A DNA stretch of 64,000 nucleotides from Thiomicrorhabdus sp. zzn3. Lineage in GTDB: Bacteria > Pseudomonadota > Gammaproteobacteria > Thiomicrospirales > Thiomicrospiraceae. The translations under genes and the position numbers were made by a program. Below, piece by piece: positions 1 to 64,000 of this stretch. The notes below the pieces were generated by a model. The model searched no databases. It was not told the DNA's origin and was given only the letters and a program-made list of their open reading frames with translations. Every line of letters starts with the position of its first letter. Within the stretch, counting starts at the first letter, position 1. Location: positions 558,001 to 622,000 of the forward strand of contig NZ_JARUQS010000001.1 in NCBI RefSeq assembly GCF_029767755.1, in the 5' to 3' direction.

Positions 1-2396
1 TCTTTGAGCATGGTATCGTCACCGTGCTCCTTAATCCAGCTATCCAAAGCATAACCGGTTCCTTGCCAAGCCGGGAAGGTTAAGCGTGCTTGCGCCCAGC
101 CGAAAATCCATGGAATGGCACGGATTGACGATTTGGACAGGTTGCCTTTCTTACGGTGAGAAGGGCGCGAGCCGATATTCAGTAAACCGATTTCCGTTAC
201 CGGGGTAGCCTGGTAGAAGAACTCGAAGAAACCTTCGGTATGGTCGGTCAGCTCACGGAAGCACTGCTCTCCCTGCTCAGCCAGTTTCTGCATGGTTCGC
301 AGGTATTCTGGGTTATCCGCCTTAGGTGGTTTGATCAGGCCGGTACTGGCTTTCATCAACCCGGTCACACCCAATGAAAGTTCATACATGGCGGTTTCGG
401 TGTTGCTGTACTTGTATGACAGTACTTCACCCTGTTCAGTGAATTTGATGGCTCCGCGAACCGTTCCGGTTGGCTGAGACAGGATCGCATGATGGGTTGG
501 TCCGCCTCCACGGCCCACTGTACCACCGCGACCATGGAATAGACGGCAATCGATGCCATACTGGTCTGCCAGCTCCATAATGGATTGCTGAGCTTGATAC
601 AGGCTCCATGCTGAGGATAAGTTACCGCCGTCCTTAGCGGAATCGGAGTATCCCAGCATGATTTCTTGCTGATTACCGGATGATTCCAGCATCACGCGAT
701 AGGTGTCGTTTTCCAGCAATGCTTGAGTCACCGGAACAATGTGTTTCAAGTCCTCAATGGTTTCAAACAGAGGGCTGATGCGGATATCGCAATAAGGTTT
801 TCCGGCATTGTAACCAGCCAAACCGGCTTGGTGCGCGAGGAACAGCACCTCCATGACATGGCTGGCTTCATGCGTCATGGAGATGACATAATTGTTAAAG
901 GCCTTAGGGCTGATTTCCTTGCGCATTTTGCGAATAACATTAAAGACTTCCAGCACCTCTTTGGTCATGTCTTTAAGGTCAAGGTGCTGAGTGTCGATGA
1001 TGGTCGCTGAACCGACATGCTGTGCCAGGAGTTCGAGTTTTTCCGACTCTGAAAGCGCGTTATAGTCAATATTCAAATGTGACAGCAGGTCGGCAACGGC
1101 TTCGCTGTGCACGGTCGATTCTTGGCGAATGTCCAGACGCATCAGATAGAAACCGAAGGTCTGCACCAAGCGGATCAAATCTTGTAGATCGGCGTTAGCC
1201 ACGTTTTCATCACCGTGTTCACACAAGGATTTATGAATCAATTGCAGGTCGCTCAGCAATTCGTCTTCCGAGTTGTAAGCAAACGGTGATTTCTTGATTG
1301 GACTGCCGTTCAGTTTGGCTTCTACGTAATTCAGGTTTTGTTGTAGGCGTCCGCGAATCAGGTAAAGGAAACGACGGTAAGGTTCATCACGGAAACGTTC
1401 CGGGCGTTTTTTAAAGACCATTTCCATCAGGTCAGCGTCCACAATGGTGGCCTTGTTGATCAGGTCCTGATTGATGTCGCTGATAAAACGAGAGTGAGTC
1501 AATTTATGACTTAAATCGAAGACGCGGTTTTGATATTCATAAAGTACCGAACGCGTTTGCAGCAGAAGCGCTTTAACCGTCGTGTCATGGGTGACGAACG
1601 GGTTACCATCACGGTCACCTCCGATCCAGGAACCAAATGTCAGGAAATTCGGCGTCTCGATTTTGTCGTCCGGATAGAAGCGGCCAAGCGCACGTTCCAT
1701 GTAGCGGTAGACTTGCGGAACCGCACTGAACAGCGACTGGCGGAAGTAGTAGATCCCGTTACGGATTTCGTCTTCCACGGTTGGTTTCATGCGACGCACT
1801 TCGTCGGTTTTCCACAGGACTTGAATTTGGTACTGCAGCTTTTTGATGACTTCTTCTTGTGCGTAAGGGTTGTTATAGGCTTCCGCCTCATTCAGTTCGC
1901 CCAGGGTCAGGAATATTTTGCGCAGGTTTTCCATCACGGCACGACGTTTCGATTCCGTCGGATGCGCGGTAAACACCGGGATGTAGTTCAGCTTGTTAAG
2001 CAGAAGTTGCACTTCGTCGGCACTGTAACCACGTGTTTTGAATTCTTCAATGGTTTTAAGGACAGAACCTTCCCATAGTGGGCCGTCCGATTTCAGTTGA
2101 CTTTGACGTTCGTGATACTGGTGCTCCTCTTCCGCCAGGTTAACCAGGCTAAAGTAGATGTTAAAGGCGCGAATAATCAGAATCAGATCGTCTGCAGATT
2201 GTTCTTCGATAAACTTGGTCAATTCGGCGCGAAGTTCCGGGTCATCCTGTTCGTGAAGTTGAATGTACCCAGTGCGCAGTTTTTCGATTGCATCCAAAAC
2301 GGGTTTGCCGACTTGGGTTTCGATGATTTCACCTAGAAGACTTCCAAGTAACTTGACGCGTGCTCTAAGTTGCTTATCTCGCTTTTCTGCAGCCAT
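1..2396 (-). CDS. ppc: Phosphoenolpyruvate carboxylase, C-terminus beyond the window
   Basis: Carboxylates phosphoenolpyruvate with bicarbonate to oxaloacetate, an anaplerotic reaction in the cytoplasm. About 798 codons are visible; the family is usually near 900 residues, so the last part lies beyond position 1. The N-terminus reads MAAEKRDKQLRARVKLLG. The family signatures are present: FTAHPTESKRR with the catalytic His, the glycine-rich GGDRDGNP loop, and FHGRGGTVGRGGGPTHH (coded near 490-545). The start is the ATG complementary to 2394-2396. It points away from ppa and fbp only in spacing; all three lie on the minus strand. The open frame is intact throughout the visible part. Confidence 0.95.
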   Translation of the reverse strand, partial: MAAEKRDKQLRARVKLLGSLLGEIIETQVGKPVLDAIEKLRTGYIQLHEQDDPELRAELTKFIEEQSADDLILIIRAFNIYFSLVNLAEEEHQYHERQSQLKSDGPLWEGSVLKTIEEFKTRGYSADEVQLLLNKLNYIPVFTAHPTESKRRAVMENLRKIFLTLGELNEAEAYNNPYAQEEVIKKLQYQIQVLWKTDEVRRMKPTVEDEIRNGIYYFRQSLFSAVPQVYRYMERALGRFYPDDKIETPNFLTFGSWIGGDRDGNPFVTHDTTVKALLLQTRSVLYEYQNRVFDLSHKLTHSRFISDINQDLINKATIVDADLMEMVFKKRPERFRDEPYRRFLYLIRGRLQQNLNYVEAKLNGSPIKKSPFAYNSEDELLSDLQLIHKSLCEHGDENVANADLQDLIRLVQTFGFYLMRLDIRQESTVHSEAVADLLSHLNIDYNALSESEKLELLAQHVGSATIIDTQHLDLKDMTKEVLEVFNVIRKMRKEISPKAFNNYVISMTHEASHVMEVLFLAHQAGLAGYNAGKPYCDIRISPLFETIEDLKHIVPVTQALLENDTYRVMLESSGNQQEIMLGYSDSAKDGGNLSSAWSLYQAQQSIMELADQYGIDCRLFHGRGGTVGRGGGPTHHAILSQPTGTVRGAIKFTEQGEVLSYKYSNTETAMYELSLGVTGLMKASTGLIKPPKADNPEYLRTMQKLAEQGEQCFRELTDHTEGFFEFFYQATPVTEIGLLNIGSRPSHRKKGNLSKSSIRAIPWIFGWAQARLTFPAWQGTGYALDSWIKEHGDDTMLK

Positions 2397-2522
2397 TTTT
2401 ACTCTCAGTTTTTATAAACAAAATTGGGGGAATTATAACAGAATCTATAGGGGAGTTAACAGAGACTTGGCCCTAATACGATTTGTCTTTTGAGGTTAGC
2501 CAGTCTTGATTAAGGCATAAAA

Positions 2523-2544
2523 AAGCCCCAAGAATGGGGCTTTG
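2523..2544 (-). terminator. Rho-independent terminator after ppa
   Basis: Stem AAAGCCCC (2523-2530) pairs with GGGGCTTT (2537-2544). Read on the minus strand it is followed by a run of T, just downstream of the ppa stop codon. Confidence 0.85.
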
Positions 2545-2557
2545 AAAGGAGGCGAGA

Positions 2558-3088
2558 TTACGCCTTTTCCTCATATTGTTTGGCACCGGCTAGAATTTCT
2601 TCACGGGCGGCATCCACGTCACCCCAGCCGTCAATCTTAACCCATTTGCCAGGTTCAAGCGCTTTATAGTGGCTGAAGAAGTGCTCGATCTGCTCTTTAA
2701 GAAGCGGAATTTGCTCAACCGCGCTGATGTCCTTGTAGATCGGCGTCAGCTTGTCAACCGGAACGGCGACCACCTTGGCGTCTTCACCACCGTCATCGGT
2801 CATTTTAAGAATGCCGATCGGGCGACAACGGATCACTGAACCAATCATTAAAGGGTGTGGCGTCACGACCAAAACGTCAACCGGATCACCGTCGTTGGCC
2901 AAGGTGTTGTTGATGTAGCCGTAGTTGGCCGGGTATTGCATGGTAGCGCCTTGAATACGGTCTACCCAAACCAGGTCGGTCTCTTTGTCTACTTCGTATT
3001 TGATTGGTGAAGCAAACGCCGGGATTTCAATAATGACGTTAATGTCGTTTGGAAGTTCATTTCCAGCAGGAACGGCTGCGTAACCCAT
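2558..3088 (-). CDS. ppa: Inorganic pyrophosphatase (family I)
   Basis: Soluble Mg-dependent enzyme that hydrolyses pyrophosphate to two phosphates and so pulls biosynthetic reactions forward. The 176-residue length is typical of bacterial family I enzymes. The metal-binding motif DGDPVDVLV is intact, as is the N-terminal [17 protein letters not shown] segment seen in this family. The gene has its own terminator at 2523-2544. It lies downstream of fbp on the same strand, but fbp also has a terminator, so the two are probably separate transcription units. The 133-base gap between them holds a tandem 20-base repeat built on CAGGCCTG. Confidence 0.96.
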
Positions 3089-3100
3089 AATCTATTTCCT

Positions 3101-3150
3101 TGTTTTAAGCAGGCCTGTTCAGTTTTAAGCAGGCCTGTTCAGTTTTAATC
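3101..3150. repeat. Tandem 20-base repeat containing CAGGCCTG
   Basis: The unit AGTTTTAAGCAGGCCTGTTC occurs at 3101-3120 (first base T) and 3121-3140, followed by a partial third copy (AGTTTTAA). Each unit carries the octamer CAGGCCTG (3110-3117 and 3130-3137) with the flank TTCAGTTTT that recurs elsewhere in the window. It sits in the intergenic region between ppa and fbp. Confidence 0.9.
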
Positions 3151-3172
3151 GCAAATCAATTCGGTTTAAAGC

Positions 3173-3195
3173 AAAACACCCGCTTGAAGCGGGTG
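3173..3195 (-). terminator. Rho-independent terminator after fbp
   Basis: CACCCGCTT (3177-3185) and AAGCGGGTG (3187-3195) form a tight hairpin. On the minus strand it is followed by TTTTG, just after the fbp stop codon. Confidence 0.75.
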
Positions 3196-3221
3196 CTTAT
3201 CAGTCCAGTGAACTTGGCTTA

Positions 3222-4193
3222 TTACGCCTTGTGGTAGGCAACCACTTTAGCCACTTCGTTCTTCGATCCTAGTACCACTGGTACGCGATCGTGGATTCCT
3301 TGAGGCTCAACGTCCATGATGTCCATGCGACCTGTAGAAGAAGCACCGCCGGCTTGTTCCACGATCATCGACATTGGGTTCCCTTCGTACATTAGACGCA
3401 GTTTACCGGCCTTTGATGGATCACGGTTGTCGTATGGATACATGAAGATACCACCACGCACCAAGATGCGGTGAACTTCAGCCACCATAGAGGCTACCCA
3501 GCGCATGTTGTAACGTTTGCCTAAAGGACCTTCTTCACCTTTCAAACAGTCGTCGATGTACTGCTTCATTTCTGGTTCCCAGAAACGCTGGTTAGACATG
3601 TTGATCGCGAATTCTGCGGTGTCTTCTGGGATCGTGATGTTTGACTTGGTCAATACAAACTCACCGATGTTGGTGTCTAGGGTAAAGAAGTTAACGCCGT
3701 TACCGGTTGTCATGACCAAAATAACAGAAGGACCGTAAAGAACATAACCTGCGGCTACCTGGTTGCGACCGTTTTGTAGGAATACTTCTTGTTGATCGCC
3801 AGAACGATCGTCTTTCGCTTCCAGGATAGAGAAGATTGTGCCGACAGAAAGGTTGACGTCGATGTTTGAAGAACCATCTAACGGATCGAATGTTACCAAG
3901 TATTTACCGTCAGCATTTCCGGCCACAGTGTAATCTTCTTCTTCTGAACCGATTCCGCGCACGTATGGGTTTGAAACCAAGATGTCTTTCAACAGGTCGT
4001 TAGAAATAACGTCCAGTTTCTTTTGAGTTTCACCTTGAACGTTTTCATCTTCGGTTGCACCTAGGATGCCAGCCAACTCACCTTGGCCCAGTTTGTAGGC
4101 GATGTCTTTACAAGCGACCATAACGTGGTTGATGACCAGTTCCAGTTCGGCTGGTACACCGTCGGCGGCTAATACTTGATCAAGTCTTTTCAT
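3222..4193 (-). CDS. fbp: Fructose-1,6-bisphosphatase class I
   Basis: Hydrolyses fructose 1,6-bisphosphate to fructose 6-phosphate in gluconeogenesis and, in autotrophs, in the Calvin cycle. The 323-residue protein has the class I metal-site motif FDPLDGSSNID and the C-terminal GGIFMYPYDNRDPSKAGKL and YEGNPMSMIVEQAGG segments that bind the sugar phosphate. The start ATG (complement of 4191-4193) is preceded on the minus strand by AGAGAGAA, a fair ribosome binding site. It is divergent from thiI. Presence of this enzyme does not by itself show autotrophy. Confidence 0.96.
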   Translation of the reverse strand: MKRLDQVLAADGVPAELELVINHVMVACKDIAYKLGQGELAGILGATEDENVQGETQKKLDVISNDLLKDILVSNPYVRGIGSEEEDYTVAGNADGKYLVTFDPLDGSSNIDVNLSVGTIFSILEAKDDRSGDQQEVFLQNGRNQVAAGYVLYGPSVILVMTTGNGVNFFTLDTNIGEFVLTKSNITIPEDTAEFAINMSNQRFWEPEMKQYIDDCLKGEEGPLGKRYNMRWVASMVAEVHRILVRGGIFMYPYDNRDPSKAGKLRLMYEGNPMSMIVEQAGGASSTGRMDIMDVEPQGIHDRVPVVLGSKNEVAKVVAYHKA

Positions 4194-4434
4194 CGAGATT
4201 CTCTCTATATTGAATTGAAAATTGAAAAAAATTGCGGCAATTCTATCATGTTGACTTTAAAAGGTACAAGTTCATCAAGGTGGATGACAATCGCTTAAAG
4301 GGCGGGTTTGGTTGCTTTAGTCGTGAATGGCGCGGTTTGAGATGGTCTTGGGTTAACGGTTTTTTATCTGTTGGGTAAACTTGGTAGAATAGGCGTTTTG
4401 CAATCGGATAACTCCCTCAGCGGTACAGGCTTTT

Positions 4435-5892
4435 ATGAAATTCATCGTTAAATTTTTCCCGGAAATTATGGTCAAGGGGCATGCGGCCAAGAAAAAAATG
4501 GTCAGTCAGTTGAACGACAATCTGCGCACCTTGCTATTGCGGGTGAATCCGCAGGTTGAAATCAAGCGTTTCTGGGACAAAATCGAAGTGCAGACGGCAG
4601 ATGAGTTTGTGCCTGCGGTGCGTAAGGTGCTGTTGCAAACGCCAGGGGTGGAGCACATTCTGGAAGTGATCCAGTATTCGAATCTGGAGACTCTGGAGGC
4701 GATGGCGGACAAGGTGGCGGAGCATGCGGTGCCGTGGATTGAAGGTAAAACGTTTGTGGTACGTGTCAAACGCAGCGGAACCCATGAGTTTAGTTCGTTT
4801 GATGCCGAGCGTTTTTTGGGCGGGGTGTTGCTGCAAAAAGGTCAAGCCAAGAAGGTCGATTTACATCATCCGGAGGTCAAGGTCGAAGTTCATATTAGCC
4901 AGCAGGATCTGAATATCGTCACCGCAAAGCGAACGGGCCTGGGTGGATTTCCGATGGGATCACAAGGTCAGTTGTTGTCGTTGATGTCCGGCGGGTTCGA
5001 CTCGACGATTGCCAGCTATTTGACCATGAAACGCGGTATCAAAACCCATTTTATCTTCTTTAATCTCGGCGGTGCGGCTCATGAAATCGGCGTTAAACAG
5101 GTTGCGCTGTATTTATGGAGCCAGTTTGGCGCCTCGCATCGAGTCTCGTTTGTTACCGTACCGTTTGAGGCCGTGGTGGAAGAGATCTTCCGTTCTACCC
5201 ATGAAAGCTACATGGGGGTGACGTTAAAGCGTTTGATGTTGATGGCGGCGGAAAAAGTGGCCAAACAGATGGGGATTGATGCGTTGGTCACTGGAGAGAG
5301 TGTGGCTCAGGTGAGCAGTCAAACTCTGCGTAATCTCGCGGTGATTGACAGCGTCACCAACATGCTGGTGTTGCGTCCTTTGGCGACCATGAACAAGCCT
5401 GAGATCATGGCGTTGGCCGACCACATCGGAACGCGGCATTTTGCGGAGAATATGCCGGAATATTGCGGGGTGATTTCCAAGAACCCGGTGACCAATGCGT
5501 CGTTTGAACGTATGGAAAAAGAGGCGGCCAAGTTTGATTATGCGGTATTGGATCAAGCCGTTGAATCGGCGGTCACCATTCCGGTCGACCAAATCGTTCA
5601 GGATGTGACCGAAACCGCGCATATAGAGATTCTCAACGACATTCCTGATAACACGGCGGTAATCGATATCCGGGCCGAAGCCGAACAGCAGGCACGCCCT
5701 TTAAAAGGGTTGGAGAGTGTTGAGGTATTGAGCATCCCATTTCATCAGCTCAACAAATCCTTTGCGAAACTGGACCAAGGGAAAGGCTATCTGCTCTATT
5801 GCGAAAAAGGGGTGATGAGCCAGCTTCACGCCCAGTATTTGCAAGACCAAGGGTTTGATAATGTCAGGGTGTATCGTCCCGCCGATCATTGA
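4435..5892 (+). CDS. thiI: tRNA 4-thiouridine synthetase with C-terminal rhodanese domain
   Basis: Makes 4-thiouridine at position 8 of tRNA and, in many bacteria, donates sulfur for the thiamine thiazole. The 485-residue protein has an N-terminal ferredoxin-like plus THUMP region (about 1-170), the adenylating PP-loop SGGFDST (185-191) and a C-terminal rhodanese domain. The rhodanese Cys456 (YCEKG) and its partner Cys344 (YCGV) fall at the same positions as in the Escherichia coli enzyme, so this is the long gammaproteobacterial form. Its stop codon overlaps the 3' end of the convergent mltF-like gene by seven bases. Confidence 0.96.
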   Translation: MKFIVKFFPEIMVKGHAAKKKMVSQLNDNLRTLLLRVNPQVEIKRFWDKIEVQTADEFVPAVRKVLLQTPGVEHILEVIQYSNLETLEAMADKVAEHAVPWIEGKTFVVRVKRSGTHEFSSFDAERFLGGVLLQKGQAKKVDLHHPEVKVEVHISQQDLNIVTAKRTGLGGFPMGSQGQLLSLMSGGFDSTIASYLTMKRGIKTHFIFFNLGGAAHEIGVKQVALYLWSQFGASHRVSFVTVPFEAVVEEIFRSTHESYMGVTLKRLMLMAAEKVAKQMGIDALVTGESVAQVSSQTLRNLAVIDSVTNMLVLRPLATMNKPEIMALADHIGTRHFAENMPEYCGVISKNPVTNASFERMEKEAAKFDYAVLDQAVESAVTIPVDQIVQDVTETAHIEILNDIPDNTAVIDIRAEAEQQARPLKGLESVEVLSIPFHQLNKSFAKLDQGKGYLLYCEKGVMSQLHAQYLQDQGFDNVRVYRPADH

Positions 5893-7436
5893 ACGGTGTC
5901 CGAGGTGTTTTGCTGAGCTTCTTGTTGTTCGGATGAGGTGGCAATCACCTCTTCGTCCAAGTCGTTTTCAAGTTGTTTGGCTTTGAGGAGCTTTTTGGTG
6001 TCCGAAAGCGTTTTGTAACTTTTTAAAGCGAATTTGGTTTTTTGGATTTTGGTTACATAATCCACCGTTTCATGGCCGATGGTATTGCGTGCGACCACCT
6101 CCACATTGTAGAACCATTTGTTCGGATTCAGCCCTAAATTGTGCGCTTGGCGCTGCATCTTGCGCACCCGTCCCGGTCCGGCATTATAAGCGGCTAATGA
6201 AAAGTTGATTTGGTCTTCCGGGCTGTATTCCGGTCCTGAAAAATAGGTGTCACGCAAGAAGGCCAGATATTTCACGCCGGCGTGGATATTGTTTTCCAGT
6301 GTTTTAATGTTTTTGATGCCGACGTTTTTCGAACTCGCCGTCGAAGGTTTGATCTGCATGATGCCATAAGCGCCGGCGTGGCTGGTGAGGTTTTGGTTAA
6401 ACTTCGACTCCTGATAGGCCTGGGCGGCAATCAAGAACCAATCAAAACCGTAGAACTCCGAATATAGCTGTAGGTAGTAGGAGAGACATTCGGTATTTTC
6501 AATTTCGGAAAGCAGTTCGGGTTGGCGAATCCAGTAGGCGTTTTCGAAGTATTTGCGGTAGAGGCTGTTCCCCAGAAGGCGGCCTTGTCTGGCGTAGGTG
6601 TGAATAAAGGCATTTAACGACTCTTTGAGTTCGGGAAGGTGGCGGTTCAATGCCCAGGCGATTTGTCCGCCGTGATGAAAGACCATGTCTTCATGCACTT
6701 CAATGTTTTCTAACGCTTTCTGGTAGATTTCTGCAATGTGATTATCGGCGACGGTATAGAGGTAAATGCCGGCATTAACCAGTTCTAAAACATCTTCCGC
6801 TTCAAACAAAGGGTCGGCTTGCACGATTTCAATTGGCTCCAAGCCGTGCAAGCCTAAAAACTGATTAAACATGCGCAGGTGAATGATGTAGCTGCTGTTG
6901 GCCACCGCGATGATTCGTTTTCCAGCCAGGTCTTCAAGTCGGGTAATCGGGGGCGCGCCTTTATGGCTGATTAACACTTCCTGGATGTCGGTGATGTAAG
7001 GGTCGGTGAAGTCGACCAGTGCACTTCGTTCAGGGGTGATGGTCAGGCCGGAAGCGATTAAATCCCCTCTGCCTTGCAACAGTTCATTAAACAGTTGGTT
7101 AAAAGGGCGGACCAAAAAAACCACATGGGTCTTGTAGCGTTCGCGGCGCGGGCCGCGATTGAGGTAGTTTTCATAAGCACGCAGCAGATCGTATTCGATT
7201 CCGCGTCGACCTTTGCGGGTTTCAAAAAAGTTGGTGCGATTATGACTGACTAAGACGCGTAATATTCGCCGTTCTCGAATTTGTTCCAAGTCTCCGATGA
7301 AGGATTGTTGAATTCGGTCGGTCAGCGAGGTGGTTTCAACGGTCTTTTGGGCGAGTGAAGCCGGGCTTAACAGCAAAAAGCCGGTGATTAGCAAGATAGA
7401 TGTCTTGGTTGTCTTCAGCAATGGATGAAACCACAC
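5886..7436 (-). CDS. mltF: Membrane-bound lytic murein transglycosylase F
   Basis: Cleaves the glycan strand of peptidoglycan between MurNAc and GlcNAc in the periplasm. The 516-residue protein starts with a signal sequence (about 1-29, ending SPASLAQ), followed by a periplasmic solute-binding-like domain (about 55-290; GDLIASGLTITPERS) that is the regulatory module of MltF, and a C-terminal SLT domain with catalytic Glu343 in YQESKF, then GIMQIKPSTA and AAYNAGPGRV. A lipobox is not evident, so anchoring may differ from E. coli. The tail is acidic and Gln-rich. It is convergent with thiI. Confidence 0.9.
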   Translation of the reverse strand: MWFHPLLKTTKTSILLITGFLLLSPASLAQKTVETTSLTDRIQQSFIGDLEQIRERRILRVLVSHNRTNFFETRKGRRGIEYDLLRAYENYLNRGPRRERYKTHVVFLVRPFNQLFNELLQGRGDLIASGLTITPERSALVDFTDPYITDIQEVLISHKGAPPITRLEDLAGKRIIAVANSSYIIHLRMFNQFLGLHGLEPIEIVQADPLFEAEDVLELVNAGIYLYTVADNHIAEIYQKALENIEVHEDMVFHHGGQIAWALNRHLPELKESLNAFIHTYARQGRLLGNSLYRKYFENAYWIRQPELLSEIENTECLSYYLQLYSEFYGFDWFLIAAQAYQESKFNQNLTSHAGAYGIMQIKPSTASSKNVGIKNIKTLENNIHAGVKYLAFLRDTYFSGPEYSPEDQINFSLAAYNAGPGRVRKMQRQAHNLGLNPNKWFYNVEVVARNTIGHETVDYVTKIQKTKFALKSYKTLSDTKKLLKAKQLENDLDEEVIATSSEQQEAQQNTSDTVQ

Positions 7437-7467
7437 AGTGAAATTGAATCTATTGTAGACAAGTTTT

Positions 7468-7475
7468 CAGGCCTG
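7468..7475. repeat. CAGGCCTG element in the mltF-lpd gap
   Basis: Exact copy of the octamer that is over-represented in this window, here in the divergent intergenic region between the mltF-like gene and the dehydrogenase gene. Confidence 0.7.
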
Positions 7476-7554
7476 ACAAACCTTAATTTTAATTCCGTTG
7501 AGTCTAAGTGGTTTTGCTTAACGTTTAAATTCGTAAATTGTTGGAATAAACGCC

Positions 7555-7582
7555 TTGTGCCTATGTTGTTGCCGGGTAAAAT
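7555..7582 (+). promoter_or_regulatory. Possible sigma-70 promoter of the lpd-like gene
   Basis: TTGTGC (7555-7560), a 16-base spacer and TAAAAT (7577-7582), about 40 bases before the start codon. Spacing is acceptable and both hexamers are partial matches. Confidence 0.45.
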
Positions 7583-7622
7583 GGAGCTTTCAATATCAAG
7601 TTTTTAAGGGAGTCGGTGGGCG

Positions 7623-9035
7623 ATGCGTAAGGTCAAGTATGCCATTATCGGAGCAGGAACATCAGGGCTCACGGCGATGAGTACGATTCGTAAGCAGACA
7701 GAAGATTTTGTGCTGATTAATGGCGGTCATTATGGTACGACTTGTGCACGTGTGGGCTGCATGCCATCCAAGGCGATGATTCAGTCTGCGAATCTGTTTC
7801 ACAAACGTTATCAATTTGCCGAGTTTGGCGTCCAAGGTGGAGAGGCTTTGCAAGTTGATCAGCAGGCCGTGCTGAAACGGGTGCGCCGTTTGCGCGATCG
7901 ATTTACCGGCGGGGTGAAGGCAGGTACCACGGATGCATTGCCAGAATCGCAGTTGATTTCAGGCTATGCGCGCTTTACCGGAGAAAACCGGCTTGAAGTG
8001 AATGGTCAACAGATTGAAGCCGAATGCATCATCATCGCTACCGGTTCGGAACCGGTGGTTCCAGCAGCGTGGCAGAATCTGGGGGATCGCCTGCTGACCA
8101 GTGATACCATTTTTGAACAGGACGTTCTGCCAAAGCGCATGGCCGTCATCGGGCTGGGGGTGATTGGTTTGGAGTTGGGACAGGCGATGTCTCGACTGGG
8201 TGTTGATGTCTCCGGCTTTGAGTTGTCCGATTTTATTGGTGGACTCTCTGTGCCGGAGGTCAATCAAAAGGCGATTGAGTTGTTTTCCCAAGAATTTCCT
8301 CTTTATTTGGGGGAGGCATCAAGCTTGGAGGGGGGCGCTAACGGGGTTAAAGTGGTGACCTCAAAAACAGAGGTTGAGGTGGATGCGGTATTGGCTTCAT
8401 TGGGGCGGCGCCCTAACTTGGATTCTCTGAACCTAGAGGCGGCTGGGATTGAATTGGATGGGCGAGGAATGCCTAGCTTTAATCGGCACACGATGCAGGT
8501 TGAAGACAAGCCTATTTTTATTGCCGGCGACGTGAACGGTTACCGGCCGATTCTGCATGAAGCCGGGTATGAAGGTAAAATAGCGGCGCTGAATGCGTTA
8601 GCCTTTCCGGAGGTCGAGGCGTATGAGCGCAAAACGCCATTGGGTATCGCGTTTACCGATCCGGAAATGGCATCGTTTGGCGTTTCGTTTAAGAGCTTGA
8701 ATCCCGACCGTATTGAAATGGCGACATTTGATTTGGAACGTAATAACGGACGGGCAATTGTCATGCACGAGGACCACGGCCTGATTTGTTTATATGCCGA
8801 CAAAATCAACAAGTGTTTGTTGGGTGGCGAGCTGATTATGCCGCATGCGGAACATTTCGCCCACCTGTTGAGCTGGGCGGTGGAACAGCGCATGACGGTT
8901 TTGGAGTTGATGCGTATGCCGTTCTATCACCCGGTGTTGGAAGAGGCGATACAGTCTGCGGTTCAAAAACTCTATTATGCGGTTTATGATGAAGACGAAA
9001 GGCCGATGGCACCAGAATTAACACTAATGCAATAA
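7623..9035 (+). CDS. Dihydrolipoamide dehydrogenase-like flavoprotein
   Basis: Class I pyridine nucleotide-disulfide oxidoreductase. The N-terminal FAD-binding GAGTSG motif (about 10-15), the redox-active pair Cys41/Cys46 in CARVGCMPSK, the NAD(P)-binding GLGVIGLELG and the C-terminal FYHPVLEE with the His-Glu acid-base pair are all present; 470 residues is the usual length. The complete catalytic set argues for a true dihydrolipoyl dehydrogenase or a close relative using another disulfide. It stands alone with no 2-oxoacid dehydrogenase genes around it, so the physiological partner cannot be read from context. Confidence 0.8.
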   Translation: MRKVKYAIIGAGTSGLTAMSTIRKQTEDFVLINGGHYGTTCARVGCMPSKAMIQSANLFHKRYQFAEFGVQGGEALQVDQQAVLKRVRRLRDRFTGGVKAGTTDALPESQLISGYARFTGENRLEVNGQQIEAECIIIATGSEPVVPAAWQNLGDRLLTSDTIFEQDVLPKRMAVIGLGVIGLELGQAMSRLGVDVSGFELSDFIGGLSVPEVNQKAIELFSQEFPLYLGEASSLEGGANGVKVVTSKTEVEVDAVLASLGRRPNLDSLNLEAAGIELDGRGMPSFNRHTMQVEDKPIFIAGDVNGYRPILHEAGYEGKIAALNALAFPEVEAYERKTPLGIAFTDPEMASFGVSFKSLNPDRIEMATFDLERNNGRAIVMHEDHGLICLYADKINKCLLGGELIMPHAEHFAHLLSWAVEQRMTVLELMRMPFYHPVLEEAIQSAVQKLYYAVYDEDERPMAPELTLMQ

Positions 9036-9051
9036 AAAGATAGTGTTTTTT

Positions 9052-9059
9052 GGTATAAT
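9052..9059 (+). promoter_or_regulatory. Extended -10 promoter of rnr-rlmB
   Basis: TGGTATAAT has a perfect TATAAT (9054-9059) with an upstream TG, the extended -10 form; a -35 box is weak. It lies 95 bases before the rnr start codon. Confidence 0.55.
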
Positions 9060-9082
9060 GCGGCCGGTTTTTAAATTTAATT

Positions 9083-9161
9083 AGCCCCGTCAAACGTCTC
9101 GGTCGTCATGATGGCGGGACCTCTAGGCGGGGCTTAAACTTATATGGTGTCGAGTGACTAA
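9083..9161 (+). promoter_or_regulatory. Structured rnr leader with a five-codon ORF overlapping the rnr start
   Basis: AGCCCCG (9083-9089) can pair with CGGGGCT (9128-9134), enclosing 38 bases. Directly after it an ATG at 9144 opens the mini-ORF MVSSD, whose stop (9159-9161) overlaps the GTG start of rnr at 9154. The AGGCGGGG that could serve as its ribosome binding site lies in the 3' arm of the stem, while the GTG has no good site of its own. Coupled or conditional translation of rnr is an inference. Confidence 0.4.
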
Positions 9162-11529
9162 ACAATCTGAAGAGCTTCGCGATTTAAACGGTGATAACAG
9201 CGGCGAAACGGGCGCGAATGATCCTTATGCCCAGCGCGAAGCGCAAAAATACGATAATCCTATTCCGAGTCGCGAATTTATTCTAGAAACCCTGGAAGCG
9301 GTTCAACAGCCCATGCGTCTTTACCAGCTAGCGAAAGAGCTGGATATTTCGGAAGAAGATGAAGAGCGTTTTGAAGCCTTGTCCCGCCGCTTAAAAGCGA
9401 TGGTGCGTGACGGGCAGTTAATTCGTAATCGACGTGGTGCCTTCGGGTTGTTACAGAAAATGGACCTGATTAAAGGGCGCGTGCTGGGTCATCCTGACGG
9501 GTTTGGTTTTGTGGTGCCGGAAGATGGCAGTAAAGACCTATTTCTGTCGGAAAAAGAGATGCACAAGGTTCTTCACGGGGATATTGTGATTGCCTCGATC
9601 AGTGGTGAAGACCGTCGTGGTCGTCGTGAAGGGGTTGTTGTCGAAATTGCCGAACGTGCCAATCACCAAATTCTAGGGCGTCTTGCTTTTGAAGATGGTT
9701 TGGCCTGGGTGCGACCAAATAACAATCGCATTACCCAGGATGTCTTTATTCCGCAGGATGGTTTGTTGGATGCTAAAGAAGAACAAATCGTTCTGGTAGA
9801 AATTATTCACCAGCCGTCGATGCGCTCCGGTCCAATTGGAAAAATCGTTGAGGTGTTGGGTGATTATATGGCCCCGGGGATGGAGATTGATTCTGCCATC
9901 CACGATCACGGGATTCCAAACAGTTGGTCGGATGCCTTGCTGGCGGAGTTGGAAGCCATTCCGGATGAAGTTACCGAAGCGGATCTCGAAGGACGTAAAG
10001 ATCTACGCGCTTTGCAATTGGTGACGATTGATGGCGAAGACTCTAAAGACTTTGACGATGCGGTCTTTGCCAAGCGCCGTAAAAATGGTTGGCGCCTTGT
10101 GGTGGCCATTGCCGATGTATCGCATTATGTGAAGCCGGGAACCGAGCTGGATAAAGAAGCTTATCAGCGCGGTAACTCAGTCTATTTCCCTCAGCGCGTG
10201 ATTCCGATGTTGCCGGAGAAGCTGTCTAACGGAATCTGTTCTTTGAATCCGCAGGTTGACCGTTTATGCATGGTGGCAGATATGTCGATCAGTGACGATG
10301 GTACGCTGGAGAGAAGTCAGTTCTATCAGGCGGTGATGAATTCCAAAGCACGTCTGACCTATAACCAGGTTCATGATATTTTGACGAATGAAAACAGCGA
10401 ACACCGTGAAACCTTTGCGGAGCTGGTTCCGCATTTGGAAGAGCTGAATTCATTGTATCAGGCGTTGGTTAAAGCGCGTGGCGAACGCGGTGCCCTGGAT
10501 TTTGATACCACGGAAACACGTATTGTTTTTGATGAGTCACGCAAGATTGATTCGATTGTTCCCGTCAAACGCAATGATGCACACAAGCTGATTGAAGAGT
10601 GCATGTTGATGGCCAACGTGGCGACAGCCAGATATTTGAAATGGCACAAAATGCCGATGGTTTATCGTGTGCATGAGTCACCGAGCGAAGAAAAACTGGC
10701 TAATTTGCGTACCTTCTTGGGCGATTTTGGTTTGCAGTTGGACGGCGGCGATGCACCGACTGCTCAGGATTACGCCAAAGTGGTCAACCAGGTGGAAGGA
10801 CAGCCTTATCAGCATTTGGTGCAAACCGTTCTGTTGCGCAGTATGAGCCAAGCGGTGTATCAGCCTGAAAACAAAGGTCATTTCGGTCTGAATTACGAAC
10901 ACTACACTCATTTCACCTCGCCGATTCGCCGTTATCCGGATCTGTTAATTCATCGTGCAATTCGTCATGCTTGGACAAAAGCCGGAGCAGACGCTTTCCT
11001 TTATGATGATGCAAAAATGGCTGAGTTTGGTGCTCACTGTTCGGATACAGAGCGCCGTGCGGACGAAGCGACGCGTGATGCCGTGACCTTCCTGAAATGT
11101 GAATTCCTGTCTCATCGTATTGGTGAAGAATATGAAGCCGTGATTACGGCGGCGACTAACTTTGGGTTGTTTGTTGAGATCGATAATCTCTATGTGGAAG
11201 GATTGATTCATATTACCGAGTTGGGTGACGATTATTTCCATTATGACGGTGCGCGTCACTGTTTGAAAGGTGAGCGGACCGGCAAGGTTTACCGTTTGGG
11301 AGATCGTGTTAAGGTTCAGGTCGCACAGGTCAATCTGGATGACCGCAAGGTAGATTTGCGTTTTATTGGTGATTTATCTGTAACTGGCGATGCCTCTGTT
11401 GAAGAGGTGGTTGCTGAAGAGGCTCTTCAAGATGATGAAGATGGCGCCAAGAAGAAACGTGGTAAAAAACGTTATTATCGCAAGAAGAAACGTGGTTCAG
11501 GTTCTAAAAAGGCCAAGGCTAAAGCGTGA
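9154..11529 (+). CDS. rnr: Ribonuclease R
   Basis: Processive 3'-5' exoribonuclease that degrades structured RNA and takes part in rRNA and tmRNA-linked quality control. The 791-residue protein has an N-terminal winged-helix segment, cold-shock domains, the RNB catalytic domain with the acidic motif TIDGEDSKDFDDAV, an S1 domain near 640-725 and a basic Lys/Arg-rich tail. The N-terminal segment YAQREAQKYDNPIPSREFI matches that of known RNase R, which supports the GTG start at 9154. The GTG of rlmB overlaps its stop codon. Confidence 0.96.
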   Translation: MTKQSEELRDLNGDNSGETGANDPYAQREAQKYDNPIPSREFILETLEAVQQPMRLYQLAKELDISEEDEERFEALSRRLKAMVRDGQLIRNRRGAFGLLQKMDLIKGRVLGHPDGFGFVVPEDGSKDLFLSEKEMHKVLHGDIVIASISGEDRRGRREGVVVEIAERANHQILGRLAFEDGLAWVRPNNNRITQDVFIPQDGLLDAKEEQIVLVEIIHQPSMRSGPIGKIVEVLGDYMAPGMEIDSAIHDHGIPNSWSDALLAELEAIPDEVTEADLEGRKDLRALQLVTIDGEDSKDFDDAVFAKRRKNGWRLVVAIADVSHYVKPGTELDKEAYQRGNSVYFPQRVIPMLPEKLSNGICSLNPQVDRLCMVADMSISDDGTLERSQFYQAVMNSKARLTYNQVHDILTNENSEHRETFAELVPHLEELNSLYQALVKARGERGALDFDTTETRIVFDESRKIDSIVPVKRNDAHKLIEECMLMANVATARYLKWHKMPMVYRVHESPSEEKLANLRTFLGDFGLQLDGGDAPTAQDYAKVVNQVEGQPYQHLVQTVLLRSMSQAVYQPENKGHFGLNYEHYTHFTSPIRRYPDLLIHRAIRHAWTKAGADAFLYDDAKMAEFGAHCSDTERRADEATRDAVTFLKCEFLSHRIGEEYEAVITAATNFGLFVEIDNLYVEGLIHITELGDDYFHYDGARHCLKGERTGKVYRLGDRVKVQVAQVNLDDRKVDLRFIGDLSVTGDASVEEVVAEEALQDDEDGAKKKRGKKRYYRKKKRGSGSKKAKAKA

Positions 11530-12263
11530 AAAAGCAGGAAGTGATCTACGGCTTGCATGCGGTTGAGAAGTTTATTAAGCAGTCGCCGCATCTTGTCTTC
11601 CGTCTGGCGGTGATGAAGGGACGTTTGAATAAACGTCAGCAATCCCTGGTTGATCAGGCTAAAGCCTTAGGACTTCACGCGGAATTTGTCGCAAAAAATC
11701 AGTTTGATTCTTTGCAGGATGTTAACCACCAGGGGGTAATGGCGTGGGTGCAAGCGCGTCCTGAAATGAGTGAATCCGATCTTCAGGCATTGATCGAACG
11801 GCTTGATAATCCACTCTTCCTGTTTCTGGATGAAGTGCAAGATCCGCACAATTTAGGCGCTATTTTGCGAACCGCTGATGCGGCTGGTGTGGATGCGGTT
11901 GTTATTCCTAAACACAATTCTGTCGGTATCAACGCCACTGTACGCAAGGTGGCTTGTGGTGCCGCTGAAAGTGTCAATTTGATTGTGGTGTCTAACTTGG
12001 TAAGAACCATGAAAAGTTTGCAGCAATCCGGCATGTGGATGATTGGCTTGGCCGGGGAAACCGATCAAACGATCTACGAGCACAACCTCACCGGTTCTTT
12101 AGGTTTGGTCATGGGGACCGAAGGTAGCGGCCTTCGACGCCTGACTAAGGAAGCTTGCGATCATTTAGCCGCGATTCCCATGGTGGGACAGGTTGAGAGC
12201 CTGAATGTGTCAGTAGCGACAGGAATAACGCTTTACGAAGCCTTCCGTCAGCGGAGATTGTAG
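11526..12263 (+). CDS. rlmB: 23S rRNA (guanosine-2'-O-)-methyltransferase
   Basis: SpoU/TrmH-family SAM-dependent methyltransferase that modifies 23S rRNA (Gm2251 in E. coli). The 245-residue protein has the N-terminal substrate-binding domain, then the knotted catalytic domain with the three family motifs: the FLDEVQDPHNLGAILRTADA region, GLVMGTEGSGLR and PMVGQVESLNVSVATGI. The GTG start overlaps the rnr stop (GTGA), so it is translationally coupled. The rnr-rlmB pair is a common gammaproteobacterial arrangement. Confidence 0.95.
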   Translation: MKKQEVIYGLHAVEKFIKQSPHLVFRLAVMKGRLNKRQQSLVDQAKALGLHAEFVAKNQFDSLQDVNHQGVMAWVQARPEMSESDLQALIERLDNPLFLFLDEVQDPHNLGAILRTADAAGVDAVVIPKHNSVGINATVRKVACGAAESVNLIVVSNLVRTMKSLQQSGMWMIGLAGETDQTIYEHNLTGSLGLVMGTEGSGLRRLTKEACDHLAAIPMVGQVESLNVSVATGITLYEAFRQRRL

Positions 12264-12318
12264 CAATGTGATCGATGGTTGCGGGTAGGAGGAGGGTTAG
12301 CAAACCTAAATGAAAGTG

Positions 12319-12349
12319 AACAGGCCTGCTTATTTTAAGCAGGCCTGTT
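12319..12349. terminator. Inverted pair of CAGGCCTG elements forming a terminator-like hairpin
   Basis: AACAGGCCTGCTTA (12319-12332) and TAAGCAGGCCTGTT (12336-12349) form a perfect 14-bp stem with a three-base loop. It is followed on the plus strand by TTGGTTTT and sits between the convergent genes rlmB and the PfkB-Rieske gene, so it probably terminates transcription from one or both sides. Two octamer copies in head-to-head order mimic the paired uptake sequences used as terminators in Pasteurellaceae and Neisseria. Confidence 0.8.
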
Positions 12350-12367
12350 TGGTTTTAGAGGTTCAGT

Positions 12368-13570
12368 TTAGACGGCGTAAATATCGCCGTTGTCTTCCAC
12401 ACGGATTTCAACCGCTTCTAGGGCCTCATCCCAGCATGGGCCTTCTATACAAACACCGTCTTCAATTCTAAAAAAGGCGTCATGTACGGAACATTTCATG
12501 GTTTTTTCAAATGGATTCACATCAATTTTGTAGGCTTCATTCAGTGGCACATCCTGGTGCGGACAGTTGTTGATATAAGCTTTAACTCCATCTTCATATT
12601 TAATCAGCACCACGGATTTTCCTAGATTTTCAGCCTCAACCACCAATGTTTTAGCATTGCTTAATTGCTTAATGTTGGCAATCGGTTTCAGTGTATGCGC
12701 GCCTTGCATCAGGTTGTCCAGGCCGTGTTGCAGGCATTTTTGCGCGGCAAGCTTACTGGCCTGTTGTACCGCAGACCGCAGGGATTCGCCGTTGATAAGA
12801 TGATGGATTACGGCCGCATTGAAGGTGTCGCCGGCTCCTAAGGTATCGACAACCGGTGAAACCCGTTCGGCAGCAACATGTTCAATAGAACTGCCCGCTT
12901 CACAGAGCCAGGCGCCTTGAGCTCCCCAGGTGCAAATAAGGCGGCTGTTAGGAAGTTGTGCTTGCATGGTTTTTAAAAGCGTTTCGCCATTTTCAAACCC
13001 TTTGGCAGAGGCGTAGTGGTGTGAAAAGAAGATGACGTTGGCTTGAGGTAGCAGGGCTTCGATGCCGTCACGCGGTTTCTCCACCTCCAAAGAAATGGGT
13101 TGATGCGTCAAGAAAGTCTTGGCGATATTAAGCATACCTTTGAGGTTATCGATATTTCGTCCTTCAAAGTGCAGCCAGTCATAGTTTTCAATTTCGGTTT
13201 TGGCAAAATGATCAAAACTCAACTCTGGAAGGTCGCGGAAGTGCACAATAGCACGGTGACCATTTTCAGCATTTAGGGTGATGTATGAGGTTGGAGTGCG
13301 CCCTTTGATAAAGCGTTGTACGAGTGAGGTGTCAATTTGACGTTGTTTTAACCCGTTCATTAGTTGTTTGGCTTCCGCATCGCCACCCAGTGTGGTGCAG
13401 ATAGCTGTCTCATGACCTAATTGATTGAGTACGTAGAGAGAGTTGCTAACGTTGCCACCCACTTGAACATGTCGCTGACTGGCACGCAATTCCTCATCAT
13501 CATGGAGTGCGTGTGGAACTCTAAGGACAATATCTAAGACCGTATTGCCGATACCAAGAATTTTAGCCAT
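12368..13570 (-). CDS. PfkB-family sugar kinase fused to a C-terminal Rieske [2Fe-2S] domain
   Basis: 400 residues in two parts. Residues 1-295 are a ribokinase/PfkB kinase resembling ketohexokinase: GNTVLDIVLRV at the start, VGGNVSNSLYVLNQLG, and the ATP-site signature DTLGAGDTF (242-250) with the catalytic Asp248. Residues about 307-400 form a Rieske-type domain with CPH (336-338) and CSVH (360-363), giving the two Cys and two His needed for a [2Fe-2S] cluster. I do not know the substrate. The fusion is intact in one frame and ends with a normal small Rieske C-terminus, so it does not look like an assembly error. No oxygenase or reductase partner is encoded nearby. Confidence 0.85.
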   Translation of the reverse strand: MAKILGIGNTVLDIVLRVPHALHDDEELRASQRHVQVGGNVSNSLYVLNQLGHETAICTTLGGDAEAKQLMNGLKQRQIDTSLVQRFIKGRTPTSYITLNAENGHRAIVHFRDLPELSFDHFAKTEIENYDWLHFEGRNIDNLKGMLNIAKTFLTHQPISLEVEKPRDGIEALLPQANVIFFSHHYASAKGFENGETLLKTMQAQLPNSRLICTWGAQGAWLCEAGSSIEHVAAERVSPVVDTLGAGDTFNAAVIHHLINGESLRSAVQQASKLAAQKCLQHGLDNLMQGAHTLKPIANIKQLSNAKTLVVEAENLGKSVVLIKYEDGVKAYINNCPHQDVPLNEAYKIDVNPFEKTMKCSVHDAFFRIEDGVCIEGPCWDEALEAVEIRVEDNGDIYAV

Positions 13571-14079
13571 GTTAAACCTTTTTCCGAAATTCGTTGTGTT
13601 TGTTCGCTAATGAAACAGATGGGGGTGAATTTTAGCATAGCCAGTGAAATGAGTAAGGTTTTGCGTTGTCAAGTGTATAAGCGTGAATAATTTATCCTAA
13701 ATGGATTGTTGAATTTGGCGTTAAGTTACTTTTTTTATCTTTAATTTGGATTAGATTTGCTATTTAAATTGTTGAAACAAAAGGTATATAAGTTTCAGTT
13801 TGGTGGGGTGTAAAAAGGATTGATTGGACTGGCTATTATCCACAAAAGCTGTGGATAACTTTGTGAGTAATTGAATAAAAAGGAACTTAAGTGCTTTAAA
13901 TTAGCCGATAAATATTAAATTGCTTATTTTTTAGACAGTGAAATAAATACGCATAATATTGGTAGAAAAAGAAGTTAAATTTATAGGCTTGAATAGAAAT
14001 ATTTTGTCGTATAGACGTGCAAAAAAAATAAAACACTATACAATTAATTTCATATCTTCTACGTTGAAGTGAGCTAGCT
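13571..14079. other. AT-rich 509-base intergenic region before fnr
   Basis: No credible gene on either strand. It holds the divergent promoters of the PfkB-Rieske gene and fnr, an inverted pair of DnaA boxes (13836-13858) and an isolated GCCGATAA (13904-13911), the sigma-28 -10 consensus, without a well-spaced -35. No FNR box (TTGAT-N4-ATCAA) was found. Confidence 0.6.
13836..13858. promoter_or_regulatory. Inverted pair of perfect DnaA boxes
   Basis: TTATCCACA (13836-13844) and TGTGGATAA (13850-13858) each match the strict DnaA-box consensus and face each other across five bases, inside an AT-rich stretch. No other box was seen close by, which argues against a full replication origin. Confidence 0.7.
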
Positions 14080-14835
14080 ATGGCAGAAGTGAAAACGGCT
14101 TTTAATGCAAGCTGTCTAAACTGTGGACTGCAAAAAATTTGTTTCCCGACAGGGTTGTCTAGAGCGGAAATGGACAGTTTGGATCATATTGTCCAGCGCA
14201 AGCCGCCGTTACAAAAGAATCAACTGCTGTTTGCAGCGGGAGATCCTTTTAAGTCACTGTATGCTATTCGCGCTGGCGTGATGAAAGTATTCTCATTCAC
14301 GGATGGCGGTGAAGAAATTATTCATGGTTTTTATCTGCCCGGCGATGTGGTTGGAGTAGATGCCTTAGCTGGCAAGGTCCACATGTTCAGCGCGATGGCA
14401 CTCGATGCCACCAGTGTGTGTACCTTACCGTTCGATGAGCTGAGTGACCTGTCCAGAGAGATTCCTCATCTTAATAAGCAGGTGTTTAGCATCTTAAGCA
14501 AAGAGGTAGTCGATGGCCGACTGCATTCCGAGCTGTTAACCAAAAAGAATGCGGATCAGCGTATTGCCCAATTTTTATGGAGCATGGCCGAACGCTTCAA
14601 AAATCGAGGTTATCACTATTTAGAGTTTCGTTTGAGTATTTTGCATCGCGATGTTGCCATCTATTTGGGATTAACTCCGGAAACGGTTTCTCGCATTTTG
14701 GCTAAGTTGCATCAGGATGATATTGTGACTTGGAAAAAGAAAGAGGTGCAAATTCATAATGAAGAAGCTTTAAGAACTTTGGCGGGAACGCACTATTGCG
14801 ATTCCAACTCTTGCTCAAAAGTTGTATGGTTATAG
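14080..14835 (+). CDS. fnr: FNR-type oxygen-sensing transcription regulator
   Basis: Crp/Fnr-family activator-repressor that binds DNA as a dimer when it holds an oxygen-labile [4Fe-4S] cluster. The four cluster ligands of FNR are all present: Cys12, Cys15, Cys21 (CLNCGLQKIC) and Cys114 (SVCTL). A cyclic-nucleotide-binding-like fold fills about 30-150, and the C-terminal helix-turn-helix reads YLGLTPETVSRIL, with the E-x2-S-R contacts that recognise TTGAT half-sites. The 251-residue length is normal. The final segment has an extra Cys pair (HYCDSNSC) of unknown meaning. Confidence 0.92.
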   Translation: MAEVKTAFNASCLNCGLQKICFPTGLSRAEMDSLDHIVQRKPPLQKNQLLFAAGDPFKSLYAIRAGVMKVFSFTDGGEEIIHGFYLPGDVVGVDALAGKVHMFSAMALDATSVCTLPFDELSDLSREIPHLNKQVFSILSKEVVDGRLHSELLTKKNADQRIAQFLWSMAERFKNRGYHYLEFRLSILHRDVAIYLGLTPETVSRILAKLHQDDIVTWKKKEVQIHNEEALRTLAGTHYCDSNSCSKVVWL

Positions 14836-14904
14836 CATTCGTTATAAATAAATTTTTTATAAAAGCAGTTTTCTCATTTTTAAGTAATTAATTGGATGGA
14901 TAGA

Positions 14905-15426
14905 ATGAAATTTCAAAGTCTTAAACACTTGTTTGCTGTGGCGTTGGTAGGTTTTACGATGGTTGGTTGTAGTTCAACACCAACTTCGGAAGAAAAAGAA
15001 CCAGCCTCTCAAGAAGTAGTGGATAAGTCGGTAGCAACGACTGAAGTTGCAGAACAGTCTGCTGTCAGCTCAACGGACCTGAGTGAAATGCAAGCTAAGT
15101 TAGCATCAATGGTCGTGCGTTTTGATTTTGACCGTTCTGAAATCAAGCCGGAGTTCTTTGAAGTGATCAAAGCCCATGCGGAATATTTGAATGCAAACTC
15201 AGACGCTAAAGTAACCGTCAGCGGTCATTGTGATGAGCGCGGAACACGTGAATATAACTTAGCTTTAGGTGAGCGCCGTGCAAATTCGGTTAAAACCGCT
15301 TTGATTGCCGAAGGTGTCAGTGCGGATCGTATCACTGTGATCAGCTTTGGTGAAGACAACCCAGTTGCTGAAGGACATAACGAAGCGGCTTGGTCCCAAA
15401 ACCGTCGCGCTGAATTTGCTTACTAA
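14905..15426 (+). CDS. pal: Peptidoglycan-associated lipoprotein
   Basis: Outer-membrane lipoprotein of the Tol-Pal system that binds peptidoglycan from the periplasm. The signal peptide ends in the lipobox MVGC (Cys22 from this start), followed by a Ser/Thr/Glu-rich linker and an OmpA-like domain with GHCDERGTREYNLALGERRA and the Pal-type C-terminus NRRAEFAY. The ATG at 14905 is preferred over an in-frame ATG at 14896 because GGATGG lies at a good distance and the signal peptide starts MKF. No tol genes are adjacent, unlike the usual tolQRAB-pal order. Confidence 0.9.
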   Translation: MKFQSLKHLFAVALVGFTMVGCSSTPTSEEKEPASQEVVDKSVATTEVAEQSAVSSTDLSEMQAKLASMVVRFDFDRSEIKPEFFEVIKAHAEYLNANSDAKVTVSGHCDERGTREYNLALGERRANSVKTALIAEGVSADRITVISFGEDNPVAEGHNEAAWSQNRRAEFAY

Positions 15427-15452
15427 GTTCGGTTAAAGCTGTTGCCCCAAAG

Positions 15453-15485
15453 GCCTTCCTGGCATTGTCAGGAGGGCTTTTTTGT
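15453..15485 (+). terminator. Rho-independent terminator after pal
   Basis: GCCTTCCTG (15453-15461) pairs with CAGGAGGGC (15469-15477) with one G-U pair, followed by TTTTTTG. Confidence 0.85.
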
Positions 15486-15579
15486 TTTTAGGGTTTCGCC
15501 TTACTCCTGAGGCTTTGCCTGAAACCGTTATTAAGCCGACTGTGTTGGTGTATTCAAAAGATTGTTGTTAGAGATTTGT

Positions 15580-18228
15580 ATGATGAGTGTTGTTGAGCCA
15601 AAAGTTCATTATTTAACCGATTATCAACCTCCTGGTTTTGAGGTTGAGTCCGTGTATCTGGAGTTTGATCTTCATCCAAACCATACGTTGGTCACCAATC
15701 GAATGGTCATGAGGCAGCTTAATCCTGGAGAACTTTTGCAGCTGTCAGGTGAAGAGTTGACATTGGTTCGTGTGGCTTTAGATGGCGATGACATTACCCG
15801 GCGGTGCAAACTCTATGAGGGTGGTTTGTCCTTGGGGGTTGAGCAAGAGCGGTTTGAGCTTGAAATTGTCACGCAAATTTCGCCACAAACCAATACCTCG
15901 CTGGAAGGGCTTTACCGTACCAGTGGCAATTACTGCACCCAGTGTGAGGCTGAGGGTTTTAGAAAGATCACCTATTTTTTGGATCGGCCAGATGTTTTAA
16001 CCTTCTATACCACCAAAATTGTGGCGGATAAAGCGGATAATCGTGTTTTGCTGTCAAATGGAAACCTGATAGAGTCGGGTGAACTGCCGAATAACCGTCA
16101 TTATGCGATTTGGGAAGACCCATTCCGTAAGCCGAGCTATCTGTTTGCGTTAGTCGCAGGCAATTTGGATTATATTGAGGACCACTACATTACTGCGGAT
16201 AACCGTAAGGTGACATTGCGTATTTATGTCGAACCGCAAAATATCGATAAATGCGAGCATGCGATGGCTTCTCTCAAGAAATCGATGCGCTGGGATGAGG
16301 AGCGCTTCGGTCTGGTGTATGACCTGGATATTTACATGATTGTGGCGGTGGATGACTTCAATATGGGAGCCATGGAAAATAAAGGGTTAAATGTGTTTAA
16401 CTCCAAATATGTTCTCGCCATGCCGGAAACCGCCACCGATGTCGATTATGAGGGCATAGAAGCCGTGATTGCCCATGAGTACTTCCATAACTGGACCGGA
16501 AATCGAGTGACCTGTCGCGATTGGTTCCAGTTGACGCTTAAAGAAGGCTTGACTGTATTCCGAGATCAGGAGTTTACTTCCGACATGCTTTCGCCAGCGG
16601 TAAAGCGTATCGAAGACGTGAAGCGCCTGCGTAACCATCAGTTTCCCGAAGATGCCGGGCCGATGTCCCATCCGATTCAACCGCAGTCGTATATTGAAAT
16701 GAATAATTTCTATACGATGACGGTGTACGAAAAGGGAGCGGAAGTAGTGCGTCTCTATCATACTTTGCTGGGAGAAGAGGGTTTCCAAAAAGGGATGAAG
16801 CTCTACTTTGAACGCCACGACGGCCAGGCGGTTACGGTGCAAGATTTCAGACAAGCCATGGCCGATGCCAATGACGTTGATCTAAGCCAAATGCATCACT
16901 GGTACGTTCAAGCCGGCACGCCGAAGCTTACTGTGCGTACAGAGTATGACTCGGCAAATCGTCGTTACTCGCTGTATTGTGTTCAATCCTTGCCAAAGAT
17001 GGAGTCTGAATTCAAGCCGCTGTTGATTCCAATCAAAATGGGCTTGTTAAACGCTGAGGGGAACGCGTTGCCGTTGTTACCCTCGCAAGCGTGTGCTACG
17101 TCGGTTCAGGTCAATGGCCGTGAGGCATTATTGATTATGACTCAAACCGAGCAGACCTTTACCTTTGAATCAGTCGGTGAAGTGCCGGTTCCCGCCTTGT
17201 TAAGAGGATTTTCAGCTCCGGTTCAGCTCGATTACAAGTACAGTGACGCGGAGTTGAGCCTATTGAGTCAAGCTGACAGCGACTCTTTTGTACGCTGGGA
17301 GGCGATGCAGACTCTGTCGTTAAATGAGATCAAACGTAATATTGAGCGTTACGAAGCAGAGCAGCCTTTAATGTTATCGGATGCGTTTTTGAGTGCATTT
17401 GTATCGCTGCTGGACGATAAACAAACGGATCCGGCGTTGATTGCCTTGGCCATTACTATGCCGGATCTGACCTATATTGGCGAGCAGTACCAGCAGATCA
17501 ATGTAGATGCGGTTTATGCCGTGCAGCGTTGGGTACGGGGCGAACTGGCCAAGCGCTTCTCAAATCGTTTGCTGGCGATTTACCAAGCCTTGGCGCTGCG
17601 TTTGCAGGAAAAAGGCAGTTACGCTTACGTCAAAGAGGATATTGCCGAACGCATGTTGAAAAATACCTGTCTGGGGTATCTGCTGATGTTGGAAGCGGAT
17701 TTCTTTGAAATGGCGGAGGGGCAGTTTGATGCACAGCACAACATGACCGACGTGCTGGCTGCACTCCAGGCCATTTCGCATACCACGCATGAAAATAGAC
17801 AGGCCTGTTTGGATCGTTTTTATCAGCGGTGGTCGCATGATCCGTTAGTGCTTGATAAATGGTTTGCTTTGCAAGCCGGTTCTCATCATATTCATGCATT
17901 AGAACATGTAGAGGCGTTGGTGGAGCATCCTGATTTTCACTATGAGAATCCAAACCGGGTACGTAGTGTGCTAGGGGTTTTTGGACGTTTGAACCTGTTG
18001 GGCTTCCATCGTGCGGATGGCCAAGGGTACCGCTTTTTGGCGGATCAGGTGAGCAAATTGGATGAGATCAATCCACAGGTCGCGGCCCGAATCGTGGCGC
18101 CGTTTACACATTGGAAACGTTACGATGAGGATCGGCAGCAGTTGATGAAACAGCAGTTGGAGCGTTTGTTGGCCAAACCGGTGCTTTCAAAAGATGTCTA
18201 TGAGATTGTCTCTAAATCTTTGGCGTAA
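15580..18228 (+). CDS. pepN: Aminopeptidase N (M1 family)
   Basis: Zinc metallopeptidase that removes N-terminal residues from peptides in the cytoplasm. Alignable over its full length (about 882 residues) with E. coli PepN, including the exopeptidase motif GAMENKG (about 263) and the zinc site HEYFHNW (from about 299) with the downstream Glu in LKEGLTVF. The C-terminal four-domain architecture is complete (ALLRGFSAPVQLDYKYSD; SNPNR-like NPNRVRS). An open frame extends back to a TTG at 15562, but the ATG at 15580 (or 15583) fits the family N-terminus better. Confidence 0.95.
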   Translation: MMSVVEPKVHYLTDYQPPGFEVESVYLEFDLHPNHTLVTNRMVMRQLNPGELLQLSGEELTLVRVALDGDDITRRCKLYEGGLSLGVEQERFELEIVTQISPQTNTSLEGLYRTSGNYCTQCEAEGFRKITYFLDRPDVLTFYTTKIVADKADNRVLLSNGNLIESGELPNNRHYAIWEDPFRKPSYLFALVAGNLDYIEDHYITADNRKVTLRIYVEPQNIDKCEHAMASLKKSMRWDEERFGLVYDLDIYMIVAVDDFNMGAMENKGLNVFNSKYVLAMPETATDVDYEGIEAVIAHEYFHNWTGNRVTCRDWFQLTLKEGLTVFRDQEFTSDMLSPAVKRIEDVKRLRNHQFPEDAGPMSHPIQPQSYIEMNNFYTMTVYEKGAEVVRLYHTLLGEEGFQKGMKLYFERHDGQAVTVQDFRQAMADANDVDLSQMHHWYVQAGTPKLTVRTEYDSANRRYSLYCVQSLPKMESEFKPLLIPIKMGLLNAEGNALPLLPSQACATSVQVNGREALLIMTQTEQTFTFESVGEVPVPALLRGFSAPVQLDYKYSDAELSLLSQADSDSFVRWEAMQTLSLNEIKRNIERYEAEQPLMLSDAFLSAFVSLLDDKQTDPALIALAITMPDLTYIGEQYQQINVDAVYAVQRWVRGELAKRFSNRLLAIYQALALRLQEKGSYAYVKEDIAERMLKNTCLGYLLMLEADFFEMAEGQFDAQHNMTDVLAALQAISHTTHENRQACLDRFYQRWSHDPLVLDKWFALQAGSHHIHALEHVEALVEHPDFHYENPNRVRSVLGVFGRLNLLGFHRADGQGYRFLADQVSKLDEINPQVAARIVAPFTHWKRYDEDRQQLMKQQLERLLAKPVLSKDVYEIVSKSLA

Positions 18229-18291
18229 TTTAGAGTCTGTTGGGATTTAGTCTCTGATATCAACAGGTCTACTAAAAATGAATATTGAGAT

Positions 18292-19683
18292 GTGAAGCGG
18301 GGTAGCAGCTTGGTAAGTGGATGGGGAGTGAGACGGCGATTGGCTTTAGTGGCTTTAAGCTGTATGTTGCCGATTCTGCCGGCGGCAAGCCTTGCCGCGT
18401 CGCAAGAGGAAATGAGCGCTGATCTCAGAAAACAGATCGAACAGATTGATCAGGAAATCTTGCTGCTGAGAGCTGAGCTGGCCCAAAGTAATGGCGATAT
18501 AGAGACATTGCGCCGCTATCTGAACCAGCTAGAACAGATGACGCTTCCTGATCGTTTTCTGGTCCGTGTCCAAGCTCTTCAGGAATTTATTCGCGATTAT
18601 CGACCATCTTCGCCCGAGCAAGGCGAAATCTTAGAGTCAGGGTTTAGTCTGCCCCAAGGTGACTCAACGGTGGTGGTGCTATTGCCGCTGACAGGGGATT
18701 ATGCCGTTGCCGGAGAGGCTATTTTATCCGGCCTTAAGAGCCGCTGGCCGTTCCATAAGGATTTCATTGTGGTTGACAGCGCGCTTTACCCAACTATGTT
18801 CGAGCTTTGGGAGCTGGTGAAGCTTTATTCTCCGGAGTTTGTCATTGGGCCTTTAAATAAAGAGAATGCGTTAGCCTGGCAGCAATTGAATACAGGGATT
18901 TCGACACTTTATTTGAATCAATTGCCTGCATTTAATGTGAATGAGAAAGCAATAGCGCCAAGCAAGTTTGATGGCTTGACGCGTTTAACCCAGTTTGCTG
19001 ACAACAATGCTTTGCGCCATCTCTTAGTTTTAACCTCAGAAAAAGACAATGCGCTGCAACTGCAATTTCAACAGGCCTGGTTGGCTCAAAATCCTTTTGC
19101 TCATTATGATGTGTCAACGGTCGATCCTGGTGTGGATCAGGGAGTGAAACAGGGACTGGGCGTCAGTGCCTCCTATGATCGCAAAGCCTGGTTGCAAAGG
19201 ACGCTGCAGACGGAGTTGGAGTTTGAGCCGCGCGCACGTCAAGATTTGGATGGTGTCATCACATTTTTAGATATGGACGAAGCCGTTCAGGTCAAGCCGT
19301 TACTGAATTTTTATCACCTCTTTGATGTCTATCATCTTTGGTATCCCGTTTCTTACCCAGATAAGGAGGCTTTTCAAGCCAATCTGCCGTTCTGGCAGCA
19401 AACTTACGCCTTTCTCCCGCCTTATATTGTTGAATCCTCCCGTGAGGATGCGGATAACTTTGACTCTTCTCAACAAGTTGGCCTGCTTTATGCTTTAGGA
19501 AGCTTGGTGGCAGAAAGCGTCAATAATCCGCTTATTCTGCAGAAGGATCGTTATGTCCAGCACTCTTTGATCGGTGAGTTGGTGAATGATTCGCAAGGAC
19601 AGTTACAGTTATTACCCAACGTCTATTGGATGGATGACAATCAGTCGCAAGCGTTTTCTTATGGCGAGACGGCTGCAGAGTAA
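18292..19683 (+). CDS. LpoA-like penicillin-binding-protein activator, probable
   Basis: 463 residues with a signal peptide ending near LPAASLAAS, a short coiled coil (about 40-85), then a periplasmic-binding-like fold with VVVLLPLTGDYAVAGEAILSGL, EFVIGPLNKENALAWQQL and TLYLNQLPAF. These segments resemble the C-terminal domain of LpoA (LppC family), which stimulates PBP1A from the outer membrane. The protein lacks a convincing lipobox and the long TPR domain of enterobacterial LpoA. The start is GTG at 18292. It follows pepN by 63 bases and may be cotranscribed. An ABC-type ligand sensor is an alternative. Confidence 0.55.
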   Translation: MKRGSSLVSGWGVRRRLALVALSCMLPILPAASLAASQEEMSADLRKQIEQIDQEILLLRAELAQSNGDIETLRRYLNQLEQMTLPDRFLVRVQALQEFIRDYRPSSPEQGEILESGFSLPQGDSTVVVLLPLTGDYAVAGEAILSGLKSRWPFHKDFIVVDSALYPTMFELWELVKLYSPEFVIGPLNKENALAWQQLNTGISTLYLNQLPAFNVNEKAIAPSKFDGLTRLTQFADNNALRHLLVLTSEKDNALQLQFQQAWLAQNPFAHYDVSTVDPGVDQGVKQGLGVSASYDRKAWLQRTLQTELEFEPRARQDLDGVITFLDMDEAVQVKPLLNFYHLFDVYHLWYPVSYPDKEAFQANLPFWQQTYAFLPPYIVESSREDADNFDSSQQVGLLYALGSLVAESVNNPLILQKDRYVQHSLIGELVNDSQGQLQLLPNVYWMDDNQSQAFSYGETAAE

Positions 19684-19795
19684 TTTGTTGATTACCCTAA
19701 ATTAGCCAGCAATAGTGTCTTTTTCTGAAGAAAGCGGGTTGTATTGTCTTTAAATATTAGGCGATTTTGGTATATGAAAAACAAAGGACAAGTTT

Positions 19796-20881
19796 GTGGC
19801 ATCTGCAGATGAAACTTTTGATCCGAATGATCTGGACAGCATTGATGCGCTTCTAGATGAAGCGGAGCAAGAGGTGGTTGAGTCCGTTGCTGAACCGACT
19901 CCCCCGGCGGAAGAGGTTGTGGAAGACGTGCCAGCGGCATCCGTAGAGCCTGAACCAGAACCCCCTGTGGAGTTGGCTGAGCCTCAGGCGGAAGCGGAAG
20001 CTTCTGCAGAGCCACGTGTCAGCCAAGAAAAGATCGCGGCTGTAGAGGAGGCTGTGTCACCTGCTGAGAAGCGCTTTTCGGAGGCCGACGCTGACGATTT
20101 TGTCTCTAAGCGAGCGGCCGCACAGAAACAATCTAAAAATGGATTATCGGCGGCAGAAATGGACGCAATTAAAAAACACATTACGATTTTTGGCTCGGTT
20201 TTAATTGTGCTGGTCATCACGGCAATTGGAATTGGAATCTGGAGTGCTTTAGCTTCTTCAAGCGGCCTGGACGAAGAAACACAGTCCATGATTGAAGATA
20301 TTAAAGTCGGTACAGAGCGAAATACCATTCTGGCTAATACCGGATCGGAAGGGCTGAAAGAGTTAAGCAAAAAATTAGACGCATTAAGTTTTCAACTTGA
20401 GCAACTTACCAGCGATGTGGTCGCGTTGGAGCAAAAAAACGGTGTTGCCGCGCCGATCGTTTCGGGATCTTTGACGGGGCATGGTGCCAATAATCTTTCA
20501 CAAGATAAAACGTCTGAAAAGGTGCCACCTGCTCATGGAACGGCAATGCCTGCCGCTACACTACCTGTAGCCACGCCACAGGCAATGAATATGGCAACAG
20601 ATCCAGCATTAAAGGATAAGTTAAATGCCGTTTACGCCAAGGTTGCTAAGGCGCAAAAACGCATTGATGAAGTGAATCGTCGGGTTAAAGAGGTTCAAGG
20701 CCAATACGGCTCACTACTGCGCAGTGTGAAGGTGGTAGAAAAACAGTTGATCGATCAGCAGGTGAAAAAGGTCAAAGACGAGAAGAAAGTCGAGAAACCG
20801 GCTGGCGGTGACAATATGTATCAGTATTCCGCTCCGGATGGCGGGTTTTACGATCAAGCCAATCCGGATAGTTATCCATAA
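19796..20881 (+). CDS. Unknown single-pass membrane protein with acidic N-terminus and coiled coils
   Basis: Family not recognised. 361 residues from GTG 19796. Residues 1-120 are acidic and rich in Pro, Glu and Ala, with several short VEEVPE-like runs; a single hydrophobic helix follows (about 129-153, IFGSVLIVLVITAIGIGIW). The remainder is predicted coiled coil (LKELSKKLDALSFQLEQL and AKAQKRIDEVNRRVKEVQ) separated by a Pro/Ala linker, ending in a Tyr-rich tail (MYQYSAPDGGFYDQ). Topology would put the long N-terminus in the cytoplasm. It heads a row of envelope genes leading to flgP, so a motor or envelope scaffold is possible. A predicted function would be a guess. Confidence 0.75.
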   Translation: MASADETFDPNDLDSIDALLDEAEQEVVESVAEPTPPAEEVVEDVPAASVEPEPEPPVELAEPQAEAEASAEPRVSQEKIAAVEEAVSPAEKRFSEADADDFVSKRAAAQKQSKNGLSAAEMDAIKKHITIFGSVLIVLVITAIGIGIWSALASSSGLDEETQSMIEDIKVGTERNTILANTGSEGLKELSKKLDALSFQLEQLTSDVVALEQKNGVAAPIVSGSLTGHGANNLSQDKTSEKVPPAHGTAMPAATLPVATPQAMNMATDPALKDKLNAVYAKVAKAQKRIDEVNRRVKEVQGQYGSLLRSVKVVEKQLIDQQVKKVKDEKKVEKPAGGDNMYQYSAPDGGFYDQANPDSYP

Positions 20882-20901
20882 ATGGCAATGAGTAGTGTGA
20901 T

Positions 20902-21159
20902 ATGAACGGAATTCATAAGTGGGCAGGCCTGGTATTCGCTACAGCGTGTGTCAGCGCCTTATCCGCGTGCAGTCTGTTTCCGTCATCACACTACCATCTA
21001 CCGGATTATTATGAGACTCGGACCATGCCGAAGACCTATTCGGTTGGTGTGCGTTATGAATTGGACGATTTGCGGTGCAGTCAGAACGGGGAGGGATGTT
21101 CAACCCAGAAGATTGAGCCGCGGCGTCAGTATGAAAAACCTTATTATTTGAGTAAATAA
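20902..21159 (+). CDS. Small lipoprotein of unknown function
   Basis: 85 residues. The signal peptide ends in the lipobox LSAC (Cys23), and the mature part of about 60 residues is rich in Tyr and Arg with a second Cys pair (LRCSQNGEGCS) that could form a disulfide. The coding start contains a CAGGCCTG element (20924-20931). It lies 20 bases after the unknown membrane protein gene and is directly followed by the flgP-like gene, so all three are probably one operon. No family recognised. Confidence 0.7.
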   Translation: MNGIHKWAGLVFATACVSALSACSLFPSSHYHLPDYYETRTMPKTYSVGVRYELDDLRCSQNGEGCSTQKIEPRRQYEKPYYLSK

Positions 21160-21170
21160 TGGAGAATGTC

Positions 21171-21710
21171 ATGAAAAGAAATACTTTAATGTTAGTCAGT
21201 GCACTGACGGCAGCTTCTTTAGCGGGCTGTTCAAGTACTTCTGAAGTGAAAACAGCGGCCACACCAACCGCTGAACCGACGCAGGTTCAACCTAAAATTG
21301 TTTATAAACCGCGTGAGCGAGTCAAAATCACAGGGATTGGCTATGGTGCGGAAAGTACTTTTTCTGCTTACACGCCAGGCCAACGTCGTCTGATGGCCAT
21401 TCGTGCTTCAAAGTTAGATGCATACCGTGCTTTGGCGGAACAGCTCTATGGAATCAAAATCGACAGTAATACCGCCATTTCGACGTTGACGGCTAAAAAC
21501 GACAGTTTCCGCGCACGCGTCAACGCTGTTGTTCGAGGAGCGCGCGTCGTGAGTGTTACCCCTATGGCAGATCACAACTACGAGACCGTTTTAGAAGTGT
21601 ATGTGGATAAAGGTTTTTTTGAGGACACGTTTGTCTACAGTGGTTCCAAAGGCGTTACGATGACGCCAATGGAAGCCTGCATTAATTGCCAAGATATCAG
21701 TTCTTATTAA
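21171..21710 (+). CDS. flgP: LPP20/FlgP-like outer-membrane lipoprotein
   Basis: 179 residues from the ATG at 21171, chosen because GGAG lies 7 bases upstream and the signal peptide then starts MKRN. The lipobox is LAGC. The mature part has the LPP20 fold pattern: ITGIGYGAE, then RRLMAIRASKLDAYRALAEQLYG, then a VVRGARVVSV strand. In Vibrio and Campylobacter FlgP proteins of this family form an outer-membrane disk around the flagellar motor. The flgT gene and other flagellar genes nearby support that role. FlgO, the usual partner, was not found in the window. Confidence 0.75.
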   Translation: MKRNTLMLVSALTAASLAGCSSTSEVKTAATPTAEPTQVQPKIVYKPRERVKITGIGYGAESTFSAYTPGQRRLMAIRASKLDAYRALAEQLYGIKIDSNTAISTLTAKNDSFRARVNAVVRGARVVSVTPMADHNYETVLEVYVDKGFFEDTFVYSGSKGVTMTPMEACINCQDISSY

Positions 21711-21786
21711 CAGGCCTATTTAGATTGTTATAGGTGTGTTTGAGCGGTCACCTAGTACACTGGGTAGATCGAGGAGTAGCAGCGAA

Positions 21787-22074
21787 ATGATCAAGCAGAA
21801 AACCGTGATAGCGAGTTTTATTGTGCTGTTCGTTTGGGTCGAAGTGGCTCAGGCAGCGAGTATCAGTACGCGTGTAAGGATTTTAGAAAGTAAGGTTTCA
21901 AAGTTTGACCGAAAAATTCAAGCGGAATCCGCCGCACGCAAAGCTTATGAGCACCAGGTTAATGAAAAGCTGGGTACTGTGGATGACTTGCAAAAACAGG
22001 TGACTAAAATCGTGCAAGAGATGGAAGCCAAGAAAAAAGCGAATGGTCAGGATTCGCGTTACGCCTTTCCGTAA
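21787..22074 (+). CDS. Small secreted coiled-coil protein, unknown
   Basis: 95 residues from the ATG at 21787, which has GGAG ten bases upstream; an open frame reaches back to 21736 but lacks a site. A signal peptide ends in VAQA, and nearly all of the mature protein is a heptad-patterned helix (STRVRILESKVSKFDRKIQAE and so on), basic at the end. It follows flgP with a 76-base gap and ends in a strong terminator. A periplasmic structural role beside FlgP is possible but not shown. Confidence 0.65.
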   Translation: MIKQKTVIASFIVLFVWVEVAQAASISTRVRILESKVSKFDRKIQAESAARKAYEHQVNEKLGTVDDLQKQVTKIVQEMEAKKKANGQDSRYAFP

Positions 22075-22099
22075 AAGCTCTTTAAATTTACTCAAATAA

Positions 22100-22137
22100 A
22101 AAAGCCCGGCAAGTTTGATTCTGCTTGCCGGGCTTTT
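22100..22137. terminator. Bidirectional terminator between the coiled-coil gene and the PilZ gene
   Basis: AAAAGCCCGGCAAG (22100-22113) and CTTGCCGGGCTTTT (22124-22137) form a perfect 14-bp stem with T runs on both strands, between convergent genes. Confidence 0.93.
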
Positions 22138-22157
22138 CTTTTTTCGTCTGAACATTG

Positions 22158-22760
22158 TTATTCTGTCTTATCTTCCATCTCTTTATTAGCAGGATTGCGT
22201 TCCATTTGGGCAAATTCAATTTCCTTCGATTGAATAAAGTAGAGCAGCTTGCGGCGGTCTTCTTCTGAAAGTTTTTGATACTCTAGAGCGACACGGAAGC
22301 AGTTCTTTTCATCCGCTATAGGCGTGATGGATACGATGTTGCAGCGTACCAATATTGGCGACTCGTTTTCCAGTGGCTTTAAAAGAAGGTCGATTTTGTC
22401 TTCAATATCGACCGGTTCGTTAATGGTAAAAGAAATGCCGCCACCGCTCAAGTTAACGAGTTTTTGAGGGATGGCGCGACTCAGTTGATCGGCATTGATG
22501 GTTTGCATCAAAAAGTTAATCTTACTGTTCATTGCCATCAATGCGGTTGCCAATAGACTGCTTTTGAGGTTGATCTGTGAGATGATCTCATTCAACTGTT
22601 CATCAAGCTCGATCAGATTCTTCATGAAATATTCTTCGATGTACTTCGCATCGGGTGTATCGGGAAGAACCAGATTGTCGGCTTCATCTGGATGCACGAT
22701 GCGATAACTGCATGGCATCATGACATCAATTCTGAAAAATAAACGTTGGTCGTTTTTCAT
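22158..22760 (-). CDS. PilZ-domain c-di-GMP receptor
   Basis: 200 residues. The c-di-GMP binding signature is present in both parts: RLFFR at residues 6-10 (R-x3-R) and NLSGGG near 123-128 (N/D-x-S-x2-G). Between them lies a helical insert of about 100 residues (residues 25-115), longer than in minimal PilZ proteins. It lies downstream of flgMN on the same strand, with a 200-base gap that shows no promoter I can name. The setting suggests c-di-GMP control of flagellar function, in line with PilZ proteins such as YcgR, though it lacks a clear YcgR N-domain. Confidence 0.8.
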   Translation of the reverse strand: MKNDQRLFFRIDVMMPCSYRIVHPDEADNLVLPDTPDAKYIEEYFMKNLIELDEQLNEIISQINLKSSLLATALMAMNSKINFLMQTINADQLSRAIPQKLVNLSGGGISFTINEPVDIEDKIDLLLKPLENESPILVRCNIVSITPIADEKNCFRVALEYQKLSEEDRRKLLYFIQSKEIEFAQMERNPANKEMEDKTE

Positions 22761-22960
22761 TGAAACTCACTTTTTATGCACACTAAATGGGCATGTGCCT
22801 GTTAGGTTGCTTTGTATCGGCTGTTAAATATTTAGGGCTACCTTTATCGCCCATAGCCCGGCTTGTCTTGAGAGTAAGCTTAGCAGAAACCGAGCCAACC
22901 GCAAATAAAATGCGAAGAGAGGCGGCAGATGGTCTATATGTCGTAATGAGGATAGAGAGG

Positions 22961-23455
22961 TTAGGCTTTAGCGATTGGTGAGCGCTTGTCACCGGTTTGA
23001 GTTTCGCCTTTTGCACTGTAGGTATTGGTTGTCTGTTCTGGCCCACCGCTTAAAATGCGTAAAGAAGCCTGATTAATGTTGCTAAGCATTTGTACGCTGA
23101 TGCCGTTAGCTAGGTTCAAATCACTGCATGCCTGGCTTAGTGTTAAAACGTCTTGAATTTGTTTTTTAAGAGCGTTGTCAAGATGTTCAGAATGCGGGGG
23201 GGCGAGCACTTGCGACAAGTGTTGTAGTTCAGAAGTCTTAAGGAAGCTTTCTAAGCTATGTTGGCTTGTTTGCAGTTGTTCTGCCAACTCGCTTTTCTGT
23301 TGCAGGGTTTTAGTCAGTTGGTCGGAAGGAGGCAATTTTAAAAGGTCTGACTCAGACTTTAGAGTTTCTAGGAAAAGGCTAAGCAACTCTTTTAATTCGC
23401 CGATGTGAGAGGCAAATTCTGTTGAATTAAAGAGGGTTGCTGCCTGTTGACTCAT
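22961..23455 (-). CDS. flgN: Flagellar hook-filament junction chaperone
   Basis: Cytoplasmic export chaperone for FlgK and FlgL. 164 residues, mostly helical, with the C-terminal pattern NGISVQMLSNINQASLRILSG and TYSAKGET typical of FlgN. It follows flgM with 19 bases between, and both are probably read from the sigma-28 promoter at 23849-23874. Position next to flgM and flgA supports the call beyond the weak overall conservation of this family. Confidence 0.85.
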   Translation of the reverse strand: MSQQAATLFNSTEFASHIGELKELLSLFLETLKSESDLLKLPPSDQLTKTLQQKSELAEQLQTSQHSLESFLKTSELQHLSQVLAPPHSEHLDNALKKQIQDVLTLSQACSDLNLANGISVQMLSNINQASLRILSGGPEQTTNTYSAKGETQTGDKRSPIAKA

Positions 23456-23474
23456 CGCTAGATGTGTCTCCTGT

Positions 23475-23786
23475 TTATAGTGTTGCCAGGAGTGCGTCTG
23501 ATTGGATCAAACGTTCCGCGATTTTTTGAGTGTTGACTTGATAAGAACCATCTTCGATCGCTGCTTTCAAGGCTGCGATTCGATCTTCGTTATTCACTTC
23601 GACCTTGTCCGCTTTCTGTTCAAGATCGCGAACTTCGGTCAGAAAGCTGGTTAAGGTTACCTTATCAGTAGATTGTTCTTGACTATCGGCTACTGAGGTA
23701 TGGGTTCCAGCAGATCTTTCTTGTATCTTGACCTGTTCAGCAGCTCGACCAGAACCGATGTTGTTGTTTAGGTTTTTAATATCCAT
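23475..23786 (-). CDS. flgM: Anti-sigma-28 factor
   Basis: Holds FliA inactive until the hook is complete and is then secreted. 103 residues from the ATG complementary to 23784-23786, which gives the FlgM-type start MDIKNLNNN; an upstream in-frame ATG adds five residues and is less likely. The C-terminal half has the FliA-binding helices (RIAALKAAIEDGSYQVNTQKIAERLI). A sigma-28 promoter lies about 60 bases upstream, so FlgM is under the control of the factor it inhibits. Confidence 0.93.
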   Translation of the reverse strand: MDIKNLNNNIGSGRAAEQVKIQERSAGTHTSVADSQEQSTDKVTLTSFLTEVRDLEQKADKVEVNNEDRIAALKAAIEDGSYQVNTQKIAERLIQSDALLATL

Positions 23787-23848
23787 GACGGTTTGCCTCA
23801 CATCCGTTTGTTGGTAATTTTACCAGTAATTTTAAGAATCTAATAGAG

Positions 23849-23874
23849 TTATCGGCCTCTTTACAGAATCTTTA
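23849..23874 (-). promoter_or_regulatory. Sigma-28 (FliA) promoter of flgMN
   Basis: On the minus strand TAAAGATT (23867-23874), ten bases, then GCCGATAA (23849-23856), a perfect -10 and a near-perfect -35 (consensus TAAAGTTT-N11-GCCGATAA). Confidence 0.85.
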
Positions 23875-23901
23875 GCTCATTTTTTTTACAAAAGTGAAAG
23901 A

Positions 23902-24624
23902 TTATGGAACCAGTACGGTATTCGGAGCAATAACTATGCCTCTTACCGTTTTTCCGGTTGCGCTGTTTTCTACTTGTACCTGTTCGCCTTCAACTGCGTC
24001 GCTTAACGCCACACCCTTGGTCTTAACCTCTACCGTGCCTATTTTAGAGATTAAATTAACGGGGTGCTTTTTAAATACCCAATAAGGGGGCTGTAAATCA
24101 CGAATCGTCAAAATTTCGTTAGGGCCTATGGCTTTTTTCGCGCGCATGCCAATGGCCTTTTCTGCGGAAATTAGGCTGTCATCGCCAACTTTTTTATAAT
24201 TGACATAGACCTGTTTAACGTCTTCTGGTTTTATAACGGCCTGTTTTAAAATTCCTTGAGTGGAAATCACCGCTGCAAGCTCACCTTCTATGGTGGCGCT
24301 TAAAAAGGTTTGCCAGGCTGGGTTCTTGCATTTAATGCCGAGAGTGACGCGGCCTGCGATTTTATTGGGCGTGCGATCATGAATTTGCAGTGGCGTTTCA
24401 CAGCGTGGTAAGCGAATACGGGAAGAGAGTTTTTTTAGATGGATTTTAGGGTTGTGTAACTTTTGGTCAACTTTTTGCTTTAAGAATTCCAACGCCTGGG
24501 AGTGAATGGCTTCAAGAGGCTGGTGCTCAGGGCTTGGGCTGGTGGTGCTCAATGCCGGAAGGGGCATAAACGCTAAGATTGCCATGCACATAAAAGTTGC
24601 TTTGGGAGAGGTAAGATTTGCCAT
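23902..24624 (-). CDS. flgA: Flagellar P-ring assembly chaperone
   Basis: Periplasmic protein needed to assemble FlgI into the P ring. 240 residues with a signal peptide (about 1-26, ending PALSTT), an N-terminal domain with two Cys (RCETPL, IKCKNP) and a C-terminal SAF/beta-clip domain (KKAIGPNEILTIRDLQPPYW through RGIVIAPNTVLVP). It precedes flgM on the same strand, with the sigma-28 promoter between, so flgA has its own upstream promoter in the region shared with cheV. Confidence 0.93.
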   Translation of the reverse strand: MANLTSPKATFMCMAILAFMPLPALSTTSPSPEHQPLEAIHSQALEFLKQKVDQKLHNPKIHLKKLSSRIRLPRCETPLQIHDRTPNKIAGRVTLGIKCKNPAWQTFLSATIEGELAAVISTQGILKQAVIKPEDVKQVYVNYKKVGDDSLISAEKAIGMRAKKAIGPNEILTIRDLQPPYWVFKKHPVNLISKIGTVEVKTKGVALSDAVEGEQVQVENSATGKTVRGIVIAPNTVLVP

Positions 24625-24730
24625 AGGTGAAGTCTATCATGTGTTAAAGCGACTTTTAAACATCCTTGAGTTATAGTAACGGGCAGAAATCAAAAAATAA
24701 TGAATGATCTATGGATAAGGTGGCGAAACA

Positions 24731-25705
24731 ATGTCTAGCTTTCTAAAAGGGGTTGACCAAAGAACGTCGTTGGCCGGCATGAACCGTATGGAGCTGCTTT
24801 TGTTTACAATTAGAGGTAAGCAGCTTTTTGGTATTAATGTGTTTAAGGTGCGTGAAGTGATTCGCACGCCGAAAATTTCTGCTGTGCCTAAGGCAGACCC
24901 ACGCGTAGTGGGGGTTTCGGACATTCGTGGCTTAACGATGCCGATGATTGATCTGGCGAAAGCATTGGATTTAGAGCCGGTTGATCCAGAGCGTTACCCT
25001 GATACCTTGACCATTGTGACGGAATTTAATAGCTCGGTGCAGGGGTTTTTGGTTGAGGATGTCGATCGAATTGTGCATTTGCGTTGGGAGGACATTTTGC
25101 CCCCTCCGGATAGCCTGCAAGGTGTCAATTATTTAACGGGGATAACCCGGGCGCGTGAACAGATTGTTGAAATTGTGGATGTGGAAAAAGTGCTGGCAGA
25201 AGTGTCCGGTTTTCCAGAAGGCGCTTCGGATGAGTTTGTGGATGCGCAAAAATTTAAAACCAGCGGGCATGATTATTTTGTGTTGGGGGCTGATGACTCT
25301 ACAGTGGCGAGAACGCTTCTCAAAAGCACATTGGACAAGTTGGGTATTCGCAATAAAATTGTCAATAATGGCAAGCTGGCACTGGATCTACTCAAGAAGT
25401 GGGCGGATGAAGCAGAGGAAGGGGTTGCGCCTCCAGTGAGTGAACGTGTTTTAATGGTGATTTCGGATATCGAAATGCCGGAAATGGATGGCTATACCTT
25501 GACCTCAAGTATCCGTAAAGACGACCGTTTAAAAGATCTTTATGTGGTCCTGAATTCTTCGTTAAGTGGAGGGTTTAATGAAAGCTTAACGGAAAAGGTT
25601 GGAGCGAATGTCTTCTTGTCAAAGTGGCATGGTGAAGAGTTGGCCCGTGCCATTGTGCATCGTGTGGATGACGTTTCTCGTCAGAACGAGCTGAAGGAAG
25701 CTTGA
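24731..25705 (+). CDS. cheV: Chemotaxis coupling protein CheV (CheW-REC)
   Basis: Couples receptors to CheA and modulates the signal by phosphorylation. 324 residues: CheW-like domain (about 20-165) followed by a response-regulator receiver domain (about 180-315) with the acidic pocket ADDS, phospho-acceptor Asp246 in SDIEMPEMDG and the conserved Lys in FLSKWHG. It is divergent from flgA and ends three bases before the flgT start codon. Confidence 0.93.
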   Translation: MSSFLKGVDQRTSLAGMNRMELLLFTIRGKQLFGINVFKVREVIRTPKISAVPKADPRVVGVSDIRGLTMPMIDLAKALDLEPVDPERYPDTLTIVTEFNSSVQGFLVEDVDRIVHLRWEDILPPPDSLQGVNYLTGITRAREQIVEIVDVEKVLAEVSGFPEGASDEFVDAQKFKTSGHDYFVLGADDSTVARTLLKSTLDKLGIRNKIVNNGKLALDLLKKWADEAEEGVAPPVSERVLMVISDIEMPEMDGYTLTSSIRKDDRLKDLYVVLNSSLSGGFNESLTEKVGANVFLSKWHGEELARAIVHRVDDVSRQNELKEA

Positions 25706-25707
25706 AC

Positions 25708-27117
25708 ATGTGGCTATCCAAAGAAGGGTGGGGTGTGAACCGGTTTTGTGCCATGCTGTACGTTGTGTCATTCGCCTTGATGTCATGCCAGGCCGTCGCA
25801 CAAACAGAAATGAATCCGTTTTTGGACCCTTCTTTGGAACCTGTCGTGATTTCGCCAATTTATGGCGAGTTGCCATGTTGTGGTGCTTCTAAACCCAATT
25901 CAAACCAGTCTGATTTGCCAGCATCTGTTGCAGGTAATACTGGGTCGCATCAGGATCAAGATCTTTTGTGTATTACGGTCATGGGAACCGCCAGTACCGA
26001 AGGCGTTGATGAAGCGTTTGCTCGACAGATGGCGATTCGTAACGGCCTAACCTTTGCCAGCTTAAATCACAATGTCAGCGTAGCATCTGATCAGGCCATG
26101 GAGGGGTTTGATGTTACTCGGGACGCAACCCGGTTTACTTCGCATACTAAAATCAAAAGTTATCAAATTTTGGAAGAAGGATTGGAAGAGCCGTTTGATC
26201 AATATGGCGAAGAGATCAAACGAGCTCTGCATTACCGAGTGAAGATGCGAGTCTGTCTGACGGACGACCCGCAATATTGTGAAAATCTTGCAGCGAACCT
26301 GTATCAACCTCGGCTGGCTATCGCGCCTTTAGTCGTGGCTGACAGTTATCAGGCTCGAGATATTTCTAATCTATTGGCGGGCTATCAAACGGAATTGAAT
26401 CGCCGCCTAAGTCAACAGGGTTACCGTAATTTAACGGTGTTAAAAAACCGTTTGGCGGTCGACCCCAATCAGCTGATCGCGCCAAACCTTTCGCCGGAAG
26501 TGTTGGAGCCGATTCGCGACCAAAGCGGTGCTCAATTTGTGTTACTTTCTGTGTTGCGTTCGGTTTCAATGCACGAAGAAGATAGTCCGAATTGGAATCA
26601 GGTGAAACGCTTCTATAACCTGGAAGTCAAACCGGACAGCCGTTATCTTGAGGTGGATTGGTATATCGTTGACCTTATGAAACGCACCGTCGTGCATCAG
26701 CAGCGCGGCGGTTTTGACGTCAAGGGTGATGTGCGTGTCGGTCGTGAGCGTCCGTTTGGCAGTAATGCGTTTTTTGCCACCGACACAGGCATGGCCTTTC
26801 ATGCTTTATTGCATAAGCAGGTTGAAGATGTGGTGGCTGCATTGCGCTGCCAGCCATTGGAAACCCAGATTATCGATGTGCGGAATAACGAATATGTGCT
26901 TTACCTAAATGCGGCTTCGGGCGTGAAAGTTGGCGATCAGCTTGCCGTTTATCAACGACAGGGACGTGGGGTTGAATTTCAGGGGGTGAATCTCGGCCAT
27001 GATGAAGTGCCGGGTGCCTTTATTAAGGTTAAACGTATTTTGCCACGTTTTGCAGTCGCAGAACTTGTCGGTAAAAAAGGGGTTATTCAGGTTGGAGACC
27101 GTGTCAGACCCTGGTAG
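25708..27117 (+). CDS. flgT: Flagellar H-ring assembly protein FlgT-like
   Basis: 469 residues from the ATG at 25708, which follows the cheV stop (25703-25705) by two bases and uses GAAGGAAG as binding site. The signal peptide ends near CQAVAQ. The protein shows the three-part order of FlgT: an N-terminal domain (VMGTASTEGVDEAFARQMAIRNGL), a TolB-like middle domain (PRLAIAPLVVADSYQARDISNLLAGYQTELNRRLSQQ) and a C-terminal barrel (NEYVLYLNAASGVKVGDQLAVY). In Vibrio FlgT builds the H ring around the basal body for high-speed rotation. It is longer than Vibrio FlgT by about 90 residues. Confidence 0.8.
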   Translation: MWLSKEGWGVNRFCAMLYVVSFALMSCQAVAQTEMNPFLDPSLEPVVISPIYGELPCCGASKPNSNQSDLPASVAGNTGSHQDQDLLCITVMGTASTEGVDEAFARQMAIRNGLTFASLNHNVSVASDQAMEGFDVTRDATRFTSHTKIKSYQILEEGLEEPFDQYGEEIKRALHYRVKMRVCLTDDPQYCENLAANLYQPRLAIAPLVVADSYQARDISNLLAGYQTELNRRLSQQGYRNLTVLKNRLAVDPNQLIAPNLSPEVLEPIRDQSGAQFVLLSVLRSVSMHEEDSPNWNQVKRFYNLEVKPDSRYLEVDWYIVDLMKRTVVHQQRGGFDVKGDVRVGRERPFGSNAFFATDTGMAFHALLHKQVEDVVAALRCQPLETQIIDVRNNEYVLYLNAASGVKVGDQLAVYQRQGRGVEFQGVNLGHDEVPGAFIKVKRILPRFAVAELVGKKGVIQVGDRVRPW

Positions 27118-27205
27118 CTTTTTGCAAAGCTGTGATGGTAAGAAACTTATCCATCTCCATTCTATAAACAGTCGCTTGCAGCTTAACCGTTAGGCTATTC
27201 TTTTT

Positions 27206-27229
27206 AAACTGAGCAGGCCTGTTCAGTTT
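27206..27229. repeat. Palindrome AAACTGA-g-CAGGCCTG-t-TCAGTTT
   Basis: A CAGGCCTG octamer (27214-27221) flanked on both sides by the extension normally seen on one side only (TCAGTTT), making a nearly perfect 24-base palindrome downstream of flgT. It could fold as a weak terminator. Confidence 0.75.
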
Positions 27230-27471
27230 ATTCATTTGTTATTTTAATTGTGTTCTATCTGGTTCGCTTTTTTCTCGTATAAGGGAACTGTCAGTTTTTT
27301 GTCATTTCATTTCGCTTATTGTTTTTTTAGGCGGGGCAGACTTTGTCTTTCTTCTATTCTTTTTAGCATTTGGCCACTTTTTTTAATCTCAAGGTCTTAA
27401 AAAGAGTCACTCGGCCGATTTGCTCAAAACTTGAGTCTTTTTTTAATAAAAAATCCAGTTTTTTAGTTTTT

Positions 27472-27488
27472 TGGCATTGCTGTTGCTA
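27472..27488 (+). promoter_or_regulatory. Sigma-54 promoter of flgBCDE
   Basis: TGGCAT-N5-TTGCTA; GG (27473-27474) and GC (27485-27486) are exactly ten bases apart. It lies 85 bases before the flgB start. Confidence 0.88.
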
Positions 27489-27572
27489 AATTCTCAGCAA
27501 GTTAAATGGTTCTTTGACGTATACCCGAGTGGTGTTCACTCAAGAACGGTAAATTGGACATGGAGAATAGCG

Positions 27573-27971
27573 ATGGCGGACTCTATTTTTGGTATTCATG
27601 AACGTGCCTTGCAAATTCGCACTATGCGCGGAGAGCTGCTGGCTAACAACTTGGCAAATGCCGATACGCCTAATTTTAAAGCACGCGATATCGATTTCCG
27701 CAAGGCGATGACGCAAGCGAGTGAAGAGTTAAGCACCTCTAAGCCAGATATGGTTCGAACCAATGCACGTCATATTGAAGGGTTTGCCGAGACCACGACG
27801 GAAGATTTTTTGAAGTACCGCATGCCAACGCAACCTTCACTGGATGGCAATACGGTTGAAACCCATGTGGAAAAAGCCCAATTCATGGAAAACGCCATGC
27901 AGCACCAAGCGACATTGGAGTTTATTAACAGCAAAATTACTGGTATTCGCGGTGCCTTGCGCGGTGAGTAA
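27573..27971 (+). CDS. flgB: Flagellar proximal rod protein
   Basis: 132 residues from the ATG at 27573 (GGAG eight bases upstream); the open frame extends back to a TTG inside the promoter, which cannot be the start. The rod/hook signature LLANNLANADTPNFKARDIDF and a C-terminal helix (FINSKITGIRGALRGE) are present. First gene of flgBCDE. Confidence 0.95.
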   Translation: MADSIFGIHERALQIRTMRGELLANNLANADTPNFKARDIDFRKAMTQASEELSTSKPDMVRTNARHIEGFAETTTEDFLKYRMPTQPSLDGNTVETHVEKAQFMENAMQHQATLEFINSKITGIRGALRGE

Positions 27972-27999
27972 TCCAAAACGTTGATAGAGGAAGGTAATC

Positions 28000-28410
28000 A
28001 TGTCGATGTTTAATGTTTTAGATATTTCCGCTTCAGCCATGCATGCGCAGACGGTGCGTTTGAATACCGTGGCTTCAAATCTTGCGAATGCCGATAGCGT
28101 CAGCTCCAATGCGGATGAAACTTATCGCTCCAAACAGCCGGTGTTCCAAACGATTCTGGATCGTACAACTCAAGAGCCAAAAGGCGGGGTGCGTATTAAA
28201 GAGATCGTAGAAAGCCAAGCCCCATTGAAGATGGAGTATAACCCAAACCATCCTATGGCAAATGAAGAAGGCTATATCTACCGTCCGAATGTCAATGTGG
28301 TGGAAGAGATGGCGAATATGCTGTCCGCATCACGCTCTTACGAAACCAATATTGAGGTGATGAATACTTCGAAACAACTGCTTTTAAGAACCATTCAGCT
28401 AGGGCAATAG
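28000..28410 (+). CDS. flgC: Flagellar proximal rod protein
   Basis: 136 residues with the N-terminal motif ASNLANADSVSSNADETYRSK and the C-terminal helix NMLSASRSYETNIEVMNTSKQLLLRTIQ shared by rod and hook proteins. Starts 28 bases after flgB with a GAGGAAGG binding site. Confidence 0.95.
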   Translation: MSMFNVLDISASAMHAQTVRLNTVASNLANADSVSSNADETYRSKQPVFQTILDRTTQEPKGGVRIKEIVESQAPLKMEYNPNHPMANEEGYIYRPNVNVVEEMANMLSASRSYETNIEVMNTSKQLLLRTIQLGQ

Positions 28411-28431
28411 CCAGCGCTCAGGAGATAGAAC

Positions 28432-29121
28432 ATGGCAGACAACTTAACTGTAAACACTAGCTCAACCGACTATATGGCTGCAATGCAGCAGAGTTCGAAT
28501 CCCGCGTCTTTTGCTCCAAGCAATGAGATGGGGCAGACCGAATTCTTAATGCTGCTAACCACACAGATGCAGAACCAGGATCCGACAAAACCGATGGATC
28601 CGACTAACTTTATATCAGATCTGACACAGATGAGTCAGTTGGAAGCGACGACTCAAATGACCGAGTCGGTTAAAGCCATGACTCTAGGGTTTCAAAATAT
28701 GCAAACCCTGCAGGGGGCTTCCCTGATTGGCAGAAACGTTCAAGTCAATGGCGAGGAGTTCTCTCATAACCAGGGTGTCTCATCTCAGTTTCGTTTGACG
28801 GCGGACCAGCCGCTGACAGATGTCACTGTGGTGGTTTCAAATGAAGACGGTGTGGTTAAAGAGATTGATGTGGGCAGCTTACAAGAAGGCGAGAAAACGA
28901 TCGATTGGAACGGTATCGATAAATATGGAGAGGAGCGCGCCAGTGGAGTCTATAACCTAACCGCTTACGGAACCGATGAAAACGGTGATTTGCAGTCTAT
29001 CGATACCGTAGTCGGTTCCAGAGTCAATACGGTCGGGGTTAATACCGATGGAACCATTACTTTAACGCTGGCGACCGGAGAGCGGGTCTCGATGGATGCG
29101 GTCAGAGAAATCAGCGGTTAA
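28432..29121 (+). CDS. flgD: Flagellar hook cap protein
   Basis: Scaffold that caps the growing hook and is discarded. 229 residues: disordered Ser/Asn-rich start, the FlgD motif TEFLMLLTTQMQNQDPTKPMDP, then a beta-sandwich with WNGIDKYGERA-like segment IDWNGIDKYGEERASGVY and a C-terminal Tudor-like part. Follows flgC by 21 bases. Confidence 0.95.
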   Translation: MADNLTVNTSSTDYMAAMQQSSNPASFAPSNEMGQTEFLMLLTTQMQNQDPTKPMDPTNFISDLTQMSQLEATTQMTESVKAMTLGFQNMQTLQGASLIGRNVQVNGEEFSHNQGVSSQFRLTADQPLTDVTVVVSNEDGVVKEIDVGSLQEGEKTIDWNGIDKYGEERASGVYNLTAYGTDENGDLQSIDTVVGSRVNTVGVNTDGTITLTLATGERVSMDAVREISG

Positions 29122-29163
29122 ATAAAAAAATAATATTAATCTGAAAATTTCAAATGCTTAACA

Positions 29164-29193
29164 CAATTCAAGGAGAGATAACTCCTGGAATTG
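29164..29193 (+). promoter_or_regulatory. Stem-loop between flgD and flgE
   Basis: CAATTCAAGGAG (29164-29175) pairs with CTCCTGGAATTG (29182-29193) at eleven of twelve positions, loop of six. It has no T run, so it is not a terminator; it lies before the separate binding site AAGGAG of flgE. It may mark a processing or stability site that raises flgE mRNA. Confidence 0.6.
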
Positions 29194-29215
29194 AATCGTA
29201 CACAAGGAGAATATC

Positions 29216-30802
29216 ATGGGTGTCTCATACGATTTAAATGCCTTAAGTGGTATCAATGCAGCCTCAACTGGATTGGGGGTGATTTCGAATAACCTGGCTA
29301 ATGCTCAGTCGGTCGGCTTTAAAGGATCTCGTGCCGAGTTTGCGGACATGTTTTCTGGTGCACAAAACTCACCTGGTAATGGGGCGCGAGTCGCTGCAAT
29401 CACTCAAGATTTCAGTCAGGGTACCATCAACGGCACCGGGCGTGAGTTGGATATGGCGATTGACGGCGAAGGTTTTTTTGTTTTGGAAGATCAAACCGGA
29501 CGCTATGACAATATTTACACGCGCAATGGTTCTTTTAAATTAGATAAGGATGGTTATTTGACTTCCCAGGAAGGCAATAAGGTTCAGGGGTATTTGTTGA
29601 ACCAGACACTGTCCACAGAAACTAACCCTGTATTTGAAACCACTTTAGGATCAATTGATTTGGATGAATTGAACAAGATTCCTAAGGCAACGGATGAGAT
29701 GACGTTCGATATTAACCTGGATGGTCAAGAGATCAACAATATTGACACCAGCACGGCAGTAGCGACGGAAACCAGTGTCGGGTCGGTAACTAACTTGCCT
29801 AACCTGATCGGGGATACTTATGGCGGGTTCCCAAATTTCTCAACGAATAAGATTGTGCATGATACCTTGGGTGGTGAACATCGCTTGACGGCTAACTTTT
29901 ATAAGCGTGATGTGATCGATTCAACTATCGCTGGGGGGAATTCTGATTTGGCCTCTGGTGAAAAATACACCAGTTGGCTGGTTCAGTACACCATGCAAGA
30001 TTACGATGAAGCGACAGGGCAGTGGGTACAAAGTGGTGAACGTTATGATAACGGTGCTGATGGAATCACCGGTACTGGTGACGTTGGTGAAGGCCCAACA
30101 GGTGAATTCGGTCAGATTTTTGAATTGCGTTTTGATACCAACGGAAATCTAATCGATGTTCGTCAACCTGAGGATCCAGCAAGCCCTGGATTGTATGATT
30201 CAGCATTTGTTGGTGGTGAGCAGACTGACTCACAGCAACCATTAGGTGCGACAGCGGGCAACTGGGCTTCCGTAGGTACGGAATCAGAGCTGAGCTTTCA
30301 AATTACCAACCCATTAACCGGTGCAACGGATCCTTTAGGTTTGAACGATCCAGCCAATAACCGCATTAAAATTGATATCGACTTTTCTGAGATGACTCAA
30401 TTTGCAGGTACTTACAACCTACGCGGTGTATCGCAAAACGGTTATTCGGTCGGTGACTTGGTTGGTTTGAATACCGGTCTTGACGGAGTGATTGAAGCGC
30501 GTTATTCAAACGGGCGTTCAGTTCCGGTAGCGCAGCTGGCTCTTGCCAACTTCTCAGATAAGAATGCGATGGAAAAATTAGGTGCTCAGAACTACGCGGA
30601 ATCATTTGCTTCCGGCACGGTTCAATTGGGGTCACCGCAAAGCAGTGGTTTGGGATCCATTAATGCCGGTTCGTTGGAGTACTCTAACGTAGATGTCGCC
30701 GCAGAACTGGTGAACATGATTCAAACTCAACGTACTTACCAGGCTTCAGCCCAGGTTATTTCAACCTCTCAGCAGCTGACGCAAACGATCTTGAACTTGT
30801 AA
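29216..30802 (+). CDS. flgE: Flagellar hook protein
   Basis: Forms the hook that joins rod and filament. 528 residues, longer than the roughly 400 of enteric FlgE because of a larger surface domain in the middle (about 170-400). The N-terminus has the family motif VISNNLANAQSVGFKGSRAEF; the C-terminus ends with AAELVNMIQTQRTYQASAQ. Followed by a strong terminator. Confidence 0.95.
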   Translation: MGVSYDLNALSGINAASTGLGVISNNLANAQSVGFKGSRAEFADMFSGAQNSPGNGARVAAITQDFSQGTINGTGRELDMAIDGEGFFVLEDQTGRYDNIYTRNGSFKLDKDGYLTSQEGNKVQGYLLNQTLSTETNPVFETTLGSIDLDELNKIPKATDEMTFDINLDGQEINNIDTSTAVATETSVGSVTNLPNLIGDTYGGFPNFSTNKIVHDTLGGEHRLTANFYKRDVIDSTIAGGNSDLASGEKYTSWLVQYTMQDYDEATGQWVQSGERYDNGADGITGTGDVGEGPTGEFGQIFELRFDTNGNLIDVRQPEDPASPGLYDSAFVGGEQTDSQQPLGATAGNWASVGTESELSFQITNPLTGATDPLGLNDPANNRIKIDIDFSEMTQFAGTYNLRGVSQNGYSVGDLVGLNTGLDGVIEARYSNGRSVPVAQLALANFSDKNAMEKLGAQNYAESFASGTVQLGSPQSSGLGSINAGSLEYSNVDVAAELVNMIQTQRTYQASAQVISTSQQLTQTILNL

Positions 30803-30832
30803 TCCATTTTATTACAGCTTTTTTCTGGTCTT

Positions 30833-30858
30833 GCCGGCAAACCTTTGCCGGCCTTTTT
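30833..30858 (+). terminator. Rho-independent terminator after flgE
   Basis: GCCGGCAAA (30833-30841) and TTTGCCGGC (30844-30852) form the stem, followed by CTTTTTG. Confidence 0.85.
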
Positions 30859-30932
30859 GCCATATGGCAAACCTTTCCTTATAAGTTTATCGACTGCTTT
30901 TCTAAAACCTTTAATCTTTTTTTAATTAAAGT

Positions 30933-30949
30933 TGGCACGGTGCCTGCTG
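30933..30949 (+). promoter_or_regulatory. Sigma-54 promoter of flgFGH
   Basis: TGGCAC-N5-CTGCTG; GG (30934-30935) and GC (30946-30947) are ten bases apart. The best match to consensus among the four sigma-54 sites seen. Confidence 0.9.
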
Positions 30950-31074
30950 TACTCTTTCTGACTATAAAAGAAAGTGTCAAAAAAAAGACATTTCGCTAAA
31001 CACACAAGAGAAACGCCGTCAAAAACGGCATTTATAAATAACAGTCTCACTACGTTCAAGTTGGAAGAATCGTT

Positions 31075-31818
31075 ATGGATCGGATGTTATACATTTCAAT
31101 GAGTGGCGCCAAAGAGGTCATGTTGTCGCAGGCGAATAATGCCAATAATTTGGCGAATGCGAATACGGATGGCTTTAAGCAGGACTTTAACGAGTTCAGA
31201 GCGCAACACATGGAAGGTCCGGGTTGGCATACGCGTACCTACTCTCTGGATGAGCGTCCGGCGACAGATTTTACGCCAGGTGCTCTGAAAGTGACCGGAC
31301 GCAATTTGGATGTGATGACTCAGGAAGACGGATTTTTGGCGATTCAGACCCCGCAGGGTGATGAAGCTTACACTCGGACCGCCAGCATGCAGCTGACCGC
31401 CAATGGTGACCTGGTTGATGTCAAGGGTAATCCTATTCTGAACGTAGGCGGGGTGCCGATTAATATTCCACCTTCAAAAAACATTACCATTGGAGATGAC
31501 GGCACTATTTCCATTGTTCCAGAAGGTGCGCCAACCAACCAGTTGGTCGTATTGGATCAGTTGCGATTAGTGCAGCCGGATCTGAAATCCTTGCAAAAGG
31601 GTGAGGATGGCTATATCCGCCAGCTTGAGGGTGAACCCCCTTTAGAGCAAGGGATTGTTAAGGTGGTTTCGGGTGCTGTTGAAAGCAGTAATGTGAATAC
31701 GGCTGAAGCACTGGTGAATATGATTGAGCTTTCGCGTAAGTATGAGATGCAGGTAAAAATGATGTCAACGGCAAAATCTCATGCCCAAAAGTCTGACCAA
31801 TTGTTATCGATTAGATAG
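31075..31818 (+). CDS. flgF: Flagellar proximal rod protein
   Basis: 247 residues. Rod signature NANNLANANTDGFKQDFNEFRAQ near the N-terminus and the closing helix AEALVNMIELSRKYEMQVKMM. First gene after the sigma-54 promoter at 30933; flgG follows by 24 bases. Confidence 0.95.
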   Translation: MDRMLYISMSGAKEVMLSQANNANNLANANTDGFKQDFNEFRAQHMEGPGWHTRTYSLDERPATDFTPGALKVTGRNLDVMTQEDGFLAIQTPQGDEAYTRTASMQLTANGDLVDVKGNPILNVGGVPINIPPSKNITIGDDGTISIVPEGAPTNQLVVLDQLRLVQPDLKSLQKGEDGYIRQLEGEPPLEQGIVKVVSGAVESSNVNTAEALVNMIELSRKYEMQVKMMSTAKSHAQKSDQLLSIR

Positions 31819-31842
31819 TAAAAAAACGTTAGGGGAATCGTT

Positions 31843-32634
31843 ATGAACAGAGCATTATATGTTGCCAAAACAGGCTTGGAAGCACAGCAGTTCCGCCTGG
31901 CGGCTATTTCGAATAACCTGGCCAACGCCAATACTTATGGTTTTAAATCCGGGCGGGCTGAATTTGATGATTTGATTTATCAAAATGTTCGTCAGCCCGG
32001 TGCGCAAGCCACTCAGGATGAGGCGAATACCTTGCCTTCCGGTTTGCAGTTGGGTACAGGGGTGAAAGCGGTTGGCGTCCAGAAAATTCATACCCAGGGT
32101 AACATCATCGTGACGGACAATCAGCTGGATATTGCCGTTGAAGGAAAAGGCTTTTTCCAGGTTCTGGATGCTAACGGTGAAATCATGTATACCCGTGACG
32201 GTTCATTCCAGATTAACCAGAACGGCGATATTGTGACTTCATCAGGTTATTTGCTGGAACCCAATATCAATATTCCTCAGGATGCGACTGAAATTTCGAT
32301 TACCCGAGACGGTGCCGTATTTGTTACACAGCCGGGTAATGTAGCGCAAAACCAAGTTGGACAAATCGAGCTGGCTACCTTTATAAACCCAGCCGGTTTG
32401 GAATCGATCGGGGGGAATTTTTATAGTGAAACCACTGCCAGTGGTGCGCCGAACATTAACAACCCTCAGACTGCCGAAGCGGGAAGTGTTTTACAGGGCG
32501 CTTTGGAAGGGTCTAACGTCAATACGGTGGAAGAATTGATTGGCATGATCGAAGCTCAGCGCACTTACGAGATGAACTCAAAAGCTATCTCGGCTGCGGA
32601 TGGCATGATGCAATACCTGAATAACAATACTTAA
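31843..32634 (+). CDS. flgG: Flagellar distal rod protein
   Basis: 263 residues, close to the family norm. Has the FlgG segments LYVAKTGLEAQQFRLAAISNNL, the rod signature ANANTYGFKSGRAEFDD and the C-terminal NTVEELIGMIEAQRTYEMNSK. Binding site AGGGGA upstream. Confidence 0.96.
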   Translation: MNRALYVAKTGLEAQQFRLAAISNNLANANTYGFKSGRAEFDDLIYQNVRQPGAQATQDEANTLPSGLQLGTGVKAVGVQKIHTQGNIIVTDNQLDIAVEGKGFFQVLDANGEIMYTRDGSFQINQNGDIVTSSGYLLEPNINIPQDATEISITRDGAVFVTQPGNVAQNQVGQIELATFINPAGLESIGGNFYSETTASGAPNINNPQTAEAGSVLQGALEGSNVNTVEELIGMIEAQRTYEMNSKAISAADGMMQYLNNNT

Positions 32635-32674
32635 TTGGACTTAAGTTGATATAAGTCGTTAAGAGGACAGAACC

Positions 32675-33385
32675 ATGAATGTTTTAAGACATACTTCCAA
32701 AATTTCAACAGGCCTGTTCGTTTTTACCGTGGCGTTGTTGAGCGGATGCAGTTCAACACCGGAACGAGTTCAACAAATGAGTTTTGAACCGAATTACCCG
32801 TTGAATATTCCGCAACAAACTCAGCCGAATAATGGATCGCTTTATCAAACCGGGGCCATGACGCTGTTCGATGATTCGCGCGCGCACCGTGTTGGAGACA
32901 TTATTACCATTACCTTGACGGAAAAGTTCGACGCCAAGAAAAAGGATGAAGCGAAGTACAACAAATCTAATTCACAGGATTTTGGAGTCAGCACACCTTT
33001 AAACGTATTTGGTCGCAGTGCCGGGCAAGTCGCTTCTGAATTGGGAACCTTGGGGGTTGGCTACGGTTCAACCGGGTCTTTCCAGGGTAAAAGTGATGTG
33101 AAACAAAATTCCAGTTTGACAGGGGCCATCGCGGTGACCGTTGTAGAGGTCATTCCAAATGGTAATTTGGTGGTGCGCGGTGAAAAACGCTTGGCCATTC
33201 ATGAGGGGGATGAAGTGATTCAGTTTGCAGGGATTATTCGCCCCCAGGATATCCGTCCGGATAACAGTATCGATTCGACCAAGGTGGCAGATGTAAGACT
33301 GGTTTATAAAGATGTTGGTATGTCGGGCGACACCGGCCGTCCAAGCGCCTTGACGCAGTGGATGAATAAATACTGGCCGATTTAA
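32675..33385 (+). CDS. flgH: Flagellar L-ring protein (lipoprotein)
   Basis: Outer-membrane lipoprotein ring of the basal body. 236 residues with a lipobox LLSGC, the family segment GAMTLFDDSRAHRVGDIITI and the C-terminal IIRPQDI and GDTGRPSALTQWMNKYWPI. The signal-peptide coding region contains a CAGGCCTG element at 32709-32716 encoding STGL, showing how the octamer is tolerated in genes. Confidence 0.95.
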   Translation: MNVLRHTSKISTGLFVFTVALLSGCSSTPERVQQMSFEPNYPLNIPQQTQPNNGSLYQTGAMTLFDDSRAHRVGDIITITLTEKFDAKKKDEAKYNKSNSQDFGVSTPLNVFGRSAGQVASELGTLGVGYGSTGSFQGKSDVKQNSSLTGAIAVTVVEVIPNGNLVVRGEKRLAIHEGDEVIQFAGIIRPQDIRPDNSIDSTKVADVRLVYKDVGMSGDTGRPSALTQWMNKYWPI

Positions 33386-33497
33386 TTGGGTGTCTAAATC
33401 AATATTCATTACACTTTTATTACTTGGTATAATACCGCAATCAAATTATTGACTTAGTGTATTTCCGTTGATTCTATGCTAAGTCGCATCGTTTTCT

Positions 33498-33541
33498 ACC
33501 GGCCTGTTTTTCAAATCTCCTTTTTGCAGGTCGGTTTTTTC
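33498..33541 (+). terminator. Terminator after flgH
   Basis: ACCGGCCTG (33498-33506) pairs with CAGGTCGGT (33527-33535) with one G-U pair and a 20-base loop, followed by TTTTTT. Confidence 0.7.
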
Positions 33542-33599
33542 TCTCTTTCCTGTTCCTTCCGAATCCTGTTTTGATTTTAGGAGTGTTTCACTTTCTCTT

Positions 33600-33616
33600 T
33601 GGCACACCTTCTGCTT
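33600..33616 (+). promoter_or_regulatory. Sigma-54 promoter of flgIJKL
   Basis: TGGCAC-N5-CTGCTT; GG (33601-33602) and GC (33613-33614) are ten bases apart, 112 bases before flgI. Confidence 0.88.
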
Positions 33617-33727
33617 TTCTAATATCAAAATCCATGTAATTATGTGAAAAGTGTCACTTTTTGCGCATTGCATAAAATACGAATATATAACTAAAACAAC
33701 AGGTTATTCTGATTAGGAGGAATATCA

Positions 33728-34828
33728 ATGTTGACCAGAAAAGCAGTCATATTTTTGACGTTAATGATATTGTGGAATGGACAAGCCTGGGCAGAGCGTG
33801 TCAAAGACCTGGCCAATGTTGCGGGGGTGAGAACCAACCAGTTGGTTGGTTATGGTCTGGTTGTCGGTCTGAATGGGACCGGTGACAAAACGCCGTTCGC
33901 CGAGCAAAGTTTGCTGAGCATGCTCAATAAGTTTGGTATCCATGTACCACCAGACGTGAAAACCAACTCCAAAAACATTGCAGCCGTGGCCGTTCATGCC
34001 GATTTGCCGGCGTTTGCCAAGCAAGGTTCCAAGATCGATATTACGGTATCGTCTCTAGGAAATGCCAAAAGTTTGCGTGGAGGGACTCTGTTGCTGACAC
34101 CACTGAAAGGGGTTGACGGCAATGTGTATGCTTTGGCTCAGGGGAATCTGGTTGTCGGTGGTTTGGATGCCAGTGGAGCGGATGGTTCGCGAATTACCAT
34201 TAATATTCCGAGTGTTGGACGTATTCCTAATGGCGCGACGGTGGAGCGCACGGTGAATACCGGTTTTGACTTGGGCAATACCATTACCCTGAATTTGAAA
34301 GATGCTGACTTTACCACCGCCACCAATATGGTCAATTCCATTAACGCCATGTTGGGAGAAGGCACGGCAAGTGCGCGAGATGCCGAGTCGATTGATGTCA
34401 TGGCGCCGCGTTTGCCAAACCAACGTGTTGCATTCTTGTCGGTTCTGGAAAATATTGAAGTCACGCCTGGAGAGGAAGCCGCTAAGGTGATTGTGAACTC
34501 TCGTACAGGTACAGTTGTCATCGGTCAGCATGTTAAGGTCAGCCCAGCCGCCGTTACTCACGGTGGACTGGTGGTTAAAATCAGCGAAGATCCTGCGGTC
34601 TCACAACCTAATCCGTTTGCTGGCGGCAATACGGCCGTCACACCACAGACCAATGTTGAGGTTCAAAACCAGGGTGACGGACGCATGTTTGAGTTTCCGC
34701 AAGGCGTTTCTTTGAATGATATTGTGCAGGCGGTGAATAAAGTGGGTGCCGCTCCTGGAGACTTGGTCGCCATTTTAGAAGCCTTGAAGCAGGCCGGTTC
34801 ATTGAAAGCCGAACTGATGATTATCTAA
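33728..34828 (+). CDS. flgI: Flagellar P-ring protein
   Basis: Periplasmic ring of the basal body that sits in the peptidoglycan layer. 366 residues; signal peptide ends GQAWAER, then [30 protein letters not shown] and the C-terminal [27 protein letters not shown] is placed well for the ATG. Confidence 0.96.
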
Positions 34829-34844
34829 ATCTAAAGAGGGCATA

Positions 34845-35273
34845 ATGATGGGGATTCAAAATTCATCCGATTTGCTATCAGGGTCACAAGGTGGCCTGAA
34901 AAACTATCAGAATTATGCGGATATCGGTGCGTTAAATGATCTTAAGAAGCAAGCTCGTGAAGACGAGCGTGCCGCTTTGAGACCGGTTGCCGAACAGTTT
35001 GAGGCTCTTTTTGTCCAGCAAATTTTAAAAGAAGCGCGCAAGGTCAGTTTTGACGACGGCTGGCTGGATGGCAATCAGGGCGATTTCTATAAAGATTGGT
35101 ATGACAAACAGTTGGCACAAGATTTAGCCGCTAAAGGAACGTTGGGATTTGCCGATAACATTGTTGAGCAACTTGCTCCGCGGGATCAAGGCGTGTCAAA
35201 ATGGCCTACAGAAGCTAAAGCGGATGCGGTTGACTCTACTCAACAGGTATTGGCACTCAGAAAGATTAAATAA
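34845..35273 (+). CDS. flgJ: Short FlgJ, rod-binding domain only
   Basis: 142 residues, against about 310 in E. coli. The rod-cap domain is present (LRPVAEQFEALFVQQILKEAR and the GDFYKDWYDKQLAQDLA segment), but the C-terminal muramidase domain is wholly absent; the frame ends with a short basic tail followed by the flgK leader. Such single-domain FlgJ proteins need a separate peptidoglycan hydrolase. A candidate is the MltC-like gene at 38261. Confidence 0.9.
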   Translation: MMGIQNSSDLLSGSQGGLKNYQNYADIGALNDLKKQAREDERAALRPVAEQFEALFVQQILKEARKVSFDDGWLDGNQGDFYKDWYDKQLAQDLAAKGTLGFADNIVEQLAPRDQGVSKWPTEAKADAVDSTQQVLALRKIK

Positions 35274-35324
35274 CAGCCATGCGCTAAACGTAACCTGTTT
35301 GCTTGACCAGAAAAGGAATACATT

Positions 35325-37163
35325 ATGTCAGATCTTCTGATTATTGGCTCAAATGCGACTAACGCGTACAAGACGGCGCTTGATGTCACCAGTCATAACG
35401 TTGCCAATGTCGGTACCGAAGGGTACTCACGCCAAAGAGCGGAAATAGCCGCGAATACTCCATCTGTTGCTGGTCAAGGTTTCCTCGGAAGCGGGTCGCG
35501 GGTCGATACGGTAACTCGAATTCAGGCTGATTACATTCAAAAGCAGCTTAACAGCAGCAACTCTCTAGTCGAACGTTATGATCAGCAGTTGCAATTGTCT
35601 CAACAGGTTGAAGGGATTGTGGCCAGTAACGACGAAGGCGTGCAAGAGTTTATGCAACGCTTTTTCGATAGCTTACAAGAGGTTGCCGATAACCCGACTT
35701 CAACATCCACGCGTCAAATGGTTTTGGATGAAGCCAATAATATGGAAAGCCAGATCCGCAATATGACCGCGGTGCTTGGTGAGGTTCATGAACAGGTAAA
35801 CGATCAAATTAATACCTTGGCGGTCGAAGTAAATGATCGTTTAAACACGATTCAAAGAATTAATGAAGAAGTCTCGCGGGCTTTGACGGTTGGAACGCAA
35901 CCTCCCAACGACCTCCTGGATCAGCGAGATCAGGCGATTCTTGAGCTCAGTGGTTATATCGATGTACAGGTCTTTCAGCAAAATGACGGGCGCATAGATA
36001 TTCATACGGCCAATGGGCGCTTACCTTTGTTAAGTGACGGTACCGTTACTTACTTGGAGACAGATTTCAGTCCTTACCGTGATGAAAACCGCGTTGAAGT
36101 CTATATGAGTATTGGTGGCCAAAGAACCGTCATCAGCGATTATCTGACGGGGGGGCAGATGGGGGGTGTTTTAGACTTCAGAAACAACATGTTGGATCAG
36201 GCGCAAAACGATCTTGGTTTAACGCTAAATGGTTTTGTGGCCTCAATGAACTGGCAGCATTACCAGGGCTACGATATTAATGGTGATGCGGGAGCTGAAT
36301 TGTTTCAACCGCTTACTTCAAATGTAATTAAAAACATCAATAACGATCCTGCATCAGGCAGTGGGAGCGGGTTGACGGTAACCTTTAATCCTCTGCAACC
36401 GGCCGCTGGCTTTAATGGTGAACCACCATATACGCCGGCGACACAGCCCACAACCTATGGGGACAAAGAAGAGTATCTCAATAATGCTTTCACGGCCATT
36501 GGTGAAATGCAGCCCAGAGAGTATGAAATGGTTTTTAATGCGGGTACCAACTCTTTTGATGTATATGAAAAGGGAGAATCGACGTTACTCGGTTCGTTTG
36601 CGAATGATCCGCTCACTCCGGCTATTATTGATGGACTGGAGTTTAAAGCGGATGGCGGCGTTTATGCTGATAATGATCGTTTCTTAGTGAAACCGCATCA
36701 AGATATTTTGGATCAGTTTGAATCGGTGATTGCCGATTCGGACTTATTGGCTACGCGAGGCCAAAGTCCCGTTGATTCTGATAACGACGGTTCTTTAGCC
36801 GATGAGATACCCGCGCCAGGTGCCTATGGCGATAACGTCAATGTGGCGAATATGGCCAGCTTGCAATCCAAAAAACTGCTGTTGGCAGACAATAATGGAA
36901 TTGCGTCAGAAACCCTTTTAGGCGGCTATTCGACTATGTCCAGTAAAGTGGGGATGTATGTTCGCGGATCGGAGATACAGCTTACCGCTCAGACGAATGT
37001 GTACAATCAGATTATGAATCAAAGAGAATCCTTGTCGGGAGTCAGTCTGGATGAAGAAGCGGCTAATTTGATGCGTTTTCAGCAGGCCTATGAGGCTTCC
37101 GCACAAATTATTTCTACCTCACAAAGTATATTTCAAACCCTGTTAGGCGTGGTGAGAGGATAA
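35325..37163 (+). CDS. flgK: Flagellar hook-associated protein 1
   Basis: First junction protein between hook and filament. 612 residues; N-terminal LDVTSHNVANVGTEGYSRQRAEI and C-terminal SGVSLDEEAANLMRFQQAYEASAQIISTS are diagnostic, with a large variable centre. Starts 51 bases after flgJ with a weak AAAAGGAA site. Confidence 0.95.
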   Translation: MSDLLIIGSNATNAYKTALDVTSHNVANVGTEGYSRQRAEIAANTPSVAGQGFLGSGSRVDTVTRIQADYIQKQLNSSNSLVERYDQQLQLSQQVEGIVASNDEGVQEFMQRFFDSLQEVADNPTSTSTRQMVLDEANNMESQIRNMTAVLGEVHEQVNDQINTLAVEVNDRLNTIQRINEEVSRALTVGTQPPNDLLDQRDQAILELSGYIDVQVFQQNDGRIDIHTANGRLPLLSDGTVTYLETDFSPYRDENRVEVYMSIGGQRTVISDYLTGGQMGGVLDFRNNMLDQAQNDLGLTLNGFVASMNWQHYQGYDINGDAGAELFQPLTSNVIKNINNDPASGSGSGLTVTFNPLQPAAGFNGEPPYTPATQPTTYGDKEEYLNNAFTAIGEMQPREYEMVFNAGTNSFDVYEKGESTLLGSFANDPLTPAIIDGLEFKADGGVYADNDRFLVKPHQDILDQFESVIADSDLLATRGQSPVDSDNDGSLADEIPAPGAYGDNVNVANMASLQSKKLLLADNNGIASETLLGGYSTMSSKVGMYVRGSEIQLTAQTNVYNQIMNQRESLSGVSLDEEAANLMRFQQAYEASAQIISTSQSIFQTLLGVVRG

Positions 37164-37167
37164 GAGA

Positions 37168-38211
37168 ATGAGAATTTCAACCAACATGTTCCAAAGTCAG
37201 GGAATTGGGTCCATTCAGAAGCATCAAAGTGAACTGATGGATATCCAGGAAAAAATGAGTTCTGGAAAGCGAGTGAATGGGCCTGGAGATGACCCGGTGG
37301 CGATTACTCAAATTCACTCTCTAAACCGTATTATGGATACGATTGATCAGTATGCAAAAAACGGTGATTATGCGCAAATTCAATTAGTGCAAGAGGAAAC
37401 CGCGATTAACGATACGGTTGAGTCTGTTCAGCGAGCTCGAGAACTTGCTATTCAGATGATGAACGATACTTACAATTCAGCTGATCGCCAAGCCGCAGCA
37501 GAAGAGGTGGGCCAGATTGTCAAACAGGTTTTCAATATGATGAACTATACCAATTCTGATGGTGAAAAACTGTTTGCGGGAAGTAATGTGGATGCAGAGT
37601 TGGCGTTTGTTGAAGACCCGAACAATCCGGGTTACTACGCCTATATTGGAAGTACCAATGCCATTGGACAGGTAGACTCAGCGGGCAACCCGGTTTATGA
37701 ACCTTTGGCGAATTATGGTTCCCGTTTTGTTCAAATCAGTTTTGATGCAGATAACAAGCTGGATCCGGATGATTTGGGTGATCCGAGCCGTGTACGTGTT
37801 ACGGATAATGGCGATAAGGTGTTCCAAGTGCCGGGTGCCACCACGCCCTTTACCTATAATACCGGTACCGGTACACCGGACAGTAACCTCCTGAATGTAT
37901 TGGTTGAGCTTCAGAATGCATTGGCTGCTGGGGATTCGCCACCGGATGAGGTGGTCAGCGATATGGATGCATCCATCGGACAATTGACACGTGTGCGCGC
38001 TGAAATTGGTGGGAGACAAAACCGTATCGAATCCCAATATGATGCCGGTGAAGCCTTTAAATTGGCGCTTGAGGAGCGACGCTCGAAGTTGGAAGACATG
38101 GACGTTGTCGAAGGGATTACCGACTTGACTAAAAATGAAAATGCTCTGCAGATGGCGCAACAGATTTTCACCCGAGTCCAGGGGTTATCACTGTTTGAGT
38201 ACCTAAGATAG
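37168..38211 (+). CDS. flgL: Flagellar hook-associated protein 3
   Basis: Second junction protein. 347 residues; flagellin-like N-terminus (MRISTNMFQSQGIGSIQKH, then EKMSSGKRVNGPGDDPVAIT) and matching C-terminal helices. Begins four bases after the flgK stop, so the two are translationally coupled. Ends in a terminator that carries the next gene's ribosome binding site. Confidence 0.95.
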   Translation: MRISTNMFQSQGIGSIQKHQSELMDIQEKMSSGKRVNGPGDDPVAITQIHSLNRIMDTIDQYAKNGDYAQIQLVQEETAINDTVESVQRARELAIQMMNDTYNSADRQAAAEEVGQIVKQVFNMMNYTNSDGEKLFAGSNVDAELAFVEDPNNPGYYAYIGSTNAIGQVDSAGNPVYEPLANYGSRFVQISFDADNKLDPDDLGDPSRVRVTDNGDKVFQVPGATTPFTYNTGTGTPDSNLLNVLVELQNALAAGDSPPDEVVSDMDASIGQLTRVRAEIGGRQNRIESQYDAGEAFKLALEERRSKLEDMDVVEGITDLTKNENALQMAQQIFTRVQGLSLFEYLR

Positions 38212-38234
38212 GTTTAATTGGCCTTGCTTTTGCT

Positions 38235-38260
38235 AAAGCCTCCTATATGGAGGCTTTTTT
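38235..38260 (+). terminator. Terminator after flgL that holds the next gene's ribosome binding site
   Basis: AAAGCCTCC (38235-38243) and GGAGGCTTT (38249-38257) with loop TATAT, then T to 38260. The GGAGG in the 3' arm (38249-38253) is also the only binding site for the GTG at 38261. Confidence 0.85.
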
Positions 38261-39505
38261 GTGAAATTATCGAATTCTCTTTTTTCAATTTTGATTGCAT
38301 CAGGCCTGTTGCTCTTTGCCGCGGGAAGTGCCTTGTCAGGTTTTCAAAACTGGGTTCAATACCAAGCTGTAAAGCCCCAGAAAGCTTTGGTTGAGGCTTA
38401 TGAGGTCACAGGTATACGCCTTATCAGCAGCACTTCACTGCCTGCGGATGAGAGAAAGAGCGGATCTTCGATTCAAGTTGCAGTTAGTGATGTCAAAAAG
38501 CCCACACCCGTTGTGGTGGAGCCATTGACTGAGAACGATTCGACATCGCAAGCCACTGTCCAGCATGAGTCTCTGTCTGCAGAGACCACAGAAAGCAGCT
38601 CTGTTAATGCTTCACCCTTAACGGAAGTTGCTCCGCTTCAGCCTACAGTGGTGATGTATGAAAATGAACTGGTGGTTGAGTTTCCGGAATCAATTGCCAC
38701 TAAAGCTCTGATGAAGCGTGCCATTGCACGCCTCTTGCTCAGTGATGATCCGTTTTCTGAAGACTTGCTTGGCCGAGGTAGCCTTACTTTTCAAAATCGC
38801 CCTCACTTTTATCGCCAGGTATTGGATCAAAACCGGAAGCCGATTAAATATCCAGTCAATGCGTTTGAGTACGCCGACTACCTTTTAAAATCGGAGCATC
38901 TTGAAAAACTGCAAGATGAGGAAGGAAGTTTCGTTGCCGTTTCCATTCCGTTAGTGTCTCCAAGTTACCCAAAGCCCGTTGAACAATATCAGCACTGGGT
39001 GTCGGAGTACGCACAGACCTTCAAGGTCGATCCCGCTCTGGTCTTCGCCGTTATGGAAACGGAAAGCCGTTTCAAGCCCGATGCGGTCAGCCGTTCCAAT
39101 GCGTTAGGGTTGATGCAATTGAAAGCGGCAACGGCGGGACGTGATATTTATCAGTACATCGATCAAAAACCGGGCATGCCCAAGCCCGAAGAGCTGTTTG
39201 ACGAGCAGAATAATATTCGCATGGGGACGGCCTACTTAGGGCTTTTGAAGCACGAGTATCTGGCCGATGTGCGAAACCCGCAAAACAAAGAGCTGCTGTC
39301 GATCGCATCCTATAATGGCGGTTTGTCAACGGTACTGAAACTGTTTGGTCAAACCCCGGAGCAGGCCGTAAAGAGCATCAATCAGTTGCACCCGCGCCAG
39401 GTTTATCGTAAGTTACGTTTTGAGCACGCGTCGAAAGAGACGCGCGAGTATCTGGATAAGGTGTTAAAAGCCAAAGATCGTTATCAGCAGATACTTTCGG
39501 CTTAA
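38261..39505 (+). CDS. MltC-like lytic transglycosylase
   Basis: Periplasmic peptidoglycan lyase. 414 residues from GTG 38261: an N-terminal membrane or signal helix (about 8-28), a Ser/Thr/Pro-rich linker (to about 125), a domain like the MltC N-part (to about 235), and an SLT domain with catalytic Glu in VMETESRFKPDAVSRSNALGLMQLKAAT and the ASYNGGLSTVLKLFG segment, as in MltC. It sits directly after flgL, behind the flgL terminator, and may be the hydrolase that replaces the missing muramidase domain of FlgJ. That link is inference from position. Confidence 0.8.
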   Translation: MKLSNSLFSILIASGLLLFAAGSALSGFQNWVQYQAVKPQKALVEAYEVTGIRLISSTSLPADERKSGSSIQVAVSDVKKPTPVVVEPLTENDSTSQATVQHESLSAETTESSSVNASPLTEVAPLQPTVVMYENELVVEFPESIATKALMKRAIARLLLSDDPFSEDLLGRGSLTFQNRPHFYRQVLDQNRKPIKYPVNAFEYADYLLKSEHLEKLQDEEGSFVAVSIPLVSPSYPKPVEQYQHWVSEYAQTFKVDPALVFAVMETESRFKPDAVSRSNALGLMQLKAATAGRDIYQYIDQKPGMPKPEELFDEQNNIRMGTAYLGLLKHEYLADVRNPQNKELLSIASYNGGLSTVLKLFGQTPEQAVKSINQLHPRQVYRKLRFEHASKETREYLDKVLKAKDRYQQILSA

Positions 39506-39527
39506 TAAAAAATTTTAAAAAAATACG

Positions 39528-39545
39528 TTATTAAGCCGTTAATAA
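39528..39545. promoter_or_regulatory. Inverted repeat before legB
   Basis: TTATTAA (39528-39534) and TTAATAA (39539-39545) around GCCG, 33 bases before the legB start. It may be an operator or the end of the preceding transcript; no regulator site was recognised. Confidence 0.3.
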
Positions 39546-39578
39546 TAAAAAAATCAGCATAAAACACGGACACTGGGA

Positions 39579-40574
39579 ATGAGTCACTGGCAAGGGAAGC
39601 AGGTATTGGTAACGGGCGCGGACGGCTTTATCGGTTCGCATCTGGTTGAAACACTGGTGGAAGCAGGGGCGAAAGTTAGGGCCTTATGTCTTTATAACTC
39701 CTTTAACGACTGGGGGTGGCTGGAGCAGAGTCCGCTATTGAGTGAAGTAGAGATTGTCAGTGGCGATGTCCGCGATCCATTTCTGTGTAAAAAAATCACC
39801 CAAGACTGCCATACCGTGTTTCATCTGGCGGCGTTGATCGCCATTCCTTACTCGTATATTGCGCCCAACTCCTATGTGGAAACCAATGTCAATGGCACCC
39901 TGAATATGGCCCAGGCCTGTCTGGAAAACGGCGTACAGCGCTTTATGCATACCTCCACCTCGGAAGTCTACGGCACCGCGCAATATGTGCCGATTGACGA
40001 AAAGCATCCCACCCAGCCGCAATCACCGTACAGTGCCAGTAAAATCGGCGCGGATGCGATGGCGATGTCCTATTTCAACGCCTTTGAAATGCCGGTGTGC
40101 ATTGCGCGTCCATTCAATACTTACGGACCGAGACAGTCGGCAAGGGCGGTCATTCCCACCATCATCACCCAAATTGCCAACGGCCAAAAAGAGATTCAAT
40201 TGGGTGACACCTCGCCGACCCGCGATTTCAATTATGTCACCGACACCTGTCGGGGGATGATGGCGATTGCCGCCTGTGATGAAGCCATTGGCCAAACGGT
40301 CAATATCGGTTCCAACTATGAAATTTCCGTGCAGGATACGCTGGAACTGATTAAGGAGTTGATGGGCAGTGACGTGGTGTTTGTTCAGGATGAACAGCGT
40401 ATGCGTCCTAAAGATTCCGAGGTGTTCCGCCTGTGGTGTGATAACCGTTTGATCCATGAGTTGACTGGGTTTGAACCGCAACACGATATTCGATCAGGCC
40501 TGTCTAAAACCATTGAGTGGTTTACTCAGGATGACAACCTCAAGCGTTATAAAGCGGGTATTTATAATGTGTGA
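39579..40574 (+). CDS. legB: NDP-sugar 4,6-dehydratase, legionaminic-acid pathway (LegB)
   Basis: Extended short-chain dehydrogenase that would make the 4-keto-6-deoxy form of GDP-GlcNAc. 331 residues; NAD-binding VTGADGFIGSHL at the start, SNAx-like TSTSEVYG, the catalytic YSASKIGAD (Tyr-x3-Lys) and ARPFNTYGPRQ. Close in type to LegB of Campylobacter and Legionella. First of a tightly packed set legB-legC-legH-legI-legG that runs in pathway order apart from legG, and noticeably richer in G+C than the flagellar genes upstream. Confidence 0.85.
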   Translation: MSHWQGKQVLVTGADGFIGSHLVETLVEAGAKVRALCLYNSFNDWGWLEQSPLLSEVEIVSGDVRDPFLCKKITQDCHTVFHLAALIAIPYSYIAPNSYVETNVNGTLNMAQACLENGVQRFMHTSTSEVYGTAQYVPIDEKHPTQPQSPYSASKIGADAMAMSYFNAFEMPVCIARPFNTYGPRQSARAVIPTIITQIANGQKEIQLGDTSPTRDFNYVTDTCRGMMAIAACDEAIGQTVNIGSNYEISVQDTLELIKELMGSDVVFVQDEQRMRPKDSEVFRLWCDNRLIHELTGFEPQHDIRSGLSKTIEWFTQDDNLKRYKAGIYNV

Positions 40575-40601
40575 CCAACCGTTGGAAATGGCTCTGAATC
40601 A

Positions 40602-41771
40602 ATGACAACGCACGCGCAGGATTACACCGATTCTTTGATTGCGCAAATTCGTGCGCATTATCAGACCGATCATTTTATTCCATTGCACGCCCCCTGTTTT
40701 GGTGGCGAAGAAAAACGCCTGGTCACCGACTGCATTGACAGCACCTTTGTCTCCTCGGTCGGGGAATATGTCAGCCAATTTGAGGAAGCGTTTGTCCACT
40801 ACACCGGCGCCAAACATGCGGTGGCGGTGGTCAACGGAACCATGGGTCTGTTTTTAGCGTTAAAAGTGGCGGGCGTGCAGCCCGGTGACCTGGTATTGAC
40901 ACAATCGTTGACCTTTGTCGCGACGGCCAATGCTATCAAAATGCTGGGCGCCGAGCCGGTGTTTCTGGATATCGATGCTGCGTCCTACGGCTTGTCTGCC
41001 GACGTATTACAAGCGTTCTTGCATGAGCAGACCGTTGTAAAGGATGGCCTTTGCATTCATGAGAGCAGCGGACGAGTCGTTAGGGCTTGCGTGCCGATGC
41101 ACACCCTGGGCTTCCCGGCGGAGATTGATCGTCTTGTGGATGTGTGTGACGGGTTCAAGATAAAACTGGTTGAAGATGCGGCGGAGAGTTTAGGCAGTTT
41201 TTATCGAGGCAAACATACCGGTACGTTCGGTGATCTGGGCGTGTTCAGTTTCAACGGTAATAAGATTCTGACCACCGGTGGTGGTGGCATGTTAATTACC
41301 AATGATGACGCATTGGCGCGGCATGCCAAGCACTTGAGCACCACCGCCAAAGTGCCGCATGCCTGGCGGTTTGAACACGATGAGATTGCCTATAACCTGC
41401 GACTGCCCAATCTCAATGCGGCATTAGGGGTGGCGCAAATGGCGCAGCTGGACGCTTTTCTCGCCGAGAAACACGCTTTGGCTCAACATTATCAAAACGA
41501 AATCGCCAAACACCCAGGCCTGTTGAGTTTGCAGGGATTGGCACCGAGCCAACCCAACTATTGGTTAAATGGTCTGATTGTCAAACAGGCGGTAGAGCGA
41601 GATGCGTTTTTACAAAGGACGAATGAGGCCGGCATTCAAACGCGTCCTTTATGGACGCCGATGCATCAACTCGATATTTATGCCGATTGCTTACACAGTG
41701 AGATGCCGAATACCGAGTGGTTAGCGGAACGCGTCGTCAATTTACCCAGCGGAGTGAGGTGTCATGGCTGA
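40602..41771 (+). CDS. legC: PLP-dependent aminotransferase, legionaminic-acid pathway (LegC)
   Basis: DegT/DnrJ/EryC1-family enzyme that would aminate C4 of the 4-keto sugar. 389 residues with FVALKVAG-type start region, the PLP site EDAAESLGSFYRGKHTG and the Schiff-base lysine in FSFNGNKILTTGGGG. The C-terminus reads VVNLPSGVRCHG. It follows legB by 27 bases, and legH begins eight bases before its stop codon. Confidence 0.87.
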   Translation: MTTHAQDYTDSLIAQIRAHYQTDHFIPLHAPCFGGEEKRLVTDCIDSTFVSSVGEYVSQFEEAFVHYTGAKHAVAVVNGTMGLFLALKVAGVQPGDLVLTQSLTFVATANAIKMLGAEPVFLDIDAASYGLSADVLQAFLHEQTVVKDGLCIHESSGRVVRACVPMHTLGFPAEIDRLVDVCDGFKIKLVEDAAESLGSFYRGKHTGTFGDLGVFSFNGNKILTTGGGGMLITNDDALARHAKHLSTTAKVPHAWRFEHDEIAYNLRLPNLNAALGVAQMAQLDAFLAEKHALAQHYQNEIAKHPGLLSLQGLAPSQPNYWLNGLIVKQAVERDAFLQRTNEAGIQTRPLWTPMHQLDIYADCLHSEMPNTEWLAERVVNLPSGVRCHG

Positions 41772-42399
41772 GATGGCAAAAACACCATTACTTCTGATTG
41801 GCGGCGGAGGGCACTGTCGAGCCTGCATTGATGTGGTCGAAAGCACTGGGCTTTACGACATCGTCGGCATTGTCGAAGCAAAAGGAGCGGTGCCGGATGC
41901 AAAAATGCCTTATCCGATCATCGGTGACGACGCTGACTTGCCCGATCTGATTCAACACACACCACACTGTCTGATTACGGTGGGCCAGCTAAAAAATGCG
42001 TCGGTTCGCAGCCGATTGTTTCAAGAGTTAAAACATCTCGGCGCGGTTTTGCCAACGATTATTTCCCCCTTGGCTTACGTTTCTGCAACCGCACGGCTGG
42101 GCGAGGGCACGATTGTCATGCACCAGGCCTTAGTCAATGCGTATGCGCAGATTGGTGAAAACGGCATCGTTAATTCTCAGACACTGGTCGAGCACGATGC
42201 GGTTGTCGGTGCGCACACTCATCTTTCTACCGGTTGTAAAATCAACGGCGGCGTCACGCTCGGCCACGCATGTTTTGTCGGCAGTGGCGCGGTCATCAAA
42301 CAGGGCGTGACGATTGCGGATAAGGTGGTCATTGGCGCCAACAGCACGGTGTTGTCCGACATCACCGAAGCAGGCGTGTTTTCGGGAGTGGTGAAATGA
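41764..42399 (+). CDS. legH: Sugar N-acetyltransferase (NeuD/PglD type, LegH)
   Basis: Acetyl-CoA-dependent transferase that would acetylate the amino group added by LegC. 211 residues: N-terminal Rossmann-like part with LLIGGGGHCRACIDVVE, then a left-handed parallel beta-helix of hexapeptide repeats (ATARLGEGTIVMHQALVNAYAQIG and onward) with the likely catalytic His in VEHDAVVG. Overlaps legC by eight bases and legI by four (ATGA). Confidence 0.82.
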   Translation: MAEMAKTPLLLIGGGGHCRACIDVVESTGLYDIVGIVEAKGAVPDAKMPYPIIGDDADLPDLIQHTPHCLITVGQLKNASVRSRLFQELKHLGAVLPTIISPLAYVSATARLGEGTIVMHQALVNAYAQIGENGIVNSQTLVEHDAVVGAHTHLSTGCKINGGVTLGHACFVGSGAVIKQGVTIADKVVIGANSTVLSDITEAGVFSGVVK

Positions 42400-43397
42400 C
42401 AGTGTTTGTGATTGCCGAAGCCGGGGTGAATCATAATGGCTCTTTGGAATTGGCAAAACAACTGGTGGATGCCGCGGTTGAGGCCGGGGCGGATGCGGTC
42501 AAATTTCAGACCTTCAAGACCGAAAACCTGGTAACCGAAAGTGCGCAACAGGCCGACTACCAAAGCGAAAATACCGGGGTGAAGGAAAGTCAGTTCGCCA
42601 TGCTCAAGCGCTTGGAACTCAGCGAGCAGGATCATCAGGTTTTGTTTGATTGCTGCGCAGAGCGCGGCATTGAATTCATGTCCACGCCGTTTGACGACGA
42701 CAGTATTGTTTTTCTGCATCAACTGGGCATGCAACGCTGGAAAATTCCTTCCGGCGAGTTGTTGTCGATTCCCTATTTGCGCAAGATCGCCGCTTTCAAT
42801 CAACCCACCATTCTGTCGACCGGTATGGGCAATCTCGAAGAGGTGGCGCTGGCGATTGAGACGTTGTTTCAGGCAGGCCTGTCCAAATCCAATTTAACCG
42901 TTTTACATGCCAATACCGCTTACCCGACGCCCTATGAAGATGTGAACTTACGTGCCATGAATACGCTGCAGCAGCGTTTTCAAGTCTCAACAGGCCTGTC
43001 CGACCACTCCCCGGGCATAGAGGTGCCGATCGCCGCCGCTGCATTGGGTGCGAGTGTGATTGAAAAGCACTTTACCTTGGATCGAAATATGCCCGGCCCG
43101 GATCATAAAGCGAGTCTGGAACCGCACGAGCTGAAGCAGATGGTCCAAGCCATTCGCCATATTGAATTGGCGATGGGCAGCGGCGACAAGGTCGCTTCCG
43201 CTTCTGAGCAGGGCAACCGCAGTGTCGCGCGTAAGCGTATTGTGGCGGCTCGTGACATTTCCGCTGGCGAGGTGTTTAGAGAAAGTAATTTAACCCTTAA
43301 ACGCAGTGATCAAGGGTGTTTTGCGCAGCAGTGGGATCAATTGATTGGCAAGGTGGCCAGCAAGGATTATCAGTTGGGGGAGGGGATTGATGTCTGA
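42396..43397 (+). CDS. legI: Nonulosonate synthase of NeuB family (LegI)
   Basis: Condenses a 6-deoxy-mannose derivative with phosphoenolpyruvate to a nine-carbon keto acid, probably legionaminic acid. 333 residues; all family hallmarks are present: AEAGVNHNGS, AVKFQTFK, STPFDD, KIPSGELLSIP, HANTAYPTPYEDVNL, TGLSDHSPG and IEKHFTLDR, followed by a C-terminal SAF domain (AARDISAGEVFRESNL). Contrast with the second, divergent NeuB-like protein at 48138. Two CAGGCCTG elements (42874 and 42991) lie inside it. Confidence 0.9.
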   Translation: MTVFVIAEAGVNHNGSLELAKQLVDAAVEAGADAVKFQTFKTENLVTESAQQADYQSENTGVKESQFAMLKRLELSEQDHQVLFDCCAERGIEFMSTPFDDDSIVFLHQLGMQRWKIPSGELLSIPYLRKIAAFNQPTILSTGMGNLEEVALAIETLFQAGLSKSNLTVLHANTAYPTPYEDVNLRAMNTLQQRFQVSTGLSDHSPGIEVPIAAAALGASVIEKHFTLDRNMPGPDHKASLEPHELKQMVQAIRHIELAMGSGDKVASASEQGNRSVARKRIVAARDISAGEVFRESNLTLKRSDQGCFAQQWDQLIGKVASKDYQLGEGIDV

Positions 43398-44589
43398 AAC
43401 CAGCCCGACTGCATCCGGTAAAAAGGTCTGTGTGGTCACCGGTACCCGCGCGGAATATGGCTTGCTGAGCCGAATCATGAAACAGATTGGTCTGCATCCG
43501 GCGCTGACATTGCAGGTGGTGGCTTGTGCCGCGCACCTGTCTGAGAAACACGGCATGACCATCCATCAAATTTTGGCGGACGGTTTTACCGTGGATGCAC
43601 GGGTTCCGATGCTGGCAGTCGGAGATGATGAACATGCAGTGGCCCAGTCGGTGGGGCAGGGCGTGATCGGATTTGCAGACGTATTTCGAGATTTGAAGCC
43701 GGAACTGTTGTTGATTTTGGGGGATCGCTATGAGATTCTCGCTGCCGCGCAAACGGCGCTGCTGATGAATATTCCGATTGCGCACATTCATGGCGGTGAG
43801 GTTACCGAAGGTGCGGTGGATGAAGCGATCCGCCATGCGATCACCAAAATGGCAACTTTGCATTTTGCCGCCGCCGAACCCTACCGTCAGCGTATGATCC
43901 AAATGGGGGAACAGCCGGATCGTGTCTTTAATGTCGGGGCGCCGGGTTTGGATGTGATTCATCACACCACATTAATGGATAAAGAAACCCTGCAAGCCGA
44001 TCTGGATTTTACCTGGAACGGCCCCCTTTTTTTGGTAACCTATCATCCGGTCACTTGGGGGGAAGCCGCAGGCATTGAGGCGGTTCACCAACTGTTTGCC
44101 GCGATCGAAGCCTTTCCGCAGGCGGCGATTATCTGGACGGCACCCAATGCCGACGCACAGGGTGAGGCGCTGCATCAGGAGATTAAACTCTGGTCACAAA
44201 ACACCACGGCCAAGGTCAAGCTGGTGACGTCGCTGGGATCGTTGCGCTATCTGAGCGTCATGCAGCAGGCCTCTCTGGTTCTGGGCAACTCCTCCAGCGG
44301 CATTATCGAAGCGCCGGCAATGGGGGTGGCCACGGTCAATATCGGTTCCCGCCAGCAAGGGCGCTTAAGAGCGCCATCCATTATCGATTGCGGTGAAAGT
44401 CGTGAAGAGATCATCGCCGCGATCCAGCAGGCGACGAGTGAAGCGCATCAGGCTTTGAGTCAGACCAAGCCCAGTGTTTACGGGCAGGGCGAATCGGCGG
44501 AGCTGATTGTCGAACAATTGGCAAAAACCGATTTTTCAGCACTGAAAAACAAGCCGTTTTATGATTTGGACATGGAAGATAGGCCTTAA
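43390..44589 (+). CDS. legG: Hydrolysing UDP/GDP-sugar 2-epimerase (NeuC family, LegG)
   Basis: Removes the nucleotide and inverts C2 to give the mannose-type substrate of LegI. 399 residues from the ATG at 43390, which overlaps the legI stop by eight bases and has a GGGGAGGGG site; the open frame goes further back inside legI. Family motifs VVTGTRAEYGLL, ILGDRYEILAAA, AHIHGGEVTEGAVDEAIRH and NSSSGIIEAPAMG are present. Confidence 0.88.
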   Translation: MSETSPTASGKKVCVVTGTRAEYGLLSRIMKQIGLHPALTLQVVACAAHLSEKHGMTIHQILADGFTVDARVPMLAVGDDEHAVAQSVGQGVIGFADVFRDLKPELLLILGDRYEILAAAQTALLMNIPIAHIHGGEVTEGAVDEAIRHAITKMATLHFAAAEPYRQRMIQMGEQPDRVFNVGAPGLDVIHHTTLMDKETLQADLDFTWNGPLFLVTYHPVTWGEAAGIEAVHQLFAAIEAFPQAAIIWTAPNADAQGEALHQEIKLWSQNTTAKVKLVTSLGSLRYLSVMQQASLVLGNSSSGIIEAPAMGVATVNIGSRQQGRLRAPSIIDCGESREEIIAAIQQATSEAHQALSQTKPSVYGQGESAELIVEQLAKTDFSALKNKPFYDLDMEDRP

Positions 44590-44696
44590 GATTGAACGGT
44601 TTTAGCCGATATAACAAACATTAAAGACCCATTTACAAGACGACTTGCCAACAGAAGCGGTCGCCTAAAAAGCAAAAAATAACAACAAGGATATCC

Positions 44697-46013
44697 ATGA
44701 GCTTTCTAATCCCGAAACCCCAACCGGTCGATTTATCCAAATTTGAACTTCCTGAAGATCAGCTTGAAACCAAATACGGCCTCCCCAGGGAAGTGAAGTT
44801 CTGTAAAAAATGTACCATTTCCAACCAGCGCCCAAATTCGGCGGTGGAGTACAAGCACACCAAGGACTCCAAAAAGGCCACCATTCACTTTGATGAAGAG
44901 GGGGTGTGTGACGCCTGCCGTGTCGCCGAAGAAAAAGAGCACACCATCGATTGGGGGATGCGTGAAGAAGAGTTGATGGCGCTGTGTGACCAACACCGCT
45001 CCAAGGATGGCTCCTATGATTGCCTGCTGCCCGGTTCCGGCGGGAAAGACAGTTTTTATGCGTCGCACATTCTCAAAGAAAAATACGGCATGCACCCGTT
45101 TACCGTGACCTGGGCGCCGCACATTTATACCGAATGGGGCTGGCGCAATTTCCAGCGCTGGATTCACGCCGGGTTCGATAATCAGTTGATGACACCGAAC
45201 GGTCGCGTGCACCGTCTGTTGACGCGTCTGTCGGTCGAGAAACTGTTTCACCCGTTCCAGGCGTTTATGATCGGTCAGAAAGCTTTGGCACCGAAAATGG
45301 CGGCGATGATGAATATTCCGTTGGTGTTCTTTGGTGAAAACGAGGCTGAATATGGTAACCCGAAAGGCGATACCGAAAAAGCGCAGCGCGACTGGCAGTA
45401 TTTCACCATGACCGACGAAGCCGACATCAATATCGGCGGGGTATCGATTAAATCTTTGAAAGAGGATTTTGGACTGACCAAAGCGGATTTGGACCCTTAT
45501 ATGCCCGCCGATCCGGAAAAATTGAAAGAGACCGGCGTGGAAGTGCACTATTTGGGTTACTACCTGAAATGGCACCCGCAAAGCTGTTACTACTACGCGC
45601 ATGAGCATGGCGGTTTCGAGGCTTCACCGGAACGTACTCCGGGCACCTATTCCAAATACAACTCCATCGACGACAAGATCGACGACTTCCACTACTACAC
45701 CACCGGTGTCAAGTTCGGAATCGGGCGTGCCACCTACGATGCGGCGCAAGAGATCCGTTCCGGCGATATTGAACGTGAAGAGGGCGTAGCCCTGGTGAAA
45801 CGTTTTGATATGGAATTTCCGGAACGCTTCGCCGAAGAGATTTTCCAATACCTGTCGATCCCGGAAAAAGAGTTCCCGATTGCCTCAAAAATGTTTGAAC
45901 AGCCGATTATGGATCGCGAGTATTTCGATACTCTGACCGACACCTTCCGTTCACCCCATCTATGGAAAAAAGAGAACGGTATTTGGGTACAGCGTCATAC
46001 GGTTTGGAAGTAG
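44697..46013 (+). CDS. N-acetyl sugar amidotransferase (WbpG/PseA/PtmG type)
   Basis: Converts an acetamido group to acetamidino using ammonia supplied by a HisH-HisF pair. 438 residues: a four-Cys zinc-like site (Cys36, Cys39, Cys71, Cys74), then the ATP pyrophosphatase PP-loop SGGKDS (114-119) and the family segments WAPHIYTEWGWRNFQRWIHAGFDN and YYLKWHPQSCYYYAHEHGG. In Pseudomonas O-antigen (WbpG) and Campylobacter flagellin glycans (PseA, PtmG) this family decorates sugars of this kind. The dedicated hisF and hisH paralogues downstream fit the role. Confidence 0.88.
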   Translation: MSFLIPKPQPVDLSKFELPEDQLETKYGLPREVKFCKKCTISNQRPNSAVEYKHTKDSKKATIHFDEEGVCDACRVAEEKEHTIDWGMREEELMALCDQHRSKDGSYDCLLPGSGGKDSFYASHILKEKYGMHPFTVTWAPHIYTEWGWRNFQRWIHAGFDNQLMTPNGRVHRLLTRLSVEKLFHPFQAFMIGQKALAPKMAAMMNIPLVFFGENEAEYGNPKGDTEKAQRDWQYFTMTDEADINIGGVSIKSLKEDFGLTKADLDPYMPADPEKLKETGVEVHYLGYYLKWHPQSCYYYAHEHGGFEASPERTPGTYSKYNSIDDKIDDFHYYTTGVKFGIGRATYDAAQEIRSGDIEREEGVALVKRFDMEFPERFAEEIFQYLSIPEKEFPIASKMFEQPIMDREYFDTLTDTFRSPHLWKKENGIWVQRHTVWK

Positions 46014-46026
46014 TAAAGGTTAGTTG

Positions 46027-46695
46027 ATGAAACAATTAGTTGAGGAACTGGAAAGTCAGGTTAGCTTATCGCCAAACAAAGATGTACTGGAAGAACGAGG
46101 AGCGTTAGCTTATTTTAACTTATGGCTGGGTATTCTTTATTTTCCAGCTATTATTGGATTAAGTATTGACTGGTCGCTTACAAATGATGTGTATAACCTA
46201 AACTTTTTCACTGCTTCAGTAGTGATTTCAATAGTGGCATTGTTAGTTATTGAACTGATTACGTGGTTCACTGATCGTAATATTCTTTTTCTAAAAAGTT
46301 ATGTAAATACAGAGGCAGTAGATAGGCATTTACAAGACAAATTGATGGATTGTTTTCAAACGAAAAATGTTGATTTTAAGATAGCTTATGATTTTTACAA
46401 AGAAAGGCATGAGCTTAAGTTTAAGCAAGCAAAGTACAATATGTCTAAATTGTTTTCTTTGGAGCTTCTGATTGCGATAGTTAGCTTATATATGGCGTAC
46501 CAAGGACTCAATATGCCTGAAAGTGGAAATAACGAGGAAGTTAGACTAAAAATTATTGAAGGTAGTGTAAATATTATTTTATCCTTTTTTATATTAAGAA
46601 TTTCGTTATTTCTGATTTCAGATATTTACAAATTCTATTCCGGCTATGTTCGTAGTGAAGCAATTTTAAGGTTTATGTTTAATAACATAAAATAA
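46027..46695 (+). CDS. AT-rich orphan membrane protein, unknown
   Basis: 222 residues from the ATG at 46027 (a TTG at 46024 is also in frame). Four hydrophobic segments: about 28-47 (LWLGILYFPAIIGL), 58-80 (ASVVISIVALLVIELITWF), 138-158 (LELLIAIVSLYMAYQ) and 180-205 (IILSFFILRISLFLIS); a Lys-rich loop lies between the second and third. No family recognised. Base composition is much poorer in G+C than the amidotransferase gene before and the hisF gene after, and codon use differs. It starts 13 bases after one gene and ends six bases before the next, splitting a functionally linked pair, which points to later insertion. Confidence 0.8.
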   Translation: MKQLVEELESQVSLSPNKDVLEERGALAYFNLWLGILYFPAIIGLSIDWSLTNDVYNLNFFTASVVISIVALLVIELITWFTDRNILFLKSYVNTEAVDRHLQDKLMDCFQTKNVDFKIAYDFYKERHELKFKQAKYNMSKLFSLELLIAIVSLYMAYQGLNMPESGNNEEVRLKIIEGSVNIILSFFILRISLFLISDIYKFYSGYVRSEAILRFMFNNIK

Positions 46696-46701
46696 GAAAA
46701 A

Positions 46702-47466
46702 ATGATCCGTCTAATTCCCCGTCTTGATATTAAAGGCCCCAATCTGATTAAAGGCGTGAAGCTGGAAGGCTTGCGCAAGATCGGCAATCCGAATGAGTAT
46801 GCGCGAAAGTATTACGAGCAGGGCGCCGACGAGCTGCTGTATATGGACGCGGTGGCGTCGCTTTATGGGCGCAATAATCTGACCGAAATCGTCAAGGAAA
46901 CCGTCAAGTCGGTGTTTATTCCGATTACGGTAGGCGGCGGCATTCGCTCGGTGGACGATGCGCGTGAAATTCTGCGTTCCGGAGCCGATAAGGTGGCGAT
47001 CAATACCGCGGCGGTCGCGCGGCCCGAACTGATTACCGAGATGGCGAATACTTTCGGTTCGCAATGTGTGGTGCTGTCGGTCGAGGCGATTAAGCAGAGT
47101 GAAGGCAAGTGGCTGGCGTTTACCGATAACGGGCGCGAACACACCGGTTTGGACGTGGTTGAATGGGTCAAACAGGCCGTGGAACTGGGCGCTGGGGAGG
47201 TGTTGTTGACGTCGGTGGACCGTGAAGGCGGCCGCAAAGGTTATGATTTGGAGCTGATTGAGGCGGTTTCCAGTCAGGTGAACGTACCGGTGATCGCTTC
47301 CGGCGGCATGGGGCAGGCGATGGATGGCGTTGACGCGGTAGACGCCGGAGCGGACGCGATTGCCATGGCCGATATTCTGCATTATGAACGCGATACGGTC
47401 GCGGGGATTCGAGAAGCGTGCCGCCAAAACGGCTTGAATGTCCGGGCCGAGGAGGCGATCGCATGA
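46702..47466 (+). CDS. hisF2: HisF paralogue, ammonia-channel partner of the sugar amidotransferase
   Basis: 254-residue (beta-alpha)8 barrel of the HisF family. In histidine synthesis HisF needs two Asp residues, Asp11 and Asp130 of Thermotoga HisF. Here the first is kept (Asp9, PRLDIKG) but the second is Glu128 (VVLSVEAIK in place of VAIDAK), so cyclase chemistry is doubtful. The channel-side segments (TVGGGI, ADKVAINTAAV, LLTSVDREG, PVIASGG) are well preserved. No other his genes are nearby. The likely role is to pass ammonia from HisH2 to the WbpG-type enzyme. Confidence 0.85.
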   Translation: MIRLIPRLDIKGPNLIKGVKLEGLRKIGNPNEYARKYYEQGADELLYMDAVASLYGRNNLTEIVKETVKSVFIPITVGGGIRSVDDAREILRSGADKVAINTAAVARPELITEMANTFGSQCVVLSVEAIKQSEGKWLAFTDNGREHTGLDVVEWVKQAVELGAGEVLLTSVDREGGRKGYDLELIEAVSSQVNVPVIASGGMGQAMDGVDAVDAGADAIAMADILHYERDTVAGIREACRQNGLNVRAEEAIA

Positions 47467-48098
47467 GCGGCAAAGTCACATTAATCGATTACGGTGCCGG
47501 CAATTTGCTCAATGTGCAGCGCGCGTTTGAGCACCAAGGCGCGCAAGTAGAGATTGCCACTACGCCGGAGGTGGTGTTGCAGTCCGACCGTTTGGTGTTC
47601 CCAGGCGTCGGGGCGTTTCCCGAAGCCATGGCGCAGTTACAGAAACAGGAGTTGGTGGAAGCGATTCAGCAAGCGGCTCAGAACAAGCCGTTTCTGGGAA
47701 TTTGTCTGGGCATGCAGATGATGCTGGAAGCGGGTGAAGAGTTTGTGGAAACCGAAGGTTTGAAACTTCTTCCCGGGCGCGTCAAGCAACTGCCACAACT
47801 GGGCGTTAACGATGAAGCCATGACCATACCGCACATGGGTTGGGCCAAGGTGGAACCCAATCAGGTAGCGTGGGACGGCACCCTGTTCGATCAGGTCGCG
47901 GAAAACAATGCGTTTTATTTTGTGCATTCCTATTTTGCCGATGTGTCCGATCCCCAGGATCAATTGGCGGTATTTGATTTTGGCGGCCACAGAATTAGCG
48001 CTGCGGTGCAGCGCGATAATCTGTTCGGCTGCCAGTTTCATCCCGAAAAATCGGGTGAACCGGGCTTGCGCTTGATCGAAGCCTTTTTAAAGATTTAA
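47463..48098 (+). CDS. hisH2: HisH paralogue, glutaminase
   Basis: Class I glutamine amidotransferase subunit that releases ammonia. 211 residues from the ATG at 47463, which overlaps the hisF2 stop (ATGA). The catalytic triad is intact: Cys81 in GICLGMQMM, His193 and Glu195 in FHPEKSG. An upstream in-frame start at 47418 lies inside hisF2 and is not needed. Acts with HisF2 for the sugar amidotransferase at 44697. Confidence 0.88.
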   Translation: MSGKVTLIDYGAGNLLNVQRAFEHQGAQVEIATTPEVVLQSDRLVFPGVGAFPEAMAQLQKQELVEAIQQAAQNKPFLGICLGMQMMLEAGEEFVETEGLKLLPGRVKQLPQLGVNDEAMTIPHMGWAKVEPNQVAWDGTLFDQVAENNAFYFVHSYFADVSDPQDQLAVFDFGGHRISAAVQRDNLFGCQFHPEKSGEPGLRLIEAFLKI

Positions 48099-48105
48099 GC
48101 GTTCG

Positions 48106-48122
48106 AAAACTGAACAGGCCTG
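48106..48122. repeat. Extended CAGGCCTG element (AAAACTGAACAGGCCTG)
   Basis: Full-length copy of the extended repeat in the gap between hisH2 and the divergent neuB-like gene, in reverse orientation relative to the copies at 3110 and 3130. Confidence 0.8.
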
Positions 48123-48137
48123 GTGTAAGGAGCAGCT

Positions 48138-49208
48138 ATGAGTGAAACAACTTGCGGTTATTGGCAACAGATTCAAACCTCCGGCCGTCCGCTGTTTTTG
48201 CCCGATATTGGCACCTATTTCAATCAGGATATGCAGCAGGCCGAGGCGTTGGTGGACTCTTTGGCCGAGGCCGGAGTGACCACGATCAAAGGCGAAATTC
48301 TGCAAACGGCGGAAATTTGCCTGGATGCCCACCTGTCCGGAAACGAACGTTATTGGGGCCACAAAGATGGCCAAGTCGTCGAAGAAAATTACCGCGCACT
48401 GATTGAACGCAAAGTCTTGCCGCTTTCGGCCTACGAGACGCTTTTCCGTTATGCGCAACGTAAAGGTATGGATGTCGTGGTGTCGGTATACGATTTTGAA
48501 GGCGCCGATTTTGCCAAGCAGATCGGCTGCAAGGCGATCAAAATAGCGTCATCGAACGTGACGCATCAGCCATTGATTGAATACATCGCGACGCTGGGAT
48601 TGCCGACGATTTTCGACACCGGTCATACCTCGCTGGAAGAGGCGGCGCGGGCAGTGAACTGGGCGACGGATCAAGGGGCGACCGATATTTTAGTCGAGCA
48701 CAGCCCACCGGGGCCGCCGAATCCGCCGCAGATGCATAATCTCAAGTTTATGCAGACTTTGGGGCACAGTTTGGGCGTGCCTTACGGCCTGTCGGATCAT
48801 CACGGTGGCGAAGAGATGCTCTATGCGGCCACCGCGATGGGCGCACTGGTATTGGAAAAAGGGGTGTGCCCCGATGACATGGGCAACGAACAGGACGGCG
48901 GCCATGCGATGCCGGTGAGTCAGGTGAAATCCGTATTGGGCAAAATCCATAATATCGCTGACGCGTTGGGTAACGGAATACGTCACCTGGATCGCAAGCG
49001 TGAAAAATATGTCTCGCGGATGGGGCTGGTGGCCAAACAGGATTTGCAGCCCGGCGATATTGTTTCGGTCGAGACGGTCCATTTCGCTTTCCCGGCCAAA
49101 GGCATTAAAACCGAATATTGGTCGGAGGTGGTCGGGCATTGCATGACGCGTCCGGTCAAGGCGGGCGAAGTGATCGACTGGCCGGATATCCAGTTTAACG
49201 GAAGCTAA
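48138..49208 (+). CDS. Divergent NeuB-family protein with SAF domain, activity unknown
   Basis: 356 residues with the barrel of nonulosonate synthases (about 15-280) and a C-terminal SAF domain (GLVAKQDLQPGDIVSVETV). Two putative metal His are kept (His188 in VEHSPPGPP, His221 in GLSDHHGG). Several family residues differ: IGTYFNQ instead of the AGVNHNG loop, KGE instead of KFQT, SVYDF instead of STPF, KIASSN (135-140) where the catalytic Glu of KxxSGE should be, and EKGVC instead of EKHFT. It has its own AAGGAG site. Either a synthase for a different substrate or a changed activity; LegI at 42396 already covers the standard step. Confidence 0.75.
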   Translation: MSETTCGYWQQIQTSGRPLFLPDIGTYFNQDMQQAEALVDSLAEAGVTTIKGEILQTAEICLDAHLSGNERYWGHKDGQVVEENYRALIERKVLPLSAYETLFRYAQRKGMDVVVSVYDFEGADFAKQIGCKAIKIASSNVTHQPLIEYIATLGLPTIFDTGHTSLEEAARAVNWATDQGATDILVEHSPPGPPNPPQMHNLKFMQTLGHSLGVPYGLSDHHGGEEMLYAATAMGALVLEKGVCPDDMGNEQDGGHAMPVSQVKSVLGKIHNIADALGNGIRHLDRKREKYVSRMGLVAKQDLQPGDIVSVETVHFAFPAKGIKTEYWSEVVGHCMTRPVKAGEVIDWPDIQFNGS

Positions 49209-49209
49209 C

Positions 49210-50274
49210 ATGGCGACAGACTTTTGGTTGCCGGATGCGCCTGCCTTTTTGGGATTTCATCCTCCCGAGCTTGACTGGCAAGCGTTCGACTTGGATCAAG
49301 AAGCAAAAACTGAACAGGCCTGGTCAGATTTGTTTGCCGTGTTGCACGATCACTATTCACAACCGTTTCAACTGCTGAAATTGCAGACTCATCATCCAAT
49401 ACCCTATGGTTTTTTTCGTGTGGTAGGTGAAGGCTTTGACCATTTTCTTAAAGTGGTGACAGCGCAACAGGCCGATAGATTGATTCAAGCCAACGAGGTG
49501 GCAGGCTGGCTGAATCAGCAGGGAATGGGGGTCAGCCTACTGCAGAATGCGCCGGGCTGGCAACTGAATTCCGAGGCCCACCTTCTTAGCTACCGCTATC
49601 TGAACGGACGTTTCGGTTCGGCATCGATCACCGATATGCAACAACTCGGTGAAGCTTTAGCCAAACTGCATTTGGCGTTGGCCGACTATCCCGATCAACA
49701 CGCAGTCGAACAGTCAGGCACGTGCCGACATAATGGATTGAAAGCGCGTTTAAAGGAGGTAAGGCACGATAACGCTGATCTGCCTGAGGAAGTTAAGGAA
49801 ATTTTATATCGATATCCCGAAGACAGTTTGGACGTCTTGGTGGAAGATGCCCAGATGGTTCACGGCGATCTGAATATGGGGAATGTGTGGTTTACCGAGC
49901 GGGAGTGCGTGTTTCTGGATTTGGAAGACAGTTTGACCGCCTGGTTTTCCCCGATGAAAGATTTGGCGTTTGTCTTGGAGCGTTTTGTCCTGACTCATAA
50001 CCATCGGGAGCATCAGGTTTTGGGCGAAGCCTTTCTTCAGGCCTACTACCGGATGCATCACAATCGTTTTAATCATCCTGAGCATGCTGCCGACTTGTTA
50101 CAGGCGCTTGCGGTGCGGGCGTTGTTGATTTTGATCGAATCGGCGCGGCATCAGCAAATCCCCTTAGCGAATGAGTGGAAAAAGTTCGTGTTTTTGTATA
50201 AGCTAGCTGACCATAAGCGAACTCTTTTACAAAGCATTTTATGTCGAGCTGCCGAAAGCGCATCAAGCTGTTAA
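49210..50274 (+). CDS. Aminoglycoside/choline-kinase-like phosphotransferase
   Basis: 354 residues with the kinase core of the APH/choline kinase fold: catalytic VHGDLNMGN (His218, Asp220, Asn225 region) and the metal-binding FLDLED about 17 residues later. The ATP-side N-lobe is less distinct. It starts one base after the stop of the divergent neuB-like gene and overlaps the next gene by 34 bases, so the three are tied in one transcript. Substrate unknown; a sugar or nonulosonate precursor is more likely than an antibiotic in this setting. A full extended CAGGCCTG element lies within it (49306-49322), coding KTEQAW. Confidence 0.7.
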   Translation: MATDFWLPDAPAFLGFHPPELDWQAFDLDQEAKTEQAWSDLFAVLHDHYSQPFQLLKLQTHHPIPYGFFRVVGEGFDHFLKVVTAQQADRLIQANEVAGWLNQQGMGVSLLQNAPGWQLNSEAHLLSYRYLNGRFGSASITDMQQLGEALAKLHLALADYPDQHAVEQSGTCRHNGLKARLKEVRHDNADLPEEVKEILYRYPEDSLDVLVEDAQMVHGDLNMGNVWFTERECVFLDLEDSLTAWFSPMKDLAFVLERFVLTHNHREHQVLGEAFLQAYYRMHHNRFNHPEHAADLLQALAVRALLILIESARHQQIPLANEWKKFVFLYKLADHKRTLLQSILCRAAESASSC

Positions 50275-51371
50275 TTACTGCACGGGATCCTGCGACGGCA
50301 GTCTCTTTTCAAATTCTGATTCCGCAACTTATCAAACATCACGGTTTTGAGATCAAAGTTCTGGCGCAAGCGCCTGCCTCTGACATGCTCATGGCCGTTT
50401 ATCCGCAGTTGGATGAATTTTTCCCTCAATCGAGCCTTGAGCTGAAACAGCAAAAAGTCAAAGCCGTCATTGACGCTTTCAAACCCGATGCGGTGTTATG
50501 TGGCATTTCCGGGCCCGATATCGGTGTGGATGAAGCGACCCTGAAAGTGGCGCAGGATCAAGGCATAGAAAGTTATGCGCTGCAAAGTTTCTGGGGTGAT
50601 ATCAACCAGCTTTCAGGTGCGGTGCCAAAACATGCTTTCGTATTGGATGACGAGGCGGTTCGACTCACCGAACAGCGTTATCCGCAAATTCGTTCCATTG
50701 CGATCGGTTCGATCAAACATGCCGACTTCAAAGGGTATGACGTTCTTAAACTCCGCGATCAAAAACGAACAGGCCTGCTCAAGAAGGATGAAATTCTGGT
50801 CAGCTTTTACGGTCAGCCAATTTTAGAGGTAGAAGGCTATTTCACCACCTTGGAAGCAATGGTTCGCCAGCTTACAAAGTGGTCGAGACCGTTTAAACTG
50901 ATGTATCGACCGCACCCAAAAGAATCTCAGGAACTGTTTGATAAAACCTGGCAGTTGTTCAGTGATGCGTTTTCGGAGCGATTATTGCTTGATCAATCCG
51001 CAGACATTGTTGAAAGTTTATGCATGAGTGACCTGGTGGTCAGTGTGTTCTCAACCTGCGGGTTTGACAATCTTTATCTCAATGAGATGTCGGCTCAGCC
51101 GTTTAACAGCAGTGTTTATCTATGGTTTGACCCCAACATGATTGAATGGTGGCAGAGATACAGCGGATTAACGGAAATGCCGTTGATCAGTGAAGGTTTA
51201 CTGCTTTCGGCCGATACAGAAGATGAAATTCTGACGGTTTTTGACGAAGGCTTGAATCCGGACGTGCAAAAACGGCTGTGGATCAAAGCAAAACAGCATT
51301 TGCCGGATCCTTCACTAGCGGTGAAGACCATTATTGATACCTTACTGGATGATTTAGATGCAGCTATTTGA
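50241..51371 (+). CDS. Possible GT-B-fold glycosyltransferase, unknown
   Basis: 376 residues; family not certain. The N-terminal half reads like a Rossmann domain (KLLITARDPATAVSFQILIPQL, KPDAVLCGISGPDIG), and the second half has FKLMYRPHPKESQELF followed by VVSVFSTCGFDNLYL, a pattern shared by CDP-glycerol transferases and NeuC-like or polysialyltransferase-like GT-B proteins. No signal or membrane segment. Overlaps the kinase gene by 34 bases and the next gene by 14. No later ATG would keep the first strand, which supports the overlapping start. Confidence 0.55.
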   Translation: MSSCRKRIKLLITARDPATAVSFQILIPQLIKHHGFEIKVLAQAPASDMLMAVYPQLDEFFPQSSLELKQQKVKAVIDAFKPDAVLCGISGPDIGVDEATLKVAQDQGIESYALQSFWGDINQLSGAVPKHAFVLDDEAVRLTEQRYPQIRSIAIGSIKHADFKGYDVLKLRDQKRTGLLKKDEILVSFYGQPILEVEGYFTTLEAMVRQLTKWSRPFKLMYRPHPKESQELFDKTWQLFSDAFSERLLLDQSADIVESLCMSDLVVSVFSTCGFDNLYLNEMSAQPFNSSVYLWFDPNMIEWWQRYSGLTEMPLISEGLLLSADTEDEILTVFDEGLNPDVQKRLWIKAKQHLPDPSLAVKTIIDTLLDDLDAAI

Positions 51372-52413
51372 TTGGCGTGAAGTCGCGGTTAAAGAGAGCG
51401 ACGATATTCGTACGGCGTTGAGTGTTTTGGATCGCGCATCACTGCAAATTGTATTGGTGGTGGCGGATGACCAGACTCTGGTTGGAACCCTCACCGATGG
51501 TGATGTGCGTCGTGCGCTGTTGCGAGGCGAAACCCTTCACAGCCCGGTCAGTTTGGCCATGAACAAGCAGCCGGTGGCTGGTTTGAATACCGACAGCGAA
51601 ACCGCCTGGCGCAAAATCCTCCTTGAGAAAGCCTTGCGCCATCTGCCGATTTTGGATGCCAACCGTAAAATCGTTGGTCTCTATTATGGCAAGCAGGCTC
51701 TACAGAAATGTCAAAACCCGGTGGTATTGATGTTGGGCGGGATGGGGATGCGTTTGCGCCCGCTGACGGAAACGGTACCCAAGCCGATGCTGAAGGTCGG
51801 CGACCGTCCGATTTTGGAAACCATTGTCAGCCACATTGCCGAGCAGGGATTTACCGAATTTTATTTTTGCATTAATTATCTGGGTGAACAGATACGCGCC
51901 TATTTTGGCAATGGCGAGCGTTGGGGGATTCGGATTCACTATATTGAAGAGAACGAACGCTTGGGCACGGCCGGTGCTTTGAGCTTGATTGAAGATCAGC
52001 CCCGACATCCGTTTATTGTGATGAATGGTGATCTGTTGACTAAAGTTGATTTGCGATCGCTGTTGAATTTTCATGAGGAACACGAAAATTTAGCCACCGC
52101 CTGTGTGCGCGAGTATTCGCAGCAGGTGCCTTATGGTGTGGTAGAGCTTGAAGGCGCGGCCGTTTCGCAAATTGTTGAGAAACCGGTTTACCGCTATTTT
52201 GTCAATGCGGGTATTTATGCTTTGTCGCCAGAAGCGCTTAAAAAGGTGCCAAACAACACCTTTTACGATATGCCGACGTTGATCGATGAATTATTGGCTG
52301 ATCAAGAAAATGTGGGTGGTTTCCCGATTACCGAATATTGGATGGATATTGGGCAGATGCCCGACTTTGAGCAGGCCCAGGCCGATTATGATGTGCATTT
52401 TACCAAGCGTTAA
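51358..52413 (+). CDS. ptmE: CBS-domain sugar nucleotidyltransferase (PtmE-like)
   Basis: 351 residues: an N-terminal tandem CBS region (about 8-115, LVGTLTDGDVRRALL) and a nucleotidyltransferase domain with the signature GGMGMRLRPLTETVPKPML, where Met takes the place of the usual Thr in GGxGTR, then VMNGDLLTKVD and NAGIYALS. In Campylobacter PtmE makes GDP-GlcN for the legionaminic-acid route, so this would supply the substrate of LegB after acetylation. The start overlaps the previous gene. Confidence 0.82.
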   Translation: MQLFDWREVAVKESDDIRTALSVLDRASLQIVLVVADDQTLVGTLTDGDVRRALLRGETLHSPVSLAMNKQPVAGLNTDSETAWRKILLEKALRHLPILDANRKIVGLYYGKQALQKCQNPVVLMLGGMGMRLRPLTETVPKPMLKVGDRPILETIVSHIAEQGFTEFYFCINYLGEQIRAYFGNGERWGIRIHYIEENERLGTAGALSLIEDQPRHPFIVMNGDLLTKVDLRSLLNFHEEHENLATACVREYSQQVPYGVVELEGAAVSQIVEKPVYRYFVNAGIYALSPEALKKVPNNTFYDMPTLIDELLADQENVGGFPITEYWMDIGQMPDFEQAQADYDVHFTKR

Positions 52414-52431
52414 AGGAGCTTTTTACTGAGT

Positions 52432-53142
52432 ATGAAAAGCGCAAAGAAGATATTAGGGCTGGTGCCAGCGCGTGGGGGGTCAAAAGGCATTCCCAAAAAA
52501 AATCTGTATCCGATCATGGGCAAGCCGTTGCTGCAATATACGTTTGATGCCGCCAAAAAAAGTGACTTTATCACAGACATAATGATGTCAACGGAAGACA
52601 GCGAAATTCTCAATTATGCACACCGTAGTGGGGTGGATACCCGTTATGTGCGCCCGCAACATTTGGCAACCGATGAGGCGACGACCATTGATGTGGTTTT
52701 GGATGCATTGGACTGGCTAGAAGAGCAAGGGGAGCTGCCGGATATTTTGGTGTTATTGCAGCCGACCTCGCCATTGAGAACCGAGCAAGAGATTGATGAC
52801 GCTCTGATTCAGTTTATGGAACGCCAGAGTGTTTCCATGGTCAGTGTGCACGAGATGATTGAGCACCCTTATAAGTGTCTGCATCAACAAGGCGATGGTT
52901 GGCAGTTCTTGGCCAAACCCGATCAATATGTGTCACGCCGTCAAGATTATCAGAACCACTATTATGCGATTAACGGCGCGCTGTATATCGTCACTCCGCA
53001 ATGGCTGAGAGAAAAAGGCAACTTTGTCATTGAAGGGGAAACGGAACTTTACAAAATGAGTTCGGTATCGGGTACGGATGTGGATGAACTGGCCGATATT
53101 TTTCAGGTGGAAGCCTACTTGAAAATGGCCGCGAAAAATTAA
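52432..53142 (+). CDS. legF: CMP-nonulosonate synthetase (LegF/PtmB/NeuA family)
   Basis: Activates the nine-carbon sugar with CTP, giving the CMP donor used by the transferase. 236 residues with the family N-terminus VPARGGSKGIPKKN, LQPTSPLR, the YAINGALYI motif and the SGTDVDELADIFQVEAYL end segment. It is followed, 29 bases on, by the Maf gene, which would use its product. Confidence 0.9.
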   Translation: MKSAKKILGLVPARGGSKGIPKKNLYPIMGKPLLQYTFDAAKKSDFITDIMMSTEDSEILNYAHRSGVDTRYVRPQHLATDEATTIDVVLDALDWLEEQGELPDILVLLQPTSPLRTEQEIDDALIQFMERQSVSMVSVHEMIEHPYKCLHQQGDGWQFLAKPDQYVSRRQDYQNHYYAINGALYIVTPQWLREKGNFVIEGETELYKMSSVSGTDVDELADIFQVEAYLKMAAKN

Positions 53143-53171
53143 ATAACGAGATGATGAGAGAAAGGGGAAGC

Positions 53172-55640
53172 ATGGAATTCGATTTTGGACAGTTAACGAC
53201 AAACCAGTTTGGAGAAGCCTATTTTCAAGCGATTAACCATGACACCTTTGCAGACCACTCGGCGGAATCCGTTTATCAGCGTTACTATCCAGAGATTCTA
53301 GAAGAAGAGGATCGCCTTAATATTATCGTCGGTTCCGACTCCGGGCTTTTTTACCGTTATTTGACTTCTCTGGATACGCTTCCGAAAAACAGCTTTTTTA
53401 TCTTCATTGATTACGCCAATGCCTTTGAGCATTTGGAGCTTGAACCTTCATCAATCAGTGATCAGGTGCAGATTTACGCGGACCCGTTTGATTTCGATCA
53501 GTTGGCGGTCCATTTCATGCCTTATGTGATCCGCCAAAAAGTCTCTTTGATTCGTTCCCTGGCCGTACAGGATGCGCAGCAGCCAGCGTATAAGACGTTA
53601 GCCAACTATTACGAAGAACGCTATGGCCATTTCATTCGCCAGGAACTGATCTCATTAAACTCAAAGCCCTTTATTGATGCGCAATTGGATAACATTGCCG
53701 ATAACTTGGTGCCTTTAAGTGTGGTAAGAAACCAGTTGGAAGGGGCGACCGCTTTGATTCTAGGCGGTGGGCCGACACTCGATCAAGCGATTGAGTGGAT
53801 TAAGGAAAATCAGCAGAAAGTGGTGATCTTTGCCGCTGCGCGTATTGCGAAACGCCTTTTAAAAGAAGGGATTAAGGTCGATATTTTTGTTTCAGTGGAT
53901 CCGCATGATGTCAGTTTTGACAACTCTAAAGGCATCTTCAGTTTTGCTGAAGAAAGTCTGCTGATACACAGTCATCATATTAATCCTCGCTTGTTGTCAC
54001 AATGGACGGGAGTCAGCACCTATCTCAAAGACCGTTACCCGTGGAGTGCAGGAGAAGAACCGAATGTTTCCTCACCGGGTCCGAATGTGATGAATACCGC
54101 AACCAACATCGCGGTCGAACTGGGCTGTAACACCATTATTTTTTCCGGTGTCGATTTATGTTTCGTGGGAACGCAGGCCTTCGAGTCTGGCAGTGCGGAA
54201 GCGAAAGTGGGTGGAAAGTATGTGTTTGCCGACGCGCAGAAAGTGGAAACCAATGCCGGCACTGTGAGCGAGACCCAGCCAATGTACGCGGCGAGTAGAG
54301 AGATGCTGGAACAGCAAGTCTCTTTGTATTTGCAACAAAAGCCGTCACTTCAGTTTGTGACTTTAGGTTTGGATTCGGCCAGAATTCAAAATGTTCAATA
54401 TGTAGCGCCCTCCGAGTTAGTTCTCTCGGGAGAGAGTATTGCGTTTGAAATTGAGTTGATGCGACAGAACTTGTCGATTGAACCGGCCGAGCGTCTTAAA
54501 AAGCTGAATGAAACCAAGAAAGAGCTGCAAAAGCAGCAGAAGCGCTTCCATGAGTTGTCTAAAGTCGGTAAAGAGTCGTTGAAAACCATATCGAAGTTGT
54601 ATGACGATAACGGCCAAGAAAACCTGAAGGCGTCTAAGAAAATCCATAAAAGCAAAAACCAAGTGTTCAAGTTGATCGGCGATGACGGGGATATGCTGTT
54701 CCACTATGAGCAAAGTACCCTGACCAATAACTTCAAGCCCATTGAAAATGAACTTGAGATGGCGCAGTCCGATATTACGGAACAGCTCGAAAGCTTTTTC
54801 AATGGTATCAGCAGAGCCTCCGAACTCTTTTTGGAAGCGCTGAAAAAAGCGGTCGATCGAGTAGATCTTAGAGTGCGTGAGCTTAAAGGCGATTCGCCTA
54901 TGGATTTGCACGAACAGTGGGAGGCCTGTGCAGAATATGGCAGAGCTCTGTTGTGGGAGAAATGGAATCCAAGTCGTTTAGCGACCTTATCTGAAGCGGA
55001 ACAAGCTGTTTTGGAAAAAGAAAAATCGCTCTTTCAGCAGGAAGTTGAGCAAGAGCAGACTCAGCAACTGGCTTCTCTTAAGGAAAGTAGTGAAAACCTG
55101 CCTCTCTTATTGCGAAGAGCAGATAAAGCCTTTGAGGATAAGGATTTTCAGGAGCTGGAATCTATTCTGGGGCATCTGGAGTCGATTACAGGCCTGACAG
55201 GGCTGGATGACCTAAAGCAATATGTGTCTGCGATGCAGTTGACCTTAAAAGCAGAAGGGCAGGCCGCCTTGACTCAGTTTGAAGCGATTGAGTTTCTGCC
55301 GATTCGTCACCAGGCCCTAAAAAGAGCGCTGGATATTGCCACTCAGGCAAGAATGAACGAGAAGGCTTTAGAGCTACTAGAGGCATTGTGTCGTTTTTCA
55401 CTCGACTATATGCTTCCTTATGCCAGCCTCTTGGAGATATTGGGCCACCCGCAAGTGGCGATCGAAGTGATTAAACTCTATTTACAGAATCATCCCAAAA
55501 ATGAGGCGGTAAAAGTTCAGCTGGCTCAACGATATATTCGTCTTCAAGCGTTAGACGAAGCAAAAGAAATATTGCACCAAGTGTTGGTGGATTCGCCAAA
55601 CAACCAGACGGCACGGGCATTGTTAGAGCAATTGAGTTGA
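53172..55640 (+). CDS. maf: Maf-family flagellin glycosyltransferase (DUF115)
   Basis: Transfers a nonulosonate from CMP to Ser/Thr of flagellin. 822 residues from the ATG at 53172 (AGGGGA nine bases upstream; an upstream in-frame ATG at 53151 is possible). The central MAF_flag10/DUF115 domain shows ALILGGGPTLDQAIEWIKEN, VDIFVSVDPHDVS, SSPGPNVMNTATNIAVELG and IIFSGVDLCFVG. It is followed by a long coiled coil and a TPR-like C-terminus (AIEVIKLYLQNHPKNEAVKVQ). Placement between the CMP-sugar genes and the flagellin genes supports the role. Confidence 0.87.
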   Translation: MEFDFGQLTTNQFGEAYFQAINHDTFADHSAESVYQRYYPEILEEEDRLNIIVGSDSGLFYRYLTSLDTLPKNSFFIFIDYANAFEHLELEPSSISDQVQIYADPFDFDQLAVHFMPYVIRQKVSLIRSLAVQDAQQPAYKTLANYYEERYGHFIRQELISLNSKPFIDAQLDNIADNLVPLSVVRNQLEGATALILGGGPTLDQAIEWIKENQQKVVIFAAARIAKRLLKEGIKVDIFVSVDPHDVSFDNSKGIFSFAEESLLIHSHHINPRLLSQWTGVSTYLKDRYPWSAGEEPNVSSPGPNVMNTATNIAVELGCNTIIFSGVDLCFVGTQAFESGSAEAKVGGKYVFADAQKVETNAGTVSETQPMYAASREMLEQQVSLYLQQKPSLQFVTLGLDSARIQNVQYVAPSELVLSGESIAFEIELMRQNLSIEPAERLKKLNETKKELQKQQKRFHELSKVGKESLKTISKLYDDNGQENLKASKKIHKSKNQVFKLIGDDGDMLFHYEQSTLTNNFKPIENELEMAQSDITEQLESFFNGISRASELFLEALKKAVDRVDLRVRELKGDSPMDLHEQWEACAEYGRALLWEKWNPSRLATLSEAEQAVLEKEKSLFQQEVEQEQTQQLASLKESSENLPLLLRRADKAFEDKDFQELESILGHLESITGLTGLDDLKQYVSAMQLTLKAEGQAALTQFEAIEFLPIRHQALKRALDIATQARMNEKALELLEALCRFSLDYMLPYASLLEILGHPQVAIEVIKLYLQNHPKNEAVKVQLAQRYIRLQALDEAKEILHQVLVDSPNNQTARALLEQLS

Positions 55641-55663
55641 AAACACTAGAAGTGAATCCCTTG

Positions 55664-55691
55664 AAAAGCCGCTATTTAAGCGGCTTTTTTT
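55664..55691 (+). terminator. Rho-independent terminator after maf
   Basis: AAAAGCCGCT (55664-55673) and AGCGGCTTTT (55679-55688), then more T. It separates the glycan operon from the flagellin genes. Confidence 0.9.
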
Positions 55692-55720
55692 ATGTTTGCT
55701 AAAAAAAATAAAAAAAATGT

Positions 55721-55747
55721 GTCAAGAAAAATTTTTTGTGTCGATAA
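55721..55747 (+). promoter_or_regulatory. Probable sigma-28 promoter of the first flagellin gene
   Basis: GTCGATAA (55740-55747) differs by one base from the sigma-28 -10; TCAAGAAA (55722-55729) serves as a partial -35 at near-normal spacing. The transcript would have an 80-base leader. Confidence 0.65.
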
Positions 55748-55830
55748 CTTAATTGAAGGCAGGAAACACTGCCACCAAAACAAAAACATAGACACACTTA
55801 GATGCTTATATAAAGCAAGGGAGAAATATC

Positions 55831-56655
55831 ATGGCAATGGTAATTAACACAAATATTGGTGCGCTTAACGCAGTTCGTCTTTTGGATCGTTCGGCCAGTG
55901 AACAAAGCACAAGTATGGAACGTTTGACTTCTGGTCTACGTATTAACAAATCAGCTGATGATGCAGCTGGACAAGCGGTAGCAACCAAAATGACCACGCA
56001 GATCCGCGGTACGGATCAAGCGATTAGAAATGTAAACGATGGTATTGGATTTGTGCAAACACAAGACGGTGCCATGGAAGAAGTGGTTACCATGATGCAG
56101 CGCATGCGTGAGTTGGGTGTTCAATCACTTAACGGAACCTACACTGCAGAAAACCGCAACCAAATGGATGCTGAATTCCAGGAGTTGGCCGCTGAAATTC
56201 AACGTATCGGTCAAACGACTACTTTTAACGGTGTGAACATCATGAACGGTTCTCTTAATGCGATGAGTATTCACGCCGGGTGGGATATCGGAGCAAACAA
56301 TAAGATCCAGATTTCCACTTTTGACGTCAGTGCCCTTGGGGTGAGTTTGGATGCCCGTGATGTCACTACGGTAGCTAACGCATCGGCCGCGATCTCGGTT
56401 ATCGATGCCAAGCTGAGTGATGTGAACACCATCCGCGCTAAATGGGGTGCGTTGCAAAATCGTTTGGAATCAACGGTCTCTAACCTGTCCAACGTAAATG
56501 AAAATATGAACGCGGCGCGTTCGCGAATTCAAGATGCCGATTTCGCTAAAGAATCAGCAAACTTAGCCAGAACACAAGTATTGCAACAGGCTGGAATGAG
56601 CATGCTCTCGCAAGCTAACCAGCAGTCACAAAATGTGATGCAGTTGTTGCAATAA
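55831..56655 (+). CDS. flaA: Flagellin (first copy)
   Basis: Filament subunit. 274 residues with the D0-D1 signatures MVINTNIGALNAVRLLDRSASEQSTSM-like N-terminus, LTSGLRINKSADDAAGQAVATKM, and the C-terminal IQDADFAKESANLARTQVLQQAG; the surface domain is short. Its Ser/Thr-rich surface segment (QTTTFNGVNIMNGSLNAMSI) is a likely site for nonulosonate addition. Tandem to the second copy and nearly identical over the C-terminal third. Confidence 0.95.
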   Translation: MAMVINTNIGALNAVRLLDRSASEQSTSMERLTSGLRINKSADDAAGQAVATKMTTQIRGTDQAIRNVNDGIGFVQTQDGAMEEVVTMMQRMRELGVQSLNGTYTAENRNQMDAEFQELAAEIQRIGQTTTFNGVNIMNGSLNAMSIHAGWDIGANNKIQISTFDVSALGVSLDARDVTTVANASAAISVIDAKLSDVNTIRAKWGALQNRLESTVSNLSNVNENMNAARSRIQDADFAKESANLARTQVLQQAGMSMLSQANQQSQNVMQLLQ

Positions 56656-56664
56656 AAAATTTGA

Positions 56665-56690
56665 GGGTTAGGTCAATTGTCCTGACCCTT
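56665..56690 (+). terminator. Weak terminator-like hairpin after the first flagellin
   Basis: GGGTTAGG (56665-56672) and CCTGACCC (56681-56688), one G-U pair; followed by TTAAATATATT, not a pure T run. May trim rather than stop the transcript. Confidence 0.5.
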
Positions 56691-56795
56691 AAATATATTA
56701 GAGCCCTGCTCTAAATAAGCTGCCAATTATAGGTAGTGCAATATAGTTAGAAACCCACAAGGGTTCAAGCTAACAACTCAAAAAGGAGATTTATC

Positions 56796-57620
56796 ATGGC
56801 AATGGTAATCAATACAAACATGGGCGCAATTAACGCAAACCGCACCCTTGAAATGACTTCTCGTGACCAGGCGACTGCAATGGAACGTTTGACGTCCGGG
56901 TTGCGTATCAACAAGTCGGCTGACGATGCAGCTGGGATGGCGATCACCAATAAGATGACTTCCCAGATCATGGGTACCGATCAGGCCGTACGAAATGCGA
57001 ACGACGGGATCAGCTTTGTGCAGACCCAAGATGGAGCCATGGATGAAGTGGTAAACATGATGCAGCGTATGCGTGAGTTGAGTGTCCAGGCACTTAACGG
57101 AACCTATACGGCTGAAAACCGTAGTCAAATGGATGCGGAATTCCAGCAGTTGGCGGCGGAAGTCACGCGTGTTGGTCAAACGACGACCTTTAACGGTGTA
57201 AATATCATGAATGGTTCGGTTGCAAAAGTGAGCCTTCATGTTGGTTGGGATAAAGGTGCCAACAACCGTATCGAAGTGTCTACATTTGACGTGAGTGCTC
57301 TAGGTGGAAGTTTGGACGCACGTGATGTTACAACAGTGGCCAATGCGTCTGCCGCGATTTCGGTGATCGATGCCAAGTTGAGTGATGTGAACACCATCCG
57401 CGCTAAGTGGGGTGCGTTGCAAAACCGTTTGGAATCAACTGTATCTAACCTCACGAACGTTAACGAAAACATGAATGCCGCTCGTTCAGCGATTCAAGAT
57501 GCAGACTTTGCTAAAGAAAGTGCTGAATTGGCTCGAACTCAAGTTCTGCAGCAGGCAGGTATGAGTATGTTGAGTCAGGCTAACCAGTCTGGGCAAAACG
57601 TTCTTTCCCTGTTGCGTTAA
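56796..57620 (+). CDS. flaB: Flagellin (second copy)
   Basis: 274 residues, same length and layout as the first copy (LTSGLRINKSADDAAGMAITNKM; IQDADFAKESAELARTQVLQQAG). A stretch around the segment AAISVIDAKLSDVNTIRAKW is almost base-for-base the same in the two genes (about 56400-56475 and 57365-57440), more alike than the N-terminal parts, suggesting gene conversion. AAGGAG precedes the start. No sigma-28 box could be placed in its 140-base upstream gap. Confidence 0.95.
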   Translation: MAMVINTNMGAINANRTLEMTSRDQATAMERLTSGLRINKSADDAAGMAITNKMTSQIMGTDQAVRNANDGISFVQTQDGAMDEVVNMMQRMRELSVQALNGTYTAENRSQMDAEFQQLAAEVTRVGQTTTFNGVNIMNGSVAKVSLHVGWDKGANNRIEVSTFDVSALGGSLDARDVTTVANASAAISVIDAKLSDVNTIRAKWGALQNRLESTVSNLTNVNENMNAARSAIQDADFAKESAELARTQVLQQAGMSMLSQANQSGQNVLSLLR

Positions 57621-57665
57621 AATAAGCTCGCTCTTTAAAATTAAGCGCAGTTTAGGAGAGCAGGT

Positions 57666-58067
57666 ATGGAAATTAATTCATTAACATCACCTGCTGCGAT
57701 CGATCGCTCCTTACAGTCGTCTTCTAAATCGACCGGGGGGAGCGAGACCAATCGGCAACAGGCTGAAGTATCCGTTAAAGCTTCTTCATCTAAAACAACG
57801 ATGGAAGAGGTGGTTGCTCAGAGTCAAAAATTAAACCAGCAGTTGACCCAAATGGGACAGTCGTTGGCTTTTTCAATTGATGAGAGCACCAGTTCTTCGG
57901 TCGTTAAGGTGATTGATAAAACGACGGATGAAGTGATTAGACAATTTCCGACGGAAGGTTCTTTGAAGATTATGCATAATATTCAAAATTACCTGAACTC
58001 GGTGCAACAGAGTGGATCTTCCGCTAAAGAGAGTTTGACAGGCACCTTGTTCAATGAAATCATATAG
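57666..58067 (+). CDS. flaG: FlaG-family protein (first copy)
   Basis: 133 residues: Ser/Thr-rich N-terminus, then the FlaG core LNQQLTQMGQSLAFSIDESTSSSVVKVIDKTTDEVIRQFPTEGSLKIM. Proteins of this family influence filament length. Follows the second flagellin by 45 bases; its C-terminus adds a Ser-rich tail. Confidence 0.85.
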   Translation: MEINSLTSPAAIDRSLQSSSKSTGGSETNRQQAEVSVKASSSKTTMEEVVAQSQKLNQQLTQMGQSLAFSIDESTSSSVVKVIDKTTDEVIRQFPTEGSLKIMHNIQNYLNSVQQSGSSAKESLTGTLFNEII

Positions 58068-58091
58068 ATATCGATTGTTCAAGGAGTGGTT

Positions 58092-58580
58092 ATGGCAGAC
58101 TTTAGTATTATGCCGCCACAAGGCGTGGAAAACTTTCAAGCGGGAGCCTCTCGGAAATTGGCAGGTTCAGAAGCTGAGCGAATAAATGTTTCAGGAAAAT
58201 CGATTCAAAATAAGGTTGATCGAAATGGTGAAACACCCGTTCAAACAGCTTCTGAGACCTCTCAATCTGCAGGACCAAAAGCTGAGTTTTTCAATTCTGC
58301 TGAGTCGAAGTCGGTTTCTCAAGGTATGGAAAACTTGCTTGAGAACTTAAATCAACAGCTTGAAAAGCTTAACAATTATCTACGTTTTGAAAAAGATGAA
58401 GAGTCGGATCGGATGGTGATCTTCATCAAAAATAGCGAAACGGGCGAAGTGATTCGTCAAATTCCATCTGAAGAATTTTTGGCCATTTCAAAAAACATCA
58501 AACAATTTTTAGAAATGCGCCAGCAGCCATTGGAACAAATGGCTACTCCTGTGGGCCTGATTACCGATGAAAAGGCCTGA
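58092..58580 (+). CDS. flaG2: FlaG-family protein (second copy)
   Basis: 162 residues from the ATG at 58092 (AAGGAG at 58081-58086; a GTG at 58086 is too close). The core LNQQLEKLNNYLRFEKDEESDRMVIFIKNSETGEVIRQIPSEEFLAI is better conserved than in the first copy. Two adjacent flaG genes are uncommon; they diverge strongly outside the core. Confidence 0.85.
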   Translation: MADFSIMPPQGVENFQAGASRKLAGSEAERINVSGKSIQNKVDRNGETPVQTASETSQSAGPKAEFFNSAESKSVSQGMENLLENLNQQLEKLNNYLRFEKDEESDRMVIFIKNSETGEVIRQIPSEEFLAISKNIKQFLEMRQQPLEQMATPVGLITDEKA

Positions 58581-58603
58581 TATTTAGTTTCCCTTGTGTG
58601 TTT

Positions 58604-58626
58604 AGCGGTCTTTGACCGCTTTTTTT
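58604..58626 (+). terminator. Rho-independent terminator after flaG2
   Basis: AGCGGTC (58604-58610) and GACCGCT (58614-58620), followed by TTTTTT. Confidence 0.9.
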
Positions 58627-58685
58627 ATGTCTGCTATTTTTTTATTATTAAAGTTATCTGTGTCATGGCCGCTAAAAAGGTTAGA

Positions 58686-58702
58686 TGGCATTTATTATGC
58701 TG
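58686..58702 (+). promoter_or_regulatory. Sigma-54 promoter of fliDST
   Basis: TGGCAT-N5-ATGCTG; GG (58687-58688) and GC (58699-58700) are ten bases apart, 65 bases before fliD. Confidence 0.82.
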
Positions 58703-58764
58703 GTTAAACACAGATTCACTAAAATAAGTGAACAGCTTAAATCTTATCGACCAGGAGCCCCGTT

Positions 58765-61110
58765 ATGGCAAATGAAATTGGAAATGCGTTACTTACAAGC
58801 TTAACAAACAGTTCTTTTGATATTGGTAATATGTCTAAAGTATTGGCTGAAGCTGAAGTGGCGGGGCCTAGAGCAATTCTGGAAAAAAATCAGGAAAAGG
58901 TTTCTACAGAATTGGATGCTTTAAAGTATCTGAAAACAAACCTGGAAGCGTTTAATACCTATTTAACGGATTTATCCTCTCCCGATACATTTGGACAGAA
59001 AAATGTCACATCGTCGAATGATGGTATTGTATCGGTATCTGCATCGAGTACAGCGGCCTTAGCCTCGTATCAAATTGAGTCAAAACAGCTTGCTCAAGCT
59101 CATACCTTGGTGGCTAACCAGGGTTATAGCTCGCCGTCGGATACAATTTCCGCCGGGACGCTCTCCATTCAAGTCGGTGGACAGTCTCATTCGATCACCG
59201 TCGATGCCTCAAATAATACTTTAGAGGGACTGCAAAAAGTGATTAATAATGGGGATTACGGTGTCACCGCCTCCATTATTAATAACGGCGGCAGCTATCA
59301 AATGATGTTTACCTCTAAGGAAACCGGTGCAGCTGGCGAGGTTAGCATTTCTGGTCTAGCCGATTTTGATACGGCTGGATTCACCACAACGGCAGAGGCA
59401 CAAGATGCCGTGATGGTTCTAAATGGGTTGACAGTGACCAGTTCTACCAATACCTTCGATTCGGTCATTGAAGGGGTTAGTTTTCAGCTTAACTCGGCTT
59501 CTCCTGGGGTGATGAATGCCGTTTCGGTAGGTCAAGACTCGGAAGGGGTTAAAGAGGCCATTACCAGCTTTGTTGATGTCTATAACCAACTTGATACGAT
59601 CTTGGACGAATTGGGAAGTTACAGTACCGATGAACTTACCGCCGAAGAGCTTGAGTCTGAAGAGTATCAATACTATGGCGATTTGGCCGGAAGCAGTTTG
59701 CTTCGATCGGTCAAATACCAGGTGCGTGAATCTCTGTCTGGGGCCATGGAAATGTTGAGTGGCAGCAGTTATCAGTCCTTAACAGATATAGGTATTAGCT
59801 TTGATCGTGAAGGGAAGTTGGTACTCGATAGTGCTAAATTGGATTCGGCTATTTCAAGTGATATGCAAGCCGTTTCCAGTTTGTTCTCTAAAGGAGGTTC
59901 CAGCAGCGATCCCCTTATCAATGTCATTTCCGGTGGAGACAATACACAAACAGGAAATTACGACCTGAACATTACCCAATTGGCGGAGCGCGCAGCCGTT
60001 ACCGGTGGGGCGGCAATATTTTCCACAGATCAGCGTCTTTCTGGTGATCGGGTCATTGACAGTACCGCGGCATTAACCATTGATGCCGGTGCTTCTTTTA
60101 CTTTAGATGTCGTGGGGGGGCCTAACGCCGGTACCTTTAATGTCGATTTGACTGCGGTAGCAGGAACCTATGCCAGTAAGGATGAGGTGGCTGCAGCGAT
60201 CCAGTCACAGCTTGGTGGTGCGCCTGTCACGGTGGCTTATGATAGCGCCCAGTCACGGTTTGAAATTACCGCTAACGCCGGGGAAGGTTCTGTCACCTTG
60301 TCTAATATTGTCGGCTTAAATAATCAGGGCTTTTCACAAGCCTCTTATGCAGGTGAAAACCTGATTGATTTGAGTGGTGCAGATGCTACATTTAATGTCA
60401 AAATTGATGACGCAACGGCTTCGGCGGTGACCATTCAGGCCGGGCGCTATACATTAGATGAGTTGTCTCAAACCATGGCGACGAGCATTAATAACAACGC
60501 CGATGTTAAAGCGGCGGGTGCTCAAGTGAGTGTGACTAACGATGGTAATGCGATGACGATTACCTCATCTCGTTTTGGCGCATTCTCTACGGTTGAATTA
60601 ACAGGGTTTACAGGGTTTGCTTCAGCAGGGTTTACTGCCGATTTGACTGATGTTGGTCAAAATGTGGATGGCACCATCACCACGGCAAGCGGAACACTTA
60701 ATATCGGTGCTTATGCGGATGCTGAGGATGGGCGTTTGGTTAAAATCAGTGATTATGCGGTCATCGCAGGTAACCCGGCTGAAGTTCAAGGTTTGCAGTT
60801 TGAAGTGCTCGGCGGTTTGACCGGAGCGCGCGGCACGATCACCTATGAGCAAGGTTTTGCCAGTAAGCTTGAAGAGACTATTGGCAACCTGTTTGATTCC
60901 GATTACGGCTTGATTGGGCAAAGAATTGATAGCTTGAACAACAAAATGGATAAGTATTCAGAGAAGTCGGATGATATTGACGCTCGTTATGAGCGTTTAT
61001 TGATGAAATATCAACTTCAGTTTTCTGCTTTGCAGTCGATAATATCCAGTACAGAGCAGACAAGAAATTATCTGTCGGCGACATTCAGCAACAACAATAA
61101 CAATAATTAA
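58765..61110 (+). CDS. fliD: Flagellar filament cap protein, long form
   Basis: 781 residues; enteric FliD is about 470. N-terminal coiled part (AEVAGPRAILEKNQEKVSTELDALKYLKTNLEAF) and C-terminal coil (IDSLNNKMDKYSEKSDDIDARYERLLMKYQLQFSALQSII) are typical. The enlarged middle (about 395-690) has repeated flagellin-IN-like units (TFNVDLTAV...; TFNVKIDDAT...), giving a bigger surface domain. Ends in a run of Asn. First gene of fliDST after the sigma-54 promoter. Confidence 0.94.
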   Translation: MANEIGNALLTSLTNSSFDIGNMSKVLAEAEVAGPRAILEKNQEKVSTELDALKYLKTNLEAFNTYLTDLSSPDTFGQKNVTSSNDGIVSVSASSTAALASYQIESKQLAQAHTLVANQGYSSPSDTISAGTLSIQVGGQSHSITVDASNNTLEGLQKVINNGDYGVTASIINNGGSYQMMFTSKETGAAGEVSISGLADFDTAGFTTTAEAQDAVMVLNGLTVTSSTNTFDSVIEGVSFQLNSASPGVMNAVSVGQDSEGVKEAITSFVDVYNQLDTILDELGSYSTDELTAEELESEEYQYYGDLAGSSLLRSVKYQVRESLSGAMEMLSGSSYQSLTDIGISFDREGKLVLDSAKLDSAISSDMQAVSSLFSKGGSSSDPLINVISGGDNTQTGNYDLNITQLAERAAVTGGAAIFSTDQRLSGDRVIDSTAALTIDAGASFTLDVVGGPNAGTFNVDLTAVAGTYASKDEVAAAIQSQLGGAPVTVAYDSAQSRFEITANAGEGSVTLSNIVGLNNQGFSQASYAGENLIDLSGADATFNVKIDDATASAVTIQAGRYTLDELSQTMATSINNNADVKAAGAQVSVTNDGNAMTITSSRFGAFSTVELTGFTGFASAGFTADLTDVGQNVDGTITTASGTLNIGAYADAEDGRLVKISDYAVIAGNPAEVQGLQFEVLGGLTGARGTITYEQGFASKLEETIGNLFDSDYGLIGQRIDSLNNKMDKYSEKSDDIDARYERLLMKYQLQFSALQSIISSTEQTRNYLSATFSNNNNNN

Positions 61111-61126
61111 TTAGAATCAGACTCAG

Positions 61127-61134
61127 CAGGCCTG
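61127..61134. repeat. CAGGCCTG element between fliD and fliS
   Basis: Exact octamer in the 58-base gap between fliD and fliS. Confidence 0.7.
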
Positions 61135-61168
61135 GTTAAAGGTTAAAAAGCTAAGCGAGGGAAAAATA

Positions 61169-61603
61169 ATGAATATGGCGATGAGAAACAAGTTTGTACA
61201 GCAGTATGCAAACAACTATGTTGAAACAGCCGTGACTGAAGCTACGCCCCACAAACTGGTGGAAATGCTGTATGACGGCGCTATCAAAAATTTGACCTTG
61301 ATGAAAGTGTTTATGGAAAAAGGCGATTTTGCTAAGAAAGCGGAGTTTTCCAATAAAAGTTTAGCTATTATCAATTCCTTGCGCGCGGGTGTGGATATGG
61401 AAAAAGGCGGTGAAGTCGGGGAAAACCTATTTGCATTGTACGACTATTGTTACCGCCGCGTATTGGAAGCGTCATCCCAAAACAGTCTGGAAATGATCGA
61501 TGAAGTGATCGGTCATCTCAAGGGGCTGAAAGAGGCTTGGGCTGAGATGCCGGAAAATATTAAGCGTGCGTCTAAAGAGCAAATTGAAAAGATGAGTGCA
61601 TAA
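61169..61603 (+). CDS. fliS: Flagellin export chaperone
   Basis: Binds the flagellin C-terminus in the cytoplasm and prevents early polymerisation. 144 residues, all-helical, with the family segments YVETAVTEATPHKLVEMLYDGAIKNL and NLFALYDYCYRRVLEAS. AGGGAAAAA precedes the start; its stop overlaps the next start by one base (TAATG). Confidence 0.94.
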   Translation: MNMAMRNKFVQQYANNYVETAVTEATPHKLVEMLYDGAIKNLTLMKVFMEKGDFAKKAEFSNKSLAIINSLRAGVDMEKGGEVGENLFALYDYCYRRVLEASSQNSLEMIDEVIGHLKGLKEAWAEMPENIKRASKEQIEKMSA

Positions 61604-61893
61604 TGGACGCTTTAGAAAAAGCAAAGTTAGTGTTGCTGGCACATTCAAAAAACATGCTTAATTCGGCCCTGTCTCATGATTGGGAGGCGTTTGAAGTTTT
61701 GGATAAGCAGTGGCAGCCTAAGCTAGAAGCGGCGGTTGAACAATTTGGCGATCAGTTGACGCCAATCAGTGAGCAGTTAATGCAGGATAATCAAAAAATA
61801 TTATCCTGCATTAAACAGGCTCAGCAGCATTTAGCCGCTGAGCTCCAAAAAAACACTCAAGCCACTTCAGCGCTTAAAAAGTATCTTAAATAA
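61603..61893 (+). CDS. fliT: FliT-like chaperone
   Basis: 96 residues, helical, with a FliT-like pattern (SHDWEAFEVLDKQWQPKLEAAVEQF). FliT proteins hold FliD before export; sequence similarity in this family is low, and the call rests on size, helicity and the overlap with fliS. Confidence 0.6.
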   Translation: MDALEKAKLVLLAHSKNMLNSALSHDWEAFEVLDKQWQPKLEAAVEQFGDQLTPISEQLMQDNQKILSCIKQAQQHLAAELQKNTQATSALKKYLK

Positions 61894-61932
61894 AACGGGT
61901 GAATAAACCCCGTTAAAAACAATGCCAAATTT

Positions 61933-61961
61933 TTGACATTCTGCAAAAACCCGTATATAAA
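61933..61961 (+). promoter_or_regulatory. Strong sigma-70-type promoter of the flrA-like gene
   Basis: Perfect TTGACA (61933-61938), 17-base spacer, TATAAA (61956-61961), 34 bases before the ATG. Fits a class I flagellar gene read by the housekeeping sigma factor and leaves no room for an upstream domain. Confidence 0.8.
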
Positions 61962-61994
61962 GTTACTTAATCTCAACGAACAGATGACGGGTAC

Positions 61995-63110
61995 ATGTCT
62001 CAAGAACTCTTCTCTTCTCTGGTTGGCAACGGGCCGGCCATGCAAAAAGTCAAAAAACTCATTCAACAGGTTGCTCAAACCGATGCGACCGTCTTGATAT
62101 TAGGAGAGTCGGGAACCGGTAAGGAAGTGGTCGCCCAAACTCTGCATAACGCCTCTTCACGCGCAGGCCGCGCTTTTGTTCCGATTAACTGCGGTGCCAT
62201 TCCAGGCGAGCTTTTGGAAAGTGAGCTGTTTGGACATGAAAAGGGCGCGTTTACCGGGGCGATTACTGCGCGTAAAGGGCGTTTTGAAATGGCGGAAAAA
62301 GGCACCATTTTCTTGGATGAAATTGGTGACATGCCGTTGCCAATGCAAGTCAAATTGTTACGCGTGCTGCAAGAGCGCACCTTTGAGCGTGTTGGTGGGA
62401 ATAAGAGCTTTGAATGTGATGTCCGTGTGGTGGCGGCGACGCATCGAAATCTAGAAGATAATATTGCGGAAGGGTCCTTCCGTGAAGACCTGTTTTATCG
62501 TTTGAATGTCTTTCCTATTGAAATGCCGGCACTCCGAGAGCGCCCGGAAGATATACCTGGCCTGCTTGAATTTATGTTTAACAAGATTCAGGAAAGTGGC
62601 CGTCAGGTGCCTCAGCTGACTGAAAAAGCGCTGATCGCCCTTCAACACTATCAATGGCCGGGTAATGTAAGGGAGTTGGGGAATCTGGCGGAACGCCTTT
62701 CTATTTTATTCCCGGATTTACCCGTCGATTATGATGATTTGCCGCAGCGTTACCAGGTGGAGTTGCCTGAGTCGGCGGCGCTCATTCAAACCGATCCAAA
62801 CGACATTGTACTAAGTGAGACAGAGCCGAATCGCGAGGCCGCTTCCGACGAGACTATTGACGTCGCCAGGCCGGTTGAATCGGGTGTTTTGGACAGTTCT
62901 ACTCCTATGGGGTCAGAACAAAACACGGCCTTTGGTGTTCCAAGTTTGGAAGAGGGGTTAGATCTGAAATCCTACCTGGTCGAGATGGAAGTTCAGCTTA
63001 TCCAGAAAGCGCTCTCGCAAACGGACGGCAATGTCTCTCAGGCGGCTAAACTGTTGCAAACCAACCGAACCACCCTGGTTGAAAAAATCCGTAAATACGA
63101 GTTGAATTAG
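61995..63110 (+). CDS. flrA: FlrA/FleQ-like sigma-54 activator without N-terminal domain
   Basis: 371 residues. The AAA+ domain is complete: Walker [10 protein letters not shown] (37-44), GAFTGA (84-89) for sigma-54 contact, Walker [11 protein letters not shown] (103-112), and arginine-finger region [28 protein letters not shown] Fis-type helix-turn-helix ends the protein ([21 protein letters not shown]). The segments match FleQ/FlrA more than FlrC. The roughly 120-residue N-terminal regulatory domain of those proteins is missing; the linker before the HTH (about 240-320) is long and acidic. Likely master activator of the sigma-54 promoters in this window. Confidence 0.88.
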
Positions 63111-63137
63111 GTCAAGAGGCCATTGGGGAGCATTGTT

Positions 63138-64000
63138 GTGCTGAATGAAGTTGAAAAAAGCAGGTTGGCAGAGCTTGAACAGGCGTTTGAACTGTTCAAT
63201 GAAACTTCATTGCAACTCACTCAGGCTTATGAATCGCTTCAGCAACAAGTCGCTGATTTACAGAGGCAGCTGGCGCAAAGTGATCGTGAAAAACGCAAAG
63301 TGGCCGACCGCTTAGGTCGGTTGCTTAAATTATTGCCTGCCGGTGTCATAGTGTTGAATCAGAATGGTCAGGTTATTGAAGTGAATGCCAGCGCAGAGGC
63401 GATTCTCGGTCAAGATGTGATGGGCCGAAGCTGGGACGTGGTGATCAAAAACGCTTTTTTAACGACCAACGATGCTGGCGAACTCATTACTCACGATGGA
63501 AAAATCTTTCAGCTATCGGAAACGCGACTGGATGAAACCTTAGGTAAAATTCTCTTGATTCAAGATGTTACCTCAGCGCGCCATTTGCAAGATCATATAA
63601 ACCGTCATCAGCGCCTGCATTCTATGGGTGAGATGGCCGCTTCTCTCGCCCACCAAATTCGAACCCCATTAGCATCGGCACTGCTTTATGTGTCGCAGAT
63701 GAATTCTGAACAGCTTGATGAAGCAAAACGCACCAAGTTTGTCGATAAAGCCTTACATAGCCTAAAACACCTGGAAGGCCTGGTGAAGGATATGTTGCAA
63801 TATGCTAAGGGTGGAAAAGGCAGTGTGCACCGTATTGAAATCGCTGATTTATTCGAGCGAGTCAAGCAGGCGGTTGAGACCCAAGTTAAAGTAACCGATA
63901 GTGAGTTAACCTTTGCTTCAAATGCATCCGGGGTAGCGATTAACGGTGACCTGGACGGGATGGCGACTGCGTTGCAGAACCTGATTAGCAATGCGATTGA
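63138..64000 (+). CDS. flrB: Flagellar sensor histidine kinase (FlrB/FleS), C-terminus beyond the window
   Basis: At least 287 residues from GTG 63138 (GGGGAG seven bases upstream). N-terminal coiled coil (QAFELFNETSLQLTQAYESLQQQ), a PAS domain (about 62-150, LLPAGVIVLNQNGQVIEVNASAEAILG) and the H-box MGEMAASLAHQIRTPLASAL with the phospho-acceptor His172. The ATPase domain begins at the right edge (NGDLDGMATALQNLISNAI). No membrane segment, as in FlrB. Its response regulator (FlrC) should follow outside the window. Confidence 0.9.
   Translation, partial: MLNEVEKSRLAELEQAFELFNETSLQLTQAYESLQQQVADLQRQLAQSDREKRKVADRLGRLLKLLPAGVIVLNQNGQVIEVNASAEAILGQDVMGRSWDVVIKNAFLTTNDAGELITHDGKIFQLSETRLDETLGKILLIQDVTSARHLQDHINRHQRLHSMGEMAASLAHQIRTPLASALLYVSQMNSEQLDEAKRTKFVDKALHSLKHLEGLVKDMLQYAKGGKGSVHRIEIADLFERVKQAVETQVKVTDSELTFASNASGVAINGDLDGMATALQNLISNAI

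What the first reader, a model, noticed from the sequence alone, without database searches (positions are those of the whole stretch)
3110..61134. CAGGCCTG occurs at least 21 times in 64 kb: a candidate uptake sequence or highly iterated palindrome
Counted by eye, exact copies start at 3110, 3130, 7468, 12321, 12340, 17800, 19072, 20924, 27214, 32709, 38301, 39912, 40495, 41515, 42874, 42991, 48115, 49315, 50770, 55189 and 61127. An eight-base word is expected about once per 64 kb. Many copies share a one-sided extension, CAGGCCTGTTCAGTTTT or its complement, in genes and between genes and in several reading frames, so selection acts on DNA rather than protein. This is how DNA uptake sequences behave (core plus AT-rich flank). 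An alternative is a highly iterated palindrome tied to a methyltransferase, like HIP1 of cyanobacteria; the one-sided extension argues for uptake. I do not recall this word being described.
Basis: partly seen in the sequence, partly recalled or inferred. Interest (0 to 1): 0.85.

Follow-up and report, generated by a model that had tools for sequence, protein, structure and literature searches.

The report
Candidate DNA-uptake signal in vent bacteria
A short DNA word repeated hundreds of times in these sulfur-oxidising bacteria, and respelled in related species, behaves like an address label for taking up DNA from their own kind; if tests confirm it, they would join the two bacterial families known to use such labels.

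Summary
Confirmed and genome-wide: 21 copies of CAGGCCTG in the window (0.66 expected) and 859 in the 2.37-Mb genome. In its family (Thiomicrorhabdus, Hydrogenovibrio, Thiomicrospira) 32 of 62 genomes carry 236-1173 copies, the other 30 at most 74; in a class sample the densest genome outside has 82 per Mb, against 363 here. Six of the 30 carry a respelled word instead: CCGGCCTG (2), CCGGCCGG (1), CCAGGCTGGG (1), CCAGGTTGGG (2). Three of these four are not palindromes and, where sampled, have an A/T-rich flank on one side only. That suggests an orientation-reading receptor, as for Neisseriaceae DUS and Pasteurellaceae USS, and speaks against a methylation-linked palindrome; 13 of 32 word-rich genomes lack both methyltransferase families searched. 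Sites are enriched between genes, most between convergent ones. Best reading: a third, independently spelled family of DNA-uptake signals with dialects (0.7). Uptake was not tested, no receptor was identified, and no PilQ match reached its cut-off.

The parts
3110..3117 (+). CAGGCCTG with 9/9 right flank TTCAGTTTT; intergenic; pair with 3130
3130..3137 (+). CAGGCCTG with 9/9 right flank; intergenic
7468..7475 (.). CAGGCCTG, between divergent ORFs, weak flanks
12321..12328 (.). CAGGCCTG, between convergent ORFs, left flank 7/9; pair with 12340
12340..12347 (.). CAGGCCTG, between convergent ORFs, right flank 7/9; one word lies at the aligned place in Thiomicrorhabdus sp. ZW0627
17800..17807 (.). 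CAGGCCTG in the pepN ORF; kept in ZW0627
19072..19079 (.). CAGGCCTG in ORF 18292-19683; kept in ZW0627
20924..20931 (.). CAGGCCTG outside ORFs of 100 aa or more; not kept in ZW0627
27214..27221 (.). CAGGCCTG, intergenic, both flanks match (7/9 and 8/9)
32709..32716 (.). CAGGCCTG in ORF 32675-33385, flanks 6/9 and 7/9
38301..38308 (.). CAGGCCTG in ORF 38261-39505
39912..39919 (.). CAGGCCTG in the legB-like ORF 39579-40574
40495..40502 (.). CAGGCCTG in the legB-like ORF 39579-40574
41515..41522 (.). CAGGCCTG in ORF 40602-41771, right flank 7/9
42874..42881 (.). CAGGCCTG in ORF 42396-43397
42991..42998 (.). CAGGCCTG in ORF 42396-43397, left flank 6/9
48115..48122 (-). CAGGCCTG, between ORFs on the + strand, 9/9 extension read on the other strand
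49315..49322 (.). CAGGCCTG in ORF 49210-50274, flanks 9/9 and 7/9
50770..50777 (-). CAGGCCTG in ORF 50241-51371, left flank 7/9
55189..55196 (.). CAGGCCTG in ORF 53151-55640
61127..61134 (.). CAGGCCTG, intergenic after the fliD-like ORF

Best explanation
CAGGCCTG plus its flanks is this species' spelling of a family-wide DNA-uptake signal. Proposed mechanism: a surface DNA receptor, probably a pilin-class protein as ComP is in Neisseria, binds the word on free DNA; a pilus-like machine draws the fragment in, ComEC passes one strand, and recombination puts it into the chromosome. Because word-bearing (own-species) DNA is taken up best, copies arising by mutation are spread by transformation and accumulate wherever genes tolerate them, most densely behind genes. 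When the receptor changes, the word drifts into a dialect. Aligned by eye, four of the five spellings share an oriented core with a T-run on its 3' side: CAGGCCTGTTCAGTTTT (this genome), CCGGCCTGTTGAGTTTT (T. cannonii), CAG-CCTGGCAGATTTT (G007), CAACCTGGCAGATTTT (G008 = H. marinus, and G013). In most word-bearing species the core is a palindrome, so a site could be read from either side and both flanks carry the signal. Shown here: enrichment, concentration in one family, dialects, orientation in the non-palindromic dialects, intergenic bias, presence of ComEC. Inferred: the uptake function, the receptor class, and the spread by transformation.
For: 859 copies genome-wide and 236-1173 in 32 of 62 family genomes, against at most 82 per Mb outside the family in a class sample. 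Four other words in 6 of the 30 remaining genomes: CCGGCCTG 1111 and 633 copies, CCGGCCGG 1217, CCAGGYTGGG 331, 371 and 403 against at most 15 in the other 59. One-sided flanks in the non-palindromic dialects: 9.8 against 1.2 bits (G007, 18 sites), 10.1 against 0.8 (G008 plus G013, 21 sites), 3.5 against 1.0 (G023, 42 sites). Both strands used about equally and no leading-strand bias by local GC skew (9:9, 13:8, 20:20). 135 of 321 sites lie in the 10.6% of sequence outside long ORFs, p=1.5e-47; 4.85 per kb between convergent, 1.37 between tandem, 0.68 between divergent ORFs; Neisseria DUS are also reported to favour intergenic regions and terminators. ComEC in 56 of 62 genomes and in 36 of the 38 that bear a word. 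Prepilin-type proteins in 17 of 17 genomes checked. Sites partly kept and partly turned over against one relative.
Against: No uptake or transformation data. No receptor: the one pilin followed is missing from many word-bearing genomes. PilQ reached its curated cut-off in none of 62 genomes, though also in only 1 of 14 control genomes. ComEC is also present in 20 of the 24 genomes without a known word. In this genome and in the CCGGCCGG dialect (2.9 and 2.1 bits on the two sides) the flanks are on both sides, which suits a symmetric reader. The intergenic excess was not significant in 3 of 12 other samples (G052 1 of 14, G054 2 of 10, G061 2 of 9 sites). Some genomes outside the family also exceed the backwards-word control strongly (338 against 20 in 4.1 Mb); these were not followed.
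Confidence: 0.7

Rival explanations
1. A highly iterated palindrome created or kept by a DNA methyltransferase and biased repair, as proposed for HIP1 of cyanobacteria.
For: Palindromic GC-rich core, flank preference on both sides in this genome, replacement by other words in relatives: all have counterparts among HIPs.
Against: Three of the five words are non-palindromic with one-sided flanks. PF00145 (C5 methyltransferase) is absent from 21 of 32 CAGGCCTG-rich genomes, this one among them; PF01555 is found in 13 of 32, this one among them; 13 of 32 lack both. Other methyltransferase families were not searched.
Confidence: 0.08
2. Binding sites of a symmetric chromosome-organising or regulatory protein (dimer) spread over the genome.
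For: In this genome both flanks carry the same consensus and correlate weakly positively; several other species and the CCGGCCGG dialect also show flanks on both sides.
Against: A homodimer does not readily explain non-palindromic dialects with one-sided flanks. Of the 859 sites, the 100 listed run through the first 285 kb and the sampled stretches elsewhere hold sites too, so they are not confined to one domain. They are rarest between divergent ORFs.
Confidence: 0.13
3. Intrinsic transcription terminators: palindrome plus T-run behind genes.
For: 70% of 164 distances from an upstream stop codon to an intergenic site are under 60 bases; convergent regions are densest.
Against: 186 of 321 classified sites are inside ORFs. 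Symmetric extension of 4 bp or more in only 15% of convergent sites; folding energy not clearly different from coding sites (p=0.10). A terminator needs no fixed 8-base core. At most a secondary use.
Confidence: 0.04
4. Remnants of a small mobile repeat, or a recombination hot-spot word such as Chi.
For: Short, abundant, on both strands, genome-specific.
Against: Flank conservation fades within about 10 bases; no leading-strand bias in the oriented dialects, though on few sites.
Confidence: 0.05

Closest known systems
Pasteurellaceae uptake signal sequence (USS)
   Same: Hundreds of copies or more, core plus AT-rich flank on one side (clear in the dialects CCAGGYTGGG and CCGGCCTG), variants within one family
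   Different: Unrelated core sequence; one nearby T-run rather than the two AT-rich regions described for USS; most word-bearing species here have a palindromic core; uptake untested
Neisseriaceae DNA uptake sequence (DUS)
   Same: Dialects within a family, intergenic preference and reported terminator association, hundreds to thousands of copies; overlapping dyad-symmetric DUS pairs occur in Simonsiella muelleri
   Different: Different sequence; lower density (859 in 2.37 Mb here, about 1900 in 2.2-2.3 Mb in N. meningitidis and N. gonorrhoeae); receptor ComP is known there, none here
HIP1 (highly iterated palindrome) of cyanobacteria
   Same: Over-represented palindromic octamer with palindromic extensions, replaced by other words in some relatives
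   Different: No matching pattern in the two methyltransferase families searched; strictly oriented dialects here

Membership tests
DUS/USS uptake signals | Short word far above expectation through the whole genome | tested here: met
   859 copies, about 24 expected by shuffle rate; 32 of 62 family genomes with 236-1173
DUS/USS uptake signals | Oriented (non-palindromic) element on both strands | tested here: inconclusive
   Met in CCGGCCTG, CCAGGCTGGG and CCAGGTTGGG genomes; not met in this genome, where core and flanks are two-sided, nor in the CCGGCCGG genome
DUS/USS uptake signals | Dialects among related species | tested here: met
   Five words in one family
DUS/USS uptake signals | Sites in genes and, enriched, between genes | tested here: met
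   135 of 321 sites in 10.6% of sequence, convergent regions densest; significant in 9 of 12 other samples
DUS/USS uptake signals | Competence machinery (ComEC, type IV pilus, PilQ-type secretin) | tested here: inconclusive
   ComEC in 56 of 62, prepilins in 17 of 17 checked; PilQ model over cut-off in 0 of 62 and in 1 of 14 controls, weaker matches in 57 of 62; DprA, ComEA and PilT not searched
DUS/USS uptake signals | Sequence-specific receptor (minor pilin such as ComP) | tested here: inconclusive
   One candidate pilin followed over 62 genomes, not consistent with the word's distribution; other pilins not followed that far
DUS/USS uptake signals | Word raises uptake or transformation | not testable with these tools
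   needs a bench assay
HIP1-like palindromes | Palindromic word (one extended form in Oscillatoria PCC 10802 is an exception in the paper) | tested here: not met
   CCGGCCTG and CCAGGYTGGG are non-palindromic; CAGGCCTG and CCGGCCGG are palindromic
HIP1-like palindromes | Cognate methyltransferase generally present where the word is frequent | tested here: inconclusive
   13 of 32 word-rich genomes lack both PF00145 and PF01555; other methyltransferase families not searched
Chi-like recombination words | Leading-strand bias (recalled) | tested here: not met
   9:9, 13:8, 20:20 by local GC skew in three dialect samples; few sites

The most novel reading that the evidence does not exclude
A third, independently spelled family of DNA-uptake signals, in sulfur-oxidising chemoautotrophs, in which the signal has moved between palindromic and one-sided spellings among related species: a palindromic uptake signal that can be read from either side, possibly served by a pilus machine without canonical PilQ.
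Probability: 0.6. Interest if true: 0.85.

Novelty: new variant of a known kind. Interest (0 to 1): 0.75.

Why it matters
[quoted passage not shown] A third family, with palindromic and one-sided dialects in related species and with cultured members, would let the origin, drift and loss of uptake specificity be compared across independent cases, and would give a fresh set of word-receptor pairs for finding what a receptor needs in order to read DNA. It would also mean that these primary producers of vents and sulfidic sediments limit gene exchange by dialect.

Tried and rejected
One-sided flank in this genome: rejected (log-likelihood 635.9 against 641.9, sd 10.9, for re-paired flanks; 18 and 33 of 100 re-pairings as good for coding and intergenic sites). 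The flank correlation of 0.27 fell to 0.12 and 0.11 once coding and intergenic sites were separated, so strong dyad pairing is not shown either.

Methyltransferase families PF00145 and PF01555 as cause: not consistent. Solitary pilin between a xerC-like and an hslV-like gene (these names, and 'orthologue', are my reading of the sequences) as receptor: 9 other genomes have it at 54% identity or more; with this genome that makes 10, of which 9 bear a word and one (G030) bears none, but word-bearing G021, G022, G028 and G047, among others, have no match above 40% identity. Prepilin-bearing stretches were compared in 17 genomes without a pattern that tracks the word; the three CCAGGYTGGG genomes lack two genes (a response-regulator-like one and its neighbour) found in 13 of the other 14, G052 being the other exception, but the three are one genus. 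Terminator reading: weak. Even spacing: not found. Replichore test on strand lists of G007 and G008: not informative because their origins are unknown; for G008 that script used 56 sites where a recount of the listing gives 53. Search of the word's letters in papers gives 848 hits, of which I saw 15 listed titles and abstract starts, none on this subject. Searches for 'uptake sequence' with Hydrogenovibrio, Thiomicrospira and Thiomicrorhabdus gave no paper; only open-licence papers are held there, and the T. crunogena XCL-2 genome paper (its DOI recalled) was not held. Eight of the 24 genomes with no known word were sampled, 40-100 kb each, without a clear word; weak leads not followed are GCTGTACAGC in G031 and CCTGCAGG in G017. 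The other 16 were not sampled.

Rows dropped or missing: one site of 322 within 20 bases of a stretch end, and 5 of 135 intergenic sites that could not be given a neighbour type; duplicate flank strings; G042 and G017 gave only short contigs (G017 was sampled later); G037 was not sampled, so its dialect rests on the count alone. High counts of CCGGCCTG in GC-rich G019 (410; control 171) and in G006 (315; control 174) were taken as background, not as dialects.
Full report
Observation. All 21 copies of CAGGCCTG are exact at the stated coordinates; shuffles give 0.66. The window lies in a 2.37-Mb genome of 6 contigs that holds 859 copies against 21 of the word read backwards. In 445 kb the octamer is 15 times over a second-order Markov expectation, the highest ratio among 8-mers seen 30 times or more.

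Where it occurs. In the order, which is one family of 62 genomes in 7 genera, 32 carry 236-1173 copies and 30 carry 0-74. In a class sample of 370 genomes (five rows from this family) the highest counts outside the family are 338 in 4.1 Mb and 320 in 4.8 Mb, that is 82 and 67 per Mb; this genome has 363 per Mb and the least dense of the 32 has 118. The backwards-word control is low in many of those outside genomes too (20 and 34 in these two), so it overstates enrichment; I rely on density and shuffles. The family name Thiomicrospiraceae is recalled. In named 8-22 kb loci, T. chilensis and the five Thiomicrospira loci carry the word, Hydrogenovibrio sp. JE_KL2 carries CCAGGYTGGG, and T. heinhorstiae and T. 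marina show none of the words.

Dialects. T. cannonii (G023) has 1111 and G037 has 633 copies of CCGGCCTG, a non-palindrome. G027 has 1217 CCGGCCGG. G007, G008 and G013 have 331, 371 and 403 CCAGGYTGGG, against 15 or fewer in the other 59; the listed copies are CCAGGCTGGG in G007 and CCAGGTTGGG in G008 (listing capped), and the sample of G013 shows CCAGGTTGGG. So 38 of 62 genomes carry one of five words. The full Hydrogenovibrio form is AAAATCT(A/G)CCAGG(C/T)TGGG, with 9.8-10.1 bits in the A/T-side flank and 0.8-1.2 in the other; in T. cannonii 3.5 against 1.0 bits; in G027 (palindromic word, 22 sites) 2.9 and 2.1. Reverse-complemented, the non-palindromic forms align with the window's word as core plus 3' T-run. 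This alignment is mine, by eye.

Flanks in this genome. Over 845 kb and 322 sites, both flanks carry the same consensus (t)TCA(g)TTT, stronger between genes (4.26 bits per flank) than in genes (1.55); a one-sided model is not better than re-paired flanks. At 301 sites of the 781 kb outside the window, 99 have a good flank on one side only and 38 on both.

Placement. 135 of 321 classified sites lie in the 10.6% outside ORFs of 90 aa or more (p=1.5e-47): 4.85 per kb convergent, 1.37 tandem, 0.68 divergent. ORFs stand in for genes; no annotation was available. In other genomes the intergenic excess reached p below 0.05 in 9 of 12 samples, not in G052, G054 and G061. Against ZW0627, of six homologous places in the first 21 kb, three keep the word (12321/12340, 17800, 19072) and three do not (3110/3130, 7468, 20924). 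The rRNA operon contig has none.

Genes. ComEC: 56 of 62 genomes; absent among word-bearing genomes only in G036 and G037, both fragmented assemblies. PF00145: absent in 21 of 32 CAGGCCTG-rich genomes, this one among them. PF01555: present in 13 of 32, in this genome as one match in a 1125-aa frame; two of the 13 have only matches below cut-off. PilQ model: none of 62 over cut-off (1 of 14 controls over it); weaker matches in 57 of 62, in this genome and G031 a few kb from a cluster of prepilin matches. In G052 (1128 copies) such a match lies directly before an ATPase with an MshEN domain and a GspF-like gene. A ComEC tree of 30 genomes needs at least 4 gains or losses of the CAGGCCTG label, 2 of them forced by well-supported branches.

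Literature seen. PMC3630211: abstract, sections 'DUS dialects' and 'DUS counts', passages. PMC12616744: abstract and Introduction. PMC4390886: abstract, sections 2.3 and 2.4, first part of 3.4. PMC6501319: passages. PMC6797543: search listing with start of abstract only.

Judgement. The pattern (genome-wide, concentrated in one family, dialects of which four share an oriented core and T-run, gene-end preference, ComEC) fits an uptake signal best. The non-palindromic dialects are the main evidence against methylation or a symmetric binding protein. What is missing is the function itself and the receptor. I put the uptake reading at 0.7.

Noticed in passing
window 35325-61110: Flagellar genes (flgK-like, fliD-like) flank a nonulosonate-type sugar cluster (LegB 39579-40574, WbuX-like 44697-46013, weak PseD match 53151-55640), suggesting flagellin glycosylation.
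   Followed up: no
L041:506-13649 (genome G007): Two long ORFs (690 and 3697 aa) of many near-identical repeats at the start of the contig, adhesin-like by eye.
   Followed up: no
62 genomes of the order: No PilQ match over its curated cut-off although ComEC and prepilins are common; the weaker secretin matches lie in some genomes beside prepilin or MshEN-ATPase genes.
   Followed up: partly
L249:3957-4574: A solitary prepilin-like gene between xerC-like and hslV-like genes, with matches of 54-63% identity in 9 other genomes of the genus.
   Followed up: partly
this genome, e.g. window 3110/3130 and 12321/12340: Close word pairs: 5 under 45 bp against 1.6 expected among the first 100 sites; 6 under 60 bp against 3.2 in 445 kb. 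Possibly terminators.
   Followed up: partly
class sample, e.g. genomes G257 and G151: Outside the family, a few genomes hold 300 or more copies of the word with few of the backwards word (338 against 20, 320 against 34).
   Followed up: no
16 of the 24 genomes without a known word: Not sampled; further dialects may exist there.
   Followed up: no
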